A program made the position numbers and the translations under genes. 64,000 nt of DNA from contig OZ020491.1 in NCBI GenBank assembly GCA_963971405.1, positions 26,344,855-26,408,854 of the forward strand. The letters are read 5' to 3'. This document shows, piece after piece, positions 1 through 64,000 of this stretch (its first letter is position 1; the number at the start of each line of letters is the position of its first letter). Source of the stretch: Psococerastis gibbosa. Taxonomy: Eukaryota; Arthropoda; Insecta; Psocodea; Psocidae. The notes beneath the pieces were generated by a model that worked only from the letters and a program-made list of their open reading frames with translations, did not search any database and was not told the origin of the DNA.

Positions 1-146
1 AGTTTGGAAAAATTCCAGTTTAGGTGTTCTGTCTTTATTGTAATACCGAAACATTTCTATTCCACTAACCTAGAGATGATTTGGCTGTCTTTTTTTAATT
101 TTTATTGGTTCAAATAAATAATAAATATTTACTTTTTGTTTTATTA

Positions 147-322
147 CTAAGCTAACCTAGCGCAGTTAAAGGTATAAAGCTCCATCTTACTAGGAAGACC
201 CGGGACCACCTGCTTTACATGCCCTTCGAAGAATGGCAAAAAAATGGAGCAAGTGTGGGACCCAAACCAACAACCTTTCGGGTGAAAGTCGGAGTCTAGA
301 CCTCTACTCTACGTGTCCTGTT
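147..322 (-). repeat. tRNA-derived SINE, family C, copy 1
   Basis: Read on the minus strand this copy starts near GGACACGTAGAGTAGAGG, an A-box-like stretch, and has a B-box-like GGTTTGGGTCCC about 40 bases on, followed by the family body ending in a short AT-rich tail. Better preserved copies (46572-46780, 48125-48303) carry AGCGTAGTGG and GGTTCGAGTCC, which fit the polymerase III A and B boxes of a tRNA. The acceptor arms do not pair, so it is a tRNA-derived SINE, not a tRNA gene. Confidence 0.7.
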
Positions 323-849
323 TGATGCAGACTAGTCACTAGAGGCTAGATGGGTTTAAATGACGGAGTACTGAGACGACATTGAATTCTACCAACCAAA
401 CCGCTTACCACTCACTGATGACCCGTACATCTGCTAGATCTGGCAAATTTTGTATAATATTTCCCAATTCGGGGGGGGGGGGGCACTGCTTTATATATTT
501 TGTAGCATTTGGTTGCGATTTATTTTTGATTATCATTGTTGGATAAACACAATAAACGAGACGGCTCATCTTCGAAAACGAGAACCGCGCTATCTACCTG
601 ACAATGTTATTTTTAAATTGTGTTTCGTTCAATTTATTTTCCTTTCTGTTGAAGTTTTCCAAAAGAAAACTCGTTAATCTGTCTCTGCCTGACCATCCTT
701 TCGCTTCCCTCAATTTTCCGCTTTAGTTTTATCCATTTTCCAACATTTCCCGTATCTTTCCGGAGTTTTTCTTTATTTTACTGTCAATTGTCTTTCTATA
801 GTTTGTTGTCCACGAATAAATACAGTAGTCAGCGTTTCTTTGTGGGTTT
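323..849. other. No gene recognised; contains a 12-bp G run
   Basis: No frame longer than about 75 codons and no recognisable motif. A G homopolymer lies near 471-482. Confidence 0.6.
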
Positions 850-851
850 CA

Positions 852-1140
852 ATCATAGAAATATATTAACTGGAACGGCGGGAGACATAATATGCCTTAT
901 GAGGCACCCGTTAACCATAAGCTAACTATCAGACATAAGTACCTACACAAAAAATATCGAAGTCTTACACATTGCAGCATAGCAGAACGGATACCTGGAC
1001 CCGGTGAAAAAACTCTGTACTTAGCTTGTGCAGGCTACACTAGCACTGGCTTTCCCCGCCAAATTGCGTACTTATCTTGTGCAGGCTACACTAGCAGCCA
1101 TATTGATAATGGTCTCCAGCCACGGGATGGTTTCAATTTT
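852..1140 (-). repeat. Family F dispersed repeat, copy 1
   Basis: About 280-290 bp repeat found five times in the window (also 7841, 41550, 51053, 58085). Each copy contains two short direct repeats of CTTGTGCAGGCTACACTA about 60 bp apart. Read on the minus strand, most copies carry an open frame that includes VACTREVRNLAGKPSD and ISDSWLMVNG. The class is unknown. Confidence 0.65.
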
Positions 1141-1721
1141 CAGGTTACTCATTGGAACATAGACATAGTAAAACTATAGACTCATCGTAAACATTCGGGT
1201 TGAAGCCGCTTGACTTCGGCTATTTCCGTAGTATAGGACCAGATTGAGCCTTTTGCCATTTGATACCATGTTAACCTTTTTTTTTTTTTTTTGATTATTT
1301 AAAGATTATTTAGAACGGAAAATCATGCCAACTAACCAGCAATATTTTTATGCAGAACTTGGAGTACTTTTAATTTACATTTTAAACAATATTTTAAGCA
1401 AAGTTTTCCCTACTTTTAGATAAAAATAAAATTTTTTAATGCAGATCTTTCAGTACTTTTAATTTAAATTTTAAACAATATATATAATAAATGTAAATAA
1501 TAAATATAATTATATATGAAACAACAAAGAAAACTATAAAGAAAACATATAATAAAACTATTAAATTTGAATTTCCCGCCAAAATGCACCTATGAGGGGG
1601 CGTGGTCGTGGCTTCAGTCCTCCAGCACAGCCGAAATACGACATGGTGGCTCCATAGTTTTATTAGCTCCATGCATTGGAACGGAACTTATTATAAATAA
1701 ATAAACAAATATTGATTTTTT
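1141..1721. other. AT-rich unassigned stretch
   Basis: A T run near 1278-1292 and two similar AT-rich blocks (around 1355-1400 and 1437-1500) that look like a diverged duplication. No coding signal seen. Confidence 0.5.
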
Positions 1722-1880
1722 TGTTCAATTACTAACCTATTGTAGTTAGGGCTATAAAGCCGTCTCTTACACTCAACTAGGAAGGCCCGGGGCCGCCTGC
1801 TTTACATGCCCCCCGAAGCATGGCCTGAAAATGTAGCAAGTTTGGGGCTCGAACCAACAACCTTTAGGGTGAATTACATT
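1722..1880 (-). repeat. tRNA-derived SINE, family C, copy 2
   Basis: Minus-strand copy with the B-box-like GGTTCGAGCCCC and the GGCCCCGGGCCTTCC segment typical of the family. The tRNA 5' part is cut off where the next LINE fragment begins. Confidence 0.7.
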
Positions 1881-1882
1881 AC

Positions 1883-2112
1883 ATGGTAAATATGGCGAAA
1901 ATCTGGTACACACCATCCTTCAGGGCGCAATGGAGGGAACTAATAGAAGAGGACGGCCGAAGATGGAATTCTGGGACCACTTCTCTATTCGAGGTATTGT
2001 GATCAGCAACATATCCGGCAGACGGCTTTAGGCTTGCTTGGCCCCTGGCCAGACCTTGGAGACTGCTGTCCTGAAAAGGGAAGTCATGCTCTTGCCAATA
2101 TCATTAAAATGA
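1883..2112 (+). mobile_element. LINE C-terminal fragment (RTE/Jockey-style)
   Basis: Plus-strand translation gives ENLVHTILQGAMEGTNRRG followed by RPKMEFWDH, the basic GRxxRGRP tail common at the C-terminus of several animal non-LTR reverse transcriptases. One in-frame stop follows in IVISNISGRRL, and the frame then continues to a second stop near 2112. Only the extreme 3' end is present, as expected for a 5'-truncated LINE. It abuts a SINE on its left. Confidence 0.6.
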
Positions 2113-2439
2113 TATGACGTAACTACACTGTAATTACACACTTAATTAAACCTGAACTGCATTGTTTGTATTACCAATTTAAAACAATAGTACCGCGTAA
2201 ATATTTGAACAGCGGATGTTCTCTAGTTCGATACTGAAACTCTTACTTGCCACGGCAGATGTAGGTTGCGTTAAGACTCTCAGGCGTAGCTTGTTTAAAA
2301 TCACCATTCCATCTATTTCTGTCAATGTACGCATGCGTCTTCAGAGCCCCTGAGTTCGTTTCCGTTTCTTAGCCGTAAGCACCTCAGCACTGGGGACACA
2401 ATCTCTCCAAGATATGCCGCCATAAACATTTCGTTTTCT

Positions 2440-2600
2440 TTATTTAAAAAAAAGTTAATCATATGCAAACAATTTAATGCCTCTGTAGGTTAGTTCCCGT
2501 GTTGAGTTACGACACCTCTCCGATCGCATGTCTTGTAGATACTTGCACAAATACAAGCACGCTATCACCTTGCAATCGAAGTCGATATACATACTGTAAT
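2440..2600 (-). repeat. SINE-like family E, copy 1
   Basis: Minus-strand copy of a ~160-bp family with a conserved head (CAAGGTGGTAGCGTGCTTG in better copies), the core GAGACGTGTCGTAACTCAAC and an A-rich tail, here the run of A's near 2443-2452 read as T's on the minus strand. The head recalls a degenerate tRNA, but no clear B box is visible. Length, fixed 3' end and A tail suggest a SINE. Confidence 0.55.
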
Positions 2601-2649
2601 ATTTAAATTTCCGCGGTTAGCTGCATCATAGAATTAAGGAACCTTAGGA

Positions 2650-2815
2650 GGCGTCAACCGACCTGGGCCCGAGAAAAGAATATCTACAACAAGTGATGGA
2701 GGATGTAGGGGCCAATGCATACGTGGAGCGTAACAGGATCGAGGGGACTCGAGGCATCGATGCCACATGTTGCTGCCAACCAGCCAGCCGGCTGTAACTT
2801 GAAGAAGAAGAAGAA
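2650..2815 (+). mobile_element. LINE 3' end with GAA tail
   Basis: Matches the 3' ends at 12780-12965 and (inverted) 44690-44880 and 63290-63455. The best copy reads RPRKEYLQQVMEDVEAKTYV then ELKRACQDRGEWRYRC and LLPTSQPA, a typical LINE C-terminus. This copy has an internal deletion after TYVE and ends in GAAGAAGAAGAAG, a microsatellite tail. 5'-truncated. Confidence 0.65.
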
Positions 2816-3226
2816 AATCATTTCCTATCCGTTTTTTTTTCGTTAAAAGAGAAACCTAGCAAGAAGATTTTATATAATAAAAGAGGCCCTACAATCTGCT
2901 TTGTGGAAATTTCTCCCTACTCCCCCATCATTAGGTTCTCTGAAGGGAATACTCCCTATGAATTTAATCAAAAAGAGATTGTCATTTTAACCAAGCCAAT
3001 GTTCCCTTCATTGCCCGCCATTATTTTTTTATCAGTTAAACTGGGCCCCATAACCTGAGTACATGGTTCCATTTATTACGGAAGTTTAACTGTGTCCCAG
3101 ATAGTTTTAAATGGCCATAGTTAAGATATGAAGTTGTGGAACGGATGGGAACTGCTTTACCGATTGTGGGGAAATAATGCTCATTTACTCTTAGTCTCAA
3201 AATAGTGAGTAAGGACTTTTTGCTTT

Positions 3227-3412
3227 ATTACTAAGCCAACCTAGCGGAGTAAGGGATATAAAGCCCTCTCTTACACTTAACTAGGAAGGCCCGGGACCGC
3301 CTGCTTTGAATGCCCACCGAAGCATCACCAGAAAATGTAACATGTGTGGGACTCGAACCAACAACCTTGCGGGTGTAAGTCAGAGTCTGTGCCACTACTC
3401 TACATATATTGA
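3227..3412 (-). repeat. tRNA-derived SINE, family C, copy 3
   Basis: Minus-strand copy with B-box GGTTCGAGTCCC and the GGTCCCGGGCCTTCC block, ending at the AT-rich junction near 3227. Confidence 0.75.
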
Positions 3413-3720
3413 CTATAGTACGTGCAACTAGTGCGAGTGATTGGTCGAACAGGTGGCGCCCAAAATTCAAAACATATCCTCGGTGTGAGGACCTTCTTTT
3501 CCTTCTTCCTCTTCTTCTTCGTCTTCTTTATATGCCTCTTCAAGCGTACATTGGCGATTGGACATCGTAACCCGTAACTTTTCTTCATTCGCAATCGAAT
3601 GTACAACCGCTGATTCTGGTACTGAAGTGCGTTCTGATTTTTTATTAAGACATTTCGAGCTTGTTCAATGCGGCTGTGAATATCCTGATTCACCTCCCAC
3701 TTACTGCTTACAACGCATCC
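3413..3720 (-). mobile_element. LINE fragment, reverse transcriptase thumb region
   Basis: Minus-strand frame reads SKWEVNQDIHSRIEQARNV then KRLYIRLR-like residues (NQRLYIRLRMKKSYGLRC). This corresponds to the segment after the palm of many LINE reverse transcriptases, where EIxxRIxxARxxF is followed by LxxRxxxLxCYxxSxLLYG. The frame then degenerates into a lysine- and glutamate-rich stretch matching TTCTTC repeats on the plus strand. Both ends are missing. Confidence 0.55.
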
Positions 3721-3769
3721 GAGATTTTGTTTACATTGTTTACATCCAGAACATTATTAAGATTTATCA

Positions 3770-5175
3770 CCCCCTCTTACCCTCCCCTCTTACTGACAGC
3801 CATCACTTGGGTCTTCTTTTCTTCTTCTTTCGTCTGCTTCTTCTTCTGGCTCATCTTTTGTTTACATTATACTATTGGCGCGCCATCCAGAACACTAATT
3901 AGAATTATTCCTCCCCCTTTGCTGACAGCCATCACTTGGGTCTTCTTCCGTTTATAGGCGCTAGAATCCTCTACCTCGGCGCTCAGCTCACTTCCATACG
4001 AACTGCCTTATCCATCAAAGTAAGCGTAGTCTCAAAATCGTGGCTAATAGTGGCCAGAAGAAGGTCTTCAAAATCTTCGTTCTTAACTTTCGAATACTAT
4101 CCTTTTTCTTCTACTACTTCTTCTTCTAACTCACCTCCCACTTACTCTTTAAAACGCATCCGAGTTTTTTTTTACATTGTACTCCCCCTCCCCCCTTACT
4201 GACAGCCATCACTTGGGTCTTCTTCCGTTTATAGGCGTTCGAATCTTCTACTTCCTCGCTCATCTCAGTTCCTTACGAACTGCCTTATCCATCAAAGTAA
4301 GCGTAGTCTCAAAATCGCGGCTAATAGTTGCCAGAAGCAGGTCTTCAAAATCTTCGTTCTTAACTTTCGAATACTATCCTTTTTCTTCTACTACTTCTTC
4401 TTCTAACTCACCTCCCACTTACTCTTTAAAACGCATCCGAGTTTTTTTTTTACATTGTACTCCCCCTCCCCCCTTACTGACAGCCATCACTTGGGTCTTC
4501 TTCCGTTTATAGGCGTTCGAATCTTCTACTTCCTGGCTCATCTCAGTTCCTTACGAACTGCCTTATCCATCAAAGTAAGCGTAGTCTCAAAATCGTGGCT
4601 AATAGTGGCCCGAAGAAGGTCTTCAAACTCTTCGTTCTTAACTTTCGAAGACTCTTCTTTTTCTTCTACTACTTCTTCTTCTTCTTCTGACTCACCTCCC
4701 ACTTACTCTTTAAAACGCATCCGAGGTTTTTTTTACATTGTACTTCCCCTCCCCCCTTACTGACAGCCATCCCCTGGGTCTTCTTCCGTTTATAGGCGTT
4801 CGAATCTTCTACTTCCTCGCTCATCTCAGTTCCTTACGAACTGCCTTATCCATCAAAGTAAGCGTAGTCTCAAAATCGTGGCTAATAGTTGCGAGAAGCA
4901 GGTCTTCAAAATCTTCGTTCTTAACTTTCGAATACTCTTCTTTTTCTTCTACTACTTCTTCTTCTAACTCACCTCCCACTTACTCTTTAAAACGCATCCG
5001 AGGTTTTTTTTACATTTTACTCCCCCTCCCCCCTTACTGACAGCCATCCCTTGGGTCTTCTTCCGTTTATAGGCGTTCGAATCCTCTACCTCTTGGCTCT
5101 CAGCTCACTTCCTTACGAACTGCCTTATCCATCAAAGTAAGCATAGTCTCAAAATCGTGGCTAATGGTGGCAAGA
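3770..5175 (-). repeat. ~280-bp tandem array with conserved minus-strand peptide
   Basis: The block CTGACAGCCATCACTTGGGT recurs near 3788, 3911, 4198, 4478, 4761 and 5037, giving about four full units of 278-283 bp plus partial units. On the minus strand each full unit can be read as an acidic peptide with ELEEEVVEEKEEYSKVK, then FEDLLLATISHDFETT and LTLMDKAVRKEL before a stop. An overlapping downstream frame starts MSEEVEDSNAYKRKKTQG. Differences between units in the DLLLAT segment are mostly at third codon positions. The array abuts the LINE fragment, and its SKWEV motif is shared with that fragment, so the unit may derive from a mobile element. Confidence 0.7.
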
Positions 5176-5461
5176 GGGAGGTCTACGAAAGCTTCGTTCT
5201 CGAATTTCGGAGGATGATAAAATATAATACCTGTCCGAATTTGATGGATTGTCACTTGTAGCCTATCCTTCACTCTCGTATCATATTATTATCTTTATCA
5301 TCAATCTATCAGGTTATTGAGCGAAATGGGAAAGTGGCAGCAGAAATAGTCAGCCTGTTATTTCCAAGCTCCAGTTTCCTTTTCCGGCTGTTGATAATAT
5401 TCGTACAGCAGCCCGATCATGGCGATTTGGCATTATTATAACACAGGGGGGTTATTCAATT

Positions 5462-6329
5462 GTTGCTTTCCAATTTATACGTAGTATAAGGAACGCTTTG
5501 TGATGGTCGAAATTTTCGATTCCGATGATTTCAACGGATTTACACGTTTTGAGGTCCCAAGAACCCAAAAAAGTGGTTTTGACGAAATGTCTGTCTGTCG
5601 CTCTGTCTGTATGTCTGTATGTCTGTCTGTGCGTCCATTTCCGGGCAAACTACTCGGTCGATTTTAATGAAATTCGGCATGTAGGTTCACAAAAATCATA
5701 CCTCGGGTCCATTTTTTTTATTTGGGGGCTAACTCAATTTGGGGGGGGGGGGTTTATTCTCAAAAAACGTCTAAAAAAATTATTTCCCAAAAACGGCTCC
5801 AACGATTTCTTTTAAATTCACATATATTGTAGTTGTTGTTAATGTTGATAAAATGCGGGGGGTCGCTTGCCCCTTGATAGTTTCCTTCTGGGGGTAAAAA
5901 AATAAAAATGACTAAATTTTAATGAAAAATGACTAAAAAATAATTTTTCTGCGAAACCTTTCTATCGATGATTTCTACCTTCAGGTATGTTTTAGCTGTT
6001 AAATTGAGTAACGAAACTGGACAGGTTGCTTTCCCAGAAAAGTATTTGGTTTTGTGCAAAAAAATGTTTTTTGTGAAAAAATGATAGAAAATTCACGCTC
6101 AAATGCATTGCGTGCCCTGCCAGTATTGCTGTGTGGTAATGTGTTGGTCTGACCTATCAAGAATTTACCTCACCTCCAGTGACGTCAGGTGGGAACCCCC
6201 CCCCCCCCTGAGATATCGGAAATTTAATTAATCATAGGAAAATTATTTACCGTGAAATTACTCATTTTCTCTATCTACTAATTTTGATAAATTGGAAAGC
6301 ATGTTCGAGTAAACTCGGACCGGTTCTTT
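5462..6329 (+). mobile_element. HINE-like (non-autonomous Helentron-like) element, copy 1
   Basis: Member of the ~0.85-kb family with copies at 17338, 21273, 37858 and 56600. It opens with TTGCTTTCCAATTTATACG and, 26-27 bp before its end, carries the inverse ATAAATTGGAAAGCA, so the terminal inverted repeats are asymmetric. The last bases form a hairpin, CGAGTAAACTCG, followed by GGACCGGTTC. A CTGTCTG microsatellite lies near the 5' end, and G and C runs lie inside. No target duplication is seen. The flanks match an unbroken relative at 41140-41400, joining at a T-T position. These traits are those described for Helentrons and HINEs; no protein is encoded. Confidence 0.65.
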
Positions 6330-6545
6330 TAAACAGATGAGTGCAAAATGCGCGGGAAATTCAAATTCATAAATTAAAATATTTTATATAAAATTATTAT
6401 AAATTATATACGAGTATTTTCAATTTTATCTCCATTAGATGTCGGCACATTAATTAAAATTCTTAATATATTTCAAAATTCTACCAGTACATTTTAATGT
6501 TTATTAGTATTTCATTCAACTATAAAACAATGCAACCATTCTCTT
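6330..6545 (+). repeat. Host repeat interrupted by the HINE-like element
   Basis: GAGTGCAAAATGCGCGG and the following AT-rich sequence match 41180-41400. The left part of the same repeat lies just before 5462. The class is unknown. Confidence 0.55.
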
Positions 6546-6599
6546 GTATTGTTATACGCAGGTGTTAAGGAACTGCTTCCTTATCCTTAGTCTTATGTT

Positions 6600-7030
6600 A
6601 ATAACTTAACGTGTCCGGGCCTAGGACACGTTGATCCAAAACGTTGCGGCCTGGATGGCCTTGTCGTTGGCGTCCAGAAGATCCGTTTGAGACACAGCTC
6701 TTCTAGTCTCGGGCAGACCAGAAGATGGCTGTCGTCCTGCAGTTGTCCAGACTCGCAAGTCGGGTCCTCCGCCAGTCCTCACCTACACAAGTTAGCGCGG
6801 CATCTTGTGACCCCCTTCTTAGCCTACTCAGGCTCCGCCATGCAGGGTACGACAGTTGGGCTCCGGACGCTATTTTTTGTTGTTGGTGTTAGGTTCTTCC
6901 ATCTGTCGATTTGAGCTGGCTGTTCTCTCCACCCGTGTCCTGCGGCTGAAGAAACTCTTTCTGGACTTGAGGCGGTTGCAGTCTCAAAAGATAACAGGAT
7001 CTTCAAATTTTTATTGAAGGCCACTTTCGC
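6600..7030 (-). mobile_element. LINE C-terminal fragment with zinc-knuckle tail
   Basis: Minus-strand frames give CESGQLQDDSHLLVCPRLEE and, after a frame change, QTDLLDANDKAIQAATFWIN. Both match the end of a LINE ORF2, where a Cys-rich knuckle (CxCGxxQDxxHLLxCP) precedes the stop. A second copy of the last part is at 10575-10700. Upstream residues AFNKNLKILLSFE are less certain. Broken by at least one frameshift; 5'-truncated. Confidence 0.6.
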
Positions 7031-7730
7031 TTGCTGAGCGCGGCTACTTATTCCACCAGCGGTTTTTTCATTTATTTTATATACTGTATATACGCTACTG
7101 TTTTAACAAGACTGGACAGTCCTTTTCTTATTACCTAAAAGGGAAGAGACGCATCCATGTTATAATCTACCCTTTGGGCTTAGGCTGGAGAAATTCCAGC
7201 CATAGGGTCTCACCTTTCTGTTTTCCCTTCACATGAAATACGTCGCATCACTCCCCCTTAGGAACCCCCGCACAGTTCCTTCTTATTTTCTTCTCCCGTC
7301 CTTCGTCATATAGAAATTCCTGTATTTTCTTTTTTTTTCACTTTGTCGTATAGAGATGCTTGTTCCGGTTCAAGGGGTTTCAATCTTGTTCGGATGCTCT
7401 AGAGTGTATGCCGAATATTGAACTTGCGCATGTTATTTGTGAGATAAAGCACCCCGATTTTTACATGGGATCCCTTTTTTACTTGGTAGATAAATTTATT
7501 ATTTTTTGTGTAGCTAGGAGCTTCCACAAGAATGCTTCTAACGCCTCAGAATCACTTTTTTTCACTCTGTTGAACCCGGTCAGGTTTGGTAACCCTTTGG
7601 AGTCTTCGCCTTATTGTAACACCTGAGGTTTTGCATTGTGTCTCTCTGGTTAAATATTCCTTTAGTTCAGGTATAGCTGTTGCGGTAGCCCCTGCAGTAA
7701 GGGCGGATTCTATCGCGCAATACGACAAGG
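7031..7730. other. No gene recognised
   Basis: AT-rich, T-rich stretches; no convincing frame or repeat beyond short T runs. Confidence 0.5.
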
Positions 7731-7732
7731 TA

Positions 7733-8217
7733 TAGTCCACGCGAAATGAGAAAAGTATGGACATGGAATGTTTTGATCCAGTGCAACACTATAGAAATAT
7801 TCCTTGCACCATTTTGTGTTACCTTGTTGCATTCATAGAAATAAATTAACTGGAGCGGCGGGAGCCATGATATGCCTTACGAGGTACCCGTTAACCATAA
7901 GCCAACTATCAGAGATAAGTACCAACGCAAAAAATATCGAAGTCTTACACATTGCAGCATAGCAGAATGGATACCTGGACCCGGTCAAAAACTCTGTACT
8001 TAGCTTGGGCAGGCTACACTTATCACTGGGTTTCCCCGCCAAATTGCGTACTTCTCTTGTGCAGGCTACACTAGCAGCCATATTGATAACGGTCTCCAGC
8101 CCCGGGATGGCTGCATTGGATGCAAAGCATAACAGAAATTGTGCAAAGAATATTTTTACGGTGATGTACAGGATCAAAACATTCCATGTCTATACTTTTC
8201 TCATTTTGCGTGGACTA
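7733..8217. mobile_element. Long-TIR DNA transposon (MITE) with TA duplication, split by family F
   Basis: TAGTCCACGC at the left is mirrored by GCGTGGACTA at the right. The inverted repeats continue inward for about 100 bp with scattered mismatches (AAAAGTATGGACATGGAATG against its inverse). TA flanks both ends (7731-7732, 8218-8219), the target used by Tc1/mariner elements. A family F repeat fills the loop, so F2 probably inserted into an older palindromic MITE. Confidence 0.65.
7841..8112 (-). repeat. Family F dispersed repeat, copy 2
   Basis: Nested in the TA-flanked element. Its minus-strand frame runs from TVINMAASVACTREVRN to MAPAAPVNLFL without a stop. Confidence 0.7.
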
Positions 8218-8237
8218 TACTAAACATACTGTTCTGC

Positions 8238-8340
8238 TACCCGACCACGATAGGATGAAATTTGGAACATTGCATAAAAACGTGCATAAGTGGAACACCG
8301 AATTTATTCGATTTTTATTAGTGTTCCCAATGTTGATATG
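8238..8340. mobile_element. Decayed palindromic MITE related to 53742-53856
   Basis: Starts TACCCGACCACGATAGGATG and includes CATAAGTGGAACACCGAATT, matching the intact element at 53742. The right inverted repeat is lost. Confidence 0.55.
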
Positions 8341-8399
8341 TACCGTACAGTTAGGTGTAAGAGAGGGCCATAGGCCCTAATCTCCTTTATGTAGCATAC

Positions 8400-9175
8400 A
8401 GATATTTATTTATTTTTTCAATAAGCCAGCATATTTAACTCAGTTGTCTAGTCTACAAGCTAAAGTAATAAGGCAATAACTAATAATAATAAAATCGCCG
8501 TTAAGACTTTATTATAATTATTAATCATCTTCCCTGTAACGAAGCCTGTTATGGTATACACACACAATACTTAATTTTATTGGTAAATAAACCTAATTGA
8601 AAAATTAATATGAATAAGTTAGTTAGAACGTATTGAATAAAATTAAAACTTAAATTCAAAGTTTCCCTTTTACTGAGCGCACACCCACAGGATGGGGCAC
8701 CTGTGTGAGTGCGCTCAGGACATGATTATTATTATTATTATTATTATTAAAAAATAAAAATTAAAAGATAAAAACGAAAATTAAAAAATGGCTTTTGAAT
8801 TAAAATACTTCGCTTTAAAACTTACTTTACTTTTTACTTTAATTATTTTACTTTTTACTTTAATTATTTTACTTTACTATAATTACTCTTTACGTTAACT
8901 TACAATTTTAAATGGTATGAATTAAACTGATTTGAAATTAAAACTAAGTTTTTTTTGCTAACACAGACGTGAAATAGAAATCATGTTGTTGCATCATCTA
9001 CAGCGTTTACTGTGCGAGCCCCCGACAAGTTGATTAACTTGGGGGCCCACAGGTTATTTGTATTATAAGGGTATAATTGTTAATTTATAAATATATTCCT
9101 TCGGCGCAGGGGAGTACCGGCCGAAGAAGAAGAAAAAAAAAAAAAAAAAAATTACACCACATAGTGCAAAAGTCC
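8400..9175. other. AT-rich region with simple repeats
   Basis: Contains an ATT run near 8725-8749 and a TTTACTTTAATTA-type low-complexity block near 8820-8885. A CGAAGAAGAAG tail and an A run at about 9121-9150 look like a LINE 3' tail with its body lost. Confidence 0.5.
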
Positions 9176-9238
9176 TAGTAATTTATAAAAATACATGTAT
9201 GTTTGTTCAATATTTTCGGCCCGCTGAGATAATTTGTT

Positions 9239-9441
9239 ATATTGTAGTATTATATGGTATATATAACACTGACATTAAATTAACTTTGGTTAAAGAGGTA
9301 ACCTCCTCGTTATAACCGAAATTGGAGGATATGGAAAAAAACTGGGCTTGGCGGGATTCAAACCCACGATCTACGCTTAACCGGGGCGTCGTCTTAACCG
9401 CTGGACCACAAGCCCAGTTTTTTCCACATCCTCTAATTTCG
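9239..9441 (-). repeat. tRNA-like SINE, family D, copy 1, with extended acceptor stem
   Basis: Minus strand contains a 72-nt cloverleaf-like core with a perfect 7-bp acceptor stem (GGGCTTG against CAAGCCC), A-box-like TGGTCCAGCGG, and T-arm GTGGGTTTGAATCCCGC. Outside it, about 26 more bases on each side pair (CCGAAATT..GAGGAT.TGG with its inverse), giving a helix of about 33 bp closing the tRNA. The whole is flanked by identical 13-bp repeats GAGATAATTTGTT (9226-9238 and 9442-9454), the mark of target-primed retrotransposition. The anticodon loop lacks T33 and no CCA is encoded, so this is not a working tRNA gene. Confidence 0.75.
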
Positions 9442-9469
9442 GAGATAATTTGTTTTCTTCATCTGCTGA

Positions 9470-9717
9470 CTCGTATCTGTACTTAGTTAAGTCATGCTTT
9501 CGCCTGTTTCATTGCGTCAATGGTATTAAGCTTGTCTCAGCTTGTTCATTACAGTTTGTTGTTGGTGTAGGTTGACATCGAGAACGTATACCAATTTGCC
9601 AATGGCCAAAAATTCATACGGGAACAATAATGTCCGAAATTCATGGGGTCTTTGGAATTGGACATGAGACCTATGGACCACTATAATTAGGCCTGGGCCC
9701 ATAAAAGGTCCTTCAAA
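9470..9717 (+). repeat. Dispersed repeat family B, copy 1
   Basis: Begins CTCGTATCTGTACTTAGTT and ends near GGTCCTTCAA. Family members share TGTCCGAAATCCATGGGGTC and AGGTTGACATCGAGAACG. About 240 bp, nine copies in the window, both orientations. SINE-like in size and spread, but no polymerase III boxes are visible. Confidence 0.65.
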
Positions 9718-10574
9718 CAAAATAAAACAAAACTAGAAGAGAATAACAGTTTCCTTCATTTAGTATTAGTTACGAATGATGCCAAATTAAAAAATAAAGT
9801 TTACCATTTATAAAAATATGTTTTGTTCAATTTTTTCGGCCCGCCTAGATAATTTCTTACTTCATTTGGTTCTCCCCTTTAAAAATTTTCCCATGCCTCG
9901 GCTATACAGCAGTTGACAAATATAAAACCTTACACTGTACATTTGGAAAAAGGTAGGGGGGGGGGGGGGGTGCGAGGAATAAGCATTAAGGCACTGGAGG
10001 GAACGAAGCTGTGCGAAGTTCACACATAACCCAAATACCGGGGGGGTTAGGAATCTCGAAAACCTAGCAGAATATTTGAATTCCGCTTAGATAGAAAAAC
10101 ACCAAGTTGTGAAAAATGAAGCCTCCCCCCCTTTTCTTCCGCCATTCCTTCTAAAGTTTGTTCGTTGTACGCGCGGAAGGGGGAGGGGGAGGGGGGTTCT
10201 TAAAAGTATCTGTTACAAACTCCCATCAGTTTTTGTTGTTTAAAATATAAATGCCAATATATCCCTTGACAATGGGCACTATAGTATTGCATATGAAATT
10301 TGTTTTCTTCTAAGATTTATTATTGACATAAGGTAAATACTTCGTAAGAAGTTAAGGGGTTTATTTTTTTCGCCCAATTGTTCGGCGTTTTTCCCCCGAC
10401 AGAAAAGAGGATTTTGAAGTAAGCCCCTTATCGCTGGGTCATCGGAGTATTGGGCTTGGCAACGTTCGGGAACAGTATTGTTGAAGAGTAATAATATTAA
10501 TAGTTTCTTCTTCTTCTCCGGCCGGTACTCCCCTGCGCCGAAGGAATATATTTAAAAATAAGTTATCAATACTT
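9718..10574. other. No gene recognised; G and C runs
   Basis: Contains a G run near 9956-9971, GGGGGAGGGGGAGGGGGG near 10180-10197 and a CTTCTTCTTCTCCGGCCGG block at about 10506-10524 that mirrors the one near 9120. A fragment near 9806-9862 repeats 9175-9231. Confidence 0.5.
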
Positions 10575-10700
10575 ACTTACATTTTGGATCAACGTGCTCG
10601 GAGACGTTGAACCAAAATGTTGCGGCCCGGATGGGCTTATCATTGGCGTCTAAAAGATCTGTCTGGGCCACAGCTTTTCCTAGTCTCGGGTAAACGTAAA
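10575..10700 (-). mobile_element. LINE C-terminal fragment, second copy of the 6600 family
   Basis: Minus-strand translation YPRLGKAVAQTDLLDANDKP then IRAATFWFNVSEHVD is open throughout and aligns with the tail at 6600-6715. Confidence 0.6.
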
Positions 10701-10896
10701 AAAGAAGGGGACCGTTATCAATTATAATACAAAAATCCTGTGGGCCCCCAAATTAATCAACTTGTATGATACGGACCTCTTTCTAACACAGATTAGCGAC
10801 AATTATTGAATTTGACTTGTACAAAAAACCATTGGTATGGCAATCCCGCGGAAGAAGTTCAAGAACTGTTGCCAATTAGTGTTAGTGAAGGCCACA

Positions 10897-11215
10897 TGTC
10901 ATATATCGAAATGTAGAAGAGCATTTCTGCTAATTTAACGGACATTTGTGACGGCTCTACGATCGATATTTCGACTTAAAATCGACTTGATACAAAAACA
11001 ACTCGTATATCGTAATTTAAAAGAGCATTTCTGCTAATTTAACTGATATTTCTGACAGTTCTACGATCGATATTTCGACTTAAAATCGACTTGGTACAAA
11101 AACTCGTATATCGTAATGTAAAAGAGCATTTCTGCTAATTTAACTGATATTTCTGACGGTTCTACGATCGATATATTGAGTTAAAATCGACTTGCTACAA
11201 AAAACGCGTACTTGG
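10897..11215. repeat. Three-copy tandem repeat, 101-104 bp
   Basis: GAGCATTTCTGCTAATTTAA starts at about 10919, 11023 and 11124, each followed by CTACGATCGATAT. The units are highly similar. No coding sense. Confidence 0.85.
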
Positions 11216-11812
11216 GCTACTCCAATTTCCTCTTAATACAATGAATTGCATGGCGTAGATTTAACTAACCAATTTCAAATGATTATTTAAACAGAAACCT
11301 AATAAAATGGTCCACGTATTTATCAAGCGCTCTTAAATTAAGTAATAAATTTATGCTTGTAATGTTAAACACAGATTTCCACAAATTATTCAACCCTAGC
11401 CTTTTAATTCCCATTTCAAATAGTTTGAGTTTTATTACGCCACAAAATTAAATTACACACTTTAATATTATGATTATTATACCATGTAATTTGGACTTTG
11501 ACAAATTTCGCGGTGATATCTAATTTTTGGGTAATTTACTTGTACGGTAATAAAATGTGTTTTTTAAATCTCTTTTCGTGGTGTAAGCATAATTTATCTT
11601 TAATTTTGGATTATTTAGATTTTTTTGTGACACTAATGGAGCAGCTGATATATTTATGTTTATTTTTATTTAAATGTCATTTTGAGGATTACGTGTTTTA
11701 TAATCTGCAGTTATATAGATTTAATATTCAATGCAGGTTTTTATTTTCACTCATATGCGAAGAATAGTGAAAGTGTTGTGATTGACCGGATTTTCGATTT
11801 TGAGACTGTACT
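11216..11812. other. AT-rich stretch without recognised gene
   Basis: Very T-rich; short open frames near 11498-11767 have low-complexity composition and no recognised domain. Confidence 0.5.
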
Positions 11813-11814
11813 TC

Positions 11815-12209
11815 GGCGCCCATTCCACCGACCGGCTAGGACTATTTACAAAAACGGTGACATTGTAGCAGACATTCAAGACTTAAGTGGCGTTTCCACC
11901 GACCTCGCATTGCAGAATGCAAATGACATTGACGGAAATTAGAATTTTTCTTTTTATAGAAATCTATTAAAATGTTTGTACTTAAAATATCCCATGACGC
12001 CATTTTTTAATTTTAGTTAGTTTGTTTGTGATTTTACTGTATGATCATTGATTAATTTTAACTATGGCATAGAGTAAAACAAACATTTCCGTCAATGTCA
12101 TTTGCATTCAGCAATGCGAGGTCGGTGGAAACCCCGCCTAAGTCTTGAATGTCTGCTACCACGTCACCGTTTTTGTATTTAGCCCTAGCCGGTCGGTGGA
12201 ATGGGCGCC
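11815..12209. mobile_element. Nested PIF/Harbinger-like MITE, copy A1
   Basis: Near-complete palindrome with termini GGCGCCCATTCCACCGACCG and its inverse, flanked by TTC on both sides. Inside lies a second pair of inverted ends of the GGTTTCCACCGACCTCGC type (GGCGGGG family), which also occurs alone elsewhere. Other family members are flanked by TAA or TTA, as known for PIF/Harbinger elements. No transposase. Confidence 0.65.
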
Positions 12210-12348
12210 TTCCCATTCAAGACTTAGGTGGCGTTTCCACCGACCTCGCATTGCAGAAGACAAATGACATTGACTGGTCGAGGCTCATATTTAATTTAAC
12301 GCGCACCTTAAGGCCCAGGTCTTGTCACTTAAGACTTGTCAAACTTAG
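12210..12348. repeat. Spacer shared with 62930-63005 (inverted)
   Basis: Begins with an orphan inner MITE end (GGTGGCGTTTCCACC), then GGTCGAGGCTCATATTTAAT and TTGTCACTTAAGACTTGTC, matching 62930-63005 on the opposite strand. A larger host element carrying the MITE was apparently copied. Confidence 0.6.
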
Positions 12349-12731
12349 GTGCCCATTCCACCGACCGGCTAGGACTATTTACGAAAACGGTGACGTGGTA
12401 GCAGACATTCAAGACTTAGGTGGCGTTTCCACCGACCTCGCAGTGCAGAATGCAAATGACATTGACGGAAATTTGAATTTTTCTTTTTATAGAAATCTAT
12501 TAAAATGTTTGTACTTAACATATCCCATGACGCCATTTTTTAATTTTAGTTTGTTTGTTTGTGATTTTACTGCATGATCATTGATCAATTTTAACTATGG
12601 CATAGAGGAAAATAAACATTTCCGTCAATTCTGCAATGCGAGGTCGGTGGAAACCCCGCCTAAGTCTTGAATGTCTGCTACCACGTCACCGTTTTTGTAA
12701 ATAGCCCTAGCCGGTCGGTGGAATGGGCGCC
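12349..12731. mobile_element. Nested PIF/Harbinger-like MITE, copy A2
   Basis: Same outer ends (GGTGCCCATTCCACC, inverse GGTGGAATGGGCGCC) with the inner TIR pair. Left flank TTA, right flank TTC. The left junction is identical to the right junction of the copy at 62545-62928. Confidence 0.65.
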
Positions 12732-12779
12732 TTCCCATGATACTTGAGTCGGAAAAAGTGGTTTTGATGGTGGCGTATG

Positions 12780-12965
12780 TAGGGGAACAATAGAAGGCGT
12801 CAACTGACCTGGGCGCCCAAGAGCCGAGTATCTGCAGCAAGTTATGGAGGATGAAGGGGCCAAGTCATACGTGGAGCTGAAGAGGGCGTGCCAGGATCGA
12901 GGGGAGTGGAGGCATTGAAGTCACAAGTTGCTGCCAACCAGCTGTAACTTGAAGAAGAAGTATAT
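12780..12965 (+). mobile_element. LINE 3' end with GAA tail
   Basis: Same family as 2650-2815. Carries YLQQVMEDEGAKSYVELKRA-type coding and ends in TTGAAGAAGAAG after a CCAACCAGCTGTAAC 3' terminus. Longer than the 2650 copy in the ELKRACQDRGEWR segment. Confidence 0.65.
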
Positions 12966-13127
12966 GTAGGCGTATGTCACAGACAGATACGAGGGCTGCT
13001 GCCCCCCAAAATTCAGTAAATCTATTGTAAGTTAATTTATTACCCTCTTCTATTTTGACCCCCCAACTAGTCCCCCAAAGAATGGGCTGCACCCGTCCCT
13101 GGCGTATGTGGCGTGTGTATGGAAGTA

Positions 13128-13235
13128 TGTCTTCTTCTTAAGGTTACAATCTTAGCGATTGGTTGGCAGCAACTCCCTGCATATCGCCCTCCAGTTTACT
13201 CGGTCCTCGATCTTCCTCTTCAGTTCTTGACATGA
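13128..13235 (-). mobile_element. LINE 3' end fragment
   Basis: Minus strand reads CQELKRKIEDRVNWRAICR then ELLPTNR and a stop, a diverged relative of the GAA-tailed C-terminus. CTTCTTCTTAAG at the left end is the tail. Confidence 0.5.
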
Positions 13236-13900
13236 TATGTAAGCAGAGCTATAAGGCCCAATATTTTATTTGGAACTTATATTAAAATCTTCTTATGGTG
13301 ATTGCATAAGAAAAAAAAATGGTTTAGCTTGTTCAGTGGCAGAGCCAGGAGTTTTAAAAACCAAGATTAAACAATTGAATTCCCCAAGGTCCTCTGTAAT
13401 ACTGGCATATCTGAGATAGATCACTGTCCAATTGGCCACAATTATGGAACTCCTGTGATTTTCTACCAAAATAAAAGGGCCCTGAAAAGTTGACGAACCG
13501 TGTAAAAGGAAAAGTAAGGAAATAAATTAAAGTTCTGTAAATTAAAGAAGCTATAGCCATTTTTAAAACCATCATTTTTTCTTTAAAAAAAATTATCTGG
13601 AAAACAGAATGATTTTCTAAACCAGTAGGTACAGTTTTCCAACAGTTTAAAAGTGCCTCAAAGATGGCAAACTGTGGAACGTTAAAGACAAATAAATTTA
13701 CGAAAATTCCTCCGCAAGCACCTGTCTCAAAACAAACTCGAGTTCGTTAAGAAGGCTCTCTGATTTTTTTTGTTAAAGAAGCTCCCGAACTGAGAGACGC
13801 GACGTTGTTCATCACACTAGCCGATTCTGTAAAGTTGAAGTTAACTATAAGAGGTGTTTGTATATTGGTGGGAAAACCAATGTTGGTTTTTTTATACCAC
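13236..13900. other. No gene recognised
   Basis: AT-rich. Short frames on both strands look random. Confidence 0.5.
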
Positions 13901-13903
13901 GTT

Positions 13904-14033
13904 ATTGCTTTCGGATGCATCCGTAGTATAAGGAAAGCTTTGTGATGGTCGAAATTGTCGATTTCGGGATTACAGTGGATGTACACGATTTGAGATCCCA
14001 GGAACGCAAAAAGTGGTCTTTACGAAATGTTTT
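13904..14033 (+). mobile_element. HINE-like element, 5' end only
   Basis: TTGCTTTCGGATGCATCCG then GTATAAGGAAAGCTTTGTGA and AGTGGTCTTTACGAAATG match the first ~130 bp of the family; the rest is missing. Confidence 0.6.
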
Positions 14034-14517
14034 CGGAACTCCCCCAAATTATATAAATCAAGACGATTGAGACTTTTTAATTATTTCAACTTCACAATTA
14101 ATAGAAGTCAACTCTCTGAAGTACTTCAGAAACCTGTTGATAAAAACTAAGCATTTTTAATTTTAATGATAACTTTCATTTTGGATTCAACTTGCATTAG
14201 CTAATTTTACACAAATTAAACCAGTCCTTTTGTATTAACCTCTTTATAATATAATAATGCTATTATTTCTGAACCTGCCGTGGTTCTTCTGCTGACAATA
14301 AAACAATTTCCTTTTGTTAGGTTGGCAATTGAGATGTATTGTATCTAATATCTTTCCCTTTGGGGGGTTGAGGGGGGCCTGTCGAGAAATAATTGACTTT
14401 TTATAAAATTTTCTAGATTGTGCGGGAAGTGATACTGGAACCCAAAAAGGTTATTTTTTTTTGTTTGCATAAGATTGAAATTATCCATTAGATTCCGCAT
14501 AGGGCGTGTATTTCCAC
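14034..14517. other. No gene recognised
   Basis: AT-rich, with no repeat match noticed. Confidence 0.5.
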
Positions 14518-14668
14518 TGGTCAATATTCCATCATTTGTGACTAAAAAAAGTTGAGATTTTTGTTTTAAGGAGACTATTATGTAGATACTTAACTTACCT
14601 ATTTTAATAGTCTCCTTAAAACAAAAATCTCAACTTTTTTTAAATCACAAATGACTGAATATTGACCA
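14518..14668. mobile_element. Palindromic MITE
   Basis: TGGTCAATATTCCATCATTT and its imperfect inverse close a 151-bp element whose arms (AAGTTGAGATTTTTGTTTTA and inverse) pair almost completely around a ~25-bp loop. The loop region GTAGATACTTAACTTA recurs at 27690-27750. No target duplication could be fixed. Confidence 0.75.
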
Positions 14669-15011
14669 ATACCGCCTAAGAAATCCTTCACTCTAAACGT
14701 AAAAAAGTTTCTCAGTTCCAATGCCGCATCCCTATTTCCGGACTCTCCAGACACTTTCAAACCAGTCTTTTCCAATATTTTTAAATTTTATTTCTTTTCG
14801 GACGTGGCTAGCTTTCTGATAGGGAAGGAGGTGAGTTGTGCAACTAATAAATCATCAGAGTGTCGATATTGGTTTCAGAAGAGACGCGACCCCTGCCCCC
14901 GGCTGGGGGGCTTAAATCTCCCTCTCTCTCTTCACAAATCAATAATTTTCAACTCTTGGGGAAGTCAATGGACATTTTTAATTGCAGCTCTGATATGAGA
15001 GAACATTCAGT

Positions 15012-15618
15012 CTTTCAACGAAAGAATTATGCTAGGTTTCTTCTTTTCAACGAAAGAATTATGCTAGGTTTCTTCTTTTCAACGAACGAATTATGCAAGG
15101 TTTCTTCTTTTCAACGAAAGAATTATGCAAGGTTTCTTCTTTTCATCGGACGAATTATGCTAGGTTTCCTCTTTTCAACGAAAGAATTATGCTAGGTTTC
15201 TTCTTTTCAACGAACGAATTATGCAAGGTTTCTTCTTTTCAACGAAAGAATTATGCTAGGTTTCTTCTTTTCAACGAGCGAATTATGCTAGGTTTCTTCT
15301 TTTCAACGAGCGAATTAAGCTAGGTTTCTTCTTTTCAACGAACGAATTATGCTAGGTTTCTTCTTTTCAACGAAAGAATTATGCTAGGTTTCTTCTTTTC
15401 AACGAAAGAATTATGCTAGGTTTCTTCTTTTCAACGAGCGAATTAATCTAGGTTTCTTCTTTTCAACGAACGAATTATGCTAGTTTTCTTCTTTTCAACG
15501 AAAGAATTATGCTAGGTTTCATTTTCAACGAGCGAATTATGCTAGGTTTCTTCTTTTCAACGAGCGAATTATGCTAGGTTTCTTCTTTTCAACGAGCGAA
15601 TTAAGCTAGGTTTCTCCT
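15012..15618. repeat. 32-bp minisatellite, about 19 units
   Basis: The unit TTCAACGAAAGAATTATGCT followed by AGGTTTCTTCTT repeats directly without spacers. Variants AAAG, AACG and AGCG alternate at one site. Because 32 is not a multiple of three, the frame shifts each unit and no long frame is kept. Confidence 0.95.
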
Positions 15619-15621
15619 TCT

Positions 15622-15950
15622 TTAGTTGCAATCTAGCCATTTCTTTGCAGCAAATCTTCTTCACCATTCTTCTCTGTTCTGTCCGTTCTCTTAAGTTCCC
15701 ACTAGGTTCCGCATCTCATATCTTGCTTGAGGTCTTCCTACTCCTTCTTCAGACAACGCCCGTTCTTGGCTGGTAGGCCATTTGACGCCGTGCCCCATAG
15801 TAGAGCTGGGGCCATTCCTTCCTCTGCCGTAGTTCGGGTTTCTACCTCTATGTCATTGCAGCTGAATAGATGATCGGCGTTTCCTTCCCCTTGGAAGCAG
15901 TAGGACAGATACCTATTGGAAGTGGCTCTGGAGGTAGTTGTGCCCTGTGG
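15622..15950 (-). mobile_element. LINE 3' ends, two adjoining fragments
   Basis: Minus strand at 15740-15950 matches the plus-strand tail at 45240-45430, including LYYGARRQMAYQPRTG before a TTC-rich (GAA) tail. At 15622-15735 a second tail reads EDLKQDMRC then ELKRTDRTE. Both are C-terminal LINE remnants with stops or shifts. Confidence 0.55.
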
Positions 15951-15956
15951 CCATTA

Positions 15957-16272
15957 GGCGGGGTTTCCACCGACCTCTCATTGCAGAATGCATATGATAT
16001 TGACGGAAATTTTTGTTTTACTCTATGCCATAGTTAAAATTGATCAATGATCATAGAGTCAAATCACAAACAATCAAACTAAAATTAAAAAATGGCGTCA
16101 TGGGATATGTTAAGTACAAACATTTTATTAGATTTCTATAAAAAGAAAAATTTCCGTCAATGTCATTTGCATTCTGCAATCAGAGGTCGGTGGACCCCGC
16201 CTAAGTCTTGAATGTCTGCTAGCATGTCAACGTATGTGCATTCTGCAATGAGTGGTCGGTGGAAACCCCGCC
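15957..16272. mobile_element. Inner-type PIF/Harbinger-like MITE with an extra end
   Basis: GGCGGGGTTTCCACCGACC starts after TTA and meets its inverse at 16201, followed by TAA; 245 bp. A second inverse end at 16248-16272, followed by TTC, suggests another nested copy. The loop carries AAAATGGCGTCATGGGATAT as in other copies. Confidence 0.7.
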
Positions 16273-16289
16273 TTCGGAACGCTGTCACA

Positions 16290-16520
16290 GCGATGTCTTG
16301 ACTCTTGAGGTCTTCCTCGTACGCCTTCCTTAGTCAGTCCCTGGCAATAGTGTTAATGAGCCCCTCATGTCTTATGATGTGTCCCATCCCCTTTGCTCTT
16401 TTCATGGACATGAAGGTAATTAGAGACCTTCTTTCGTTTGTCCTTTGGAATACCTCTTTGATCGTTATGAGGTCTCGTTTTGATATTTTTACCATTCTTC
16501 TACGTATAACACCATATTCA
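16290..16520 (-). mobile_element. LINE C-terminal fragment
   Basis: Minus-strand frame KRDLITIKEVFQRTNERR, then SLITFMSMKRAKGMGHIIRH and EGLINTIARD to a stop, then LRKAYEEDLK. It aligns with the plus-strand fragment at 36866-37078 (NKEVLQTINEGR, MGRMIRHEGL). The (W/M)GHIxRHxxL motif is typical of LINE tails. Confidence 0.6.
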
Positions 16521-16524
16521 ATTA

Positions 16525-16868
16525 TCGCTTGTAGCCGGTGTTGGTTGACATCGAGAACGTACTATGTAGGTACTATGCAGACAGAAACGTTTACCACCGG
16601 TGTTAAGGCCATTTACCCTCTGACTCAGGTGTCCAGTTTCCTGGACCTCGCTCATCATGCTGAATAACAGTCGCGCATTGTTTGTGTTAATGTGTTGATC
16701 AGTGCACAATGTTACTCTTTGGGCAGCGGAACGTTATCAAATTTCGTATACCAGTTTGCCAAAAATTCTTACAGAAACAATACAAATAATGTCCGAAATC
16801 CATGGGGTCTTTGGCATTGGACAAGGGACCAATGGGCCAAGTAGGTCTGGGTCCATAAAAAGTCCTTC
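16525..16868 (+). repeat. Dispersed repeat family B, copy 2
   Basis: GGTTGACATCGAGAACGTA, then CCATGGGGTCTTTGGCATTG and CTGGGTCCATAAAAAGTCC. It carries an insertion of about 170 bp after the GAGAACGTA block, compared with the copy at 31850. Confidence 0.6.
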
Positions 16869-17337
16869 AAAAAATTGCAATTGCATGAGAATACCATATA
16901 AAATGAAATAAGAATTAAATTTGACAGATTTTTCAGTGACAATTGAATGAAACAGGGGCATTACCGCCTAAGTGCACATGATGATCGTACTAAACTCCAT
17001 CTTCCACGCAATCGGAAAAAGCATTAAACTGTATGGGGGGGGGGGGGAGGATTCTAAATTTCTAAACGTGTATCGTTCCCATCAGTGCCGTGTTGCCTCG
17101 GGGGTTCAAGTGCAATTTGAAATCTACTTCCGTTAAAATTTGATGTTTTATATTCTTAGAGCATGTGAGACTCGATTTCTTTTTTTTTTCTTTTTTTAAT
17201 AAAGGTTTGGAAGAGTGCTGTCTTAGCATTTTATTTGGAATTTAACCACGGATTTTATATATATCTCTATTAATGCGTTTTTTTCTTTCGTTTTTACATG
17301 CTTTTATAACGGTGTCAGCAGTGTTGCAGAGGCGCAT

Positions 17338-18178
17338 TTGTGATGTTCAAAATTTTCGGTGATATCAACGGATTTACACGTTTTGGGGTCCCAGGAACCC
17401 AAAATAGTGGTTTTTACGAAATGTCTGTCGCTCTGGCGGCTGTTTGTTTGTCTGTCTGCCTGTCTTTGTTCATCGATTTCCGGGCAAACAACTCGGTCGA
17501 TTTTGATGAAATTTGGCATGTAGGTTCAAAAAAATCATACCTCGAGACCATTTTTTTTTTTTATATTTTGGGCTAACTCTATTTTGGGCGGTTTTATTCT
17601 CAAAAAACTCCAAGAAAACGTCTAAAAAATTATTCCTTAAAAACGGCTTCAACGATTTCTTTTAAATTCACATATAGTATAGTAGTCGTTATTAATTTAA
17701 ACAAAATGCGGTGAGTCGCTGGCCCCTTGATAGCTTGCTTCTGGGGGTTAAAAAATAAAAATAAGTCAATTTTCATGAAAAATTACTAAAAATTAATTTT
17801 TCTGCGGAACCTTTCTATCGATGACTCGATGACTTCTACCTTCAGGTATGTTTTAGGTGTTAAATAGAGTAACAAAACCGAACAGGTTGCTATCCAAAAA
17901 ATTACTTGGTTTTGTGTAAAAAATTATTTTTTGAAGAAATTATAGAAAATTTACGCTCCAACACATTGCGTGCCGTAGATACTAGTAGAATGGAGTTTTA
18001 AGGATTATATATATATATGGAGAAGTTACCTCACCTCCGGTGACATCAGATGGCCCCCCCCCCCCCGGGATCCGAAATTTAACCATAGGGAAATTATTTA
18101 CTATGACATAACTCATTATCTCTATCTACTAATTGATAAATTGGAAAGCACGTTCGAGTAAACTCGGACTGGTTCTTT
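17338..18178 (+). mobile_element. HINE-like element, copy 2
   Basis: Lacks the first ~50 bp but is otherwise full length, with the TTTTTACGAAATGTCTGTC microsatellite area, a C run near 18054-18066 and the 3' hairpin ending GGTTCTT. Confidence 0.7.
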
Positions 18179-18241
18179 ACATAGTGACCATACGACGTTT
18201 AAAGAGTAGGATAAATTATAATCTACAAATACATTAATACT

Positions 18242-18326
18242 ATCACTTCTCAACGCCCATGTAGAACACAGGAGTTAATACTAGAACAAAGCCGGCTAGT
18301 ACATTTCTATTTAATAATTCCATAAG
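18242..18326. repeat. 85-bp direct repeat, left copy
   Basis: Matches 18776-18860 at 84 of 85 positions with no gaps (T/A difference near 18305/18839). Together they flank a LINE fragment ending in an A run, so they look like a very long target-site duplication. Confidence 0.85.
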
Positions 18327-18775
18327 AAGGAAGAAAGTCCCGGAAAGCAGATTTGCCAAGAAGGTTATTCCGGGTCCTAGTAAAAAGCTCACCGATCAGC
18401 TTCTCTCTTTATGTAGAGAGCAAGCTAGAAGGGTGGTTGGCACGCTTACGGGCCACGGCCACTTCAACAAACACATCCATAGGGTTGGCGTGAAAAACGA
18501 CAGTAGATGCAGACTGTGTGAAGTTGAAGAAGAAACAGCTGAACACATTCTCTTTGAATGTGAAGCGCTGGGACAAACTCGATACCAAACTCTTGGCCAC
18601 CCTAGGTCTGAAGAGGAAACCATCCGATCTAATCCCATCACAAAAACACTAGAATTTATCAAAAAGACTGGTGTTAAAAGATGGGCGTAGACGGCAAACG
18701 TGGAAGCAAAAGACCTTCTAGGTCGACGCTTATAGGAACTCAAACGAGTAGGCCCCACGAAGGGGGAAAAAAAAA
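18327..18775 (+). mobile_element. 5'-truncated LINE with intact C-terminal zinc-finger frame
   Basis: An uninterrupted frame runs from the left edge to a stop at 18690, about 120 codons. It includes KLTDQLLSLCREQARRVVG, LTGHGHFNKHIHRVGV, CRLCEVEEETAEHILFEC and a short tail ending GVKRWA. The Cys-Cys-His-Cys spacing (CxxC, HxxxxC) is the zinc-finger tail after the reverse transcriptase/RNase H part of many insect LINEs. An 85-bp 3' UTR ends in GGGGGAAAAAAAAAA. The direct repeats on both sides differ by one base, so the insertion looks recent. Only the last part of ORF2 is present; it cannot encode a reverse transcriptase. Confidence 0.8.
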
Positions 18776-18860
18776 ATCACTTCTCAACGCCCATGTAGAA
18801 CACAGGAGTTAATACTAGAACAAAGCCGGCTAGTACATTACTATTTAATAATTCCATAAG
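18776..18860. repeat. 85-bp direct repeat, right copy
   Basis: Pair of 18242-18326, directly after the A tail of the LINE. Confidence 0.85.
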
Positions 18861-19189
18861 TCGTATATGGAGATTAGCCCGGCTGTGGGGGTAAATGGGT
18901 TGATCCAGCTTAGTGTTATATTGAACCGCCATGTAAAATGTATGGGGGTCGGTAATCCGGGGCCGGGGGGGGGGGGGGGGGTTGAGCCTATGGGCCAACT
19001 AATTGATAAACGATTGCAGCCTCCCACAATGCTTAATATTAATGTTGCATGGCTTTACGGGACGCGTTTGAAATTCTGAACCTGTTTATACTAGCACCCT
19101 AGTTGGGAAATATAATTTTACTGCTGACAAAATTTATTATAGTAGATTTATTTATTCTGCGATCTTCTCCAGCTGTTTTTGGTTGCATG
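18861..19189. other. No gene recognised; long G run
   Basis: G run at about 18964-18980 interrupted once by C. Short frames on both strands overlap here without recognised domains. Confidence 0.5.
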
Positions 19190-19318
19190 CATGTCAGATT
19201 CGGAGGGCAAGGTGGTGATGTGCTTTTACTTGCGCGCGAGTCTCTACAGACCATGCTATCGGAGAAGTGTCGGAACTCAACATGGGTACTAACCTACAGA
19301 GGTGACAGATCGGATTGA
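19190..19318 (+). repeat. SINE-like family E, copy 2
   Basis: GGAGGGCAAGGTGGTGATGT head and GGAGAAGTGTCGGAACTCAA core; the A tail is missing where a GC-rich block begins. Confidence 0.5.
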
Positions 19319-19332
19319 CTCTTTCACGAGTA

Positions 19333-19692
19333 AAGCTATGTTCCCACGGCCCGTGGCTCGTCCGTCGTCTCTGACGTCATATCTTCGTCTGTCCCGTCCG
19401 AAGTTCGACAAACCCCGCGCCGTTGGAACACGAAAGTTTTTGGTGCGGCGAGCAGGCTCGTGCGGGCGCACATAGGGTCTTTCGATACGAAAATTTGTCG
19501 GTAACATCAAAGGCCTGTGCTGACGTGTGGCTCGACAGATCACTAGTCACTGCTCAATAGTCTCTAGTAGTGTTCCAACGACGCGTGGTTTGTATGGGAT
19601 TAACGATGTTTCCGATAAACGAGCCATTCGTGAACGTCTGCGGTTTGCCAAGCCACAAGCTTTTCCGCGCCGTGGGAATGACAAGGCGCGAC
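19333..19692. mobile_element. Possible GC-rich inverted-repeat element
   Basis: TATGTTCCCACGGCCCG at the left and CGCGCCGTGGGAATGACA at the right are imperfect inverses about 340 bp apart. GC content is well above the surroundings. No target duplication identified. Confidence 0.4.
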
Positions 19693-19740
19693 TTATTGAC
19701 AAGAAATCGAATTGTTATTCACCTTTTATTTAAAAAAAAA

Positions 19741-20390
19741 AAATCCCTTTCGGCTCTGGCCGATCAGGAGTAGGGAGATTCCGCAGACCCTGCTTTTCCT
19801 CTATGCTATGTATGTAATAAAAAATAAAAAATACTTCATTATTTTCCCGACCACAATATCAACACACAAAACACTCTTGTGTTCCAAATTTAGAACCCCA
19901 ATGCCGACTATGAACTTTTGCGTATTAAATTATTTTTACTTTGACTGGACGTCATCTTGGAATAGTTGATTTGTTGTAAAAAGTGTTGATAACCATTGTC
20001 GTAGATAATAATATAGGCTTTCAGTCAAATTTTAATTCATTCCTCAACTACCAATATTAACTGAGATATGACTTATATAAGGTTTCAATCTGCCGCCATC
20101 TTGTAACTAAATATTGGATCTAGCTGGTTAACAAACTCGATCAAGACATTTGTATGATCAATTTTTGTGCCAAGTTTCATCAAAATTAGATAATATTTAC
20201 GGAAGTTAGAGTGTTTCCTAAAATCAATATACATATACTATACTGTATATACATGCATACATATATATATGTAACATTTTGAACGGAGGGTGGTTTTGGG
20301 CTTAGGGGGTCATGAAATGAAAAGTTGTGAAGAAATTTTCCGAAAGTCGAACATTGGTCGCCATCTCAATAGGTAGATGAATCTCCCCAA
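19741..20390 (+). repeat. Dispersed element P, copy 1 (inverted at 60612-61345)
   Basis: Blocks CCCTTTCGGCTCTGGCCGAT, GGTTTCAATCTGCCGCCATC and TGGTTTTGGGCTTAGGGGGT recur in the same order on the opposite strand at 60612-61345. About 650 bp, non-coding. Class unknown. Confidence 0.7.
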
Positions 20391-21209
20391 AAAAGGACTG
20401 AAATATTGTAACAGAAGTTGAGAAAGGCCGTGCGCTTGGAAACCTCTGCAATGACTCGGCTATTCTCGACAGATTCAGAAAAAACCGACTAACTTACCTT
20501 ACATAGGCTACGAATGAGTTGACTAATTGTAGTATGGAGCTTGTTTATGACACTGCCACTGACGGCAAGAGCTGAAACAAGTCCTTTCCACAACCCCTGC
20601 AGCCTGTATTAATAATTCCCAACATTTCTTCCAATTCCAAGAACTTGATAATCTAACCCATAAATTTTGAAAAGGATTATAATTCCAAAGTTCAAGCATA
20701 ACAAAAGAAAACCCCATTATTTTCATAAGACATTGCATTTAAAACTGGCTAAGACAAAAAGGGGGTCATATAACTTGTGAATAGGGGCCGAAAGCTTTTC
20801 CAAGCTCCGCCCATTTTTAATTGAAGTAAACAATAGGAGTTCGAATACCCCCTGCCCCTCCGCCAAAACCCACCCTTAATTTATTTTTTGAGCTTTTGAA
20901 ATCGTCATGAAATGTAGAGGCTGCAATTGCCAAGTTTTCCTTGGCTCAAAAGAAGAAAAATGTTTTACTGTAGCTCGGGTATTGTTTATTTTTTGGAGTT
21001 TTTAATTTGTGAGATCCATTGTTGAAAGACTTAATTGGTTTTTATTTCATTTTTTTTTCATTTTTAGAATGGATTTTACTCATTGTGAAAAAGATTGAAA
21101 TTAGTTAAATATTCTGTGGTATTAATTAACAGCATATGCCCTTAGGAGCCGTTCGAATAATGCCTGTTATGTCAAAAACGCTGTCCAATGTTCAATGTTT
21201 ATTTAATGA
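20391..21209. other. No gene recognised
   Basis: AT-rich; a short minus-strand frame at 20523-20738 has no recognised motif. Confidence 0.5.
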
Positions 21210-22290
21210 ACTTTTTATGGGCCCAGGTTTACTTAAATCCAATGCCAATGACCCCATGGATTTCAGACATTATTGCTTTCCAATTTATACGTAGTATAAG
21301 GAAAGCTTTGTGACGGTCGAAATTTTCGATTCCGAGATTTCAGCGGATTTACACGTTTTAAGGTCCCAGGAACCCAAAAAAGTGGTTTTTACGAAATGTC
21401 TGTCTGTTCGTCGATTTCCGGGCAAACTACTCTGTCAATTTTGATGAAATTCGGCATGTATGTTCACAAAAATCATACCTCGGGACCATTTATTTTTATT
21501 TTGGGCTAACTCAATTTGGGGGTTTTTATTTTCAAAAAACTTCGAAAAAACGTCTAAAAAAATTATTTCCCAAAAACGGCTCCAACGATTTCTTTTAAAT
21601 TCACATATATTGTAGTTGTTGTTCATGTTGATATGTATAATGCGGGGGGTCGCTTGCCCCTTGATAGTTTGCTTCTGGGGGTAAAAAAATAAAAATAACT
21701 AAATTTTAATGAAAAATGACTAAAAAATAATTTTTCTGCGACATCTTTCTATTGATGATTTCTACCTTCAGGTATGTTTTAGGTGTTAAATTGAGTAACT
21801 AAACCGGACAAGTTGCTTTCCCAAAAAAGTATTTGTTTTTGTAAAAAAAAATGTTTTTTTGAAAAAAATGATAGAAAATTCACGCTAAAATGCATTGCGT
21901 GCCCTGCCAGTATTGTTGTGTGGTAATGTGTTGGTCTGACCTATCTAGAATTTACCTCACCACCAGTGACGTGTGACGTCAGGTGGACAACCCCCCCCCC
22001 TCCCCCCGAGATATCGGAAGTCTAACCATAGGAAAATTATTTACCATGAAATTACTCATTTTCTCTATCTACTAATTTTGATAAATTGGAAAGCATGTTC
22101 GAGTAAACTCGGACCGGTTCTTTGTATTGTTTCCGTATGAATTTTTGGTCATTGGCAAACTGGTATACGTTCTTCTCGATGTCAACCTACACCGGCTTCA
22201 AGCAATAATGGACAAGCTGAGACAATCTTACCATTGACGCAATAAAACAGACGAAGGCATGACTTAACCAAGTACAGATACGAGTCGATA
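21210..22290 (-). repeat. Dispersed repeat family B, copy 3, split by a HINE-like element
   Basis: Left part 21210-21272 and right part 22123-22290 join into a normal minus-strand family B sequence. It lies head to head with copy 4. Confidence 0.75.
21273..22122 (+). mobile_element. HINE-like element, copy 3
   Basis: Full length, from TTGCTTTCCAATTTATACG to the GGACCGGTTC end. The split family B copy gives the insertion point: GACATTAT then TTGTATTG, which is the unbroken family B order, so insertion was between two T's without duplication. Confidence 0.75.
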
Positions 22291-22354
22291 GAGGGTCAAT
22301 AATTTACTACTAATCTGGAATAACTCAAAAACCAAAACGCTGTGTACTTACTAC

Positions 22355-22570
22355 TGCTAATGACCCGTATCTGTACTTGGTTAAGTCATGCTTCCGCCTG
22401 GTACACTGCGCCAATGGTAAGCTTGTCACAGCTTGTCCATTATCGCTTGTAGCCGGTGTAGGTTGACATCGAGGACGTACATACCAGTTTGCCCAAGGCC
22501 CAAAATTTTTACGGAAACAATATAAATAGGCCTAATGTCCGAAATCCATGGGGTCGTTGGCATTGTACAA
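22355..22570 (+). repeat. Dispersed repeat family B, copy 4
   Basis: From GACCCGTATCTGTACTTGG to GGGTCGTTGGCATTG; cut off just before the LTR. Forms an inverted pair with copy 3 around a ~70-bp spacer that recurs near 26575-26620. Confidence 0.7.
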
Positions 22571-22579
22571 CTATACTAC

Positions 22580-23038
22580 TGTCAGGTGCTCCAGGCACCT
22601 GCCTGTGGGCACCGTATGTTAATGTATATTTGTTGGCACATTCTGTATTGTAACACGCTGTACAGCTGTCAATGAATTGCTTTCTATGGTCTGTGCTAGA
22701 AGAGTGCTGAATTAGCAGCGCGCCTTCGGTGCAGTCCGTGAAAGCCTGTTCATGTGACGTAGCTAGGCGAGGTTATAAATATGAGTAGCGACAGAAAGTG
22801 CGTAGCTCTCTCTCGGATCGCTCTTGGAGCTCTTAGAGCAACCCTGTGGCCTGCAGACCATGGCTGTCGTTCTTTGTTCAAGTGCTCGAGTGTACAATAT
22901 AATGTAAATCGGTGAGTGTCTTAATAGATCTATTGTATATAATGTAAAACCTTTAAACTTCATTTACTACAACAGCCCCCCCCATCCTTGCGAAGGTTAG
23001 GTGGCTACCCCCGCAGCGGTTGGATTTGACACCTGACA
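22580..23038 (+). mobile_element. Fossil LTR of an LTR retrotransposon
   Basis: A 459-bp unit with TGTCAGGTG at its start and the inverse CACCTGACA at its end, a TATA-like GGTTATAAATATGAG in the middle and a GC-rich leader after it. Directly downstream, GGTGGCAACGGTGGGAT resembles a primer-binding region and occurs twice in about 33-bp steps. No coding internal region or second LTR is seen, so it is a broken remnant. Superfamily not determined; the primer-site style recalls Ty3/Gypsy. Confidence 0.65.
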
Positions 23039-23110
23039 GTGGGTGGCAACGGTGGGATTTGCCACCTAATAGTTGGTGGCAACGGTGGGATATGCCACTA
23101 AAAGCAGGCC
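23039..23110 (+). repeat. Leader remnant after the LTR, duplicated in 33-bp steps
   Basis: GGTGGCAACGGTGGGAT is present at about 23042-23058 and 23075-23091. This is all that is visible of the internal region. Confidence 0.5.
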
Positions 23111-23766
23111 TAGGTTCTTAAAATCGTCCTCCAGTTGTGTCTGGGCTTAGGAGCGAGCCAAATTTTAAATAAATTGCTGAGTTAATGAAATAAAAAATGA
23201 AAAGTATAGGTGCCAAATTTTTTACGTAGCATATATCCTCTTAACTGCATAATATACTGTACAATATTTGGCTGAGATATTTTCAAATAAAATAACGAAC
23301 GAAAAATGCGAAATTTTAACAAGCAGAATAACAATCTGAGTAAGCGCAATGCATACAGTCTATTTCATTAAAGTCTTTGCTTGTTATTCTGCTACACCAT
23401 TTTATATTTGCGTAGATATGGTAAAAGCTATTTCAAACATGGAACCGGATATTGATTTGAATGGTAGCGCGTAATATCCGGTGTTGGAATAATGTACGCC
23501 CGAGGGAGGGGAGGGGGGAGGTAACATATTCTTCCAAGTGATGTCTACTGTATAATGCTATAACAGTTAGGTCACATGCCGTGACGTGTCACCCCTATAA
23601 ACTATTTTCATGGCTTCCTGCTGTGCGTGTCAAGATATGCTGAGTTATCTATGTAATTTGTAACAAGGTAAAAGGAAGGGGGGTTCGCCTTGTACCTGCG
23701 AAGGCCTTTTTTGGGACGAAGAAAAAGTATCTGAGCGGGACTCCCCAACACCCAACACCCAACTCA
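23111..23766. other. No gene recognised
   Basis: AT-rich, with GAGGGAGGGGAGGGGGGAG near 23503-23521. No coding signal. Confidence 0.5.
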
Positions 23767-23906
23767 GGCGGGGTGTCCACCGACCCCTCATTGCAGAATG
23801 CAAATGACATTGACGTGGTAGCAGATATCATTAATAAGTCTTGAATGTCTGCTACCACGTCAATGTCATTTGCATTCTGCAATGAGAGGTCGGTGGAAAC
23901 CCCGCC
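23767..23906. mobile_element. Short inner-type PIF/Harbinger-like MITE
   Basis: A 140-bp near-perfect palindrome: GGCGGGGTGTCCACCGACC, GACATTGACGTGGTAGCAGA and their inverses around a small loop. Confidence 0.8.
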
Positions 23907-24262
23907 TACCCGAACGATAATAGAATAAATTGCGTCCAGTCATAAGCTAAGTAAGCGGTGAAACGTAAGTGCCATTGTCAAATATAGTTGTGGAAATAAT
24001 GCGAACAAGTGGCGAACAGAAAAATAGAAAATATCGAAAAATTATAAACAAATGAACAGGTTGGGCTGACGACAAAATCGCAGGCGCAGAAGTTCTGCGC
24101 ACTTAACCATGGGTCACAACTAAGGGAATCGATTACATGCCTGAGCTGAGAGGGGGGGGGGGGGCATTCTTACAATAATATCATTTGACTGTATTCGACG
24201 TATGGTGAGAACCATCTACTTACGCTGGGTCACAGCTGCGGAATCGTATATTGACTGAGCCG

Positions 24263-24800
24263 CGGAAAAAAAAAAGTTTTTTACGAAATGTCTGCCTGTC
24301 CATCGATTTGTAGACAAACTACTAGGTGGATGTTGATGAAATTTCCAATTTAGCGTGTATGTTCTAAAAAATCATCTCTAATATTTTGGGATATCTCAAT
24401 CGGGTACCCAAAAACGGGTAATTTAAAAATAAATTAAAAACTGACAGGTTGATAGTTTGGCTCTGGAGAAAAAAAATCACCAAATTTTCTTGAAAAATTA
24501 CTAAAGATTTTTCTGTTAAACCTTTCTATCGTTGGTTTTTACGAAATGTCTACCTGTCCATCGATTTGTAGACAAACGACTAGGTGGATGTTGATGAAAT
24601 TTCAAATTTGGTGTATACGTTCTCAAAAATAATATCTAATATTTTGGGATATCTCAACTTGGCGGCTTTACCCTCCAAAAATGGCTAATTTAAAAATTGA
24701 CAGGTTGATATTTTGATAGTTTGGCTCTGGAGGAAAAAAAATTACCAATTTTCTTGAAAAATTACTAAAGATTTTTCTATCGATCCTTCCTTCAGGAAGG
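24263..24800 (+). repeat. Two diverged HINE-like internal units in tandem
   Basis: TTTTTACGAAATGTCTGCC and CGATTTGTAGACAAACTAC at 24277 recur at 24536, each followed by GTTGATGAAATTTC and a GACAGGTTGATA block. About 265 bp apart. No family ends are present. Confidence 0.6.
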
Positions 24801-24825
24801 TTTTTTTTTTTTTTTTTTTTTAAAT

Positions 24826-24980
24826 AAAAGGATTATTTGCACACAAACAATTCAATGAATGTATCCGAATAACCTCTTCTGTCGCCTCTGTAGGTAATAC
24901 CTGTGTTGAGTTACGACAGGTCACCGATCGCATGATGTGTACAAGTACGAACAAGCTACCACTATGCCATCGAAGTCCGT
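24826..24980 (-). repeat. SINE-like family E, copy 3
   Basis: Minus-strand copy: long A tail (T run 24803-24821 nearby on plus reads as A on minus), core GTCGTAACTCAACACAGG and head near 24975. Confidence 0.55.
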
Positions 24981-25574
24981 AACCCTTAGGTTGGGTGGAC
25001 CCAGGGCTGGCGGAAATTGTTTCCCTTTATGTCGAGTCTGGAACCTCGATCTTCTGTGTAGTCTAGCCAGTACTTTACCAATTGAACTATTCCTGACCGT
25101 CACTATCAAATTGTACCTGTGAAGTTTGATTTTGTGCGAAAATGGTGAGTCCGACAGTCTCTCAAATCACAAAAAGACTGGATGGGGTCGTTGGCACGGC
25201 AAGATCCAATAGACCACACTGCAACCCGGCCTACATCTATAATAGGCGCATCATTAATAATCAGAGAGTGGGAACCTAGATATTTTGAGGTAAATTCCAT
25301 GTTTCTGCCAGATACAGGTAGGTATGCAGCAGTTGCTCTATATGGAAATATTTGCTTACGGTGACCCCCCACATTCCGGGCTGCCCCCCCCCTTCCCCAA
25401 ACCGCTATCCCCCTCCCTGCTATAGCTCTACATCAGCCCGTGGGCATTTCATCCCCTTTATGTCTGATGTATTATTTTGGAAAGTTGCCCTTCTGTCCCG
25501 TTAGACCTATGCAATAGTCAAACGTTATGGTCGGAAAATATTTTTTGTGTGTAGGGTTTGGAGAAAATTGAACT

Positions 25575-25960
25575 ATGCTCTGTGCCCCTTTTGTAGAAAG
25601 TCAAATTTTCGACGATATTCATCTTGTTCTAATGCCTCTTCTTTATGCGATTGATATTCTTCTCCTAATGCTTCTTCTATCGATGATTGGCGATCATCAT
25701 GGCAATTGTAGTCATAATGACTATACTAGAGAATTGCAATGCAGTGGTTTCCCGTTTCCTTGTGCATCCTTATGCCGTTGACTCTTCATTGAGTTCCTCG
25801 GCCTCCGGGGCCAGTTCCCCAACCCCAGGACAAAAGAGTGCCCTACACAGAAAATACTGCATTGTTCGCTTATCATGGCTCAAACTCTGTCCCCTATTTG
25901 TTCAGTGGCCATTACGCTCTTCCATCTTCACCGCGAGGAGGTATAGATTTGAGATTATCG
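25575..25960 (-). mobile_element. LINE-tail repeat J, copy 1
   Basis: Minus strand ends in AMMIANHR and a stop followed by GAAGAAGCATTAGGAGAAG, a common LINE ending. The upstream 220 bp matches 27340-27570 inverted, but its reading frame is broken and unrecognised. On the plus strand the same stretch is open (HPYAVDSSLSSSASGASS), which I take as a shadow. Confidence 0.5.
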
Positions 25961-26574
25961 GGTATTTTTCTTTGTTTTCTTGTATATTTAGTCTCCCTAC
26001 AAACTTATGTATAAAAATTGTTAGTAGTTTTGGCGAAAACTGCCTCAAACTCCCTATTCAGTATTTACTTGTATTGTATCATTCTTTATACTATTTACTG
26101 CTACCAGTGCTGGGGGTACCGACTTTGTAAAAAATTATTATTATTATTTATTTTGTCCCAAATAAGCGCTAGCTTGGGGATGCGGGATGTATTGTATTTT
26201 TGTAATATATGCTTCTTGTCCAGGGAATACTGGACAAAGAAAAGAAAAAAAAAAAACGGAAGCTTGAGCGTGATAATCATACTTATAACAAATGTTTTTC
26301 AATATATGCACTTTGTCCGGGGCAACTGTTCAAGGAAAAAAGTAAAGTGAAGTGATTATTTTCATCTTTATGCTAATCTATCATAATAGTCCTACCATTA
26401 ACATTTTCAGTGCAAGACATGTTGCTGACTACCTAATCCCGAATGGAGTGCTGTTCAAGTTCAAGAGAATCCTCTGTACATGTGAAATTTGGAAACACTG
26501 CAACCCCCCTCTTCCCTCCGAAAAGGTGTTGGCATCGCCAGCACGATAACATAGAAATCATTAACAAACCGGAT

Positions 26575-26620
26575 TCGAGCTCGAAACCAAAACGCTGTTT
26601 TACTTACTACTGCTGATAAA
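26575..26620. repeat. Short repeat shared with 22310-22355
   Basis: AACCAAAACGCTGTTTTACT with TACTACTGCTGA occurs in both places; part of an unidentified dispersed repeat. Confidence 0.45.
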
Positions 26621-26782
26621 AAAAGAAGCAAAATATAAAACTCATTTTACCAAAAACGAGGAGCATCCTTTCAATGACAACTCAGCACCGGAAATCCCCA
26701 AACTGGCCCCTTTGAGATACCGGAAATACTTTTTGTGACCGGAAATAACCCAGAGTAGGGAAGGGAGAGGAAAGAGAGAGAT

Positions 26783-27196
26783 GACCTGTCCTGCAGTTCT
26801 GTGTATATGGGAGAACTGTCATTAAATCGGGAAGGTAGCTGAAAAGCATATTGGATAGATGGCAGCAAGGCCGTAGGCAGGGGAGGGGTGTTCAGGGGGG
26901 TTCAACCCCCCCCCCCGAAATGAAATGGGTTGGCACAAGATAGAATCTGAGTTTAGGAGAAAAATAAAAACTACTATGTATTATCCAATGACCTGTCCTG
27001 CAGTTCTGTGTATTTGGGAGAACTGTCATTAAATTGGGAAGGTAGGAAATTAGGAAGCATATTGGATAGATGGCAGCAAGGCCGTAGCCAGGGGGGGGTT
27101 ATGGGGGGTTCAACACCCCCCCCCCCGAAATGAAATGGCTTGACAATAGATAGAATCGAATTTTGGGAGGAAAAATAAAAACTACTATGTAATATC
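26783..27196. repeat. Tandem duplication, period about 207 bp
   Basis: GACCTGTCCTGCAGTTCTGT begins at 26783 and 26990. Each unit includes ATATTGGATAGATGGCAGCA and a CAAGGCCGTAG end of a hAT-like element with a C run. Confidence 0.8.
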
Positions 27197-27253
27197 CAAT
27201 GAAATTTCTGGAAACCCCCCCCCCCCCCGCAAAAAATCCTAGCTACTGCCTTG
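27077..27253. mobile_element. hAT-like MITE with 8-bp target duplication
   Basis: CAAGGCCGTAGCCAGG and the imperfect inverse CCTAGCTACTGCCTTG bound a 177-bp element with G and C runs inside each end. GATGGCAG flanks both sides exactly (27069-27076, 27254-27261), the length used by hAT transposases. A truncated copy is at 26866-26989. Confidence 0.8.
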
Positions 27254-27324
27254 GATGGCAGCACTGCTGAAAGGGAACTTAGTTGTGTGTAGCTGAGCTT
27301 CTGTGTAATGCCTTATGGTCTCAG

Positions 27325-27605
27325 AGGCGAACATCTCTAATCGGTGCCTCCTCGTGGTGAAGATGGAAGCGCGTAGTGACGACTGAACAGATAAGGGACC
27401 GTGCTTGAGGCGGGAAAAGGGTAAAACACGGTATTTTCTGTGCAGGGCAGTCTTTTGTCATGGGGGAACTAGCGCCAAAGGCGGAGGAACTCAAAGAAGA
27501 GTCAACGGCATAAGGATGCAGAAGGCAACCGGAGAGCACTGCATTGTAATTCCCTGGCATAGTCGTCGTGACGCCTTGTACTGAACCATACGAGATCTTT
27601 CGCAC
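27325..27605 (+). mobile_element. LINE-tail repeat J, copy 2
   Basis: Inverse of 25720-25960 with about 80% visible identity. On the minus strand the open stretch LHPYAVDSSLSSSAFGASSP is kept as in copy 1. Confidence 0.5.
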
Positions 27606-27610
27606 TTTCA

Positions 27611-27809
27611 CACCGACAAATTTGCTTCACTAATCGATGTGCCGACGTGGTAGCAGACATCATTAAATAAGTTTCTACTATATTATAACTTAATTTATAA
27701 TAGATAAGTTAAGTATCTACATTATACTCTCCTTAAAATATGGCAGAGACTTATTAATGATGTCTGCTACCACGTCCGCACATCGATTAGTGAAGCAAAT
27801 TTGTCGGTG
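27611..27809. mobile_element. Palindromic MITE related to the GGCGGGG group
   Basis: CACCGACAAATTTGCTTCAC and its inverse enclose GACGTGGTAGCAGACATCAT and its inverse. About 75 bp of each arm pairs, around an AT-rich loop shared with 14518-14668. Confidence 0.75.
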
Positions 27810-27896
27810 GAATAGCCGCCTTAGGCTTATGTTAAAGTTTGAATGTTAGAAGGCTATAAGTGAAAAGTTTTGGGTGGGTACACATTTAACATTGCC

Positions 27897-28190
27897 CTAT
27901 TGTACATAACTAACATTTTCCCCAGGTACAGGGGTGGGTAGGGCATTGAAAAAAAAGCAATAGAGGGCGGAATGGGGGGGGGGGGAGTGCCGTTCCGAAT
28001 ATATTTCATATTGTGTCAAAATCAATCGAAATTGGAAATGCATTGATTTTGGCGGGAGAACGAAATTGCAAATGTCACTTCTCTTCAAAACAGAACTCCA
28101 ACTTCCCCCAGGCGGCACGGGGGTGGGCAGGGCCCTCTCATTTGATTCCACTGAAATCAAATAAATAGAGTACGCAGTGGGAGGGGTGCC
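27897..28190. repeat. Local imperfect duplication with GGGTGGG(C/T)AGGGC
   Basis: ACAGGGGTGGGTAGGGCA at 27928 and ACGGGGGTGGGCAGGGCC at 28118 lie in similar contexts. No frame recognised. Confidence 0.4.
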
Positions 28191-28595
28191 ATATTTTATA
28201 TGGCGAGTGACAAAAGATCTTGTTAGTAACTCAGTTTGTTTGCCAAATATTTCTCCGTGTCATTTTTCCTTTTTTACTTGCTGTCGGGGTGTATGTTATT
28301 TAGTGACAATTTTGTGGGGGAGGGGGAGTTATAACATCATTATTTGGTCTTAGGGGATGCTTCTTATTCGCGGGGGTTTCCTGGAAGTTTATTTCATTCA
28401 CTGGGGTTCCTGTACAGTGCGAGTGGGGTTAATTGGGTATGTCTATAGGGCAGGGGGCGTCGTTTCAATATTAAATATTTTTGCTGCTGGAGGGGGGGGC
28501 GAGGCTTCCTGATATCAGATCCTATTGGAATAAAGTATACAGTTTGTTTTTACAAGAAGTATATATACTGTACATGCAGTATATTTTTATTTTTA
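28191..28595. other. No gene recognised; G-rich
   Basis: GTGGGGGAGGGGGAG near 28313-28327 and a G run near 28490-28499. Confidence 0.5.
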
Positions 28596-28756
28596 AATAG
28601 GGTAAATTGCATACAAATCGTTTATTAAATGTATGTATCCAATTGACCTCTTCAGGTAGGTGAGTAGCCATGTTGAGTTACGGCACGTCTCCTATCGCGT
28701 GGCGCGTAGAGACTTGCACAAGTGCTAGCACGCTACCACCTTGCCGTCGAAGTCGA
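28596..28756 (-). repeat. SINE-like family E, copy 4
   Basis: Minus-strand copy with full head (GGCAAGGTGGTAGCGTGCTA), core and AAATAAAAA tail. Confidence 0.65.
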
Positions 28757-28787
28757 TATATATATACATGTATAATAATAATAATGT

Positions 28788-28900
28788 TCTTAGGGGACTT
28801 TTTATGAAACCTAGGCCTGTTGGTCCCTTGTCCAATGCCAACGACCCAATGAATTTCAGACGTTATTTACATTGTTTTTAAATTCATGCGGAAAACAATT
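28788..28900 (-). repeat. Dispersed repeat family B, partial copy 5
   Basis: TCCAATGCCAACGACCCAAT and TTTCAGACGTTATTTACATT match the minus-strand family B; it ends within the next open frame. Confidence 0.55.
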
Positions 28901-29104
28901 GACGTAAAAATCAATGAGATCGTCACCAATGCGCCACTAATAGCAGTAGCAGACGTATATAAAAATACTACTACAAAGCCAGTCGTCGAGAATTTCAACA
29001 AATACCTGGGCAACCAAACTACGTCAAATTCTTCAAACAACGTCTTTGCAAATGAAGATATTTTCCCGGAGAAACGCTTTGAAACTAGCACGCAGAATGC
29101 ATAA
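28886..29104 (+). CDS. Unrecognised coding-like open frame
   Basis: 72 codons from ATG to TAA with ordinary, varied amino-acid composition: KTIDVKINEIVTNAPLIAV, then VVENFNKYLGNQTT and ENEDIFPEKRF-like residues (FANEDIFPEKRFETS). It differs from the low-complexity frames elsewhere in the window. The first codons overlap a repeat, so the true start is unknown and could be a splice site. An 84-codon frame on the other strand (28867-29121) is hydrophobic and more likely a shadow. No family recognised; it could be an exon, a degraded transposon gene or chance. Confidence 0.25.
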   Translation: MRKTIDVKINEIVTNAPLIAVADVYKNTTTKPVVENFNKYLGNQTTSNSSNNVFANEDIFPEKRFETSTQNA

Positions 29105-29153
29105 AGGAAATTCCTACTCATTTTCTATGGCCCCCCAATGACTCCAGTTCTTG

Positions 29154-29318
29154 CAGAAGTCTCCCGCTGCTAAAACCTTTAATGAGACCCCTCCGAGTTT
29201 CTTTATTTTTAATTTCAACAAGGAAGCAAAACCTGAAAACTTGTGTTGCATGCCCGAAGAAGTAAAGTTTATAATTAGCTATGGCATAAAAGAAAATCCC
29301 CAACAGAAATGTGTATAA
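29154..29318 (+). CDS. Possible exon after a splice-acceptor-like site
   Basis: TCCAGTTCTTGCAG at about 29141-29154 resembles a 3' splice site. The frame after it runs KSPAAKTFNETPPSFFIFN, then NKEAKPENLCCMPEEVKF and ends IKENPQQKCV stop near 29318. Composition is coding-like and it lies just downstream of the 28886 frame on the same strand. No homologue recognised. Confidence 0.2.
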   Translation, partial: QKSPAAKTFNETPPSFFIFNFNKEAKPENLCCMPEEVKFIISYGIKENPQQKCV

Positions 29319-29727
29319 ACCGCCACAAAAAATTACGAAACATTAAAATACGAGCGGTTTTATTTTTGCTTTTCTTTACCGCTACATCGGAACAATGTTA
29401 AGAGCTCTGGTAGAATTTCTATTTAACGTCTTGCTGAGAACGGTCAACAATAATAAATTAGCTGATCAGAAAAAAATAATAATAATAAAACATTTTTACA
29501 CACCAGGTTACATTATTCTAGATTCGTGTCTAAATTGGTGTTTAAAGGTTATTTTTGGTTTCCTTTGAGGGTTCTTCTCATCGTTGTTTTCGGTAAAGTT
29601 GTGCTTGGGTGAGATCTCTAAGCTGGGCGATTGTGAAGAAGTTGAAAAGCTGGGCGCTGTAGAGAGATGGCTGAGGTTCATTAGGCGGCGAAAGGTAGCA
29701 GGAAGCAAACAAGCTGCCGCCACTTTG
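29319..29727. other. No gene recognised
   Basis: AT-rich; overlapping short frames on both strands near 29508-29730 are not recognised. Confidence 0.5.
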
Positions 29728-29935
29728 AGAGAATTCTTACAGCCAATAAAACACCGTGATTTCTTTCCCTACACGTTTCCTCTTTCACCCAAAATCCTCT
29801 TCTCCTGCCCCCCCCCCCTGCCCCTCGCACCCCAACGCTATGCCTCTCTGCTACTGAGCTCCTGGTTTTAAATTTCAGTAGACCTCTATTCGTTTTAGGC
29901 AAACTTCCATTCCTCTCTGTCTCGGGGGGGGGGGG
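29728..29935. repeat. Dispersed repeat O, copy 1
   Basis: GAGAATTCTTACAGCCAATA and CTATGCCTCTCTGCTACTGA match 30633-30815. Carries C and G runs. Confidence 0.65.
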
Positions 29936-30214
29936 GGGGAGGGGGTGGATCGCGTCCTTGTCACCTTCCCAAGGCCATGAGTCGGCAAAACAAGAATCAT
30001 AACAGAGGGTCACCAAATTATGTGTTGTATTGGGCTGGAACAAAGCTAATGGCGGAAGCCATTAAGCTATGGGGTAGTTAAAAAAAACGTCAACAAAATT
30101 GAAATAATAATCGTGTCCTATACTTACCTTATAATCAGCAATTTTAATGAAAATACTGCAGCGTGAATTGTAATTCATTAACATAATTTCTCCCGTCATC
30201 ATTTCCACTTTTAA

Positions 30215-30460
30215 ATACACCCGGTGTCCATCTTACAATACAATCAGGGAGTAGTAAGGAGCCAATCAGGTGCGAGTAGGACTCCACCTCCACCCCCCAC
30301 CACCCCGCTGCTTGGTATAAATATCAGTGCACATTCCCTTGCCCAATCAGTTGCTGCAGAGCCTCCGAGATACAATCTTAGAAGTCTACGCAGTTTCACT
30401 GATGATTATGGCCGAAGATGTTGACGAAACGTTTGGAAGTTAGCGGCCCATCATCCCGGA
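30215..30460 (+). mobile_element. TATA-bearing dispersed repeat related to the 204-bp array
   Basis: GGTATAAATATCAGTGCAC, then GCCTCCGAGATACAATCTTA and a CACTGATGA ... GACGAAACGTTTGG segment. The same order is seen in each unit of 33858-35850 and at the window end. The paired CTGANGA and GAAAC boxes recall the hammerhead-type motifs known from Penelope-like element terminal repeats, but here they are separated by 20 bases that do not pair. Confidence 0.5.
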
Positions 30461-30632
30461 TTGTACTGCTTCGTTAATCGATGCAGGCTTGACTAGTGGC
30501 GTTACGTCCGCTGACAAGACACCGGATTAAATCCATTGGAATCGACTCCAACTGGAATTACGCGTCACTATCTTGAACCTTTTGTTTCATTGCCCAGCTC
30601 TCTACTAGCTCAACTAATCCGGATCCAGTTTG

Positions 30633-30815
30633 GGAGAATTCTTACAGCCAATAAAATATCGTGATTTCTTTCCCCCACACGTGTCCTTTTTCACCCAAAG
30701 TCCTTCCTCCCCCATTCCCAACACTATGCCTCTCTGTTGCTGAGCCCCCGGTTTTAGATTTAAGTAGACGTTTATTCGTTTTAGGCTAACTTCCATTTCT
30801 CTTTGTCCCTAAGAG
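30633..30815. repeat. Dispersed repeat O, copy 2
   Basis: Same order as 29728-29935 with about 80% visible identity; shorter C run. Confidence 0.65.
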
Positions 30816-31150
30816 AAACAACCCATTTTTGTTGTAAGGTCTGAGGAGGCTGTATTCTCACGGAGGGTCGGTGGCACGGCGTTTCCACGCAGTGCGTCCT
30901 CGGTTAAGAGCCCCAAACGTCTCATATCTCCGGCGATCTTTCTTCTTAGTGTAACTTTCTATTCGGCCTCCCCGGTCTTCTTCCTTGTATCTCCCGGTTC
31001 ATTACTCTTTTGACTTTGATACCCTACCCTAATCAGAGGATTACTAGAGGATTCTCTCCCTTGACCACTACTCTATTTGGGATGTTGAACATGTCCGGCA
31101 ACTGCGTTTTGCCCCTGAAACTTACTTCTTCTTGCTGCTGGCTTCCAGCT

Positions 31151-31490
31151 TCAGGTGATGCCGATGGCCAGATGTCGATCGAACGCCCTTTTCGGCAGTG
31201 CCCAAAGATTGTTCCGTCGCAGAATGTTTTCTATTCCTCCTCCTTCCAATCCCGTCCCGAGTAAGTCTTTTCCCCTGCTTGGAATGGAGCAGTACAGGAG
31301 AATATGCTCAAGAGTTTGTTCATCCATTTCACAGGCTCGACACAGTGCTGAATCCACCAGGTTGAAACGGTGGGGATATTGGTTTGTTGTTATGTGTCCA
31401 GTCCTTGCTCGAGCTGCGAAAGAGGCAACCTTGCGAGGGATTCCCGTGATGTGCGCCGAGTCAGCAGGCCTGAGCTGAAGTAGGTGTAGC
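31151..31490 (-). mobile_element. LINE C-terminal fragment with zinc-finger tail
   Basis: Minus-strand frame ITGIPRKVASFAARARTGHI, then RFNLVDSALCRACEMDEQ and TLEHILLYC, ending FDRHLAIGIT stop. The TGH ... H ... CRxC ... EHILxxC pattern is the same class of tail as 18327-18775, but a different family. 5'-truncated within the next feature. Confidence 0.65.
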
Positions 31491-31680
31491 GACCTTCCAA
31501 CCCTGCTTCCTCCCCAACGGCTAAATTTGGGTAGGTGTGTCCAGTCCTTGCTCGAGCTGCGAAAGAGGCAACCTTGCGAGGGATTCCCGTGATGTGCGCC
31601 GAGTCAGCAGGCTTGGGATGAAGTAGGTGTAGCGACCTTCCAAGCCTGCTTCCTCCCCAACGGCTAAATTTGGGTAGAGT
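31394..31680 (-). repeat. 143-bp tandem duplication inside the LINE
   Basis: GTGTCCAGTCCTTGCTCGAG starts at 31394 and 31537 and the units are nearly identical to CCAACGGCTAAATTTGGGTA. Confidence 0.85.
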
Positions 31681-31849
31681 TGACCCAGGTCCAGTGGCAA
31701 ATTTTTTCTTTTATGTCGGGTCTCGTGTTTGCTGTGCTGACTCAATTGTCCTCAATTGCGTAATAGTGATTCACTCTTGAGAGCTACTTACTTAACTTGT
31801 CCAGGCCTAAGACACACTACATGACGTCTTGTCCATATTACTAATCACG

Positions 31850-32085
31850 GGACTCGTATCTGTACTTGGTTAAGTCATGTTTTCGCCTGTTTCATTGCGT
31901 TAATGGTAAGCTTGTCTGAGCTGGTCCATTATCGCTTGTAGCCGGTGTAGGTTGACATTGAGAACGTATACCAGTTTGCCAATGGCCAAAATTGCATACG
32001 AAAACAATGCAAATAATGTCCGAAATCCATGGGGTCGTTGGCATTGGACAAAGAACCTATGGGCCTGGGTCCATAAAAAGCCTAT
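31850..32085 (+). repeat. Dispersed repeat family B, copy 6 (best copy)
   Basis: Complete order: CTCGTATCTGTACTTGGTTA, GTTGACATTGAGAACGTAT, AATGTCCGAAATCCATGGGG and GGGTCCATAAAAAGCC. Confidence 0.7.
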
Positions 32086-32094
32086 TGGTAAAGG

Positions 32095-32175
32095 TTAATA
32101 AATAAATAAATGTTTATTTGCAAACAGGCAAGTCCAATAATATGCAAATTAACTTAACTTACTTAACTATGCTTA
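32095..32175 (-). mobile_element. LINE 3' tail, AATA type
   Basis: Minus strand reads TTGCATATTATTGGACTTG, CTGTTTGCAAATAAACATT, then TTTATTTATT; the same end occurs at 61640-61725. AATAAA signal near the tail. Confidence 0.5.
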
Positions 32176-33110
32176 TCATAATTTACATGTGTGATACATA
32201 ACTATTGTTCAATTATACTTATAAGCAGTATATCGTACATCTATTTAACAATGTGAAGATTAAATAAATAAGTTGTATACAAGTTATCTAGTTGGTAAGT
32301 AATGATAAAAATAAAAAGTAATACTATAAAGTAATACTATCTGCCAATGGCAATGGTGTAATACTAGTTAACAAAGCCTGATGATGGGAGTAGCACCCAC
32401 TCCCGAAACTTCGCCCTCTTCCCCAGACAATGGGCACCGCCCTAATTGTTCGATGACCATGAGGAACATGCCTCTAATGACTATTAACACAACAGGCAAT
32501 GTAAGTCCAACTAACCCTTTGTTCAATACCATAAAACGTTTTTTAAAAAATAACCTCTACTAATCACGGGTTGTACCAGTAAATACCAGCTAACAAGGAA
32601 AAGAAAATAAGGAACACGTAACGAAGTACAGTAGCGGATAAACGAAAACTACTACCTGAAAATTTTATTTGTACTGTCCAAGCACAAAACGAAAATATTT
32701 TTCTTCAAGCAGAAACAATACATCCGCCACTGCTAATGACGATATAAAATACTTTTTAATTTTACGAAGGAAGAACCATGATTTGAACGATAATCATTAT
32801 TATGTTATCACGTAGTACGCTAAATTTTAGGATACCCTCAGGTTTCTGAATGCTGTCGTAGGATTTTGGGGGGCCTTGGGGTGGAATTCAAAGAAACAGT
32901 AATGACGAAGAAATATAATTAGAAAAGTTTGCGTTTAAATGGAGTGGGGGGGGGGGGGTAAGGAGAGAGGGGAAGTTGTTATCGAGGAGTTGTTGTAAAA
33001 GTTAGTCCCGAGTTGCCCTCGAGGCTTTTGGTGTACATACCGTATGTAAGAGCATCACGCAAAGGGGTGTTTCGATTTTAAGAAGTTGGTATTCCTTGAA
33101 ACTGAAAATA
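32176..33110. other. No gene recognised
   Basis: AT-rich, with a G run near 32946-32958. A 60-codon frame at 32381-32563 has no recognised domain. Confidence 0.5.
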
Positions 33111-33116
33111 TACTTG

Positions 33117-33160
33117 AAGAAGCGGTACGAGTGAACTCGTACATGCTTTTTTATTGATCA
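33117..33160 (-). mobile_element. HINE-like 3' end, variant hairpin
   Basis: Minus-strand 3' end with TACGAGTTCACTCGTACC-type hairpin: plus strand TACGAG, TGAA loop, CTCGTA. The stem differs in sequence from the main family but still pairs. Confidence 0.5.
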
Positions 33161-33171
33161 GTTAGGATAGC

Positions 33172-33327
33172 CAAGGCCAAGGCGGAGGTTCAAACTCCCC
33201 CCCCCCCTGAAATGAAATGGCTTGATAGTATATAGAATCGGATTTTGAGAGGAAAAATAAAAACTACTATGTAATATCCAATGCAACCCCCCCCCCCACG
33301 AAAAAAAAAATCGTGGCTACGGCCTTG
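33172..33327. mobile_element. hAT-like MITE
   Basis: Same family as 27077-27253; CAAGGC start and GTGGCTACGGCCTTG end. Flanks AGGATAGC and AGGATAGG match at 7 of 8 positions. Confidence 0.7.
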
Positions 33328-33489
33328 AGGATAGGTACTGTAATAGTTCCTTGGTAAATAATTGTCATAGGGTTACATTTTGGTTTAAGATTAAATTTCG
33401 AGTTTCCCTAACCCAAAGCACTGAATTGATCATTGGAATCGCGTATTCTAGAACGGGCAGACCAATACATTATAACACAGTACTAATGG

Positions 33490-33852
33490 CAGGGTACGCG
33501 ATGTATTGGAACGTGAATTTTCCATAATTTCTTCAAAAAAATTATTTTTTGAACAAAACCAAATCTTTGTTTGGGAAAGCAACCTGTTCTGATTTTTTAG
33601 TCTATTTATCACCTAAAACATACCTGAAGTAAGAGAGCATCGATAGAACGGTACCGCAGAAAAATTATTTTTTAGTTATTTTTCTTGAAAATTGAGACTT
33701 TTTTTTGTCCCTAAAACAGAACTACTAAGGGGCAAGATTCCCATTTTTGTTTTGTTGACAGTAATAACAACTACAATACAATATGTATGTGAATTAAAAA
33801 AAATCGTTTCAGACATTTATTGAAAAATAATTTTTTTAGACGTTTTTTGGTT
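33490..33852 (-). mobile_element. HINE-like internal fragment
   Basis: Minus-strand family sequence from the GGGCACGCAATGCATT region through AAACGTCTAAAAAAATTATT; abuts the 204-bp array. Confidence 0.6.
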
Positions 33853-33857
33853 GAATT

Positions 33858-35850
33858 GTTGAATTAGCTGCGAGCCACTAATGGAGCAGGGCGCCTTCAC
33901 CGCCCCTTCTCTTATTATAAACATTAATGCACTTCCCCTTGCCGAAACAGTTGCTACTGAGCCTCCGAGATACAATCTTAAAAGTCTTCGTAGTGCCACT
34001 GAAGATATCCACTGCAGATATTGACGAGTCATCAAACGTTCGGACGTCAGCAACGCGATGAGTTGAATTAGCTGCGAGCCAATAATGGATCAGGGAGCCT
34101 TAACCGCCCCTTCTCTTATTATAAACATTAATGCACTTTCCCTTGCCGAAACAGTTGCTACTGAGCCTCCGAGATACAATGTTAAAAGTCTTCGTAGTGC
34201 CACTGAAGATATCCACTGCAGATATTGACGAGTCATCAAACGTTCGGACGTCAGCAACGCGATGAGTTGAATTAGCTGCGAGCCAATAATGGAGCAGGGC
34301 GCCTTCACCGCCCCTTCTATTATTATAAACATTAGTGCACTTCCCCTTGCCCAAACAGTTGCTACTGAGCCTCCGAGATACAATCTTAAAAGTCTTCGTA
34401 GTGCCACTGAAGATATCCACTGCAGATATTGACGAGTCATCAAACGTTCGGACGTCAGCAACAGGATGAGTTGAATTAGCTGCGAGCCTATAATGGAGCA
34501 GGGCGCCTTCACCGCCCCTTCTCTTATTATAAACATTAATGCACTTCCCCTTGCCCAAACAGTTGCTACTGAGCCTCCGAGATACAATCTTAAAAGTCTT
34601 CGTAGTGCCACTGAAGATATCCACTGCAGATATTGACGAGTCATCAAACGTTCGGACGTCAGCAACAGGATGAGTTGAATTAGCTGCGAGCCAATAATGG
34701 ATCAGGGAGCCTTCACCGCCCCTTCTCTTATTATAAACATTAATGCACTTCCCCTTGCCCAAACAGTTGCTACTGAGCCTCCGAGATACAATCTTAAAAG
34801 TCTTCGTAGTGCCACTGAAGATATCCACTGCAGATATTGACGAGTCATCAAACGTTCGGACGTCAGCAACAGGATGAGTTGAATTAGCTGCGAGCCAATA
34901 ATGGAGCAGGGCGCCTTCACCGCCCCTTCTCTTATTATAAACATAAGTGCACTTCCCCTTGCCCAAACAGTTGCTGCTGAGCCTCCGAAATACAATCTTA
35001 AAATCGTCTTCGTTGTACCACTGAAGATATCCACTGCAGATATTGACGAGTCATCAAACATTCGGACGTCAGCAACGGGTTGAGTTGAATTAGCTGCGAG
35101 CCACTAATGGAGCAGGGCGCCTTCACCGCCCCTTCTCTTATTATAAACATTAATGCACTTCCCCTTGCCCAAACAGTTGCTACTGAGCCTCCGAGATACA
35201 ATCTTAAAAGTCTTCGTAGTGCCACTGAAGATATCCACTGCAGATATTGACGAGTCATCAAACGTTCGGACGTCAGCAACAGGATGAGTTGAATTAGCTG
35301 CGAGCCAATAATGGAGCAGGGCGCCTTCACCGCCCCTTCTCTTATTATAAACATTAATGCACTTCCCCTTGCCGAAACAGTTGCTACTGAGCCTCCGAGA
35401 TAGAATCTTAGAAGTCTGCGAACTACCACTGAAGATATCCACTGCAGATATTGACGAGTCATCAAACATTCGGACGTCAGCAACGGGTTGAGTTGAATTA
35501 GCTGCGAGCCAATAATGAAGCAGGGCGCCTTCACCGCCCCTTCTCTTATTATAAGTGCACTTCCCCTTGCCCAAACAGTTGCTACTGAGCCTCCGGGATA
35601 CAATCTTAGAAGTCTGCGAACTACCACTGAAGATATCCAGCGCAGATATTGACGAGCCATCAACATTCAGTCATCAAACAGTTCGAACGCCAATAAAGGA
35701 CCAGGATGCCTCCGCCCCCCTCTTCTTAGTATAAATATTAGTGCTCGTCCCCGTGCCCAATCAGTAGCCTCCGAGATACAATCTTAGAAGTCTACGTATC
35801 ACCTCTTAAGATATCCACCGCAGATGTTGGCATTCGGAATTAACTTTTCA
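33858..35850 (+). repeat. 204-bp tandem array, about 9-10 units
   Basis: GTTGAATTAGCTGCGAGCC begins units at 33858, 34062, 34266, 34470, 34674, 34878, 35084, 35288 and 35492; a more diverged unit follows to about 35850. Each unit has a TTATTATAAACATTA TATA-like element, GCCTCCGAGATACAATCTTA and a self-complementary GATATC...GATATT segment. The period (204, once 206) is a multiple of three, so minus-strand frames stay open for up to 288 codons. I read these as a by-product: two overlapping minus frames are open at the same time and neither shows a known domain. Confidence 0.9.
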
Positions 35851-36189
35851 GACTGGATTCTACTGCTACACCATCTATTGTCATTATTTTCAACCTTTTA
35901 TTTGACCACAGGGTTGTGAGTCCCCCTATTAAGCGACCATTGCGAGTAGTTCTTTGCAAAATCCCAACCCCTCTTTCTCGGTCTCCCTCGGACGAAGGGC
36001 TCCCCAACCCGTTAACCTTAACCAGACCCTACACCAATGCTATAACTCATCAACACCACTCTTCTCCCCTGACTGGCCAGTGGTTACAAGTCATTTGTAA
36101 AGTTGAAGGGAGTTTGGGGGCACAAAGTTCCCAAATTATATAAATTGCCGGAGATTTTCCATTTACTTTCATTTGTAGGGGCCCTCAAA
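35851..36189. other. No gene recognised
   Basis: No repeat match noticed except generic AT-rich sequence. Confidence 0.45.
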
Positions 36190-36437
36190 CGGTTTATTTC
36201 TTATAGCAGCCAATGACATTTGAACTCCTTCTTTCAATGCCTCTTCAATCGAAAATTGGCGATCATCATGGTGATTCGGACCATGGGTTCTTGCTGCCTT
36301 TGGTTTTGCAGCCAGGATGTTCTTCTTCTACCTGGAGCCCTCTGTTCCTTCTATCTTCCCTTGGATTATTGCATGTAGAAGGCGATACTTTTCGTACCTC
36401 ATCACATGGCCGAAGTATGTTAGTTCCATTCCGTTCA
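36190..36437 (-). mobile_element. LINE C-terminal fragment ending MIANxR
   Basis: Minus-strand frames read NGMELTYFGHVMRYEKYRLL, then AIIQGKIEGTEGSR and, in another frame, PGRRRTSWLQNQ and ITMMIANFR. This is the YFGHxMR ... IxQGKIEG ... SWLxN ... MIANxR series seen at the end of insect LINEs. One stop and a frame change break it. An inverted-repeat insertion lies just upstream on its strand. Confidence 0.7.
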
Positions 36438-36801
36438 TAAACAAAAAATAACAAAAACATAAGAGTTTTAGAAAAACTTGTTATAACAACCCAGATTATT
36501 AAAACCCAAATAAACCCACTACCACAGTTACACCTTATCCTCGATTTGAGACTTGCTCAACTCGCGGAGAAGATTCACTCCTCGAGTTGAGCAAACCTCA
36601 AATCGCAGATAAGGTGTAACTGTGCTAGTAGGTTTCCCTCTGTAGATGGCAGTTCTTGCCGAAAGCGCTCAGGGTTTTATACTAACACAAGTGGGTTTCT
36701 TAGACAAAGTTAACTTCTTAACGATTATTTGGGTTTTACTAATTCGGGTTGTTATAACAAGTTTTTCTAAAACTCTAGGTTTTTGTTATTTTTTGTTTAT
36801 T
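36438..36801. mobile_element. TIR element with ~75-bp arms, carrying a smaller MITE
   Basis: ATAAACAAAAAATAACAAAA at the left is inverted at the right, and the arms continue through GAAAAACTTGTTATAACAA. The palindromic MITE 36533-36624 sits inside. TCCATTCCGTTC occurs at 36426-36437 and again at 36845-36856. Confidence 0.7.
36533..36624. mobile_element. Small palindromic MITE
   Basis: CACAGTTACACCTTATCCTC and its inverse close a 92-bp near-perfect hairpin with GAGTTGAGCAA arms. Confidence 0.75.
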
Positions 36802-36849
36802 AAAATGAAATACCACGAAGTCACGAGTAATCTAATTATTTATATCCAT

Positions 36850-37078
36850 TCCGTTCGTTATCCATATGAAATGTGGTGCTGTAGAAGATGCAAAAAATGT
36901 CAAGGAGAGACCGCATAACGCGAACAAAGAGGTGCTCCAAACGATAAACGAAGGACGTTTTCTAATTTCCTTCAGAGGAGCCAAGTGGATGGGGCGCATG
37001 ATAAGGCACGAGGGACTTCGTAGCACCATAACAAAAGGCATCATAGAGAGCACCAATGTCCGACAAAGGAAGGCGTAA
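36850..37078 (+). mobile_element. LINE C-terminal fragment
   Basis: Frame KCGAVEDAKNVKERPHNAN, KEVLQTINEGRFLISF, KWMGRMIRHEGL, TITKGIIEST, then VRQRKA stop. Same family as 16290-16520 (minus). No stop within the visible 70 codons. Confidence 0.65.
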
Positions 37079-37690
37079 CTGGAAGACATTAAGCAAGTCT
37101 CGGTTACAGTATGGTATGACTCTGTGGGGGTCTGCACCACAAGTCTGGCTCAGACCTTTATATATAAGTCAAAAATTTGCAGTTAGATCTATATCGAAAA
37201 GCCACAGACTGCAACATACGCTACCGCTTTATAAGTCTCTAAATATACTTCTAGTAGCTTTAATTTACAGGAAAGTTATACTACAGTTATTTATATACCA
37301 TATCTTACCAGCCTTGGTACCACGGACAAGGAATATTCCAACGAGAATGAATATCAACTGATGTCTCATATTACCCAAATTTACAAAGGCTCATACAACA
37401 GCACCATTCTTGTACAAATCATATTACTACTATAACGAATTCATTAGTAGTTACAATAAGTTCGCAAGGCCAAATACGAGCATAAAAGGTTACATTGATG
37501 TATATATATACAACAAACACTAATGGCAATGTAACGAATACTAGTATTATATCATGATTGTAATAAAATGAATAATGTTTAAACTGTACTCTGTAAGGTG
37601 TATCCCGCACGCCTCTATGATGGCATGGGAGCCCTAATTGTATTTTTGTCTAGTTATTGTATTTGTTGGAAATAAAGAATTGTTATTATT
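37079..37690 (+). mobile_element. CR1/Jockey-like LINE 3' end with polyadenylation signal
   Basis: Frame reads SRLQYGMTLWGSAPQVW, LYISQKFAVRSISKSHRLQH and TLPLYKSLNIL, the conserved segment after the reverse transcriptase fingers and palm (YGxxxWGxA ... LQKxAxRxI ... PLFKxLxIL). A stop follows at 37361 and the remaining C-terminus is decayed. The 3' end has GGAAATAAAGAATTGTTATT and TTATTATT, a typical tail. Confidence 0.7.
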
Positions 37691-37857
37691 ATAAGATATA
37701 AGAAGCGGAACCTTCTGGTAACTCAAGAGAACTGCCCAGGGCAGAGAAGAATAGAGAATAAGTTGGAAAGATCTGCTGCAAACCAATCGATAGATTGCGA
37801 ACGGAGATGAAGAAGATTTTTGAACCTAAACTTAGCTCAGAATTTAAGCAACTTAAG

Positions 37858-38750
37858 AAGAACCGGTCCGAGTTTACTCGAACATGCTTTCCAATTAATC
37901 AACATTAATAGATAGAGAATATAAGTAATTTCATGGTAAATAATTTTCCAGTGGTTAAATTTCCGGTAACTGGGGGGGGGGGGTGTCCACCTGACGTCAC
38001 TGGAAGTGAGATAAATTCAAGATAGGTCAGACCAACACATTAATTATCACACAGTAATAATGGAAGGCCCGCAATGCATTTGAGCGCGAATTTTCTGTCA
38101 TTTTTTCAAAAAATAATTTTTTGTGCAAAACCAATTATTTTTTTTGGAAAGCAACCTATCCGGTTTCATTACTCAATTTAACACCTAAAACATGCCTGAA
38201 GGTAGAAATCATCGATAAAACGGTTTCGCAGAAAAATTATTTTTTAGTCATTTTTCATTAAAATTAAGATATTTTTATTTTTTACCCCCTGAAGCAAACT
38301 ATCAAGGGGCAAGCGACCCCCCGCAATTTGTCAACATTAATAACGGCTACATTAAATGGGAATTTAAAAGAAATCGTTGGTGCCGTTTTTGAGAAATAAT
38401 GTTTTTAGACTTTTTTTTGGAGTTTTTTGAGAATAACCCCCCCCCCCCCCCCTAATGGAATTGGCCCAAAATAAAAATAAATGGTCCTGAGGTATGATTT
38501 TTTTAAATCTACATGCTAAATTTCATCAAAATCGACCGAGTAGTTTGCCCAGAAATCGATGCACAGGCAGACATATAGACTGACATTTCGTAAAAAACAC
38601 TTTTTTTGGGTTCCTGGGATCTGAAAACGTGTAAATCCGTTGAAATCTCGGAATCGAAAATTTCAACCATTACAAAGGTTTCCGTATTTGTACTACGTAT
38701 AAATTGGGAAGCAATAAAAAAAAACTACGTATAAATTGGAAAACAATAAA
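37858..38750 (-). mobile_element. HINE-like element, copy 4, with duplicated terminus
   Basis: Minus-strand full-length copy. Its 5' end is present twice: CTACGTATAAATTGGGAAGC near 38693-38712 and CTACGTATAAATTGGAAAAC near 38729-38748. It carries a G run (37972-37983) and a C run (38438-38452). Confidence 0.7.
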
Positions 38751-38839
38751 TTATAAACCCGTATACGCCTTTCCTACTTAATTGCTCTATTGTAGTAGAG
38801 TAGGTACTTGCAACCAGCCATGGTAAATAACAAAAAAAT

Positions 38840-39000
38840 CGGCTCCGGAGGCAAGGTGGTAGCGTGCTTGTACTTGTGCGAGTCTCTACTCACTTTGTTA
38901 TCGGAGACGTGTCGTAACTCAACACGGGTACTAACCAACCGAGACTGAGTAGACTATTGGATGCACTCATTACATTATTGTTTGTATGCGATTAACCTGT
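38840..39000 (+). repeat. SINE-like family E, copy 5 (best copy)
   Basis: GGCAAGGTGGTAGCGTGCTT, GGAGACGTGTCGTAACTCAA and TTTGTATGCGATTAACC in order; tail GCAAAAAAAATGG. Confidence 0.65.
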
Positions 39001-39714
39001 TGCAAAAAAAATGGTCTGCTTCTATTGTAGTTTGATTCAGTTTAAGTCTACCAACTTCCGTAGAAAGAACGTTGAAGATGTAAGATTGTAGAATGTAAAG
39101 GTTAAAAAAAAAGTATTTGTTTACTTGGCTAATTGTCAATAAAGAACGACTTCCCAATTTGTAATTTCTTGAAATGTGATACACGGGAGAAATAAATCAG
39201 ATAAATTTCCTTTTCTCATTAGTAACTATAGAATTTCAGTCCTTTTGAAATTCAGACCTTAAAGGCTGGCTCAAGGGGGGAGGGGGGGGGGTCGGTTAGG
39301 GTACGGGGGAGGTCGCTGTCTTTCCAGCCCTTATTTATTAATGCATGTCCCTTCTTGTTTTTGCCTTCTAGACCACTGCTCCTCTAGCGGGGGGGGGGGG
39401 GGGGGGGGGCTGCTGCTTCGGGATTTGACCCTGGGTAGGGAAAATTTGTAGAGAAGTCAGAAATTTCGGAGGAGTGAACATTTCAATTATTCGAGGGACC
39501 CGTTGAATTCAAGCATTTTGTAGGGTGATTTTTTAAATATAAATTTTTTTTATAAGTTATAACCTATAATACAAATGAGTATTTTACCACATAGGTGATA
39601 TTCATTAAATTTATGTAAATGAAACTAACAGGCGAAGACAAAAGGATTATAAAACAGAGAGAGATGGACACATAGTTAAAGAACGGTTGACTCTTCATCG
39701 AGTTCCTCCGCCAA
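39001..39714. other. No gene recognised; two long G runs
   Basis: G-rich block 39276-39310 and an ~20-bp G run at 39390-39409, the longest in the window. Confidence 0.55.
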
Positions 39715-40081
39715 ACAGGGATGTACCATGGAGCAACCAACCCATCCAATCTCCTACCACAGTACCTGTCGCAGCATAAACAGCGTCATCAGAGAGTCCG
39801 TCCAAAAGGCAAGATAAAGAGCGGCGGAAGGAAAGCCCTGGGAACACATCGTGTCATCATACAAACCAAGGGACCTTCCGAGATACGTGGCAGTGGCGAC
39901 TTTCCGAATGGCGACGGGATACGATTTCCTTTAGAAGCACTTGCACAGGATTGGGGTGGTGGACTCACCATTGTGCCCCCTGTGTTTTACATCTGAAGGA
40001 ACTGCAGAACATCTCGCAACCTGCGACGACCTTAAGGACGTCATCTGCGAGGCAACTATGGAGGGACGTTCTTTATAGTGG
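39715..40081 (+). mobile_element. LINE fragment with RNase H/zinc-finger tail, copy 1
   Basis: Homologous to the minus-strand copy at 49255-49750. Frames give QPTHPISYHSTCRSINSV, then ATFRMATGYDF, HLHRIGVVDSPLCPLCFTSE and GTAEHLATCDDLKDVI. Several frame changes. Ends at GTTGGCTGAAGAAG, the family's 3' terminus. Confidence 0.7.
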
Positions 40082-40480
40082 GCGGCGTTGGCTGAAGAAG
40101 TAAGTTCCTCCGCCTTCAGACATCACCTCGCCTGGGTTGGTGTGCAAGTGGACAATCTGTGCCGGTATTGTGCGATGGAGGCCGAAAGTGGATGGCACAT
40201 TCTCGTTGAGTGCCATGTGATCTGGCGCCCCAGACTTGAGCATCTAGGGGGCACTGTTGCTAATGACAGTTGGACTCAAATAGTCCAACCTGCTGCCAGA
40301 GCGAGATTCGCAGAAGCAGTAAGCACTGCGAATATTACGACTGTGAGACCTATGGGTCCAAATTGCAGTGACTTGGGGCCCAGCTCCAAGATCAAGATCC
40401 CCCTTCACAATTGTAAAACTACCTTATTATTAATTGTACGCTTATGTATATAAATATTTCATTTCATTTCATTCCAAACA
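40082..40480 (+). mobile_element. LINE C-terminal fragment with TTTCA tail
   Basis: Open from 40088 to 40453: SSSAFRHHLAWVGVQVDNL, CRYCAMEAESGWHILVEC, then a 75-residue tail ending LLLIVRLCI. CxxC...HxxxxC zinc-finger spacing is intact. It is followed by ATTTCATTTCATTTCATT, a pentamer tail. It differs in sequence from its left neighbour and seems to have inserted at its tail. Confidence 0.7.
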
Positions 40481-41129
40481 TATACATGTTGGCTGTTGCA
40501 CATTCTCGCAGCTTTTATGACATTTTTTATCATTTTCGTACACCGTCATTAAAACCATCGAACATAGCATCAGCAGTGGAAGTCAAAGATTGCAGCAAGA
40601 AGCACTGTTTCACAAGCTATACAAAATGGCAAGCGGGTTGGGCTTTTCGAAAATCCGAGGTACATTCAAAATTAAAGCACTCTCTTAATGTCCCAAAATT
40701 TTGCTGATCCCAAAATCCTCATCCCCCCCCCCACTCTTAAAGCACTCTCGCTTATCGAGAGCTGGCCACAAATGTGTGACTACGTACAAGTAACTTTGCA
40801 TGGCACTCGAGTTGTCGAGTACGCAATCTCATCAGAATCAAGGGTGCTTCAAGGTTTGCAGAGAGAGGGGTGGGGGGGGGGGGAAGGAAGGGTGGCCTAA
40901 AGAGCGGAAACTGCAACCCCTCCAACTACCCTTAAAGTTTCCGGTCTGACGAGATGTTTGGTGTTTAGTCAGACATGTGTCAGACGGTATCAAAAACGTA
41001 AGCTCGGCTTATTAGTTATTGTTCTAGACTTAAGAGGTAATGTAGTGGTAAGAAGTTGGGCTTTCTATGGAGGCCTGGTGGTCAGCTGTGGTGGCTGGTG
41101 GGTTATGGAATAGCAGGCCTATTAAGGCG

Positions 41130-41430
41130 ATTTGGGATTATCATAATACCGGGGTTTATTTAATGATTTTAAACAAATGAGTGCAAAATGCGCGGCAAAT
41201 TCAAATTGATAAATTATTCCTCGGCTATACTTTTGGTGACTTTTCAATTTTTTCTCCCTTAGATGTAGGCACATTAATTAAAATTCTTATTATATTTCAA
41301 AATTCTACCTGTACATTTTGATGTTTTTGAGTATTTTTATAAAAGTATATAAAGAGTATAATTATAAAACAATGCAACCATTCTCTTGTATTCCAATAAT
41401 TTATTAATTTGAATTTCCCGCGCCTATTTT
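41130..41430 (+). repeat. Dispersed repeat, unbroken relative of 5410-6545
   Basis: CGATTTGGGATTATCATAAT, GAGTGCAAAATGCGCGG and TTGAATTTCCCGCGCC. It serves as an empty site for the HINE-like copy at 5462. Confidence 0.6.
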
Positions 41431-41549
41431 AACACCGTCACGTGACATCTTAATCTTCTTCCCCCTCAGTGCCGGGTGCGCAGTCACCCCGAACCCATAT
41501 CCTATACTCGCCCCACTCGGCCATTGTTTTTCCTCTTGCTCCAGCCATC

Positions 41550-41825
41550 CCGTGGCTGGAGACCGTTATCAATATGGCTGCTAGTGTAGCCTGCACAAGA
41601 TAAAGACGCAATTTGGCGGGGAAAACCAGTGATAAGTGGAGCCTCCACAAGCTAAGTACAGAGTTTTTGAGCGGGTCCAGGTATCCGTTCTGCTATGTTG
41701 CAATGTGTAAGACTTCGATATTTTTTGTGTTGGTACTTATCTCTGATAGTTGGCTTATGGTTAACGGGTGTCTCGTAAGGCATATTATGGCTCCCGCTCC
41801 TCCAGTTAATGTATTTCTATGGCTC
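41550..41825 (+). repeat. Family F dispersed repeat, copy 3
   Basis: The frame is shifted near 41602 relative to other copies; SWLMVNGCLVRHIMAPAPP is kept. Confidence 0.65.
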
Positions 41826-41934
41826 CAGCGAGTTGTTCAATTCTTTCCTCGAGGGTTGTCCTCGGTCTGCCGATGGGTCTTCTTCCTTGTAGCATCTTAC
41901 TCATGTGGTAAAAATAAACCTCGGTAATATATAA

Positions 41935-42090
41935 ACCCCGTTCCAAATTATCATGATGATCGCCAATCTTTCATATAAGAGGCATTCGATGAAGATGAAT
42001 ACAGACATTTTGTAAAAACCATTTTTGGTTTCTGAGGCCTCAAAACGTGTAAATACGTCGATCTCAAAAATTTTGACGATAACAAAGCTT
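41935..42090. mobile_element. LINE tail remnant followed by HINE-like 5' end
   Basis: 41942-41992 reads IMMIANLSYKRH on plus, a LINE ending. 42000-42090 is the minus-strand HINE 5' region with CTCAAAACGTGTAAATACG. Confidence 0.5.
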
Positions 42091-42727
42091 TTCTTAATTA
42101 TTTAAACATTACTAACATATAAAGGGAAAAGCAATTATCGTTCCAATTATTATCGACCATATTATGTTTGTCATATTGAAATAACAGATAAGGGTTGTTA
42201 TTCCTAATTTAGTACCGAATTGGTTAGTAGTCGGGTGCAGCGATGCTATTCACAGCACCACAAAAAACCATCTCATAAAGCTGACCTGATATCTATGCAA
42301 GTTTCCCCCTCCACAATTTACCCCTCCTCTCCGACTTAACGGAACCTCAAGTCATTTGCCCCCCACCCCCCCGTATGCCATTTAACTTTATGTTCTTTTT
42401 ACAGATGAATAAATTCTGCCATGATCCGGTCTGGTAAGTTTCTCAGCTAAGTTTTGTTTTCATTGCTGACTTTTAGCCCATGCTTAGCTTGTGCAGGTAG
42501 TGTTTTGCGGGGGTCTCACTGATTTTACGTTTACTTTGAGATTTAATGGGATAGCTTTGGTTGAGTTCTTCAGGGGGCACTTAAATGGCTGGATTGATTG
42601 AAGGCGGTCCATATCATGTTAAAAGACAATCGGAGGGGGAGAAGCCTTACAAGTGTATAAATGTTTCATCAAACATCTCAATCAATCGATCAAAAACGTG
42701 TATTGTAACAAAAATACACAATACCTG
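42091..42727. other. No gene recognised
   Basis: No repeat match or coding signal noticed. Confidence 0.45.
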
Positions 42728-42850
42728 TGGGACCCAATGAAATGAAATGAAATGAAATGAAATGAAAATACGACTTTATTGTAAACAAAACAAAAGGCGA
42801 ACAATAAGACTATAAAGTCTTGTTTTCATGCTAACCTTAAAAACCAGAAA
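42728..42850 (-). mobile_element. LINE 3' UTR with AATAAA and pentamer tail
   Basis: Minus strand reads TTTACAATAAAGTCGTATTT then TCATTTCATTTCATTTC. The same end recurs at 59448-59492; the pentamer also ends the LINE at 40082-40480. Confidence 0.65.
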
Positions 42851-44342
42851 AAAACATTGTGAACTATTATAACTTAATTAAAATTAAATAGAGAAGAAGG
42901 AAACAGAGGAGTAGTAAAAAAGAAGGATAAAAGATATAGGGGGGGGGGGGGAATCCATTGTCATCACCATAACAGGACCCAATGACCCATAACAGACTAA
43001 AAATAAATAAATAATTTAAATACAAAATATTTAACCATTGAGAATTAAAACTAACATTAACTTACGTGCTAATAACAGGTCCACAGAAACGATGAAAAAA
43101 ATTATAAAATAATATCTATAGGCTGTCAAAAATATCAGGAAAAATAGAAGAAATGTTTCAGAGCATTTTGATACCGCCAATTCCTGACCTATTGGGTATT
43201 TTTAAGCTATCGGACTTAATCCGACCTATCGCAAACACGTCTTTTCACGTCCCTTTTTTTCAAATAAATTTTTGAACAGCGTAAATTTTGCAAAAAAACA
43301 TAAACAATTTCTGTTCTTTTTCTCTGATGGAATGCTACAATAGGCTAGTATATAGGGAAAAAAAGGAAAAAAACGCAGATTTTTGTTGGAAAGCACAGTA
43401 GAGTGAGGCGTGCATAAAACCATTATCAAAGGCTGAGTGCTGGGGTAAAAACCGAAATTGAAAGTAGAAAGGAAAAAGAAGGCAGTGAAAGGGAGGTTGG
43501 GGGTTTAGAAGAGGGGGGGGGGGGGCGGGCTAAAAAGGTTAACCATTTTTATAGCTTATGAAAGGCAGAGTTACGTCGGAGTGACTTTTTCTTTACAACA
43601 GCTGTTTTGAATACAATACCGCTGAGCTTCTGTTTTCTGCTGATGATGTACTGCTCTTGTACTGCTGTGACAGCCCCCCCCCCCCACCCACCTGTGGTTT
43701 GAGACTACTCTCTTAGGGTTACTCCGATTGTCCGTCTGACACTAGTCAACTGGAGAAAAATTTATATAATTGTCATTTTTGCTTAATTGAAAGAGGATTG
43801 GGGTGAATATGTAATGAATAAAATAAAAGAGGTGATAGCCTTACAAGTGTAATAATCAAATATCTTATGAAATATCGGGATGTCAAAAATATCACACCCT
43901 CAGAATAAATTATCCTTAGTATTTTGATACAAGATAATATGTGCCTCTATCTAACGCTATTTGGCCACTATAGGCTATTTGACAGTAACAATAAAATATA
44001 AAACATGCTATATATACGGTAGCTTACATTTGTTAACAATAATAATACAACAATTTTTACATGAAAAAGATTGTAACTAATTAAAATATATATAAATAAA
44101 TTTTAATATAAATTTAAATAAGAGCTGGTGTTTTTAACTGTGGATTATAAGAGCCAAAATGATGACACACACGGTTGACCCTGATGACGTCACATTTCGT
44201 ATTGGCTGTTAAGGAACTAGTACTGGTGGCTACTCCAACAATAAGGCAATTACAGTTTGTGACAATTTATGTACCGCAGGGCACTAGCCCGTGTGCGGCG
44301 CGCCGCGTCACATCTTGCAGTCACGTGACCCGCTTTTTAACC
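42851..44342. other. No gene recognised; G and C runs
   Basis: AT-rich; G runs near 42940-42952 and 43513-43525, C run near 43674-43685. Confidence 0.5.
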
Positions 44343-44645
44343 TTCAAATTTAACCGAAATTAGACTATTTAGAAAAACGGGGCTTGGCGGGATTCAAACC
44401 CACGATCTACGACTAGCAGTCGTCTTAACCGCTAGACCACAAGCCTCGACGAGAACAGTTGATGTAAATCCTCTACTTATATGCTCGTATTGACATGATT
44501 CGCAGATTGTGGGTTCGAATCCCGCCAAGCCCAGTTTTTCTATATCCTCTAATTTCGGTTATAACGAGGAGGTTACCTCTTCAACCAAAGTTAATTTAAT
44601 GTAAGTGTTATATATACCATATAATACTGCAATGTAATGTTCAAA
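44343..44645. repeat. tRNA-like SINE, family D, copy 2 (two facing halves)
   Basis: 44363-44455 is a minus-strand tRNA-like core with acceptor half GGCTTGTGGTCTAGCGG and anticodon loop CTGCTAG (GCT in anticodon position) on a 4-bp stem. From 44505 a plus-strand half has GGGTTCGAATCCCGCCAAGC and the family 3' body with GGTTATAACGAGGAGGTTAC. Confidence 0.65.
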
Positions 44646-44674
44646 TTTAAATTGCTGGGAAAAATATTTCTTTT

Positions 44675-44880
44675 TCTTCTTCTTCTTCTTCTTCTCTCTC
44701 TTCAAGTTACAGCCGACTGGCTACTTAGCAGCAACATGTGGCTTTGATACCTCCACTCCCCTCGATCCTGGCACGCCCTCTTCAGCTCCACGTATGTATT
44801 GGACTCTGCATCCCCCATCAGTTGCTGCAGATACTCTTTTCACGGGCGCCCAGGTCGGTTGACGCTTTCCAAAGTGCTTC
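44675..44880 (-). mobile_element. LINE 3' end with GAA tail
   Basis: Minus-strand relative of 63290-63455, with tail CTTCTTCTTCTTCTTCTT on plus and GGCACGCCCTCTTCAGCTCC in the body. Confidence 0.65.
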
Positions 44881-45239
44881 TATGATGCAGCTCCTAGTAC
44901 AGCGTTCCAGTCGCCCATAATAATCAGATTCTCATAAGTTCATTCGCAAAGACGTATACCAAAAGAAAAAGACGGATTTTGTGTATTAATACATTAAGAT
45001 GAGTTTAGAGGCATTTTAGTAGACATTTCTGGAAGTTGGGCGCTTATGACACAAAAGGGGCTGGATCTCCTGAAAGTTTGTCAGCTCTCTTGGAAGTTTG
45101 TCCCTCCAGAACTCTCCAGGTCAATTACCAGCGTGGAATTAACTTCATCAACAAGTAATTGGTCATTAACCTCCAACTTCGGATCTTCCACCGTGTCCTA
45201 CCTGCTACTCCTCGCAAATTTCAATGTTTGAATGCCTGT

Positions 45240-45430
45240 GCCTGTACCTTCTTCACCTCCTATAGCCCCCCTCTGCTTCCAAGGGGAGGGGAATGCCGAT
45301 CACCTATTCAGCTGCACTGGCATTGAGGTAGAAAACCGAACTATGACACAGGAGGGATTGGCCCAGCTCTACTATGCGGCACGGCGTCAAATAGCCTACC
45401 AGCCAAGGACGGGCGTTGGCTGAAGAAGAA
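45240..45430 (+). mobile_element. LINE C-terminal fragment ending PRTGVG
   Basis: Open frame CFQGEGNADHLFSCTGIEVE then LAQLYYAARRQIAYQPRTG and VG stop, followed by GAAGAAGAAGA. The HLFSC half of a zinc knuckle is visible. The LINE at 49255 ends in the same RPRTGVG although the rest differs. Confidence 0.6.
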
Positions 45431-45532
45431 GACCTCCTGTCGATGGATAGAGTGGTTTTGATAGATTATTGGCCAAATCCCGTTGTGTGTATTATTTGGT
45501 CTGTTCCCATTAGACGAAGAAGAAGACATAAG

Positions 45533-45690
45533 TCAGGACATGTACAATAGTGGTACAGACCCGGACTTTCACCCGAATGGCTGTTGGTTCGAGTCACATA
45601 CTTGCTACATTTTCTGGCCATGCTTCGGCATGTAAAGCAGACGGTCCCGGGTCTTTCTAGTTGAGTTAAAGTCAATATTTATTTATTATT
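45533..45690 (+). repeat. tRNA-derived SINE, family C, copy 4
   Basis: GGTTCGAGTCACAT B box and GGTCCCGGGTCTTTCTAGTT; TTTATTTATTATT tail. Confidence 0.75.
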
Positions 45691-45723
45691 ATACAGCAAC
45701 CCAATGATGGCCTTTGCCAGAGT

Positions 45724-45890
45724 CAGGGACGGATCCAGCCCATTTGGGGGGGGGGGGTAGCTGAGGGTCAAAATAGGAAAAACTTATGTAGGATCGACTA
45801 AATTAGAGCGTAATAACTTAATTTACAATAGATTTACCAAATTTTGGGGGGGCAGCTACCCCCCTACCCCCCCCCCTGTATCCGTCCTTG
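45724..45890. mobile_element. hAT-like MITE with perfect 8-bp target duplication
   Basis: CAGGGACGGATCCAG start and CTGTATCCGTCCTTG end, 167 bp, G run and C run inside. GCCAGAGT lies exactly at both flanks (45716-45723, 45891-45898). No transposase. Confidence 0.85.
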
Positions 45891-45959
45891 GCCAGAGTTG
45901 TGTATAGGAGAGATGGGTTTCCCGCCAAAAATAAGTTTATTTTATTTCAAGGCCAACTA

Positions 45960-46210
45960 CGACGTCTCCTTCTTCTTCTTCTTCTTCTTCTTCTTCTTCT
46001 TCTGGAGTTGCAATCTATTGATTGGTTTTCAGCGAATGTTGTATTCTTCTCCTCCACTCTTGTCTGGCTTGTGCGGTCCTTTTTAGTTTTTTGTAGGTGT
46101 CGCACCCTAGGTCCTTCATGACACCCTCTAAGTACTCCTTCCTCTGTCGTCCTCTGGAGTTGGTGCTGTCAACCATTCCCTCAATGATGTTCTTGTGTCC
46201 TATGACCAGT
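45960..46210 (-). mobile_element. LINE 3' end with long GAA tail
   Basis: Minus strand: HKNIIEGMVDSTNSRGRQR, KEYLEGVMKDLGCDTYKKLK and RTAQARQEWRRRIQHSLK, then a stop and (GAA)n seen as TTC repeats at 45968-46003. Open throughout this stretch. Typical LINE C-terminus. Confidence 0.75.
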
Positions 46211-46571
46211 TATGACCAGACCAGATTGTTAAATTTTTCCCTAATAAAATACTTGAGCAGGGAAGAATCCTAGCACCAACGTAAAAATAGTAAAATTGAA
46301 ATAAAAATAAATATCCAATTAAAATATCAGATTATGTACTACTATTATAAATTAAAATCACACATTGTTTGTCAACAGAAATTAATGTCTGTTCATTTTT
46401 GCATATATATGCAATAGGCGTCTAGGCGAAACCTTTTCATCTTGGTTCGTTTTGGTGCTTCGTGACAGAACCGTTTGAATGTAGTCTGGTTTAGAAGTGG
46501 GTTTTAGTGGGTTCAATAAAAAATAATATTAAACCAATTGAATGCCTTATATACCGTGTATACATACACAA

Positions 46572-46780
46572 ACAGGACATGTAGCGTAGTGGTACGGACT
46601 CTGACTTTCACCCGAAAGGATGTTGGTTCGAGTCCCACACTGGCTACATTTTCTGGCCATGCTTCGGAGGGCATGTAAAGCAGGCGGTCCCGGGCCTTTC
46701 TAGTTGAGTGTAAGAGAGGGCTTTATAGCCGCTAGGTTGGCTTAGTAATAAAACAATAAAAAGTCTTATTTATTTATTTA
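46572..46780 (+). repeat. tRNA-derived SINE, family C, copy 5 (best copy)
   Basis: GGACATGTAGCGTAGTGG (A box) and GGTTCGAGTCCC (B box) 44 bases apart, a body with CTTCGGAGGGCATGTAAAGC, and a TTATTTATTTATTT tail. ACAAACAG borders both ends and may be the target duplication. The tail could instead belong to the LINE end next to it. Confidence 0.8.
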
Positions 46781-47100
46781 TTTACAAACAGTACATATTT
46801 TACTACATATCGTCTTCATTCATTATTCTATGTTTCATTGTTCATTTATAATAAGTTAGAATTCTTTATATTAGTTTTTAAGTTAGTCTATATAGCATAT
46901 TAGTAATTAGTCTTAGTTTGAGGGGCCCATCTCGGGAAAATCCTAACGGTGCCCCTCTGGACCACTAATACCAAAACTGTATGCGTTTTCATGTAATAAA
47001 GATTTACTTTAATACCGTATTTAGATTGTTTGAATAATTCCACTGGTAAATTATTCTTTCCCATGGCGGCAGGCCTACATGTTTTAATGGGTTGCAAAAC
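46781..47100 (-). mobile_element. Probable LINE 3' end
   Basis: Minus strand ends CTGTTTGTAAATAAATAAAT. Upstream frame RPAAMGKNNLPVELFKQSK to a stop is suggestive but not diagnostic. Confidence 0.45.
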
Positions 47101-47454
47101 TTTTAAAACAATGAATGTTTATTTACAAAAATTGTATAAAATAAGGCTTCCCACTTTTATGTGATCTGTCAGCATTCAGCAAATAATAACCTAAACAGTC
47201 TACCAGTCTGCGTCATTTTAATTTCCCGAGTTTTGTTAATCCGGAAGTTAAAAACCGTCAGATTTTCTTTTTCATTTGATTCTTTTTCATTTTCACAAAA
47301 TGTAGCTTTATATGTGAAAAAAGCTTAACTCATTTCCTTTTTGGAAGCTTCCTAAGCTTTTTGCTTTTCTGCAATGTAATTTTCCATGTGAATCTGCGAG
47401 AAAATCCGTTGGGAGAGGAAACTTTTTAATCTGGTAAATTTCGTCCAATTTCTA

Positions 47455-47750
47455 TTAACAGAGAAGATAGTTTAAAAAGTTAATCCAGTTGATGGTAGCC
47501 TTTTTTAAATGGGGACTTTACGGTTTACAAAATGGCATGGATTTAACTATAGACGCAGCAAATAACTTGGTGTCCATATGCAAAGGATATAATAATAATA
47601 ATATATTTATTAACAGGGATGATATTTTAAAAATTTAATCCAGTTGATGGCTGACTTTTTTAAATAGATACTTCGGTTTACAAAATAGCATAGATTAAAC
47701 TATAGACGCAGCAAATAACTTGGTGTCCATCTGCAAAGTACAGTATGTAC
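47455..47750. repeat. Tandem duplication, period ~155 bp
   Basis: AATCCAGTTGATGG and GCAAATAACTTGGTGTCCAT occur at 47482/47559 and again about 155 bp on. Confidence 0.8.
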
Positions 47751-48124
47751 AATATATAAGAGGATTTATTCATCCTCATTGGTTAATTGTAAGAGTAGGC
47801 TCATATGGAAGATACAGACTTTTTTTTTTTTTTAATAATCATAACGCAACGCCCTTTGGGGCTTACGCGTTGTATGTCTACGTGTTGCAATGCTGTAGTT
47901 TTTAATTTTATTTACATAATTATTCTTACTTCGTTCAGCTTTGAAGGGCCGGTACTCCACTAGGTAGGCTTAGTAATAGAACAAAATGACATTATTTATT
48001 TATTTATGTTATATTAAATACAAATTTTTTAATATACAACAGTAACACCCGCAGTGCCAATTTCTGCTCCTTAACAAATAAAATAATATTTTCCCTATTA
48101 TTCAGTTAAGTAAATATTGACTTT

Positions 48125-48303
48125 TTGTTCTATTACTAAGCCAACCTAGCTAGCCCTCTCTTACACTTAACTAGGAAAGCCCGGGACCGCCTGCTTTACA
48201 TACCCTCCGAAGCATAGCCTGAACATGTAGCAAGAGTGGGACTCAAACCAACAACCTTTCGGGTGGAAGTCGGAGTCTGTACCACTATTCTACATGTCTT
48301 GTA
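48125..48303 (-). repeat. tRNA-derived SINE, family C, copy 6
   Basis: Minus-strand copy with intact body; B box read as GGTTTGAGTCCC. Confidence 0.75.
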
Positions 48304-48693
48304 AGTAGCTATTTTCCTTACTAGATAACGATAACCTTGGCTAGCTTCCCACCATATTATCAATTTCAGCATTATAATCTCAATTTCCGGAAGTAGTAGT
48401 ATCTGACGCATGATGTGTTTTTGTGGTCAAAAGAATTTTTCGCGATTCCATCAAAATTGTGATGAAAAATGTAGCTGGATATACAGCGAAGCTGGCCGCA
48501 CTTAATTCTTCAATTTTCTCTTCACGCCAATGGGTAATAAATTTGATATAACACCATTCGGCTTCGACTTGGTGAAATGCGGTGTATTAGATGTTTCCCA
48601 AAGCTATAAACCCCGTCGGTTTTTTGAGAAAATAAAAACTTGTAGCTCAAGTTGTTATTTTCACATTCCCAAGCATAGCACTTACGGAAAGGA

Positions 48694-48755
48694 ATGACTC
48701 GTATCTGTACTTGGTTCAGTCATGCTTTCGCCTGTTTCATTTTGTCAATGGTAGT
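48694..48755 (+). repeat. Dispersed repeat family B, partial copy 7
   Basis: ACTCGTATCTGTACTTGGTT to GTCAATGGTA only. Confidence 0.55.
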
Positions 48756-48794
48756 GTGTTAGTAAATTTGGCAAAGTCCCAAGCCACGGTGTAT

Positions 48795-49265
48795 AGTTAT
48801 TATTAATTTTAACAAAACGCAATAGATCGTTTGCCCTTTCATAGTTTGCGTCTGAGGGTAAAAAAATAAAAATGACTCAATTTTCATTAAAAATGTCTAA
48901 AAAATTATTTTTCTGTGAAACCTTCCTATCGCTGCTTTCTACCTTAAGGTATGTTTTAGATGTTAAATAGAGTAACAAAACCAAACAGGTTGATTTCCCA
49001 AGTAAGGACTTGGTTTTGTGCAACAATTTTTTTTTTTTAATAAATAAGGGAAAATTCAAGCTGCAATACATTGCACACCCTGCCATTATTACTGTGTTCT
49101 GGAATATGCAATCCCTTCGATCAATTCAGTGCTTTGGGATAGGGGATGTCGAGGGATCCGAATTTAACCACAGGAAAATTATTACTACGGAATTACTCTT
49201 CTTCTTTTTCCCCTTAGTGCCGCGCGCCTAGCACGAAATTACTCATATTATTTATCTACTAATTA
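48795..49265 (+). mobile_element. HINE-like internal fragment
   Basis: AACGCAATAGATCGTTTGCC through the ACCTTAAGGTATGTTTTAGA region, ending near the 3' part with TATCTACTAATTAATAAAT. Interrupted near 49198-49232 by unrelated sequence. Confidence 0.55.
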
Positions 49266-49750
49266 ATAAATACTTCTTCAGCCAACGCCCGTACGTGGCC
49301 TTTCGGCCATCCGACGCCATGACGCCCAGTATAAAAAAGCTCGTCCCTCCAAAGTTGCCTCCCTAATGACGTCCTTAAGGCCGTCGCAGGTTGCGAGATG
49401 TTCTGCAGTTCCTTCAGATGTAAAACACAGGGGGCACAATGGTGAGTCCACCACCCCAATCCTGTGCAAGTGCTTCTGAAGGAAATCGTGTCCCGTCACC
49501 ATTCGGAAAGTCGCCACTGCCACGTCTCTCGGAAGGTCCCTTGGTTTGTTTGATGACACGATGTGGGCTTTCCTTCCGCCGCTCTTTTTCTTGCCTTTTG
49601 GACGGACTCTCTGAAGACGCTGTTTATGCAGTGACAGGTACTGTGGTAGGAGATTGGATGGGTTGGTTGCTCCATGGTACATCCCTGTTTGGCCAGGTTG
49701 TCCGCTTTTTCATTGTCCAAAAGAACGCAGTGCCCTGGTACCCATTGCAT
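49255..49750 (-). mobile_element. LINE fragment: RNase H end and zinc-finger tail, copy 2
   Basis: Two overlapping minus frames. The first holds MQWVPGHCVLLDNEKADNLA and KQGCTMEQPTHPISYHS, the QWxPGHxxxxGNExAD motif of LINE RNase H domains with the late Asp present. After a frame change, RDVAVATFRMVTGHDFLQKH, RIGVVDSPLCPLCFTSE and GTAEHLATC give the zinc-finger tail, ending RMAERPRTGVG stop at 49278. A (TTC) tail follows on plus. The copy at 39715 is more decayed. Confidence 0.75.
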
Positions 49751-49770
49751 GGCTATATATGATTAATACA

Positions 49771-49808
49771 TACGAAGGCATGTTCGAGTAAATTCGAACC
49801 GGTTCTTT
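49771..49808 (+). mobile_element. HINE-like 3' end only
   Basis: GGCATGTTCGAGTAAATTCG then AACCGGTTCTTT; hairpin partly decayed. Confidence 0.5.
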
Positions 49809-49879
49809 ATTCTGAGCTATCGCAGACTGCCACACACGGTACCAGGCGACCTGTTATAAAAAATTGTCTTTTGTGACAA

Positions 49880-50040
49880 GTGACAAGGAGGTAGCGTGCG
49901 ACTCGTGCGAGTCTCTACAGACCTTGCGTTCGGATACGTGTCGTAACTCGACACAAATACGCATTAGGATACTTAGTGAGGTGATTGAAGAGGTTAATCG
50001 GATTCATAAAATTGTTTGTATGCGATTAACCTTTAAAAAA
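49880..50040 (+). repeat. SINE-like family E, copy 6
   Basis: GACAAGGAGGTAGCGTGCGA head, TACGTGTCGTAACTCGACAC core and TTTAAAAAAAGATAATAATA tail. Confidence 0.65.
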
Positions 50041-50453
50041 AGATAATAATAAAAAATAAAACTCACCCCCCAAAAATAGCTATCCAAAATTTATAAATTG
50101 TATGAGTCCCCATAATAATTTTGTAACCACTAAATTTGCCGGATTTCGTAAACCCTTATGTTTCACAGAATAAAATTTTTAACCGTACGTGTCATGGGAA
50201 ATGTAAATATTGAAAATTTCCAGTCACAAAATTGTATAAAATCAGCTTTATATTCCCCGAGCACACTGCAAATTAACAGAGTCGGGGGACTCGGCTATTA
50301 GACAAACGATTTAATAATTGGAGAATTCAATGCATGACTTCGGCCTTGGTTCCAGCTATGGACACAAAGCAATTCATACTAATTGAATATGTCACAGGAG
50401 ACAGGCTTGTTTAATGCTCAAAGTCCATCCAAAATGCTCTGTTCACTGTCAAT

Positions 50454-50843
50454 ATGCGTGGGGTAGCGCGTCAGTCACGTTCCCTCCTTCAGTACCGAAC
50501 CCAGCGCCAACGGCCTTACCATGTTGAATCCATTAGAGCAGAGCATGTTTCAAACTGCGGCAAACTTGGTAGTGTGCACAGCGTTGGCAGGGGAACATGG
50601 TGGGACATGATAACAGCTACGTTACGTCTACGTGCGTGTCGAGTCCTGGTCACCTCCGATTTAATCGTTTTGTTCCCCAAATGGTTCGGAATCCAGGAGA
50701 TCCGCCCTGTCAGTCAACTCCCTTTTCCCCGAGGTGAGAGTCTGCCCTTAGGGTGCCTCAAGTTAACAAACAGACTCACCAGGCTGACAGGGTTGCTTTT
50801 AGCAGTAATGCTGAAACAACACTGTACCGAACCCAGCTATTAA
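50454..50843 (+). other. 129-codon open frame of unknown status
   Basis: Open frame MRGVARQSRSLLQYRTQR to a stop at 50843. Composition is plausible, but its last third (GESLPLGCLKLTNRLTRL) lies in a repeat also found at 58425-58510, where it is not open. I treat it as unproven. Confidence 0.2.
50738..50815 (+). repeat. Short repeat K, copy 1
   Basis: GAGTCTGCCCTTAGGGTGCC and TTAACAAACAGACTCAC match 58425-58510. Confidence 0.6.
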
Positions 50844-51052
50844 GTACCTACGTATTAAATAGCTAGTTGCCGAGATGCGGAAACTGCTACGCAGACGGGC
50901 ATTTGCCCGGTAGGTCGGAATAAAAATAGTTGTATGGGGCCGGACGACAAATGAAAACAAAAACGTAACATATTTCAAAATAGAATAAAATTTGTGTTAA
51001 TAACATGCATTTTGAATTTCAAATGCGCGTCCGCCTTTTTGAAATCCCGGGG

Positions 51053-51322
51053 ATGGAGACCGTTATCAATATGGCTGCTATAGTGTAGCCTGCACAAGAG
51101 AAGTACGCGATTTGGCGGGGAAACCCAGTGATAAGTGTAGCCTGCACAAGCTAATTACAGAGTTTTTGACCGGGTCTAGGTATCCGTTCTGCTATGCTGC
51201 AATGTGTAATACTTCAATATTTTTTGCGTTGGTACTTATCTCTGATAGTTGGCTTATGGTTAACGGGCGCCTCGTAAGGCATTTTATGGCACCCGCCGCT
51301 CCAGTTAATGTATTTCTATGCT
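51053..51322 (+). repeat. Family F dispersed repeat, copy 4
   Basis: Two-base insertion near 51080 compared with copy 5; frame AGKPSDKCSLHKL to HFMAPAAPVNVFL kept. Confidence 0.7.
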
Positions 51323-51389
51323 TTTTGACCGTGATTCAAAAGTGACAGGGTTGACTTCCAGTCCCAGTCTGCCACTGCTGTGAGGGTCT

Positions 51390-51680
51390 GTGGGCTTCAC
51401 ACTAGCTGATAGACGCCAGAACGACGTAATAAGAGCTGAAATGACGACTGGTAGCATTGTCGATAAAGCCCGGGAACGACGACTGTCATGGTGGGGCCAC
51501 GTCCAAAGAAGGCAGCCAAATGACCTGATAAGGCCGATAAAACTTATCGAAGCTGAGGGAAAAAAAAGACGAGGATGGCCCAGGCTAACGGTAGAATCGA
51601 GAGTCCGTCAAGACCTCAGGATTCTAGGAGCAACTGCAGCCGAAGCACAGAATGGCAAGGTGCGGAAGAGAGCCTGCTGA
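51390..51680 (+). mobile_element. LINE C-terminus, WxGHVQRR type
   Basis: Open frame ADRRQNDVIRAEMTTGSIVD, KARERRLSWWGHVQRRQPND, then EAEGKKRRGWPRLTVESRV and QDLRILGATAAEAQNGK, ending VRKRAC stop. RRLxWxGHVxRR ... GxxxRGRPxxxxxxxVxxDL is the classic C-terminal block of RTE-like LINEs. The reverse transcriptase itself is missing. The last part continues into a tandem array. Confidence 0.8.
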
Positions 51681-52190
51681 CCCCTCTTAGGCTCTTAGGG
51701 ATAAAAGCGAGGAAAAAGAAGACGAGGATGGCCCAGGCTAACGGTAGAATCAAGAGTCCGTCAAGACCTCAGGATTGTAGGAGCAACTGCAGCCGAAGCA
51801 CAGAATGGCAAGGTGCGGAAGAGAGCCTGCTGACCCCTCTTAGGCTCTTAGGGATAAAAGCGAGGAAAAAGAAGACGAGGAGGGCCCAGGCTAACGGTAG
51901 AATCAAGAGTCCGTCAAGACCTCAGGATTGTAGGAGCAACTGCAGCCGAAGCACAGAATGGCAAGGTGCGGAAAAGAGCCTGCTGACCCCTCTTAGGCTC
52001 TTAGGGACAAAAGCGAGGAAAAAGAAGACGAGGATGGCCCAGGCTAACGGTAGAATCGAGAGTCCGTCAAGACCTCAAGATTGTAGGAGCAACTGCAGCC
52101 GAAGCACAGAATGGTAAGGAGCGGAAGAGAGCCTGCTGACCCCTCTTAGGCTCTTAGGGATAAAAGCGAGGAAAAAGAAGAAGAGGAGGG
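51571..52190 (+). repeat. 153-bp tandem array built from the LINE 3' end
   Basis: GAGGATGGCCCAGGCTAACG-type units start at 51571, 51724, 51877, 52030 and, partly, 52183. Each runs from the RRGWPRLT codons through the stop and 3' UTR to GGGATAAAAGCGAGGAAAAA. Period 153 = 51 codons, so a shadow frame in another phase stays open for 180 codons (51575-52117). Units are nearly identical. Confidence 0.9.
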
Positions 52191-52289
52191 CCCAGACTAA
52201 CGGGAGAAGGAAAAGTCAGCCACGACCTCAGACTTATAGGAGCAATAGGGATAAAAGCGAGGGAAAAGTAAGTATTAAATACAAGTTTC

Positions 52290-52425
52290 TATACGCGACA
52301 TGCGATCGGAGACGTGTCGTAACTCAGCACACGTATTAATTTACTCGTTGATGCGACTGAAGAGGAGAATTGGATACATTCTTTTGAAATTGTTTGTTTG
52401 CGATTATTAGCATTTTTTGAAGGAA
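52290..52425 (+). repeat. SINE-like family E, copy 7
   Basis: GGAGACGTGTCGTAACTCAG, GATGCGACTGAAGAGG and a GAAGGAAAAAAAAAAC tail; the head is missing. Confidence 0.6.
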
Positions 52426-52499
52426 AAAAAAAACTACTAGCTAGTCCAAGGGGACATTCTCAAAAAGTTTTTTTTTTTTTTTTTTACTTTTTTATGGAC

Positions 52500-52715
52500 T
52501 CAGGCCTACTTATAGTGGCCCATAGGTACCTTGTCCAATGCTAACGACCCCATGGATTTCGGACATTATATATACATGGTTTTTGGCCATTGGCAGACTG
52601 GCATACGTTCATGTCAACCTACACTGGCTACAAGCGATAATGGACAAGCTGAGACAAGCTTACCATAGATGCAATGAAACAGGCGAAAGCATCAGTTAAC
52701 CATGTACAGATACGA
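52500..52715 (-). repeat. Dispersed repeat family B, copy 8
   Basis: Minus-strand copy, nearly complete, with ACCCCATGGATTTCGGACAT on plus. Confidence 0.65.
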
Positions 52716-53735
52716 GTATAAACTAGCACAAGAATTAAACCCTGCATTAAAAAAAAAAAAAAAATTGTTGTCGCTTTTAAAAAGAAATATATGAAATATA
52801 TATATATAAGTCCTATATGTATTCAATGTTACACGTTCAAATCAAATGGGAACATAATAGGCCTATAATACCCCCCCCCCCCAGTGATCAATAGAACACA
52901 AAGCTGCCCATCCGTTGCAGTAAAACACTAATAGATTATCCAAATGGCATGACCCCATTACAAAACGTCTATTCTGACAGCTTAAGTTACTTCCAAATTG
53001 ACACAGAAACCCCTGGCTGAACACCCCCCCCCCCCTCCCCTACCGTTTGCCCTCTTTGGTCACCCCTGGGGTTAAAAAAAAGTACCATTTCCCGTTTTAA
53101 AAAGAAATATGATGAATCCTATATTTTCTCTTGTTGCTACTAATTACGCGTCTCCTCCAATTGCTTGTACCCTATATTTCTGCCCTAAAAAGTGGCAAAA
53201 GTAACAAAAAAATTCAAAAAGATATTTCTATGAATAAAAAGGGAAATACTGCCCCGATAAATCCACGCAAGCGTTGCTCGAATTTTCCGACAACCCACAT
53301 ATAAATAGGTGAACACTTAAGTGTAACTTCTATATAAACTATCAGCTTCTTATGATTCTACTCGGAAAATTGTGTATTTTTTATAAAATGACCCCGGTTT
53401 GTAATGGTTTTAATGGTTAGACGTTGGTCATTTCAGTAACTTTTAATGAGATACCGCCATTGTACACTCGCATCTGTATTCAGTTTGCTTTGGACTTCGC
53501 GTTTGGTTGGTTGCGGGCAGAATATAAGTTTTGTTAGGTTGTCAGTGCTTACAAGTTCGAATTAGTGCTTACTCGCTGATCAGCATGGGATGGGGATGAA
53601 GTGTTACAAGGTAACATACTATGTTTTTTTAATTTTGGAAATTAATTTTAATTTCATTGCTAATGCTAGAAATGCTAGATTTTTTGCATTAATTGTTTCC
53701 TATTTTCGTGTTGTTTGAAAAAAAAAATTACATAT
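52716..53735. other. No gene recognised; two C runs
   Basis: C runs near 52869-52882 and 53022-53034. AT-rich; no coding signal. Confidence 0.5.
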
Positions 53736-53741
53736 GTACTA

Positions 53742-53856
53742 CGCGACCACGATAGGATGGCACTTGGAACACTTTGTTTATTTGAAAACTTGCATAAGCG
53801 GAACACCAATTTATTCGATTTTTATCAGTGTTCCAAGTAGTCCTATCGTGGTCGGG
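53742..53856. mobile_element. 115-bp MITE flanked by TA
   Basis: CGCGACCACGATAGGATGGC and the inverse ending CCTATCGTGGTCGGG; arms about 33 bp. TA at 53740-53741 and 53857-53858 fits a Tc1/mariner-type target. Confidence 0.8.
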
Positions 53857-54003
53857 TATTACGACTGGAACCTGATAATAATCAAGATACTTCGAATAGT
53901 GTTTTAAAATGAATAGATATACTTAGGACGGACAGTTAGACAAACCACCTTCTTTCATTAAATTCAGGAATAGCAATACGTTATTCTAAAAAAAAACTCA
54001 TTG

Positions 54004-54055
54004 ATAAGAACTTTTACGAGTGACCTCATACATGCTTCCCTATTTATCAATTAGT
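54004..54055 (-). mobile_element. HINE-like 3' end, variant
   Basis: AAGAACTTTTACGAGTGACC and CATACATGCTTCCCTATTT on plus, matching the variant end at 33117 with a one-base stem mismatch. Confidence 0.4.
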
Positions 54056-54169
54056 GTAGGGACTCTGATAGTATAAATATCGGCTGTTTTTAGATTTTCC
54101 CTATTCTACAGCACAATAGGACAATTACGTAGTTTAGAATAGAGACACCAATACGAAATAAGGCCATTT

Positions 54170-54345
54170 TGTTCTATAACTAAGCCAACCTTGCGGAGTT
54201 GGGGCTATAAAGCCCTCTCTTACACTCTACTAGGAAAGCCCGCTGCTTTACATGGCCTCCGAAGCACGGCCGAAAATTTAGCCAGTGTGGGGTTCGAACC
54301 AACAACCTTTCGGTTGATAGTCAGAGTCAGAGCCACTCCATATAA
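54170..54345 (-). repeat. tRNA-derived SINE, family C, copy 7
   Basis: Minus-strand copy, B box GGTTCGAACCCC; a ~10-bp deletion in the CCCGGG block. Confidence 0.7.
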
Positions 54346-54399
54346 TAGTGTACAATACTAATGGTATGGAATGCAGTGCATTCCGGCTCGGATTATCCC

Positions 54400-54600
54400 G
54401 TACTTCCCGTACTTGGTTAAGTCGAGCTAATGCCTGTTCCAATATAATTGTTAAGCATGTCTGAGCTTGCCCATTGGCACTTGTAGTCAGTGTGGGGTGA
54501 CATCGAGGAGCGAACCAGTTTGTCAATGGCTATAGAAATTAATTCGAAAACAATACAAGCAATAATTACTGAAAACTGATGGGGTTGTTGGCCGGGAAAG
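54400..54600 (+). repeat. Dispersed repeat family B, copy 9, diverged
   Basis: CCCGTACTTGGTTAAGTCG, GGTGACATCGAGGAGCGAAC and GATGGGGTTGTTGGC. Confidence 0.5.
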
Positions 54601-54639
54601 GTTTAAATAGTTAAATACTTTCAATAGGGCTACGTCCCC

Positions 54640-54804
54640 ATTATATTGCAATATTATATAGTTTGTATAACACGGACATTAAATTAACTTTGGTTGAAGA
54701 GGTAACCTCCTCGTTATAACCGAAAATTATTAGATATAGAAAAACTGGGCTTCAAACTCACGATCTACGCCTAACGTGTCTAGCAATACGAATCATATCA
54801 ATCA
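54640..54804 (-). repeat. tRNA-like SINE, family D, copy 3
   Basis: Body with GGTAACCTCCTCGTTATAAC on plus and the minus-strand tRNA-like T arm; split at 54805 by a family C SINE and continued at 55020. Confidence 0.6.
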
Positions 54805-55020
54805 GTCAGGACATGTAGAGTAGTGGTACAGACTCCGACTTTCACCCGAAAGGTTGTTTGTTCGAGTTTCACACTTGTTGCATTTTCTGGCCATGCTTCA
54901 TGTAAAGCAGGCGGTCCCGGGTCTTCCTAGTTGAGTTTAAGAGGGGGCTATATAGTCCTAACTTCGCTAGGTTGGCTTAGTATTATAACAAAAAAGTCAA
55001 TATTTATGTATTTATCAATA
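54805..55020 (+). repeat. tRNA-derived SINE, family C, copy 8, inside family D
   Basis: GGACATGTAGAGTAGTGGTA and GGTTGTTTGTTCGAGTTTC; ends with TTATGTATTTATCAATACG. CAATACGA occurs in the family D sequence on both sides. Confidence 0.75.
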
Positions 55021-55175
55021 CGAGCATGTAAGTAGAGGATATACATGCATCAACTCTCTTCTTGTCGGAGCTTGTGCAGTCCAGTGGTTAAGACGACACC
55101 CCAGTTAGGCGTTGATCGTGGGTTCGAATCCCGTCAAGTCCAGGTTTTCTATATCCTCTAATTTTCTGTTAGGGC
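55021..55175 (+). repeat. tRNA-like SINE, family D, copy 4
   Basis: Plus-strand core GAGCTTGTGCAGTCCAGTGG, TTAAGACGAC, GTGGGTTCGAATCCCGTC. Acceptor stem decayed. Body ends CTATATCCTCTAATTTTC. Confidence 0.65.
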
Positions 55176-55490
55176 TACGTCCATAAAAAGCCCGTCAATA
55201 AAAATAAAAAAGGCGCCCATTAGGATTGGGTTGACCAGGCCCATTTTTTTTTTTTTTTTTTTTTTGCAAATTGAGTCGCCGACCTTCTTTAACCAGCCCC
55301 CAACCTTGGGATTTTTCCGCCCTGACAACAAGCCTTTCAGCGCTCACTACCCCATTAAAACAAAACGTTGCGATAGGAAATTGTAAGAAATACGACCAAA
55401 GTATAAGGTGTAAACTCTCAAAGTATACTTTAATTTACTTGGGTAAACACCAATGCTAATAAACAGGGCTCAAAGATAGATCAGTACTAA

Positions 55491-55928
55491 GGCGGGGTTT
55501 CCAATCGTCAATGAAAATTATGAAATTGAAGAACATTTCAATTTTTTATTGATGGCGGCGTTTCCACATGTTTTTACAAAAATTGACAATTTTCTATTGA
55601 AACGAATGCGCCAAATTTTTGAAATTTTGTTTGTATTTGTTTTCTTCGTACACTTATTATTTTTAATAAAACCTAATAATAGTAGGAGACCCGAAGTAAA
55701 ATCTACCTTCACCGATCTGTTTAATGGATGAAAAATTTTTAAAAAAAAAATCAATTAAAATAGTTGTACTTGACATATCCCATGACGCCATTTTTTAATT
55801 TTAGTTTGTTTGTTTGTGATTTTACTCTATGATCAATTGATCATTGATCAATTTTAACAATGGCATAGAGTAAAATTGAAATGTCCTTCAATTTCATAAT
55901 TTTCATTGACGTATGTGGAAACCCCGCC
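55491..55928. mobile_element. PIF/Harbinger-like MITE with TAA duplication
   Basis: GGCGGGGTTTCCAATCGTCA and CCACATACGTCAATGAAAAT-type inverse end CCCCGCC; TAA lies at 55488-55490 and 55929-55931. It contains an extra block (about 55540-55740, including GGCGGCGTTTCCACATG) beside the usual AAAATGGCGTCATGGGATAT loop. Confidence 0.75.
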
Positions 55929-56207
55929 TAACACAAATGTATTTTCTATGCCTTTCGTTCGGCAAAATGTTTGGCAACCTTAGAAAAATCAGTACTTACT
56001 TCAGAGCCATTACAGCATCTACCCTAGCCGACCGTCTGGTTTCTGACAAGGGTTTCACAACAGGGGTTTTATTTTTTATGCATGAAATGTTTTTCATTCA
56101 TTTCGACTCCCCCCCCCCCCTCCCAAAGCTTGGCGCCCTGGGCAATACCCAGTCTGCCCTGTCTCTAGCTCTACCTTCGAGTTTATAGTTCTAAATAAAT
56201 ATTGAAT

Positions 56208-56375
56208 TTTTGTTCTATTAATAACCAACCTAGCGGAGTTACACTCAACTAAGAAGGCCCGGGACCGCCTGTTTTTACATGCCCTCCGAAGTATGGCCAG
56301 AAAATGTAACAAATGTGGGGCTTGAACCTACAACTTTTCGGGTGAAAGTCGGAGTCTGTACCACTACACTGTCTT
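56208..56375 (-). repeat. tRNA-derived SINE, family C, copy 9
   Basis: Minus-strand copy, B box GGTTCAAGCCCC; body complete. Confidence 0.7.
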
Positions 56376-56599
56376 TAGTATTTGACTCAAGGAGCATCTA
56401 ATTTCAAATATTATATAGGCTAGGATTTATTCGAACAGCCCCATGATTGTGTGTGTGATTGAGTGAGTGCTTTAGTCTGAGGGAATTTTTTTATAGACTT
56501 TAAATTGTATTGTTAATTATATACTGTTTTTGTTGCTGACCCCTAGTTGAGTGTGAGAGCGGGCTCTAACTCCGCTAGGGTGGTCTCAGCTATAAAAAA

Positions 56600-57446
56600 A
56601 GAACCGGTCCGAGCCTACTCGAACATACTTTCCAATTTATAAATTAGTAGATATAGACATGCGTAATTTCATAGGAAATAATTTCCCTATGGTTAAATTT
56701 CAGAGCCCTCGAGGGGGGGGGGTCCACCTCAATATATTAAGAACCCCTTAAACTCAATTGCATATTCTGGAACGAACAGACCAATACATTGTTACAGTAG
56801 TAACAATGGCACATGGCACGTAAAGTATTGGACCGTGAAATTTCCATAATTTCTCAAAAAATAATTTTTTGCACAGAAGCAAATATTTTTTTGGAATGCA
56901 ATCTGTCCGTTTTTTTACACTATTGAACACTTAAAACATACCTGAAGGCAGAAATCATCGATAGAAAGGTTCCGGAGAAAAGTTATTTTTTAGTCATTTT
57001 TCATGAAAATTTAGTTATTTTTATTTTTTTACCCCCGAAGCAAACAATCAAGGGGCAAGCGACCCCCCGCATTTTTTTGACATTAATAACGACTGCAGAA
57101 TATGTGAATTTAAAAGAAACCGTTGGAGCCGTTTTTGAGAAATAATTTTTTTAGACGTTTTTTTTGGAGTTTTTTGAAAATAAAACCCCCCAAAATTGAG
57201 TTAACCCCAAAAAACAAATCATCTCGAGGTATGATTTAGGAAAAACTTCATGCCAAATTTCATCAAAATCGACGGAGTAGTTTGCCCGGAAATCGACGCA
57301 CAGACAGAACGACAGACAGACATTTCGTAAAAACCACTTTTTTGGTTTCCTGGGACCTCAAAACGTGTAAATCCGTTGAAATCTCGGAGTCGGAAATTTC
57401 GACGATCACAAAGCTTTTCCTTACACTACGTATAAATTGGGAAGCA
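56600..57446 (-). mobile_element. HINE-like element, copy 5, in a SINE tail
   Basis: Full-length minus-strand copy. The left flank (GCTAGGGTGGTCTCAGCTAT then A's) and right flank (AAAAGTCATTATATATTTAT) rejoin into a family C SINE tail with no duplication. Confidence 0.75.
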
Positions 57447-57777
57447 AAAAGTCATTATATATTTATTTATTTAGTTACCCTACATGTCCTGATATAGTCC
57501 TCTCTTCCACCTGGACTAAACCGGTGGGTGCTCCAAACATTACATTATGCATCTTCAATACAATCGATATCGTATGTAAACCTACGAGAGGAAGGGGGTG
57601 TCAACATTGTAACACAGTAAATAAAAACAGTGTTTTATGCAACATTGCCCCTCTTAAATCAGCTTCTTTTGTGTAAAACTTCAACATCACATGCTACAAT
57701 AATTCTTAAATGTTCCAAAGAAACAAAATCCGTGCCGACACACCCCATGGAGAGGGTAGGTTTCCCTCCCCCATCTG

Positions 57778-57860
57778 AAGCGTGATCCTACAAAGGGACT
57801 ATCAATTCGGAACTTAGCACCCTATACAGGGGGTAAAATTTGTAGTCTTTAACAGCTCAT
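57778..57860. repeat. Short repeat Q, copy 1
   Basis: GGGACTATCAATTCGGAACT and TTAGCACCCTATACAGGG resemble 59128-59210. Confidence 0.45.
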
Positions 57861-58084
57861 AACTTCCGTAATTCAACAAAAATTTTAATACTTTTTACAT
57901 AAATTTCTATTGTATCACCTTATATTTAGGGGTGTTCACTGTGTTTGGCTTGCCCTACGGGAAAGTAGGAAACTGAGGGAAAATATGAAAAAATAGAACT
58001 TCAGTTTTTCTACGTAGAAAAATAATGCCATGGAAACGTGTCTCTTTACGTTTCCCATTTTACCCAACCGGTAGGACTCATCCC

Positions 58085-58355
58085 GCGGTTGGAGACCGTT
58101 ATCAATATGGCTGCTAGTGTAGCCTGCACAAGAGAAGTACGCAATTTGGCGGGGAAACCCAGTGATATGTGTAGCCTGCACAAGCTAAGTACAGAGTTTT
58201 TAACCGGGTCCAGGTATCCGTTCTGCTATGCTGCAATGTGTAAGACTTCGATATTTTTTGCGCTGGTACTTATCTCTGATAGTTGGCTTATGGTTAACGG
58301 GTGCCTCGTAAGGCATATTATGGCTCCCGCCGCTCCAGTTAATGTATCTTTATGG
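58085..58355 (+). repeat. Family F dispersed repeat, copy 5 (longest open frame)
   Basis: Frame open from 58038 to 58358, 106 codons, including TVINMAASVACTREVRN and ISDSWLMVNGCLVRHIMAP. Confidence 0.7.
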
Positions 58356-58424
58356 TAGGACTGCACTTGGGGAATCGAAAATGGCTATATTTGTTGTTGT
58401 TTTGAATTTTGATTTTATTTTGAA

Positions 58425-58510
58425 AGAGTCTGCCCTTAGAGTGCCTCAAGTTAACAAACAGACTCACTCCCCGCGCCAAGCTTCAGGGTTGCTTAAAGCA
58501 GAAATGCTAA
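58425..58510 (+). repeat. Short repeat K, copy 2
   Basis: GAGTCTGCCCTTAGAGTGCC and AACAAACAGACTCACTCC. Confidence 0.6.
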
Positions 58511-58579
58511 AATGCTAAAAGCAAGCGTTAGAAACAATAACAACCCCTTTTCAGTCGTCTCAATGAATAGATATTAATA

Positions 58580-58660
58580 ATTGTGCTGAGTTACGACAAG
58601 TCTCCGATCGCATGGGGTGAGTAGAGACTCGTACGCTACCACCTTGCCATCGAAGAGCTC
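58580..58660 (-). repeat. SINE-like family E, copy 8 (5' half)
   Basis: TGTGCTGAGTTACGACAAGT and CGCTACCACCTTGCCATCGA on plus. Confidence 0.6.
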
Positions 58661-58810
58661 AGTAGTAGGACTGAGGACTCCAGGCAGAAGAACATCCTGG
58701 TTGAAAAACATACGGCTGTGGTTTGGCAAGAGCACGTCTTCCCTTTTCAGAGTAGCTGTCTGCAAGGTGCCGTGATCATCGCCAATCATTGATAGACGAG
58801 GCATTTAGAA
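58661..58810 (+). mobile_element. LINE C-terminal fragment
   Basis: Frame VVGLRTPGRRTSWLKNIRLW, FGKSTSSLFRVAVCKVP then a stop, followed out of frame by an IIANH-like end and AAAAGAAGAG tail. The RRxSWLxNxRxWFxxSxxxLFRxAVxKV block is common in insect LINEs. Same group as 36190-36437. Confidence 0.7.
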
Positions 58811-58900
58811 AAGAAGAGTTGTCAGTTCGAGTCACAGATTTGCTCAATTTTCTGGTTGTGCTTCGGAGTGTGTGAAAAGTAGGTGGTCCCAGACCCCCCC
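58811..58900 (+). repeat. tRNA-derived SINE, family C, partial copy 10
   Basis: TCAGTTCGAGTCACAGATTT and TGTGCTTCGGAGTGTG; ends in a C run and CTCTCTCTCTC. Confidence 0.55.
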
Positions 58901-58979
58901 CCCCTCTCTCTCTCTTAGACGGCTCATTTAAGTCAGCAACGGCTTTTGCAGTTTCTTATTCATAGTATTAATGCTAATA

Positions 58980-59345
58980 AGCTGACGTTGACGGCATTGG
59001 CAATTAACTGAAAATCATAAAAAAATCCAACCTACATACAATCGGATGTTTTTGAAGTTGCAAAAAAGAGTCCAAAACGCTGCCTGAACTCCCCTTATGT
59101 AGGGGGAGCGCCCCTCCTTTCCTGTATATCGTGATCACAAAGAGACTATCAATTTGGAAGTTAGCACTCTGTAAGGAATATTGCTTACCCAAAAAATCCC
59201 TTTGAATAAAGTTCAGCCTATTTAAATATTTACTCTGTTCGCTATGAAAGGTTATAGGAGGAGGAGGGGGGGGGGGGGTAACGCATGGGGACGAGATAAA
59301 ACTAGATAGAATTGGGGTTTCTTTGATGAATTTACACAATGTAAA
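58980..59345 (-). repeat. Dispersed repeat related to 63530-63680
   Basis: TTTCTTTGATGAATTTACAC and the following AT-rich bases match 63551-63571 and after. A G run is at 59265-59278. Confidence 0.5.
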
Positions 59346-59394
59346 AAAGTTCGGGGAATTTTAACTTATTAGGCTATTTATAATAAATTAGATC

Positions 59395-59800
59395 TTAAGA
59401 GTGTATGTCCCGTAGGAAATTGGCAGCCCGAAATTTAATACTTTTTGAAATGAAATGAAATGAAATGAAAATACGACTTTATTGTAAACAAATTAACAAA
59501 GCAGGTTATTAAAGATTTGGCGCATTTAAGTTGTAGAAGACTACTTCAAGCATCATATAATAAGTTATTTATTTTTAATTTTTGAAATTGTAGTTTTTCC
59601 AAAATTTTATTATTCTCATGTTTATGAAAAAACTGCAATTTCGAAATTGAACAAAATGATACCTTATTATATGATGCATGAAGTAGTCTTCTACAACTTA
59701 AATGAGCCAAATCATTAATAACTTGCTTAGTTATTTAAATTAAAAATTAAAAAGTATTAAATTTCGGGCTGCCAATTTCCTAAGGGATGTACACTCTTAA
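59395..59800. mobile_element. TIR element with long arms, holding a LINE tail
   Basis: TTAAGAGTGTATGTCCCGTA and TACACTCTTAA form matching ends; AGAAGACTACTTCAAGCATC and its inverse pair further in. The left arm is interrupted at about 59448-59492 by AATGAAATGAAATGAAAATA and CGACTTTATTGTAAACAAA, a LINE 3' end. Almost the whole element would fold back on itself. Confidence 0.75.
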
Positions 59801-60229
59801 TGTGAATGTTAAAAAAAAAATTCAAATAAACCCGCAAAACGCCGATGCCGTGAGATACATGTATTTTTTTTACATTTTGTATGTACATTTATCCGTGGTT
59901 TTCCCTGTTCTTTATGGCCGGCCATGATATCGGATTTCCATTCAGTGAAGTTGCGTGACGTGGCTTTGGAATCCAATTCAACCGGAAATCAAACGTAGAC
60001 ATATCATTTAACCCCGCCTATTTGTGGTTACGGGGTCGGCTCGGAAAGTGTCGGTTTTACTGCTTTTAGTTTAGTTGAGATGTATTGAGATTATTTTATT
60101 GCAAATTTAATACGAGTGTTCAAGGCCAACCGAGAAGTGCTGAAACTGCGAAGGATACTGGATTTATGCAGTATTTATGTTTGACTGAAGAGGTAATTCG
60201 GATACATTCTTTAAATAGTTTCTATTTAA

Positions 60230-60605
60230 GGCGCCCATTCCATTGACCGGCTAGGGCTATTTCCAAAAACAGTGACGTGGTAGCAGACATTCAAGACTTA
60301 GGTTGCGTTTCCACCGATCTCGCATTGCAGAATGCAAATGACATTGACGGAAATTTGAATTTTTCTTTTTATAGAAATCTATTAAAATGTTTGTACTTAA
60401 CAAATCCCATGACGTCATTTTTTAATTTTAGTTTGTGATTTTACTGTATGATCATTGATCAATTTTAACTATAGCATAGAGGAAAATAAACATTTCCGTC
60501 AATTCTGCAATGCGAGGTCGGTGGAAACGCCACCTAAGTCTTGAATGTCTGCTACCACGTCACCGTTTTTGGAAATAGCCCTAGCCGGTCAATGGAATGG
60601 GCACC
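60230..60605. mobile_element. Nested PIF/Harbinger-like MITE, copy A3
   Basis: GGCGCCCATTCCATTGACCG and its inverse, 376 bp, with inner TIR pair. Left flank TAA, right flank TTA. Confidence 0.7.
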
Positions 60606-60611
60606 TTAGGA

Positions 60612-61345
60612 AGATTCATCTACATATTGAGATGGCGACCAATGTTCGATGGAAAATTTCTTCACAACTTTTCATTTCATGGCCCCCTGAGCCTAAAACC
60701 ACCCCCGTTCAAAATGTTATCTATGTATTATGTCTGTTAGGAAACATTGTAACTTCCGTAGATATTATCCGATTTGATGAAACATGGCACAAACATTGAT
60801 CATACAAATGTGTTGATTGAGTTCCTTAACCAGCTAGATCCACTATTTAGTTACAAGATGGCGGCCGATTGAAACCTTATATAATTCATATCTCAGTTAA
60901 TGGAATGAAGTAAAAACTGACTGAAAGCCCGTATTATTATCTACGATAATGCTAATCCACACTTTTTACTACACATCAACGATTTCCAGTCAAAGTGTAA
61001 ATTATTTGATAAGTTAAATTTTATAGTCGTTTGGAATTCAAGAGTGTTTTGTTTGTTGATGTTGTGGTGGGGAAAACCCGTATTATTATCTACTATAATG
61101 CTAAATAATCCACACTTTTTACTACACATCAACGATTTCCAGTCAAAGTGTAAATTATATGATAAGTAAAATTTTATAGTCGTTTGGAATTCAAGAGTGT
61201 TTTGTTTGTTGATGTTGTGGTGGGGAAAAGAATGACGTTTTTATTTTTATTTTTATCTACTTACATAGCGTACCATAGAAGGAAAGCGGTGTCTTCACTT
61301 GCATGGAATCTCCCTACACCTGATCGGCCAGAGCCGAAAGGGATA
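60612..61345 (-). repeat. Dispersed element P, copy 2
   Basis: Inverse of 19741-20390, lengthened by a direct duplication of 149 bp (CCCGTATTATTATCTAC at 60928 and 61077). Confidence 0.7.
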
Positions 61346-61639
61346 TTTTTCCTAAATGCTGGTTTACTTTATTTTTATAAAAAGCTTTGTGCTCGTGTCT
61401 GCCATGTTAGAGTACAAATCTATGTTCAAATCGCATAGCTTATTATGCATTCTAGAGAGGAAATACGTTTTAATGTTTCACAGTCAAACCCCATGGGTGC
61501 GCCATTTTTCATTTCTGAATAGACATTCAGGAAGGGTAATCTGACACTGTGATTTCGAAACACATTTTGTCTTTTTTTAACGGGAACAAATACGTTTGTC
61601 AAATGAAAGTATTTTTTAGGTTGGTTTGTACTCTAAATA

Positions 61640-61725
61640 AATAAATAATATAAATAATCATTTATTTGCAAACAGACCTCTAAATTCCAATATAATGCAA
61701 ATCTACCAGGGTATTAAATATGGAA
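61640..61725 (-). mobile_element. LINE 3' tail, AATA type, copy 2
   Basis: Same end as 32095-32175, CTGTTTGCAAATAAATGATT on minus. Confidence 0.5.
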
Positions 61726-61964
61726 ATTGTCGTCCAATAACAAATAAAAATTGTCGAATTCCTAAATTGGTAGGATAAGACATCTATTAAGACATGGTCT
61801 GGGGAGCCCAAATAATTTTTCTGTGGAACGTTTCTATCGATGCTTTCTAATATGTTTTATGTGTTAAATAGGGTAAAAAGTAAATTCGTGTCGGGGTGGT
61901 ACTACCCGTGGTACAGGAGTTTTCAGGTTGCATCAACAGCCTCCTGTTTAACCTATCGACAGTC

Positions 61965-62130
61965 AGGGAAGACTGCCGGGACCGCCGGCTTTACATGCCC
62001 TCCGAAGCATGGTAGTCAGAAGATAAATAATTGTACCACTAGAAAATTTTGGCATTCGGGTGGGACTCGAACCAGTCACCTTCTGGATGATAGTCCGAGT
62101 CGTTACCTCTACGCCATTCTGACTACTTGT
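61965..62130 (-). repeat. tRNA-derived SINE, family C subfamily, copy 11
   Basis: Minus strand GTCAGAATGGCGTAGAGG, GGTTCGAGTCCCACC, then CATGCTTCGGAGGGCATGTA; a 20-30 bp difference between B box and body marks it as a variant. Confidence 0.65.
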
Positions 62131-62272
62131 TAAATAGGGTAACAAAAACGAATTCAAAGACACCACCTTCTATTGTAGACGACTAGAAAACGAACCTCTA
62201 CGATGCCTTAACTCCTATCTCTATTTACAGAGGCAAAGAAAATCTTTTATGGATTATATTCTATAACTCTTA

Positions 62273-62411
62273 GGCGGGGTTTCCATTGACCTCGCATTGC
62301 AGAATGCACATACGTTGACGTGGTAGCGGACATCATTAATAAGTCTTTAGTGTCTGCTACCACGTCGACGTCATGTACATTCTGCAATGTGAGGTCAATG
62401 GAAACCCCGCT
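62273..62411. mobile_element. Short PIF/Harbinger-like MITE with TTA duplication
   Basis: GGCGGGGTTTCCATTGACC and the inverse ending CCCCGCT, 139 bp; TTA at 62270-62272 and 62412-62414. Confidence 0.8.
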
Positions 62412-62439
62412 TTAGGTTGGATAAAATTGATAAATAGGG

Positions 62440-62470
62440 TTGTTCGAGTAAACTCGGACCGGTTCTTTTG
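62440..62470 (+). mobile_element. HINE-like 3' end only
   Basis: TTGTTCGAGTAAACTCGGAC then CGGTTCTTTT; perfect hairpin. Confidence 0.6.
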
Positions 62471-62544
62471 TAGGCTGTTATCATGTACACGGGCATTGAA
62501 ACCCCCAAAATAGCAGCATCAGGTTGCAGTATTCAGATTGTTAA

Positions 62545-62928
62545 GGCGCCCATTCCACCGACCGGCTAGGGCTATTTACAAAAACAGTGAAGTGGTAGCA
62601 GACATTCAAGACTTAGGCGAAGTTTCCACCGACCTCGCATTGCAGAATTAACGGAAATGTTTATTTTCCTCTATGCCATAGTTAAAATTGATCAATGATC
62701 ATACAGTAAAATCACAAACAAACAAACTAAAATTAAAAAATGGCGTCATGAGATATGTTAAGTACAAACATTTTAATAGATTTCTATAAAAAGAAAAATT
62801 CTAATTTCCGTCAATGTCATTTGCATTCTGCACTGCGAGGTCGGTGGAAACGCCACCTAAGTCTTGAATGTCTGCTACCACGTCACCGTTTTGGTAAATA
62901 GCCCTAGTCAGTCGGTGGAATGGGGACC
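62545..62928. mobile_element. Nested PIF/Harbinger-like MITE, copy A4, TAA duplication
   Basis: GGCGCCCATTCCACCGACCG start, inverse end GGTGGAATGGGGACC; TAA at 62542-62544 and 62929-62931. The following 75 bp match 12270-12348 inverted. Confidence 0.75.
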
Positions 62929-63284
62929 TAAGTTTGACAAGTCTTAAGTGACAAGACCTGGGCCTTACGGTACGCGTTAAATTAAATATGAGCCTCGACC
63001 ATTGAGGCAGTGATTTAATTTTTTTTAAATATGATGTGAACTTTAAATTTTCCTGTGGGTATATCACTATCGACTGTGTTTTTTTTTTGTTCATTGTGAC
63101 CTCATCTAGTTATCAAAGTCTATTCTTAAATGACTTTGCGTTTTTTTTAACTTCACTGTTCTGCATGGGGAAAGATTAGACAGAAGTTTTAAATGCACTG
63201 AACACGAGCGTTCATCATGTTAATCATTGAACACTATGCATTATGCAACCATGAAGATATAGCATGGGCCGGACAATATTGTCC

Positions 63285-63455
63285 GCTTCTTCTTTAAGAT
63301 ACAGCCGGCTGGCTGGTTGGCAGCAACCTGCGGCATCGATACCTCCACTCCCCTCGATCTTGGCACGCCCTCTTCAGCTCCACGTATGTCTTGGCCTCTA
63401 CATCCTCCATAACTTGCTGCAGATACTCTTTTCGCGGGCGCCCAGATCGGTCCAG
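63285..63455 (-). mobile_element. LINE C-terminal fragment with GAA tail (best copy)
   Basis: Minus frame GRPRKEYLQQVMEDVEAKTY, VELKRACQDRGEWRYRC and RLLPTSQPAVS stop, all open, then AAAGAAGAAGCGG. Upstream sequence is cut by the element at 63456. Reference copy for 2650, 12780 and 44675. Confidence 0.75.
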
Positions 63456-63799
63456 CATGGGCGTAGCGAGGGGCAGGGAAGAGCGACACGTCTCCCCCCC
63501 CCCAAATATTTGACGATTTATATATTATATTAACACTAGATAAAATTGGGTTTTCTTTGATGCATTTACACAATATCGAAAGCAGTAGGTATTGGCAAAG
63601 TCTCAGGCCACGGCGAGGGCCCTTAGGACACTACACAAAATAAAAAAGTGCGCGGAATTTAAACTATAAATATAATGCATAGGATTTTTATATTAAAAAA
63701 AGATTTGAAATAAACCAGCGAAAACCAATCGCTTTAATTTAAATGTTGCACCTGCCCCCCCCCCCCCCCCCCCGGGATCCAATCTTAGCTTCGCCCATG
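63456..63799. mobile_element. Candidate TIR element inserted in the LINE tail
   Basis: CATGGGCGTAGCGAGG and the inverse TTAGCTTCGCCCATG bound 344 bp with a C run near each end. No clear target duplication; resembles the hAT-like group in style. Confidence 0.5.
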
Positions 63800-63819
63800 T
63801 ATAACATGATTAACGTGAT

Positions 63820-64000
63820 TTCATGAATGAAGAACCAGTAGAATCCGGGCTGATGGGCCGTGGTCGAATTGAAATTGAACTTCCAAACGTTTCGTCAACA
63901 TCTGCGGTCGACATCCGGGTATAAAGGTCAGTGCGTAGCCCCCTACCCAGTCACTCGCTACGGAGCCACCGAGGTACAACCTTCGAAGTCTACGCAGTGC
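63820..64000. mobile_element. TATA-bearing repeat, head-to-head copies, cut by window end
   Basis: 63830-63915 is minus strand with GATGTCGACCGCAGATG then TTGACGAAACGTTTGG. From 63919 plus-strand sequence GGGTATAAAGGTCAGTGCGT, ACTCGCTACGGAGCCACCGA and AGTCTACGCAGTGC follows. Same family as 30215-30460 and the 204-bp array. Confidence 0.55.

Follow-up and report, generated by a model that had tools for sequence, protein, structure and literature searches.

The 64,000-nucleotide (64 kb) stretch of Psococerastis gibbosa DNA analysed here, called the window below, contains copies of a dispersed family of about 860 bp, which is very probably a family of non-autonomous Helentrons (HINEs) with a DINE-1-like layout, propagated in a rolling-circle mode; this confidence covers the classification and the mode of movement, the enzyme behind the recent copies being the matter of a separate, overlapping alternative. 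The kind is already known (Drosophila DINE-1/HINE type), and the P. gibbosa family is a new addition to it. It is short non-coding DNA, very abundant and probably copied by means of borrowed rolling-circle enzymes; in the two copies for which frames were listed, the longest ATG/GTG/TTG frame touching the copy encodes 63 aa (copy at 21273) and 96 aa (copy at 5463). The HINE assignment made in an earlier note is supported: the testable structural features of DINE-1-like HINEs are present, save the central tandem-repeat region. The canonical Helitron marks (5’ TC, 3’ CTRR, insertion between A and T) are absent, the family having 5’ TTGC or GC, 3’ GGTTC, and the target TTD^TTT.

BLAST with the family consensus assigned 5,584 bp (8.7% of the window) to the family, copies being 81-94% identical to the consensus (five long copies in the window). 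Complete copies lie at 5463-6326 (plus strand, 92% to consensus), 21273-22120 (plus, 94%), 37860-38714 (minus, with a second, broken 5’ terminus directly before it, at 38746) and 56601-57447 (minus, older, 83%), and a further long copy at 17337-18175 (plus) lacks the 5’ terminus and begins at consensus position 35. All five long copies listed in the earlier note thus exist at the places given, but only four have both ends, and the exact positions had been off by one to a few nucleotides. Other remains found with the consensus are fragments at 24268-24601 (plus), internal fragments at 33445-33848 (minus) and 61810-61876 (plus), a 5’ fragment at 42001-42096 (minus), and an old fragmented copy at 48794-49805 (plus) that keeps its 3’ terminus. 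A diverged 3’ terminus with the hairpin GTACGAGTTCACTCGTAC was found at 33117-33160 (minus), an isolated 29-nt 3’ terminus at 62441-62469 (plus, terminus match), and another lone or diverged 3’ end near 54047. A related family, with the palindrome GGATGCATCC in its subterminal repeat, is represented by a 5’ fragment at 13905-14030 (plus).

The 5’ subterminal inverted repeat TTGCTTTCCAATTTAT is exact at 5463 (5463-5478, plus) and 21273, and has one mismatch in the two complete copies on the minus strand (5’ ends at 38714 and 57447). Towards the 3’ end, each of the five long copies carries the inverse of this repeat with at most two mismatches (6287, 18136, 22081, 37884 and 56625); in the first copy the inverse reads ATAAATTGGAAAGCAT (6287-6302, plus), and end alignment places it at 22081-22096 (plus) in the copy at 21273. 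The two repeats match at 15 of 16 nt, in line with the HINE layout of one repeat at the 5’ end or no more than 4 nt from it and its inverse subterminal at the 3’ end. The earlier description placed the inverse 26-27 bp inside the 3’ end; its measured distance from the deduced end is 25 nt, or 27 with two terminal Ts included. An addition to that description is a second pairing partner of the 5’ repeat, an inverted repeat next to it, with which it forms a stem (21275-21306, plus; 13 pairs, one 3-nt bulge); this stem folds at -8.1 kcal/mol (z -5.15) in the unmutated copy (21273-21310) and is less marked (z -2.50) in the mutated copy at 5463.

The 3’ subterminal repeat is followed by the hairpin GTTCGAGT-AA-ACTCGGAC of eight pairs, one of them G.T, located at 6303-6320 (plus; end alignment and pairing test) and 22097-22114 (plus; end alignment and folding). 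The terminal CGAG..CTCG hairpin proposed earlier is not the very end: CGGTTC follows within the element (6321-6326, plus), with host TTT next to it according to end alignment and the empty site. Over 11 variants, 92% of the 88 cells are paired, a value reached by 11 of 500 shuffles, and the observed covariation score was reached by 8 of 500; one pair shows a two-sided change (2 variants), a count no better than in shuffles (219 of 500). The folding energy of the main-family hairpin is not above shuffles (z -0.64), and the hairpin of the diverged relative is energetically strong (z -3.99). A lepidopteran element has a CGAG..CTCG hairpin and CCGGTT, which may serve as a lead.

The CTGTCTG microsatellite reported near the 5’ end was confirmed: the consensus has a GTCT array at positions 125-155 (7.8 TGTC units in TRF), represented by the CTGTCTG/GTCT tract at 5590-5633 (plus) before the core GGCAAACTACTCGGTCGATTTTAATGAAATTCGGCA (5644-5679, plus), and 7 of the 11 CTGTCTG/CAGACAG sites in the window lie inside family copies. 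As to the suggested common origin of GGCAAACTACTCGG repeats across invertebrates, three patterns had no exact match in viral contigs and one had none in prokaryote contigs, and five sequence strings were not found in papers; as these collections contain no animal genomes, the result does not count against such an origin. Central tandem repeats are not evident: apart from GTCT and poly-C, TRF reported for the consensus just short arrays of low copy number. The diverged copy at 33117-33848 adjoins a 204-bp tandem array (33780-35713); the array was considered as the central repeats of the family and set aside, no 5’ terminus having been found past it.

Flank similarity stops at the deduced ends, so that the termini do not extend further. 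Before the 5’ end, position -3 is T in 42 of 43, position -2 is T in 41, and position -1 is A or T in 39 and G in 4; the three positions after GGTTC are T in 41, 41 and 35 of 43. The insertion target is TTD^TTT, mostly TTW. The two flanks of each of 36 rows (34 distinct copies) were joined and compared with 289 kb of sequence, yielding spanning BLAST matches for 11 rows. A stricter check, with a predicted empty junction of 12+12 nt at fixed length and at most 3 substitutions, matched 6 of the 34 copies, five of them informative once L005, whose match lies in an ATTT repeat, was set aside. The length-exact check excluded the spanning matches of L007, L038, L039, L040 (11-bp length difference), the window copy at 57447 and the copy at 15327 on C15.

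The informative copies are L003, L004, L031 and those at 5463 and 21273 of the window, all but the first matching without a difference over at least 5 nt on either side of the junction. For the copy at 5463 the empty paralogue is L040:2974, with 22 of 24 junction nucleotides identical, and for the copy at 21273 the best ones are window position 16798 (minus) and L003:113, with 23 of 24. All five empty paralogues have exactly the predicted length, with no deletion and no duplication longer than 2 bp; a 2-bp TT duplication is indistinguishable from a TT belonging to the element. TT at both junctions gives a match at that register in 30 of 34 copies, 30.2 being expected after shuffling. Permutation of the flanks of these 34 copies revealed no duplication beyond the target preference (2 of 24 nested tests had P < 0.01). 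The earlier statement that target duplications are lacking holds in both analyses for anything longer than the ambiguous TT.

Counts over the whole assembly show that the pattern is not due to chance: the 35-nt 3’ terminus has 15,264 matches and the 5’ terminus 14,338 (at most 3 mismatches), and the reversed-pattern control gave none for either. Divergence from the consensus ranges from 0.9 to 14% (median 2.3%) in 34 aligned rows (33 distinct copies, since one copy of the window enters twice, with two 5’ starts); L039 (1014 bp) and L055 (588 bp) were omitted, and the sample consists mostly of best matches to one copy and is biased to young copies. As 30 of the 34 rows are only 0.9-4.2% from the consensus, the amplification of many copies was recent. 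On C1, 33 consecutive plus-strand ends (0.59 to 3.26 Mb) occur within the first 100 3’ ends of the list, with a similar run in the 5’ list. Strand domains were rejected: the two lists diverge further along, and density falls where the run begins. Genome-wide samples showed no strand clustering (9 neighbours within 2 Mb on the same strand, 13 on different strands). The C1 run is probably a listing artefact.

The closest parallels come from published descriptions. DINE-1/INE-1/mini-me of Drosophila (Yang and Barbash, 2008; PMC2374699) shares the subterminal repeats, the 5’-adjoining inverted repeat, the GTCY microsatellite in the 5’ block, the 3’ hairpin right after the 3’ repeat, the lack of a significant ORF, insertion into T-rich sequence after W (WTTTT in D. 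yakuba, which the mostly TTW^TTT consensus resembles) and the TT-duplication ambiguity. It differs in its subterminal sequence (ATACCCGTTACTC versus TTGCTTTCCAATTTAT here) and in having central tandem repeats, whereas none are evident here; about 15,000 ends here compare with 5,424 copies in D. yakuba, by different counting methods. HINEs are deletion derivatives of Rep-bearing Helentrons, with central tandem repeats in only some copies (Thomas et al., 2014; PMC4067079). Those of Metaseiulus, Culex and Drosophila described there share subterminal repeats near both ends, a 3’ palindrome and a T-rich target without target modification; however, the 3’ repeat of the Metaseiulus mite HINE lies 38-60 bp from the end rather than 25 nt, and no intact partner was found for the present family. 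Cg_HINE and Pearl elements of oysters (PMC7492417) share the 5’ subTIR, IR, 3’ subTIR and palindrome, oligo-T targets, the absence of duplication and, in several elements, a GTCY-type microsatellite, but bear satellite-like arrays that are not evident in our consensus. The 750-bp Helitron2_Cv of Calliphora vicina (PMC3630058), likened by description, has subterminal repeats, a 5’ partial inverted repeat, a GTCY protosatellite and a 3’ hairpin.

A Pfam Rep search of the assembly gave 20 matches; a pattern recognised Rep motif 2 in 13 of them, in each case without the Helentron serine. These Rep matches and the PIF1 matches near them revealed no Helentron that combines Rep, helicase and endonuclease. 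Rep genes of Helentron type came to light as relics and as one single-copy Rep ORF without a helicase. The latter, on C15, is an open frame of 1135 codons with the Helentron-type motif GSPHAH, but with Q and C for E and R of ExQxRG; it has no helicase or endonuclease match inside and no PIF1 match nearby, and the protein otherwise matches only briefly, at six places. The two complete HINE copies flanking it do not make it a composite Helentron, as each has both ends and their ages differ. Other Rep/helicase frames, of non-Helentron type, are a near-identical trio of 1671 aa (GLPHAH) and frames of 1441 and 1619 aa. The trio was rejected as the partner: its three-copy identity runs 364 bp beyond the HINE 5’ start, its deduced 3’ end differs from that of the family, and the sequence shared by its copies merely includes a HINE 5’ fragment that is truncated. 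No 5’ end was found for the trio.

Of Rep-bearing elements sharing the family termini, one decayed Helentron relic on C20 was found and no intact partner. It is bracketed, on one strand, by the family’s 5’ 0.7 kb and 3’ terminus, the order being the first 706 nt of the family (82%), a protease-like ORF, YRE repeats, Rep remnants and the 3’ terminus; at the 3’ end the sequence common to relic and family is limited to about 41 bp. The chance of such a bracket, a rough post-hoc estimate from the lone-end rate, is about 0.0004 per locus or 0.0016 over four regions. The bracket is a single instance: among the three other extended Rep regions, HINE copies sit within or next to the Rep relic in two, without a bracket, and the third lacks them. 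On C15, one stretch matches the final 768 bp of the relic stretch at 90%, stopping at most 9 nt from the terminus; this relic-like copy lies by C15:22620063 (minus).

A HINE family whose recent movement was due to the C15 Rep that lacks a helicase, or to some Rep/helicase of this genome outside the Helentron type, could account for copies about 1% from the consensus despite no intact Helentron having been found, and the open 1671-, 1441- and 1619-aa frames, as well as the 1135-codon C15 frame, provide candidates. Yet the 1671-aa trio has a different deduced 3’ end and carries only a truncated HINE 5’ fragment, and Helentron Rep relics exist, one of them bracketed by the family ends; we regard such a mover as unlikely. 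That the burst of about 15,000 ends, with no intact Helentron, was driven by a Helitron Rep/helicase, or by the C15 Rep with a host helicase, is similarly improbable. Considerably less probable still is that the family consists of cut-and-paste MITEs that duplicate a 2-bp TT target, the former reading of DINE-1: inverted repeats exist, and TT at both junctions of most copies is compatible with either reading, but the ends are asymmetric, with the 3’ repeat 25 nt inside and followed by a hairpin, and no TIR transposon with the family ends was met in the sequences examined. The very high copy number and lack of a long open frame would also suit a SINE or other retroelement, an origin that we consider extremely improbable, since an A-tail and a longer target duplication are both absent, the ends are precise and structured, and the 3’ T-run is host sequence in the empty sites.

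Under the favoured HINE reading, the family would have originated by internal deletion of a Helentron and then been mobilised in trans. A Helentron Rep/helicase would nick the element, one strand would be displaced through rolling-circle replication, with the 3’ hairpin serving as the stop signal, and the single strand would be pasted into T-rich DNA. For annotation, the family accounts for about 9% of the window and seven of its eleven CTGTCTG sites. Known HINEs thereby gain a large and partly young family whose target consensus and empty sites are defined to the base. The family is also a concrete example of a HINE burst for which the matching helper looks dead, the bracketed C20 relic being the one link between the family ends and a Helentron Rep gene.

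The dispersed repeat described in the earlier note is real and nearly as claimed there; of its five long copies, four have both ends (5463-6326 and 21273-22120 on the plus strand, 37860-38714 and 56601-57447 on the minus strand), while the copy starting at 17337 lacks the first 34 nt. Long copies and six fragment clusters together occupy 5,584 bp (8.7%) of the window; the family's share is 4.9% in 91 kb flanking 27 other loci, a non-random sample. Lone or diverged 3' ends were found at 33117-33160, 62441-62469 and near 54047. Across the assembly (409 Mb, 68 contigs), allowing up to 3 mismatches, the 35-nt 3' end was matched 15,264 times and the 5' end 14,338 times; the reversed patterns of both ends, used as a control, had no match.

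An alignment of 34 rows, representing 33 distinct copies, gave the 860-nt consensus. At its 5' end TTGCTTTCCAATTTAT forms a strong stem with the neighbouring GTATAAGGAAAGC; it further contains a GTCT microsatellite (consensus 125-155), the core CGGGCAAACTACTCGGTCGATTTTGATGAAATTCGGC, a long AT-rich middle with no evident tandem array, the 3' subterminal repeat ATAAATTGGAAAGCAT, the hairpin GTTCGAGT-AA-ACTCGGAC and the tail CGGTTC. Of the ATG/GTG/TTG frames that touch the copy at 21273, the longest has 63 aa; for the copy at 5463 it has 96 aa. Hairpin pairing is kept in 92% of 88 cells (11 variants), a T.G pair being replaced by A-T in two variants and by T-A in one; the paired percentage was reached by 11 of 500 shuffles, the covariation score by 8, and the count of pairs altered on both sides by 219. 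In terms of energy, the main family's hairpin is unexceptional (z -0.64), and that of the diverged relative at 33117-33160 is strong (z -3.99). The 3' half of this relative adjoins a 204-bp tandem array (the two together spanning 33117-35713), beyond which no 5' terminus was found; central arrays are often carried by DINE-1 elements. The 5' end of a related family (13905-14030) has a palindrome, GGATGCATCC, within its subterminal repeat, resembling in this the HINEs of mite and Culex, whose repeats are palindromic.

At 43 5' ends the element is preceded by TT and then A, T or G, and at 43 3' ends it is followed by TTT. When the predicted 24-nt empty junctions of 34 copies were searched for at their exact length, allowing up to 3 substitutions, six copies gave matches, one of which (L005) is a simple repeat. 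The five informative copies were L003, L004, L031, which sits within another HINE copy, and those at 5463 and 21273 in the window; in all of them except L003 the empty paralogue is identical for at least 5 nt on each side of the junction. As empty paralogues agree across the junction, no target was lost and no duplication longer than TT arose, in line with the absence of target duplication proposed earlier. Permutation of flanks among the 34 copies also revealed no longer duplication (P < 0.01 in 2 of 24 nested tests). Whether TT is element-borne or duplicated cannot be told from these sites; the available text of Yang and Barbash (2008; PMC2374699) reports the same ambiguity in D. yakuba, with the target WTTTT.

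Divergence from the consensus, computed without consensus CpG sites, ranged from 0.9 to 14% in 34 rows (median 2.3%). Most of these rows were the top matches to a single window copy, which biases the set towards young copies. The highest values (8.8-14%) belong to four rows from three copies, one of them on contig C15 and the other two in the window. The family was active recently and also earlier.

Other repeats in the window include tandem arrays at 3825-5209 (period about 278 bp), 14885-15620 (about 32 bp), 33780-35713 (about 204 bp) and 51405-52316 (about 153 bp), and a second dispersed family (11810-12733, 60225-60607, 62543-63001) whose inverted copies are long and nearly identical (459 nt, 97%). 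Among the matches listed, a (TTAGG)n array begins where roughly 11-13 kb of contig C1 remain, as would suit an arthropod.

Pfam Helitron_like_N had 20 matches in the assembly, several being pieces of one place. Rep motif 2, read by pattern in 13 loci, is GLPHAH or GLPHDH, with the Helitron leucine, in nine and GMVHAH in four. In the frame at C15:2836273-2839554 (minus strand; L020/L053) it is QFQHCGSPHAH, with the serine given as diagnostic of Helentrons in the available text of Thomas et al. (2014; PMC4067079). This stop-free frame of 1135 codons matches DUF6570 and Rep, with no helicase among its Pfam matches. This single-copy frame had no close second copy in a protein search, which found 11 more Rep matches, all of them short, spread over six places; it may be the last one to survive, or have become a domesticated gene. 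None of the 15 PIF1 matches lies beside Helentron-type Reps; they adjoin the other Reps or stand alone.

A Helitron whose Rep/PIF1 frame spans 1671 aa is present in three copies (C1:12049 kb, C14:26381 kb, C15:7185 kb; L013-L015, L049, L050). Comparison over 3.5 kb showed 99.9% identity among them, and this Helitron has apparently been active recently. All three contain the same truncated HINE 5' fragment. The last 400 bp of the Helitron recur (40 places scored) in clusters at C15:0.99-1.12 Mb, C14:26.36-26.37 Mb, C12:10.66-10.69 Mb and C3:11.17 Mb, one strand per cluster, some repeats being spaced about 7.3 kb.

A search for Rep genes with HINE termini, suggested in the earlier note, revealed one bracketed relic and no intact helper. 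The relic (C20, about 19261.7-19269.9 kb, minus strand) starts with the first 706 nt of the family (82%) and closes with its 3' terminus. Between these lie, in order, an ORF that is protease-like (its Herpes_teg_N match, E 0.00075, is weak and below cut-off), repeats resembling KRKSDPEYRE and disrupted fragments of Rep, among which the stretch with the Rep catalytic motif was not recognised. The last 768 bp of the relic are shared (90%) with a place on C15, which ends within 9 nt of the terminus. By a rough, post-hoc estimate from the lone-end rate in 188 kb, about 0.0004 same-strand brackets per locus are expected by chance. Three other extended Rep regions were compared: on C3 the Rep relic encloses a HINE copy, on C15 two complete copies stand close by in opposite orientation, and at C20:15.2 Mb there is none. 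An 800-bp insert within L065 (C20, about 19266.6-19267.4 kb) recurs at 39 or more other places with 97-99% identity and is a different, very young mobile element.

By analogy with the Helentron literature, enzymes supplied in trans would mobilize the family: Rep would nick the element, rolling-circle synthesis would displace a strand, the hairpin would terminate replication, and the single strand would insert into T-rich DNA. The same anatomy appears in the available text of Thomas et al. (2014), Yang and Barbash (2008), and the oyster HINE (PMC7492417) and Calliphora (PMC3630058) papers. Sequence strings of the family had no match in the literature outside subscription papers and Repbase. The anatomy is already known, and the family is a further member of the kind. 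The puzzle is that it multiplied recently although no intact helper is visible; the simplest answer is a Helentron that is unassembled, lost or segregating.
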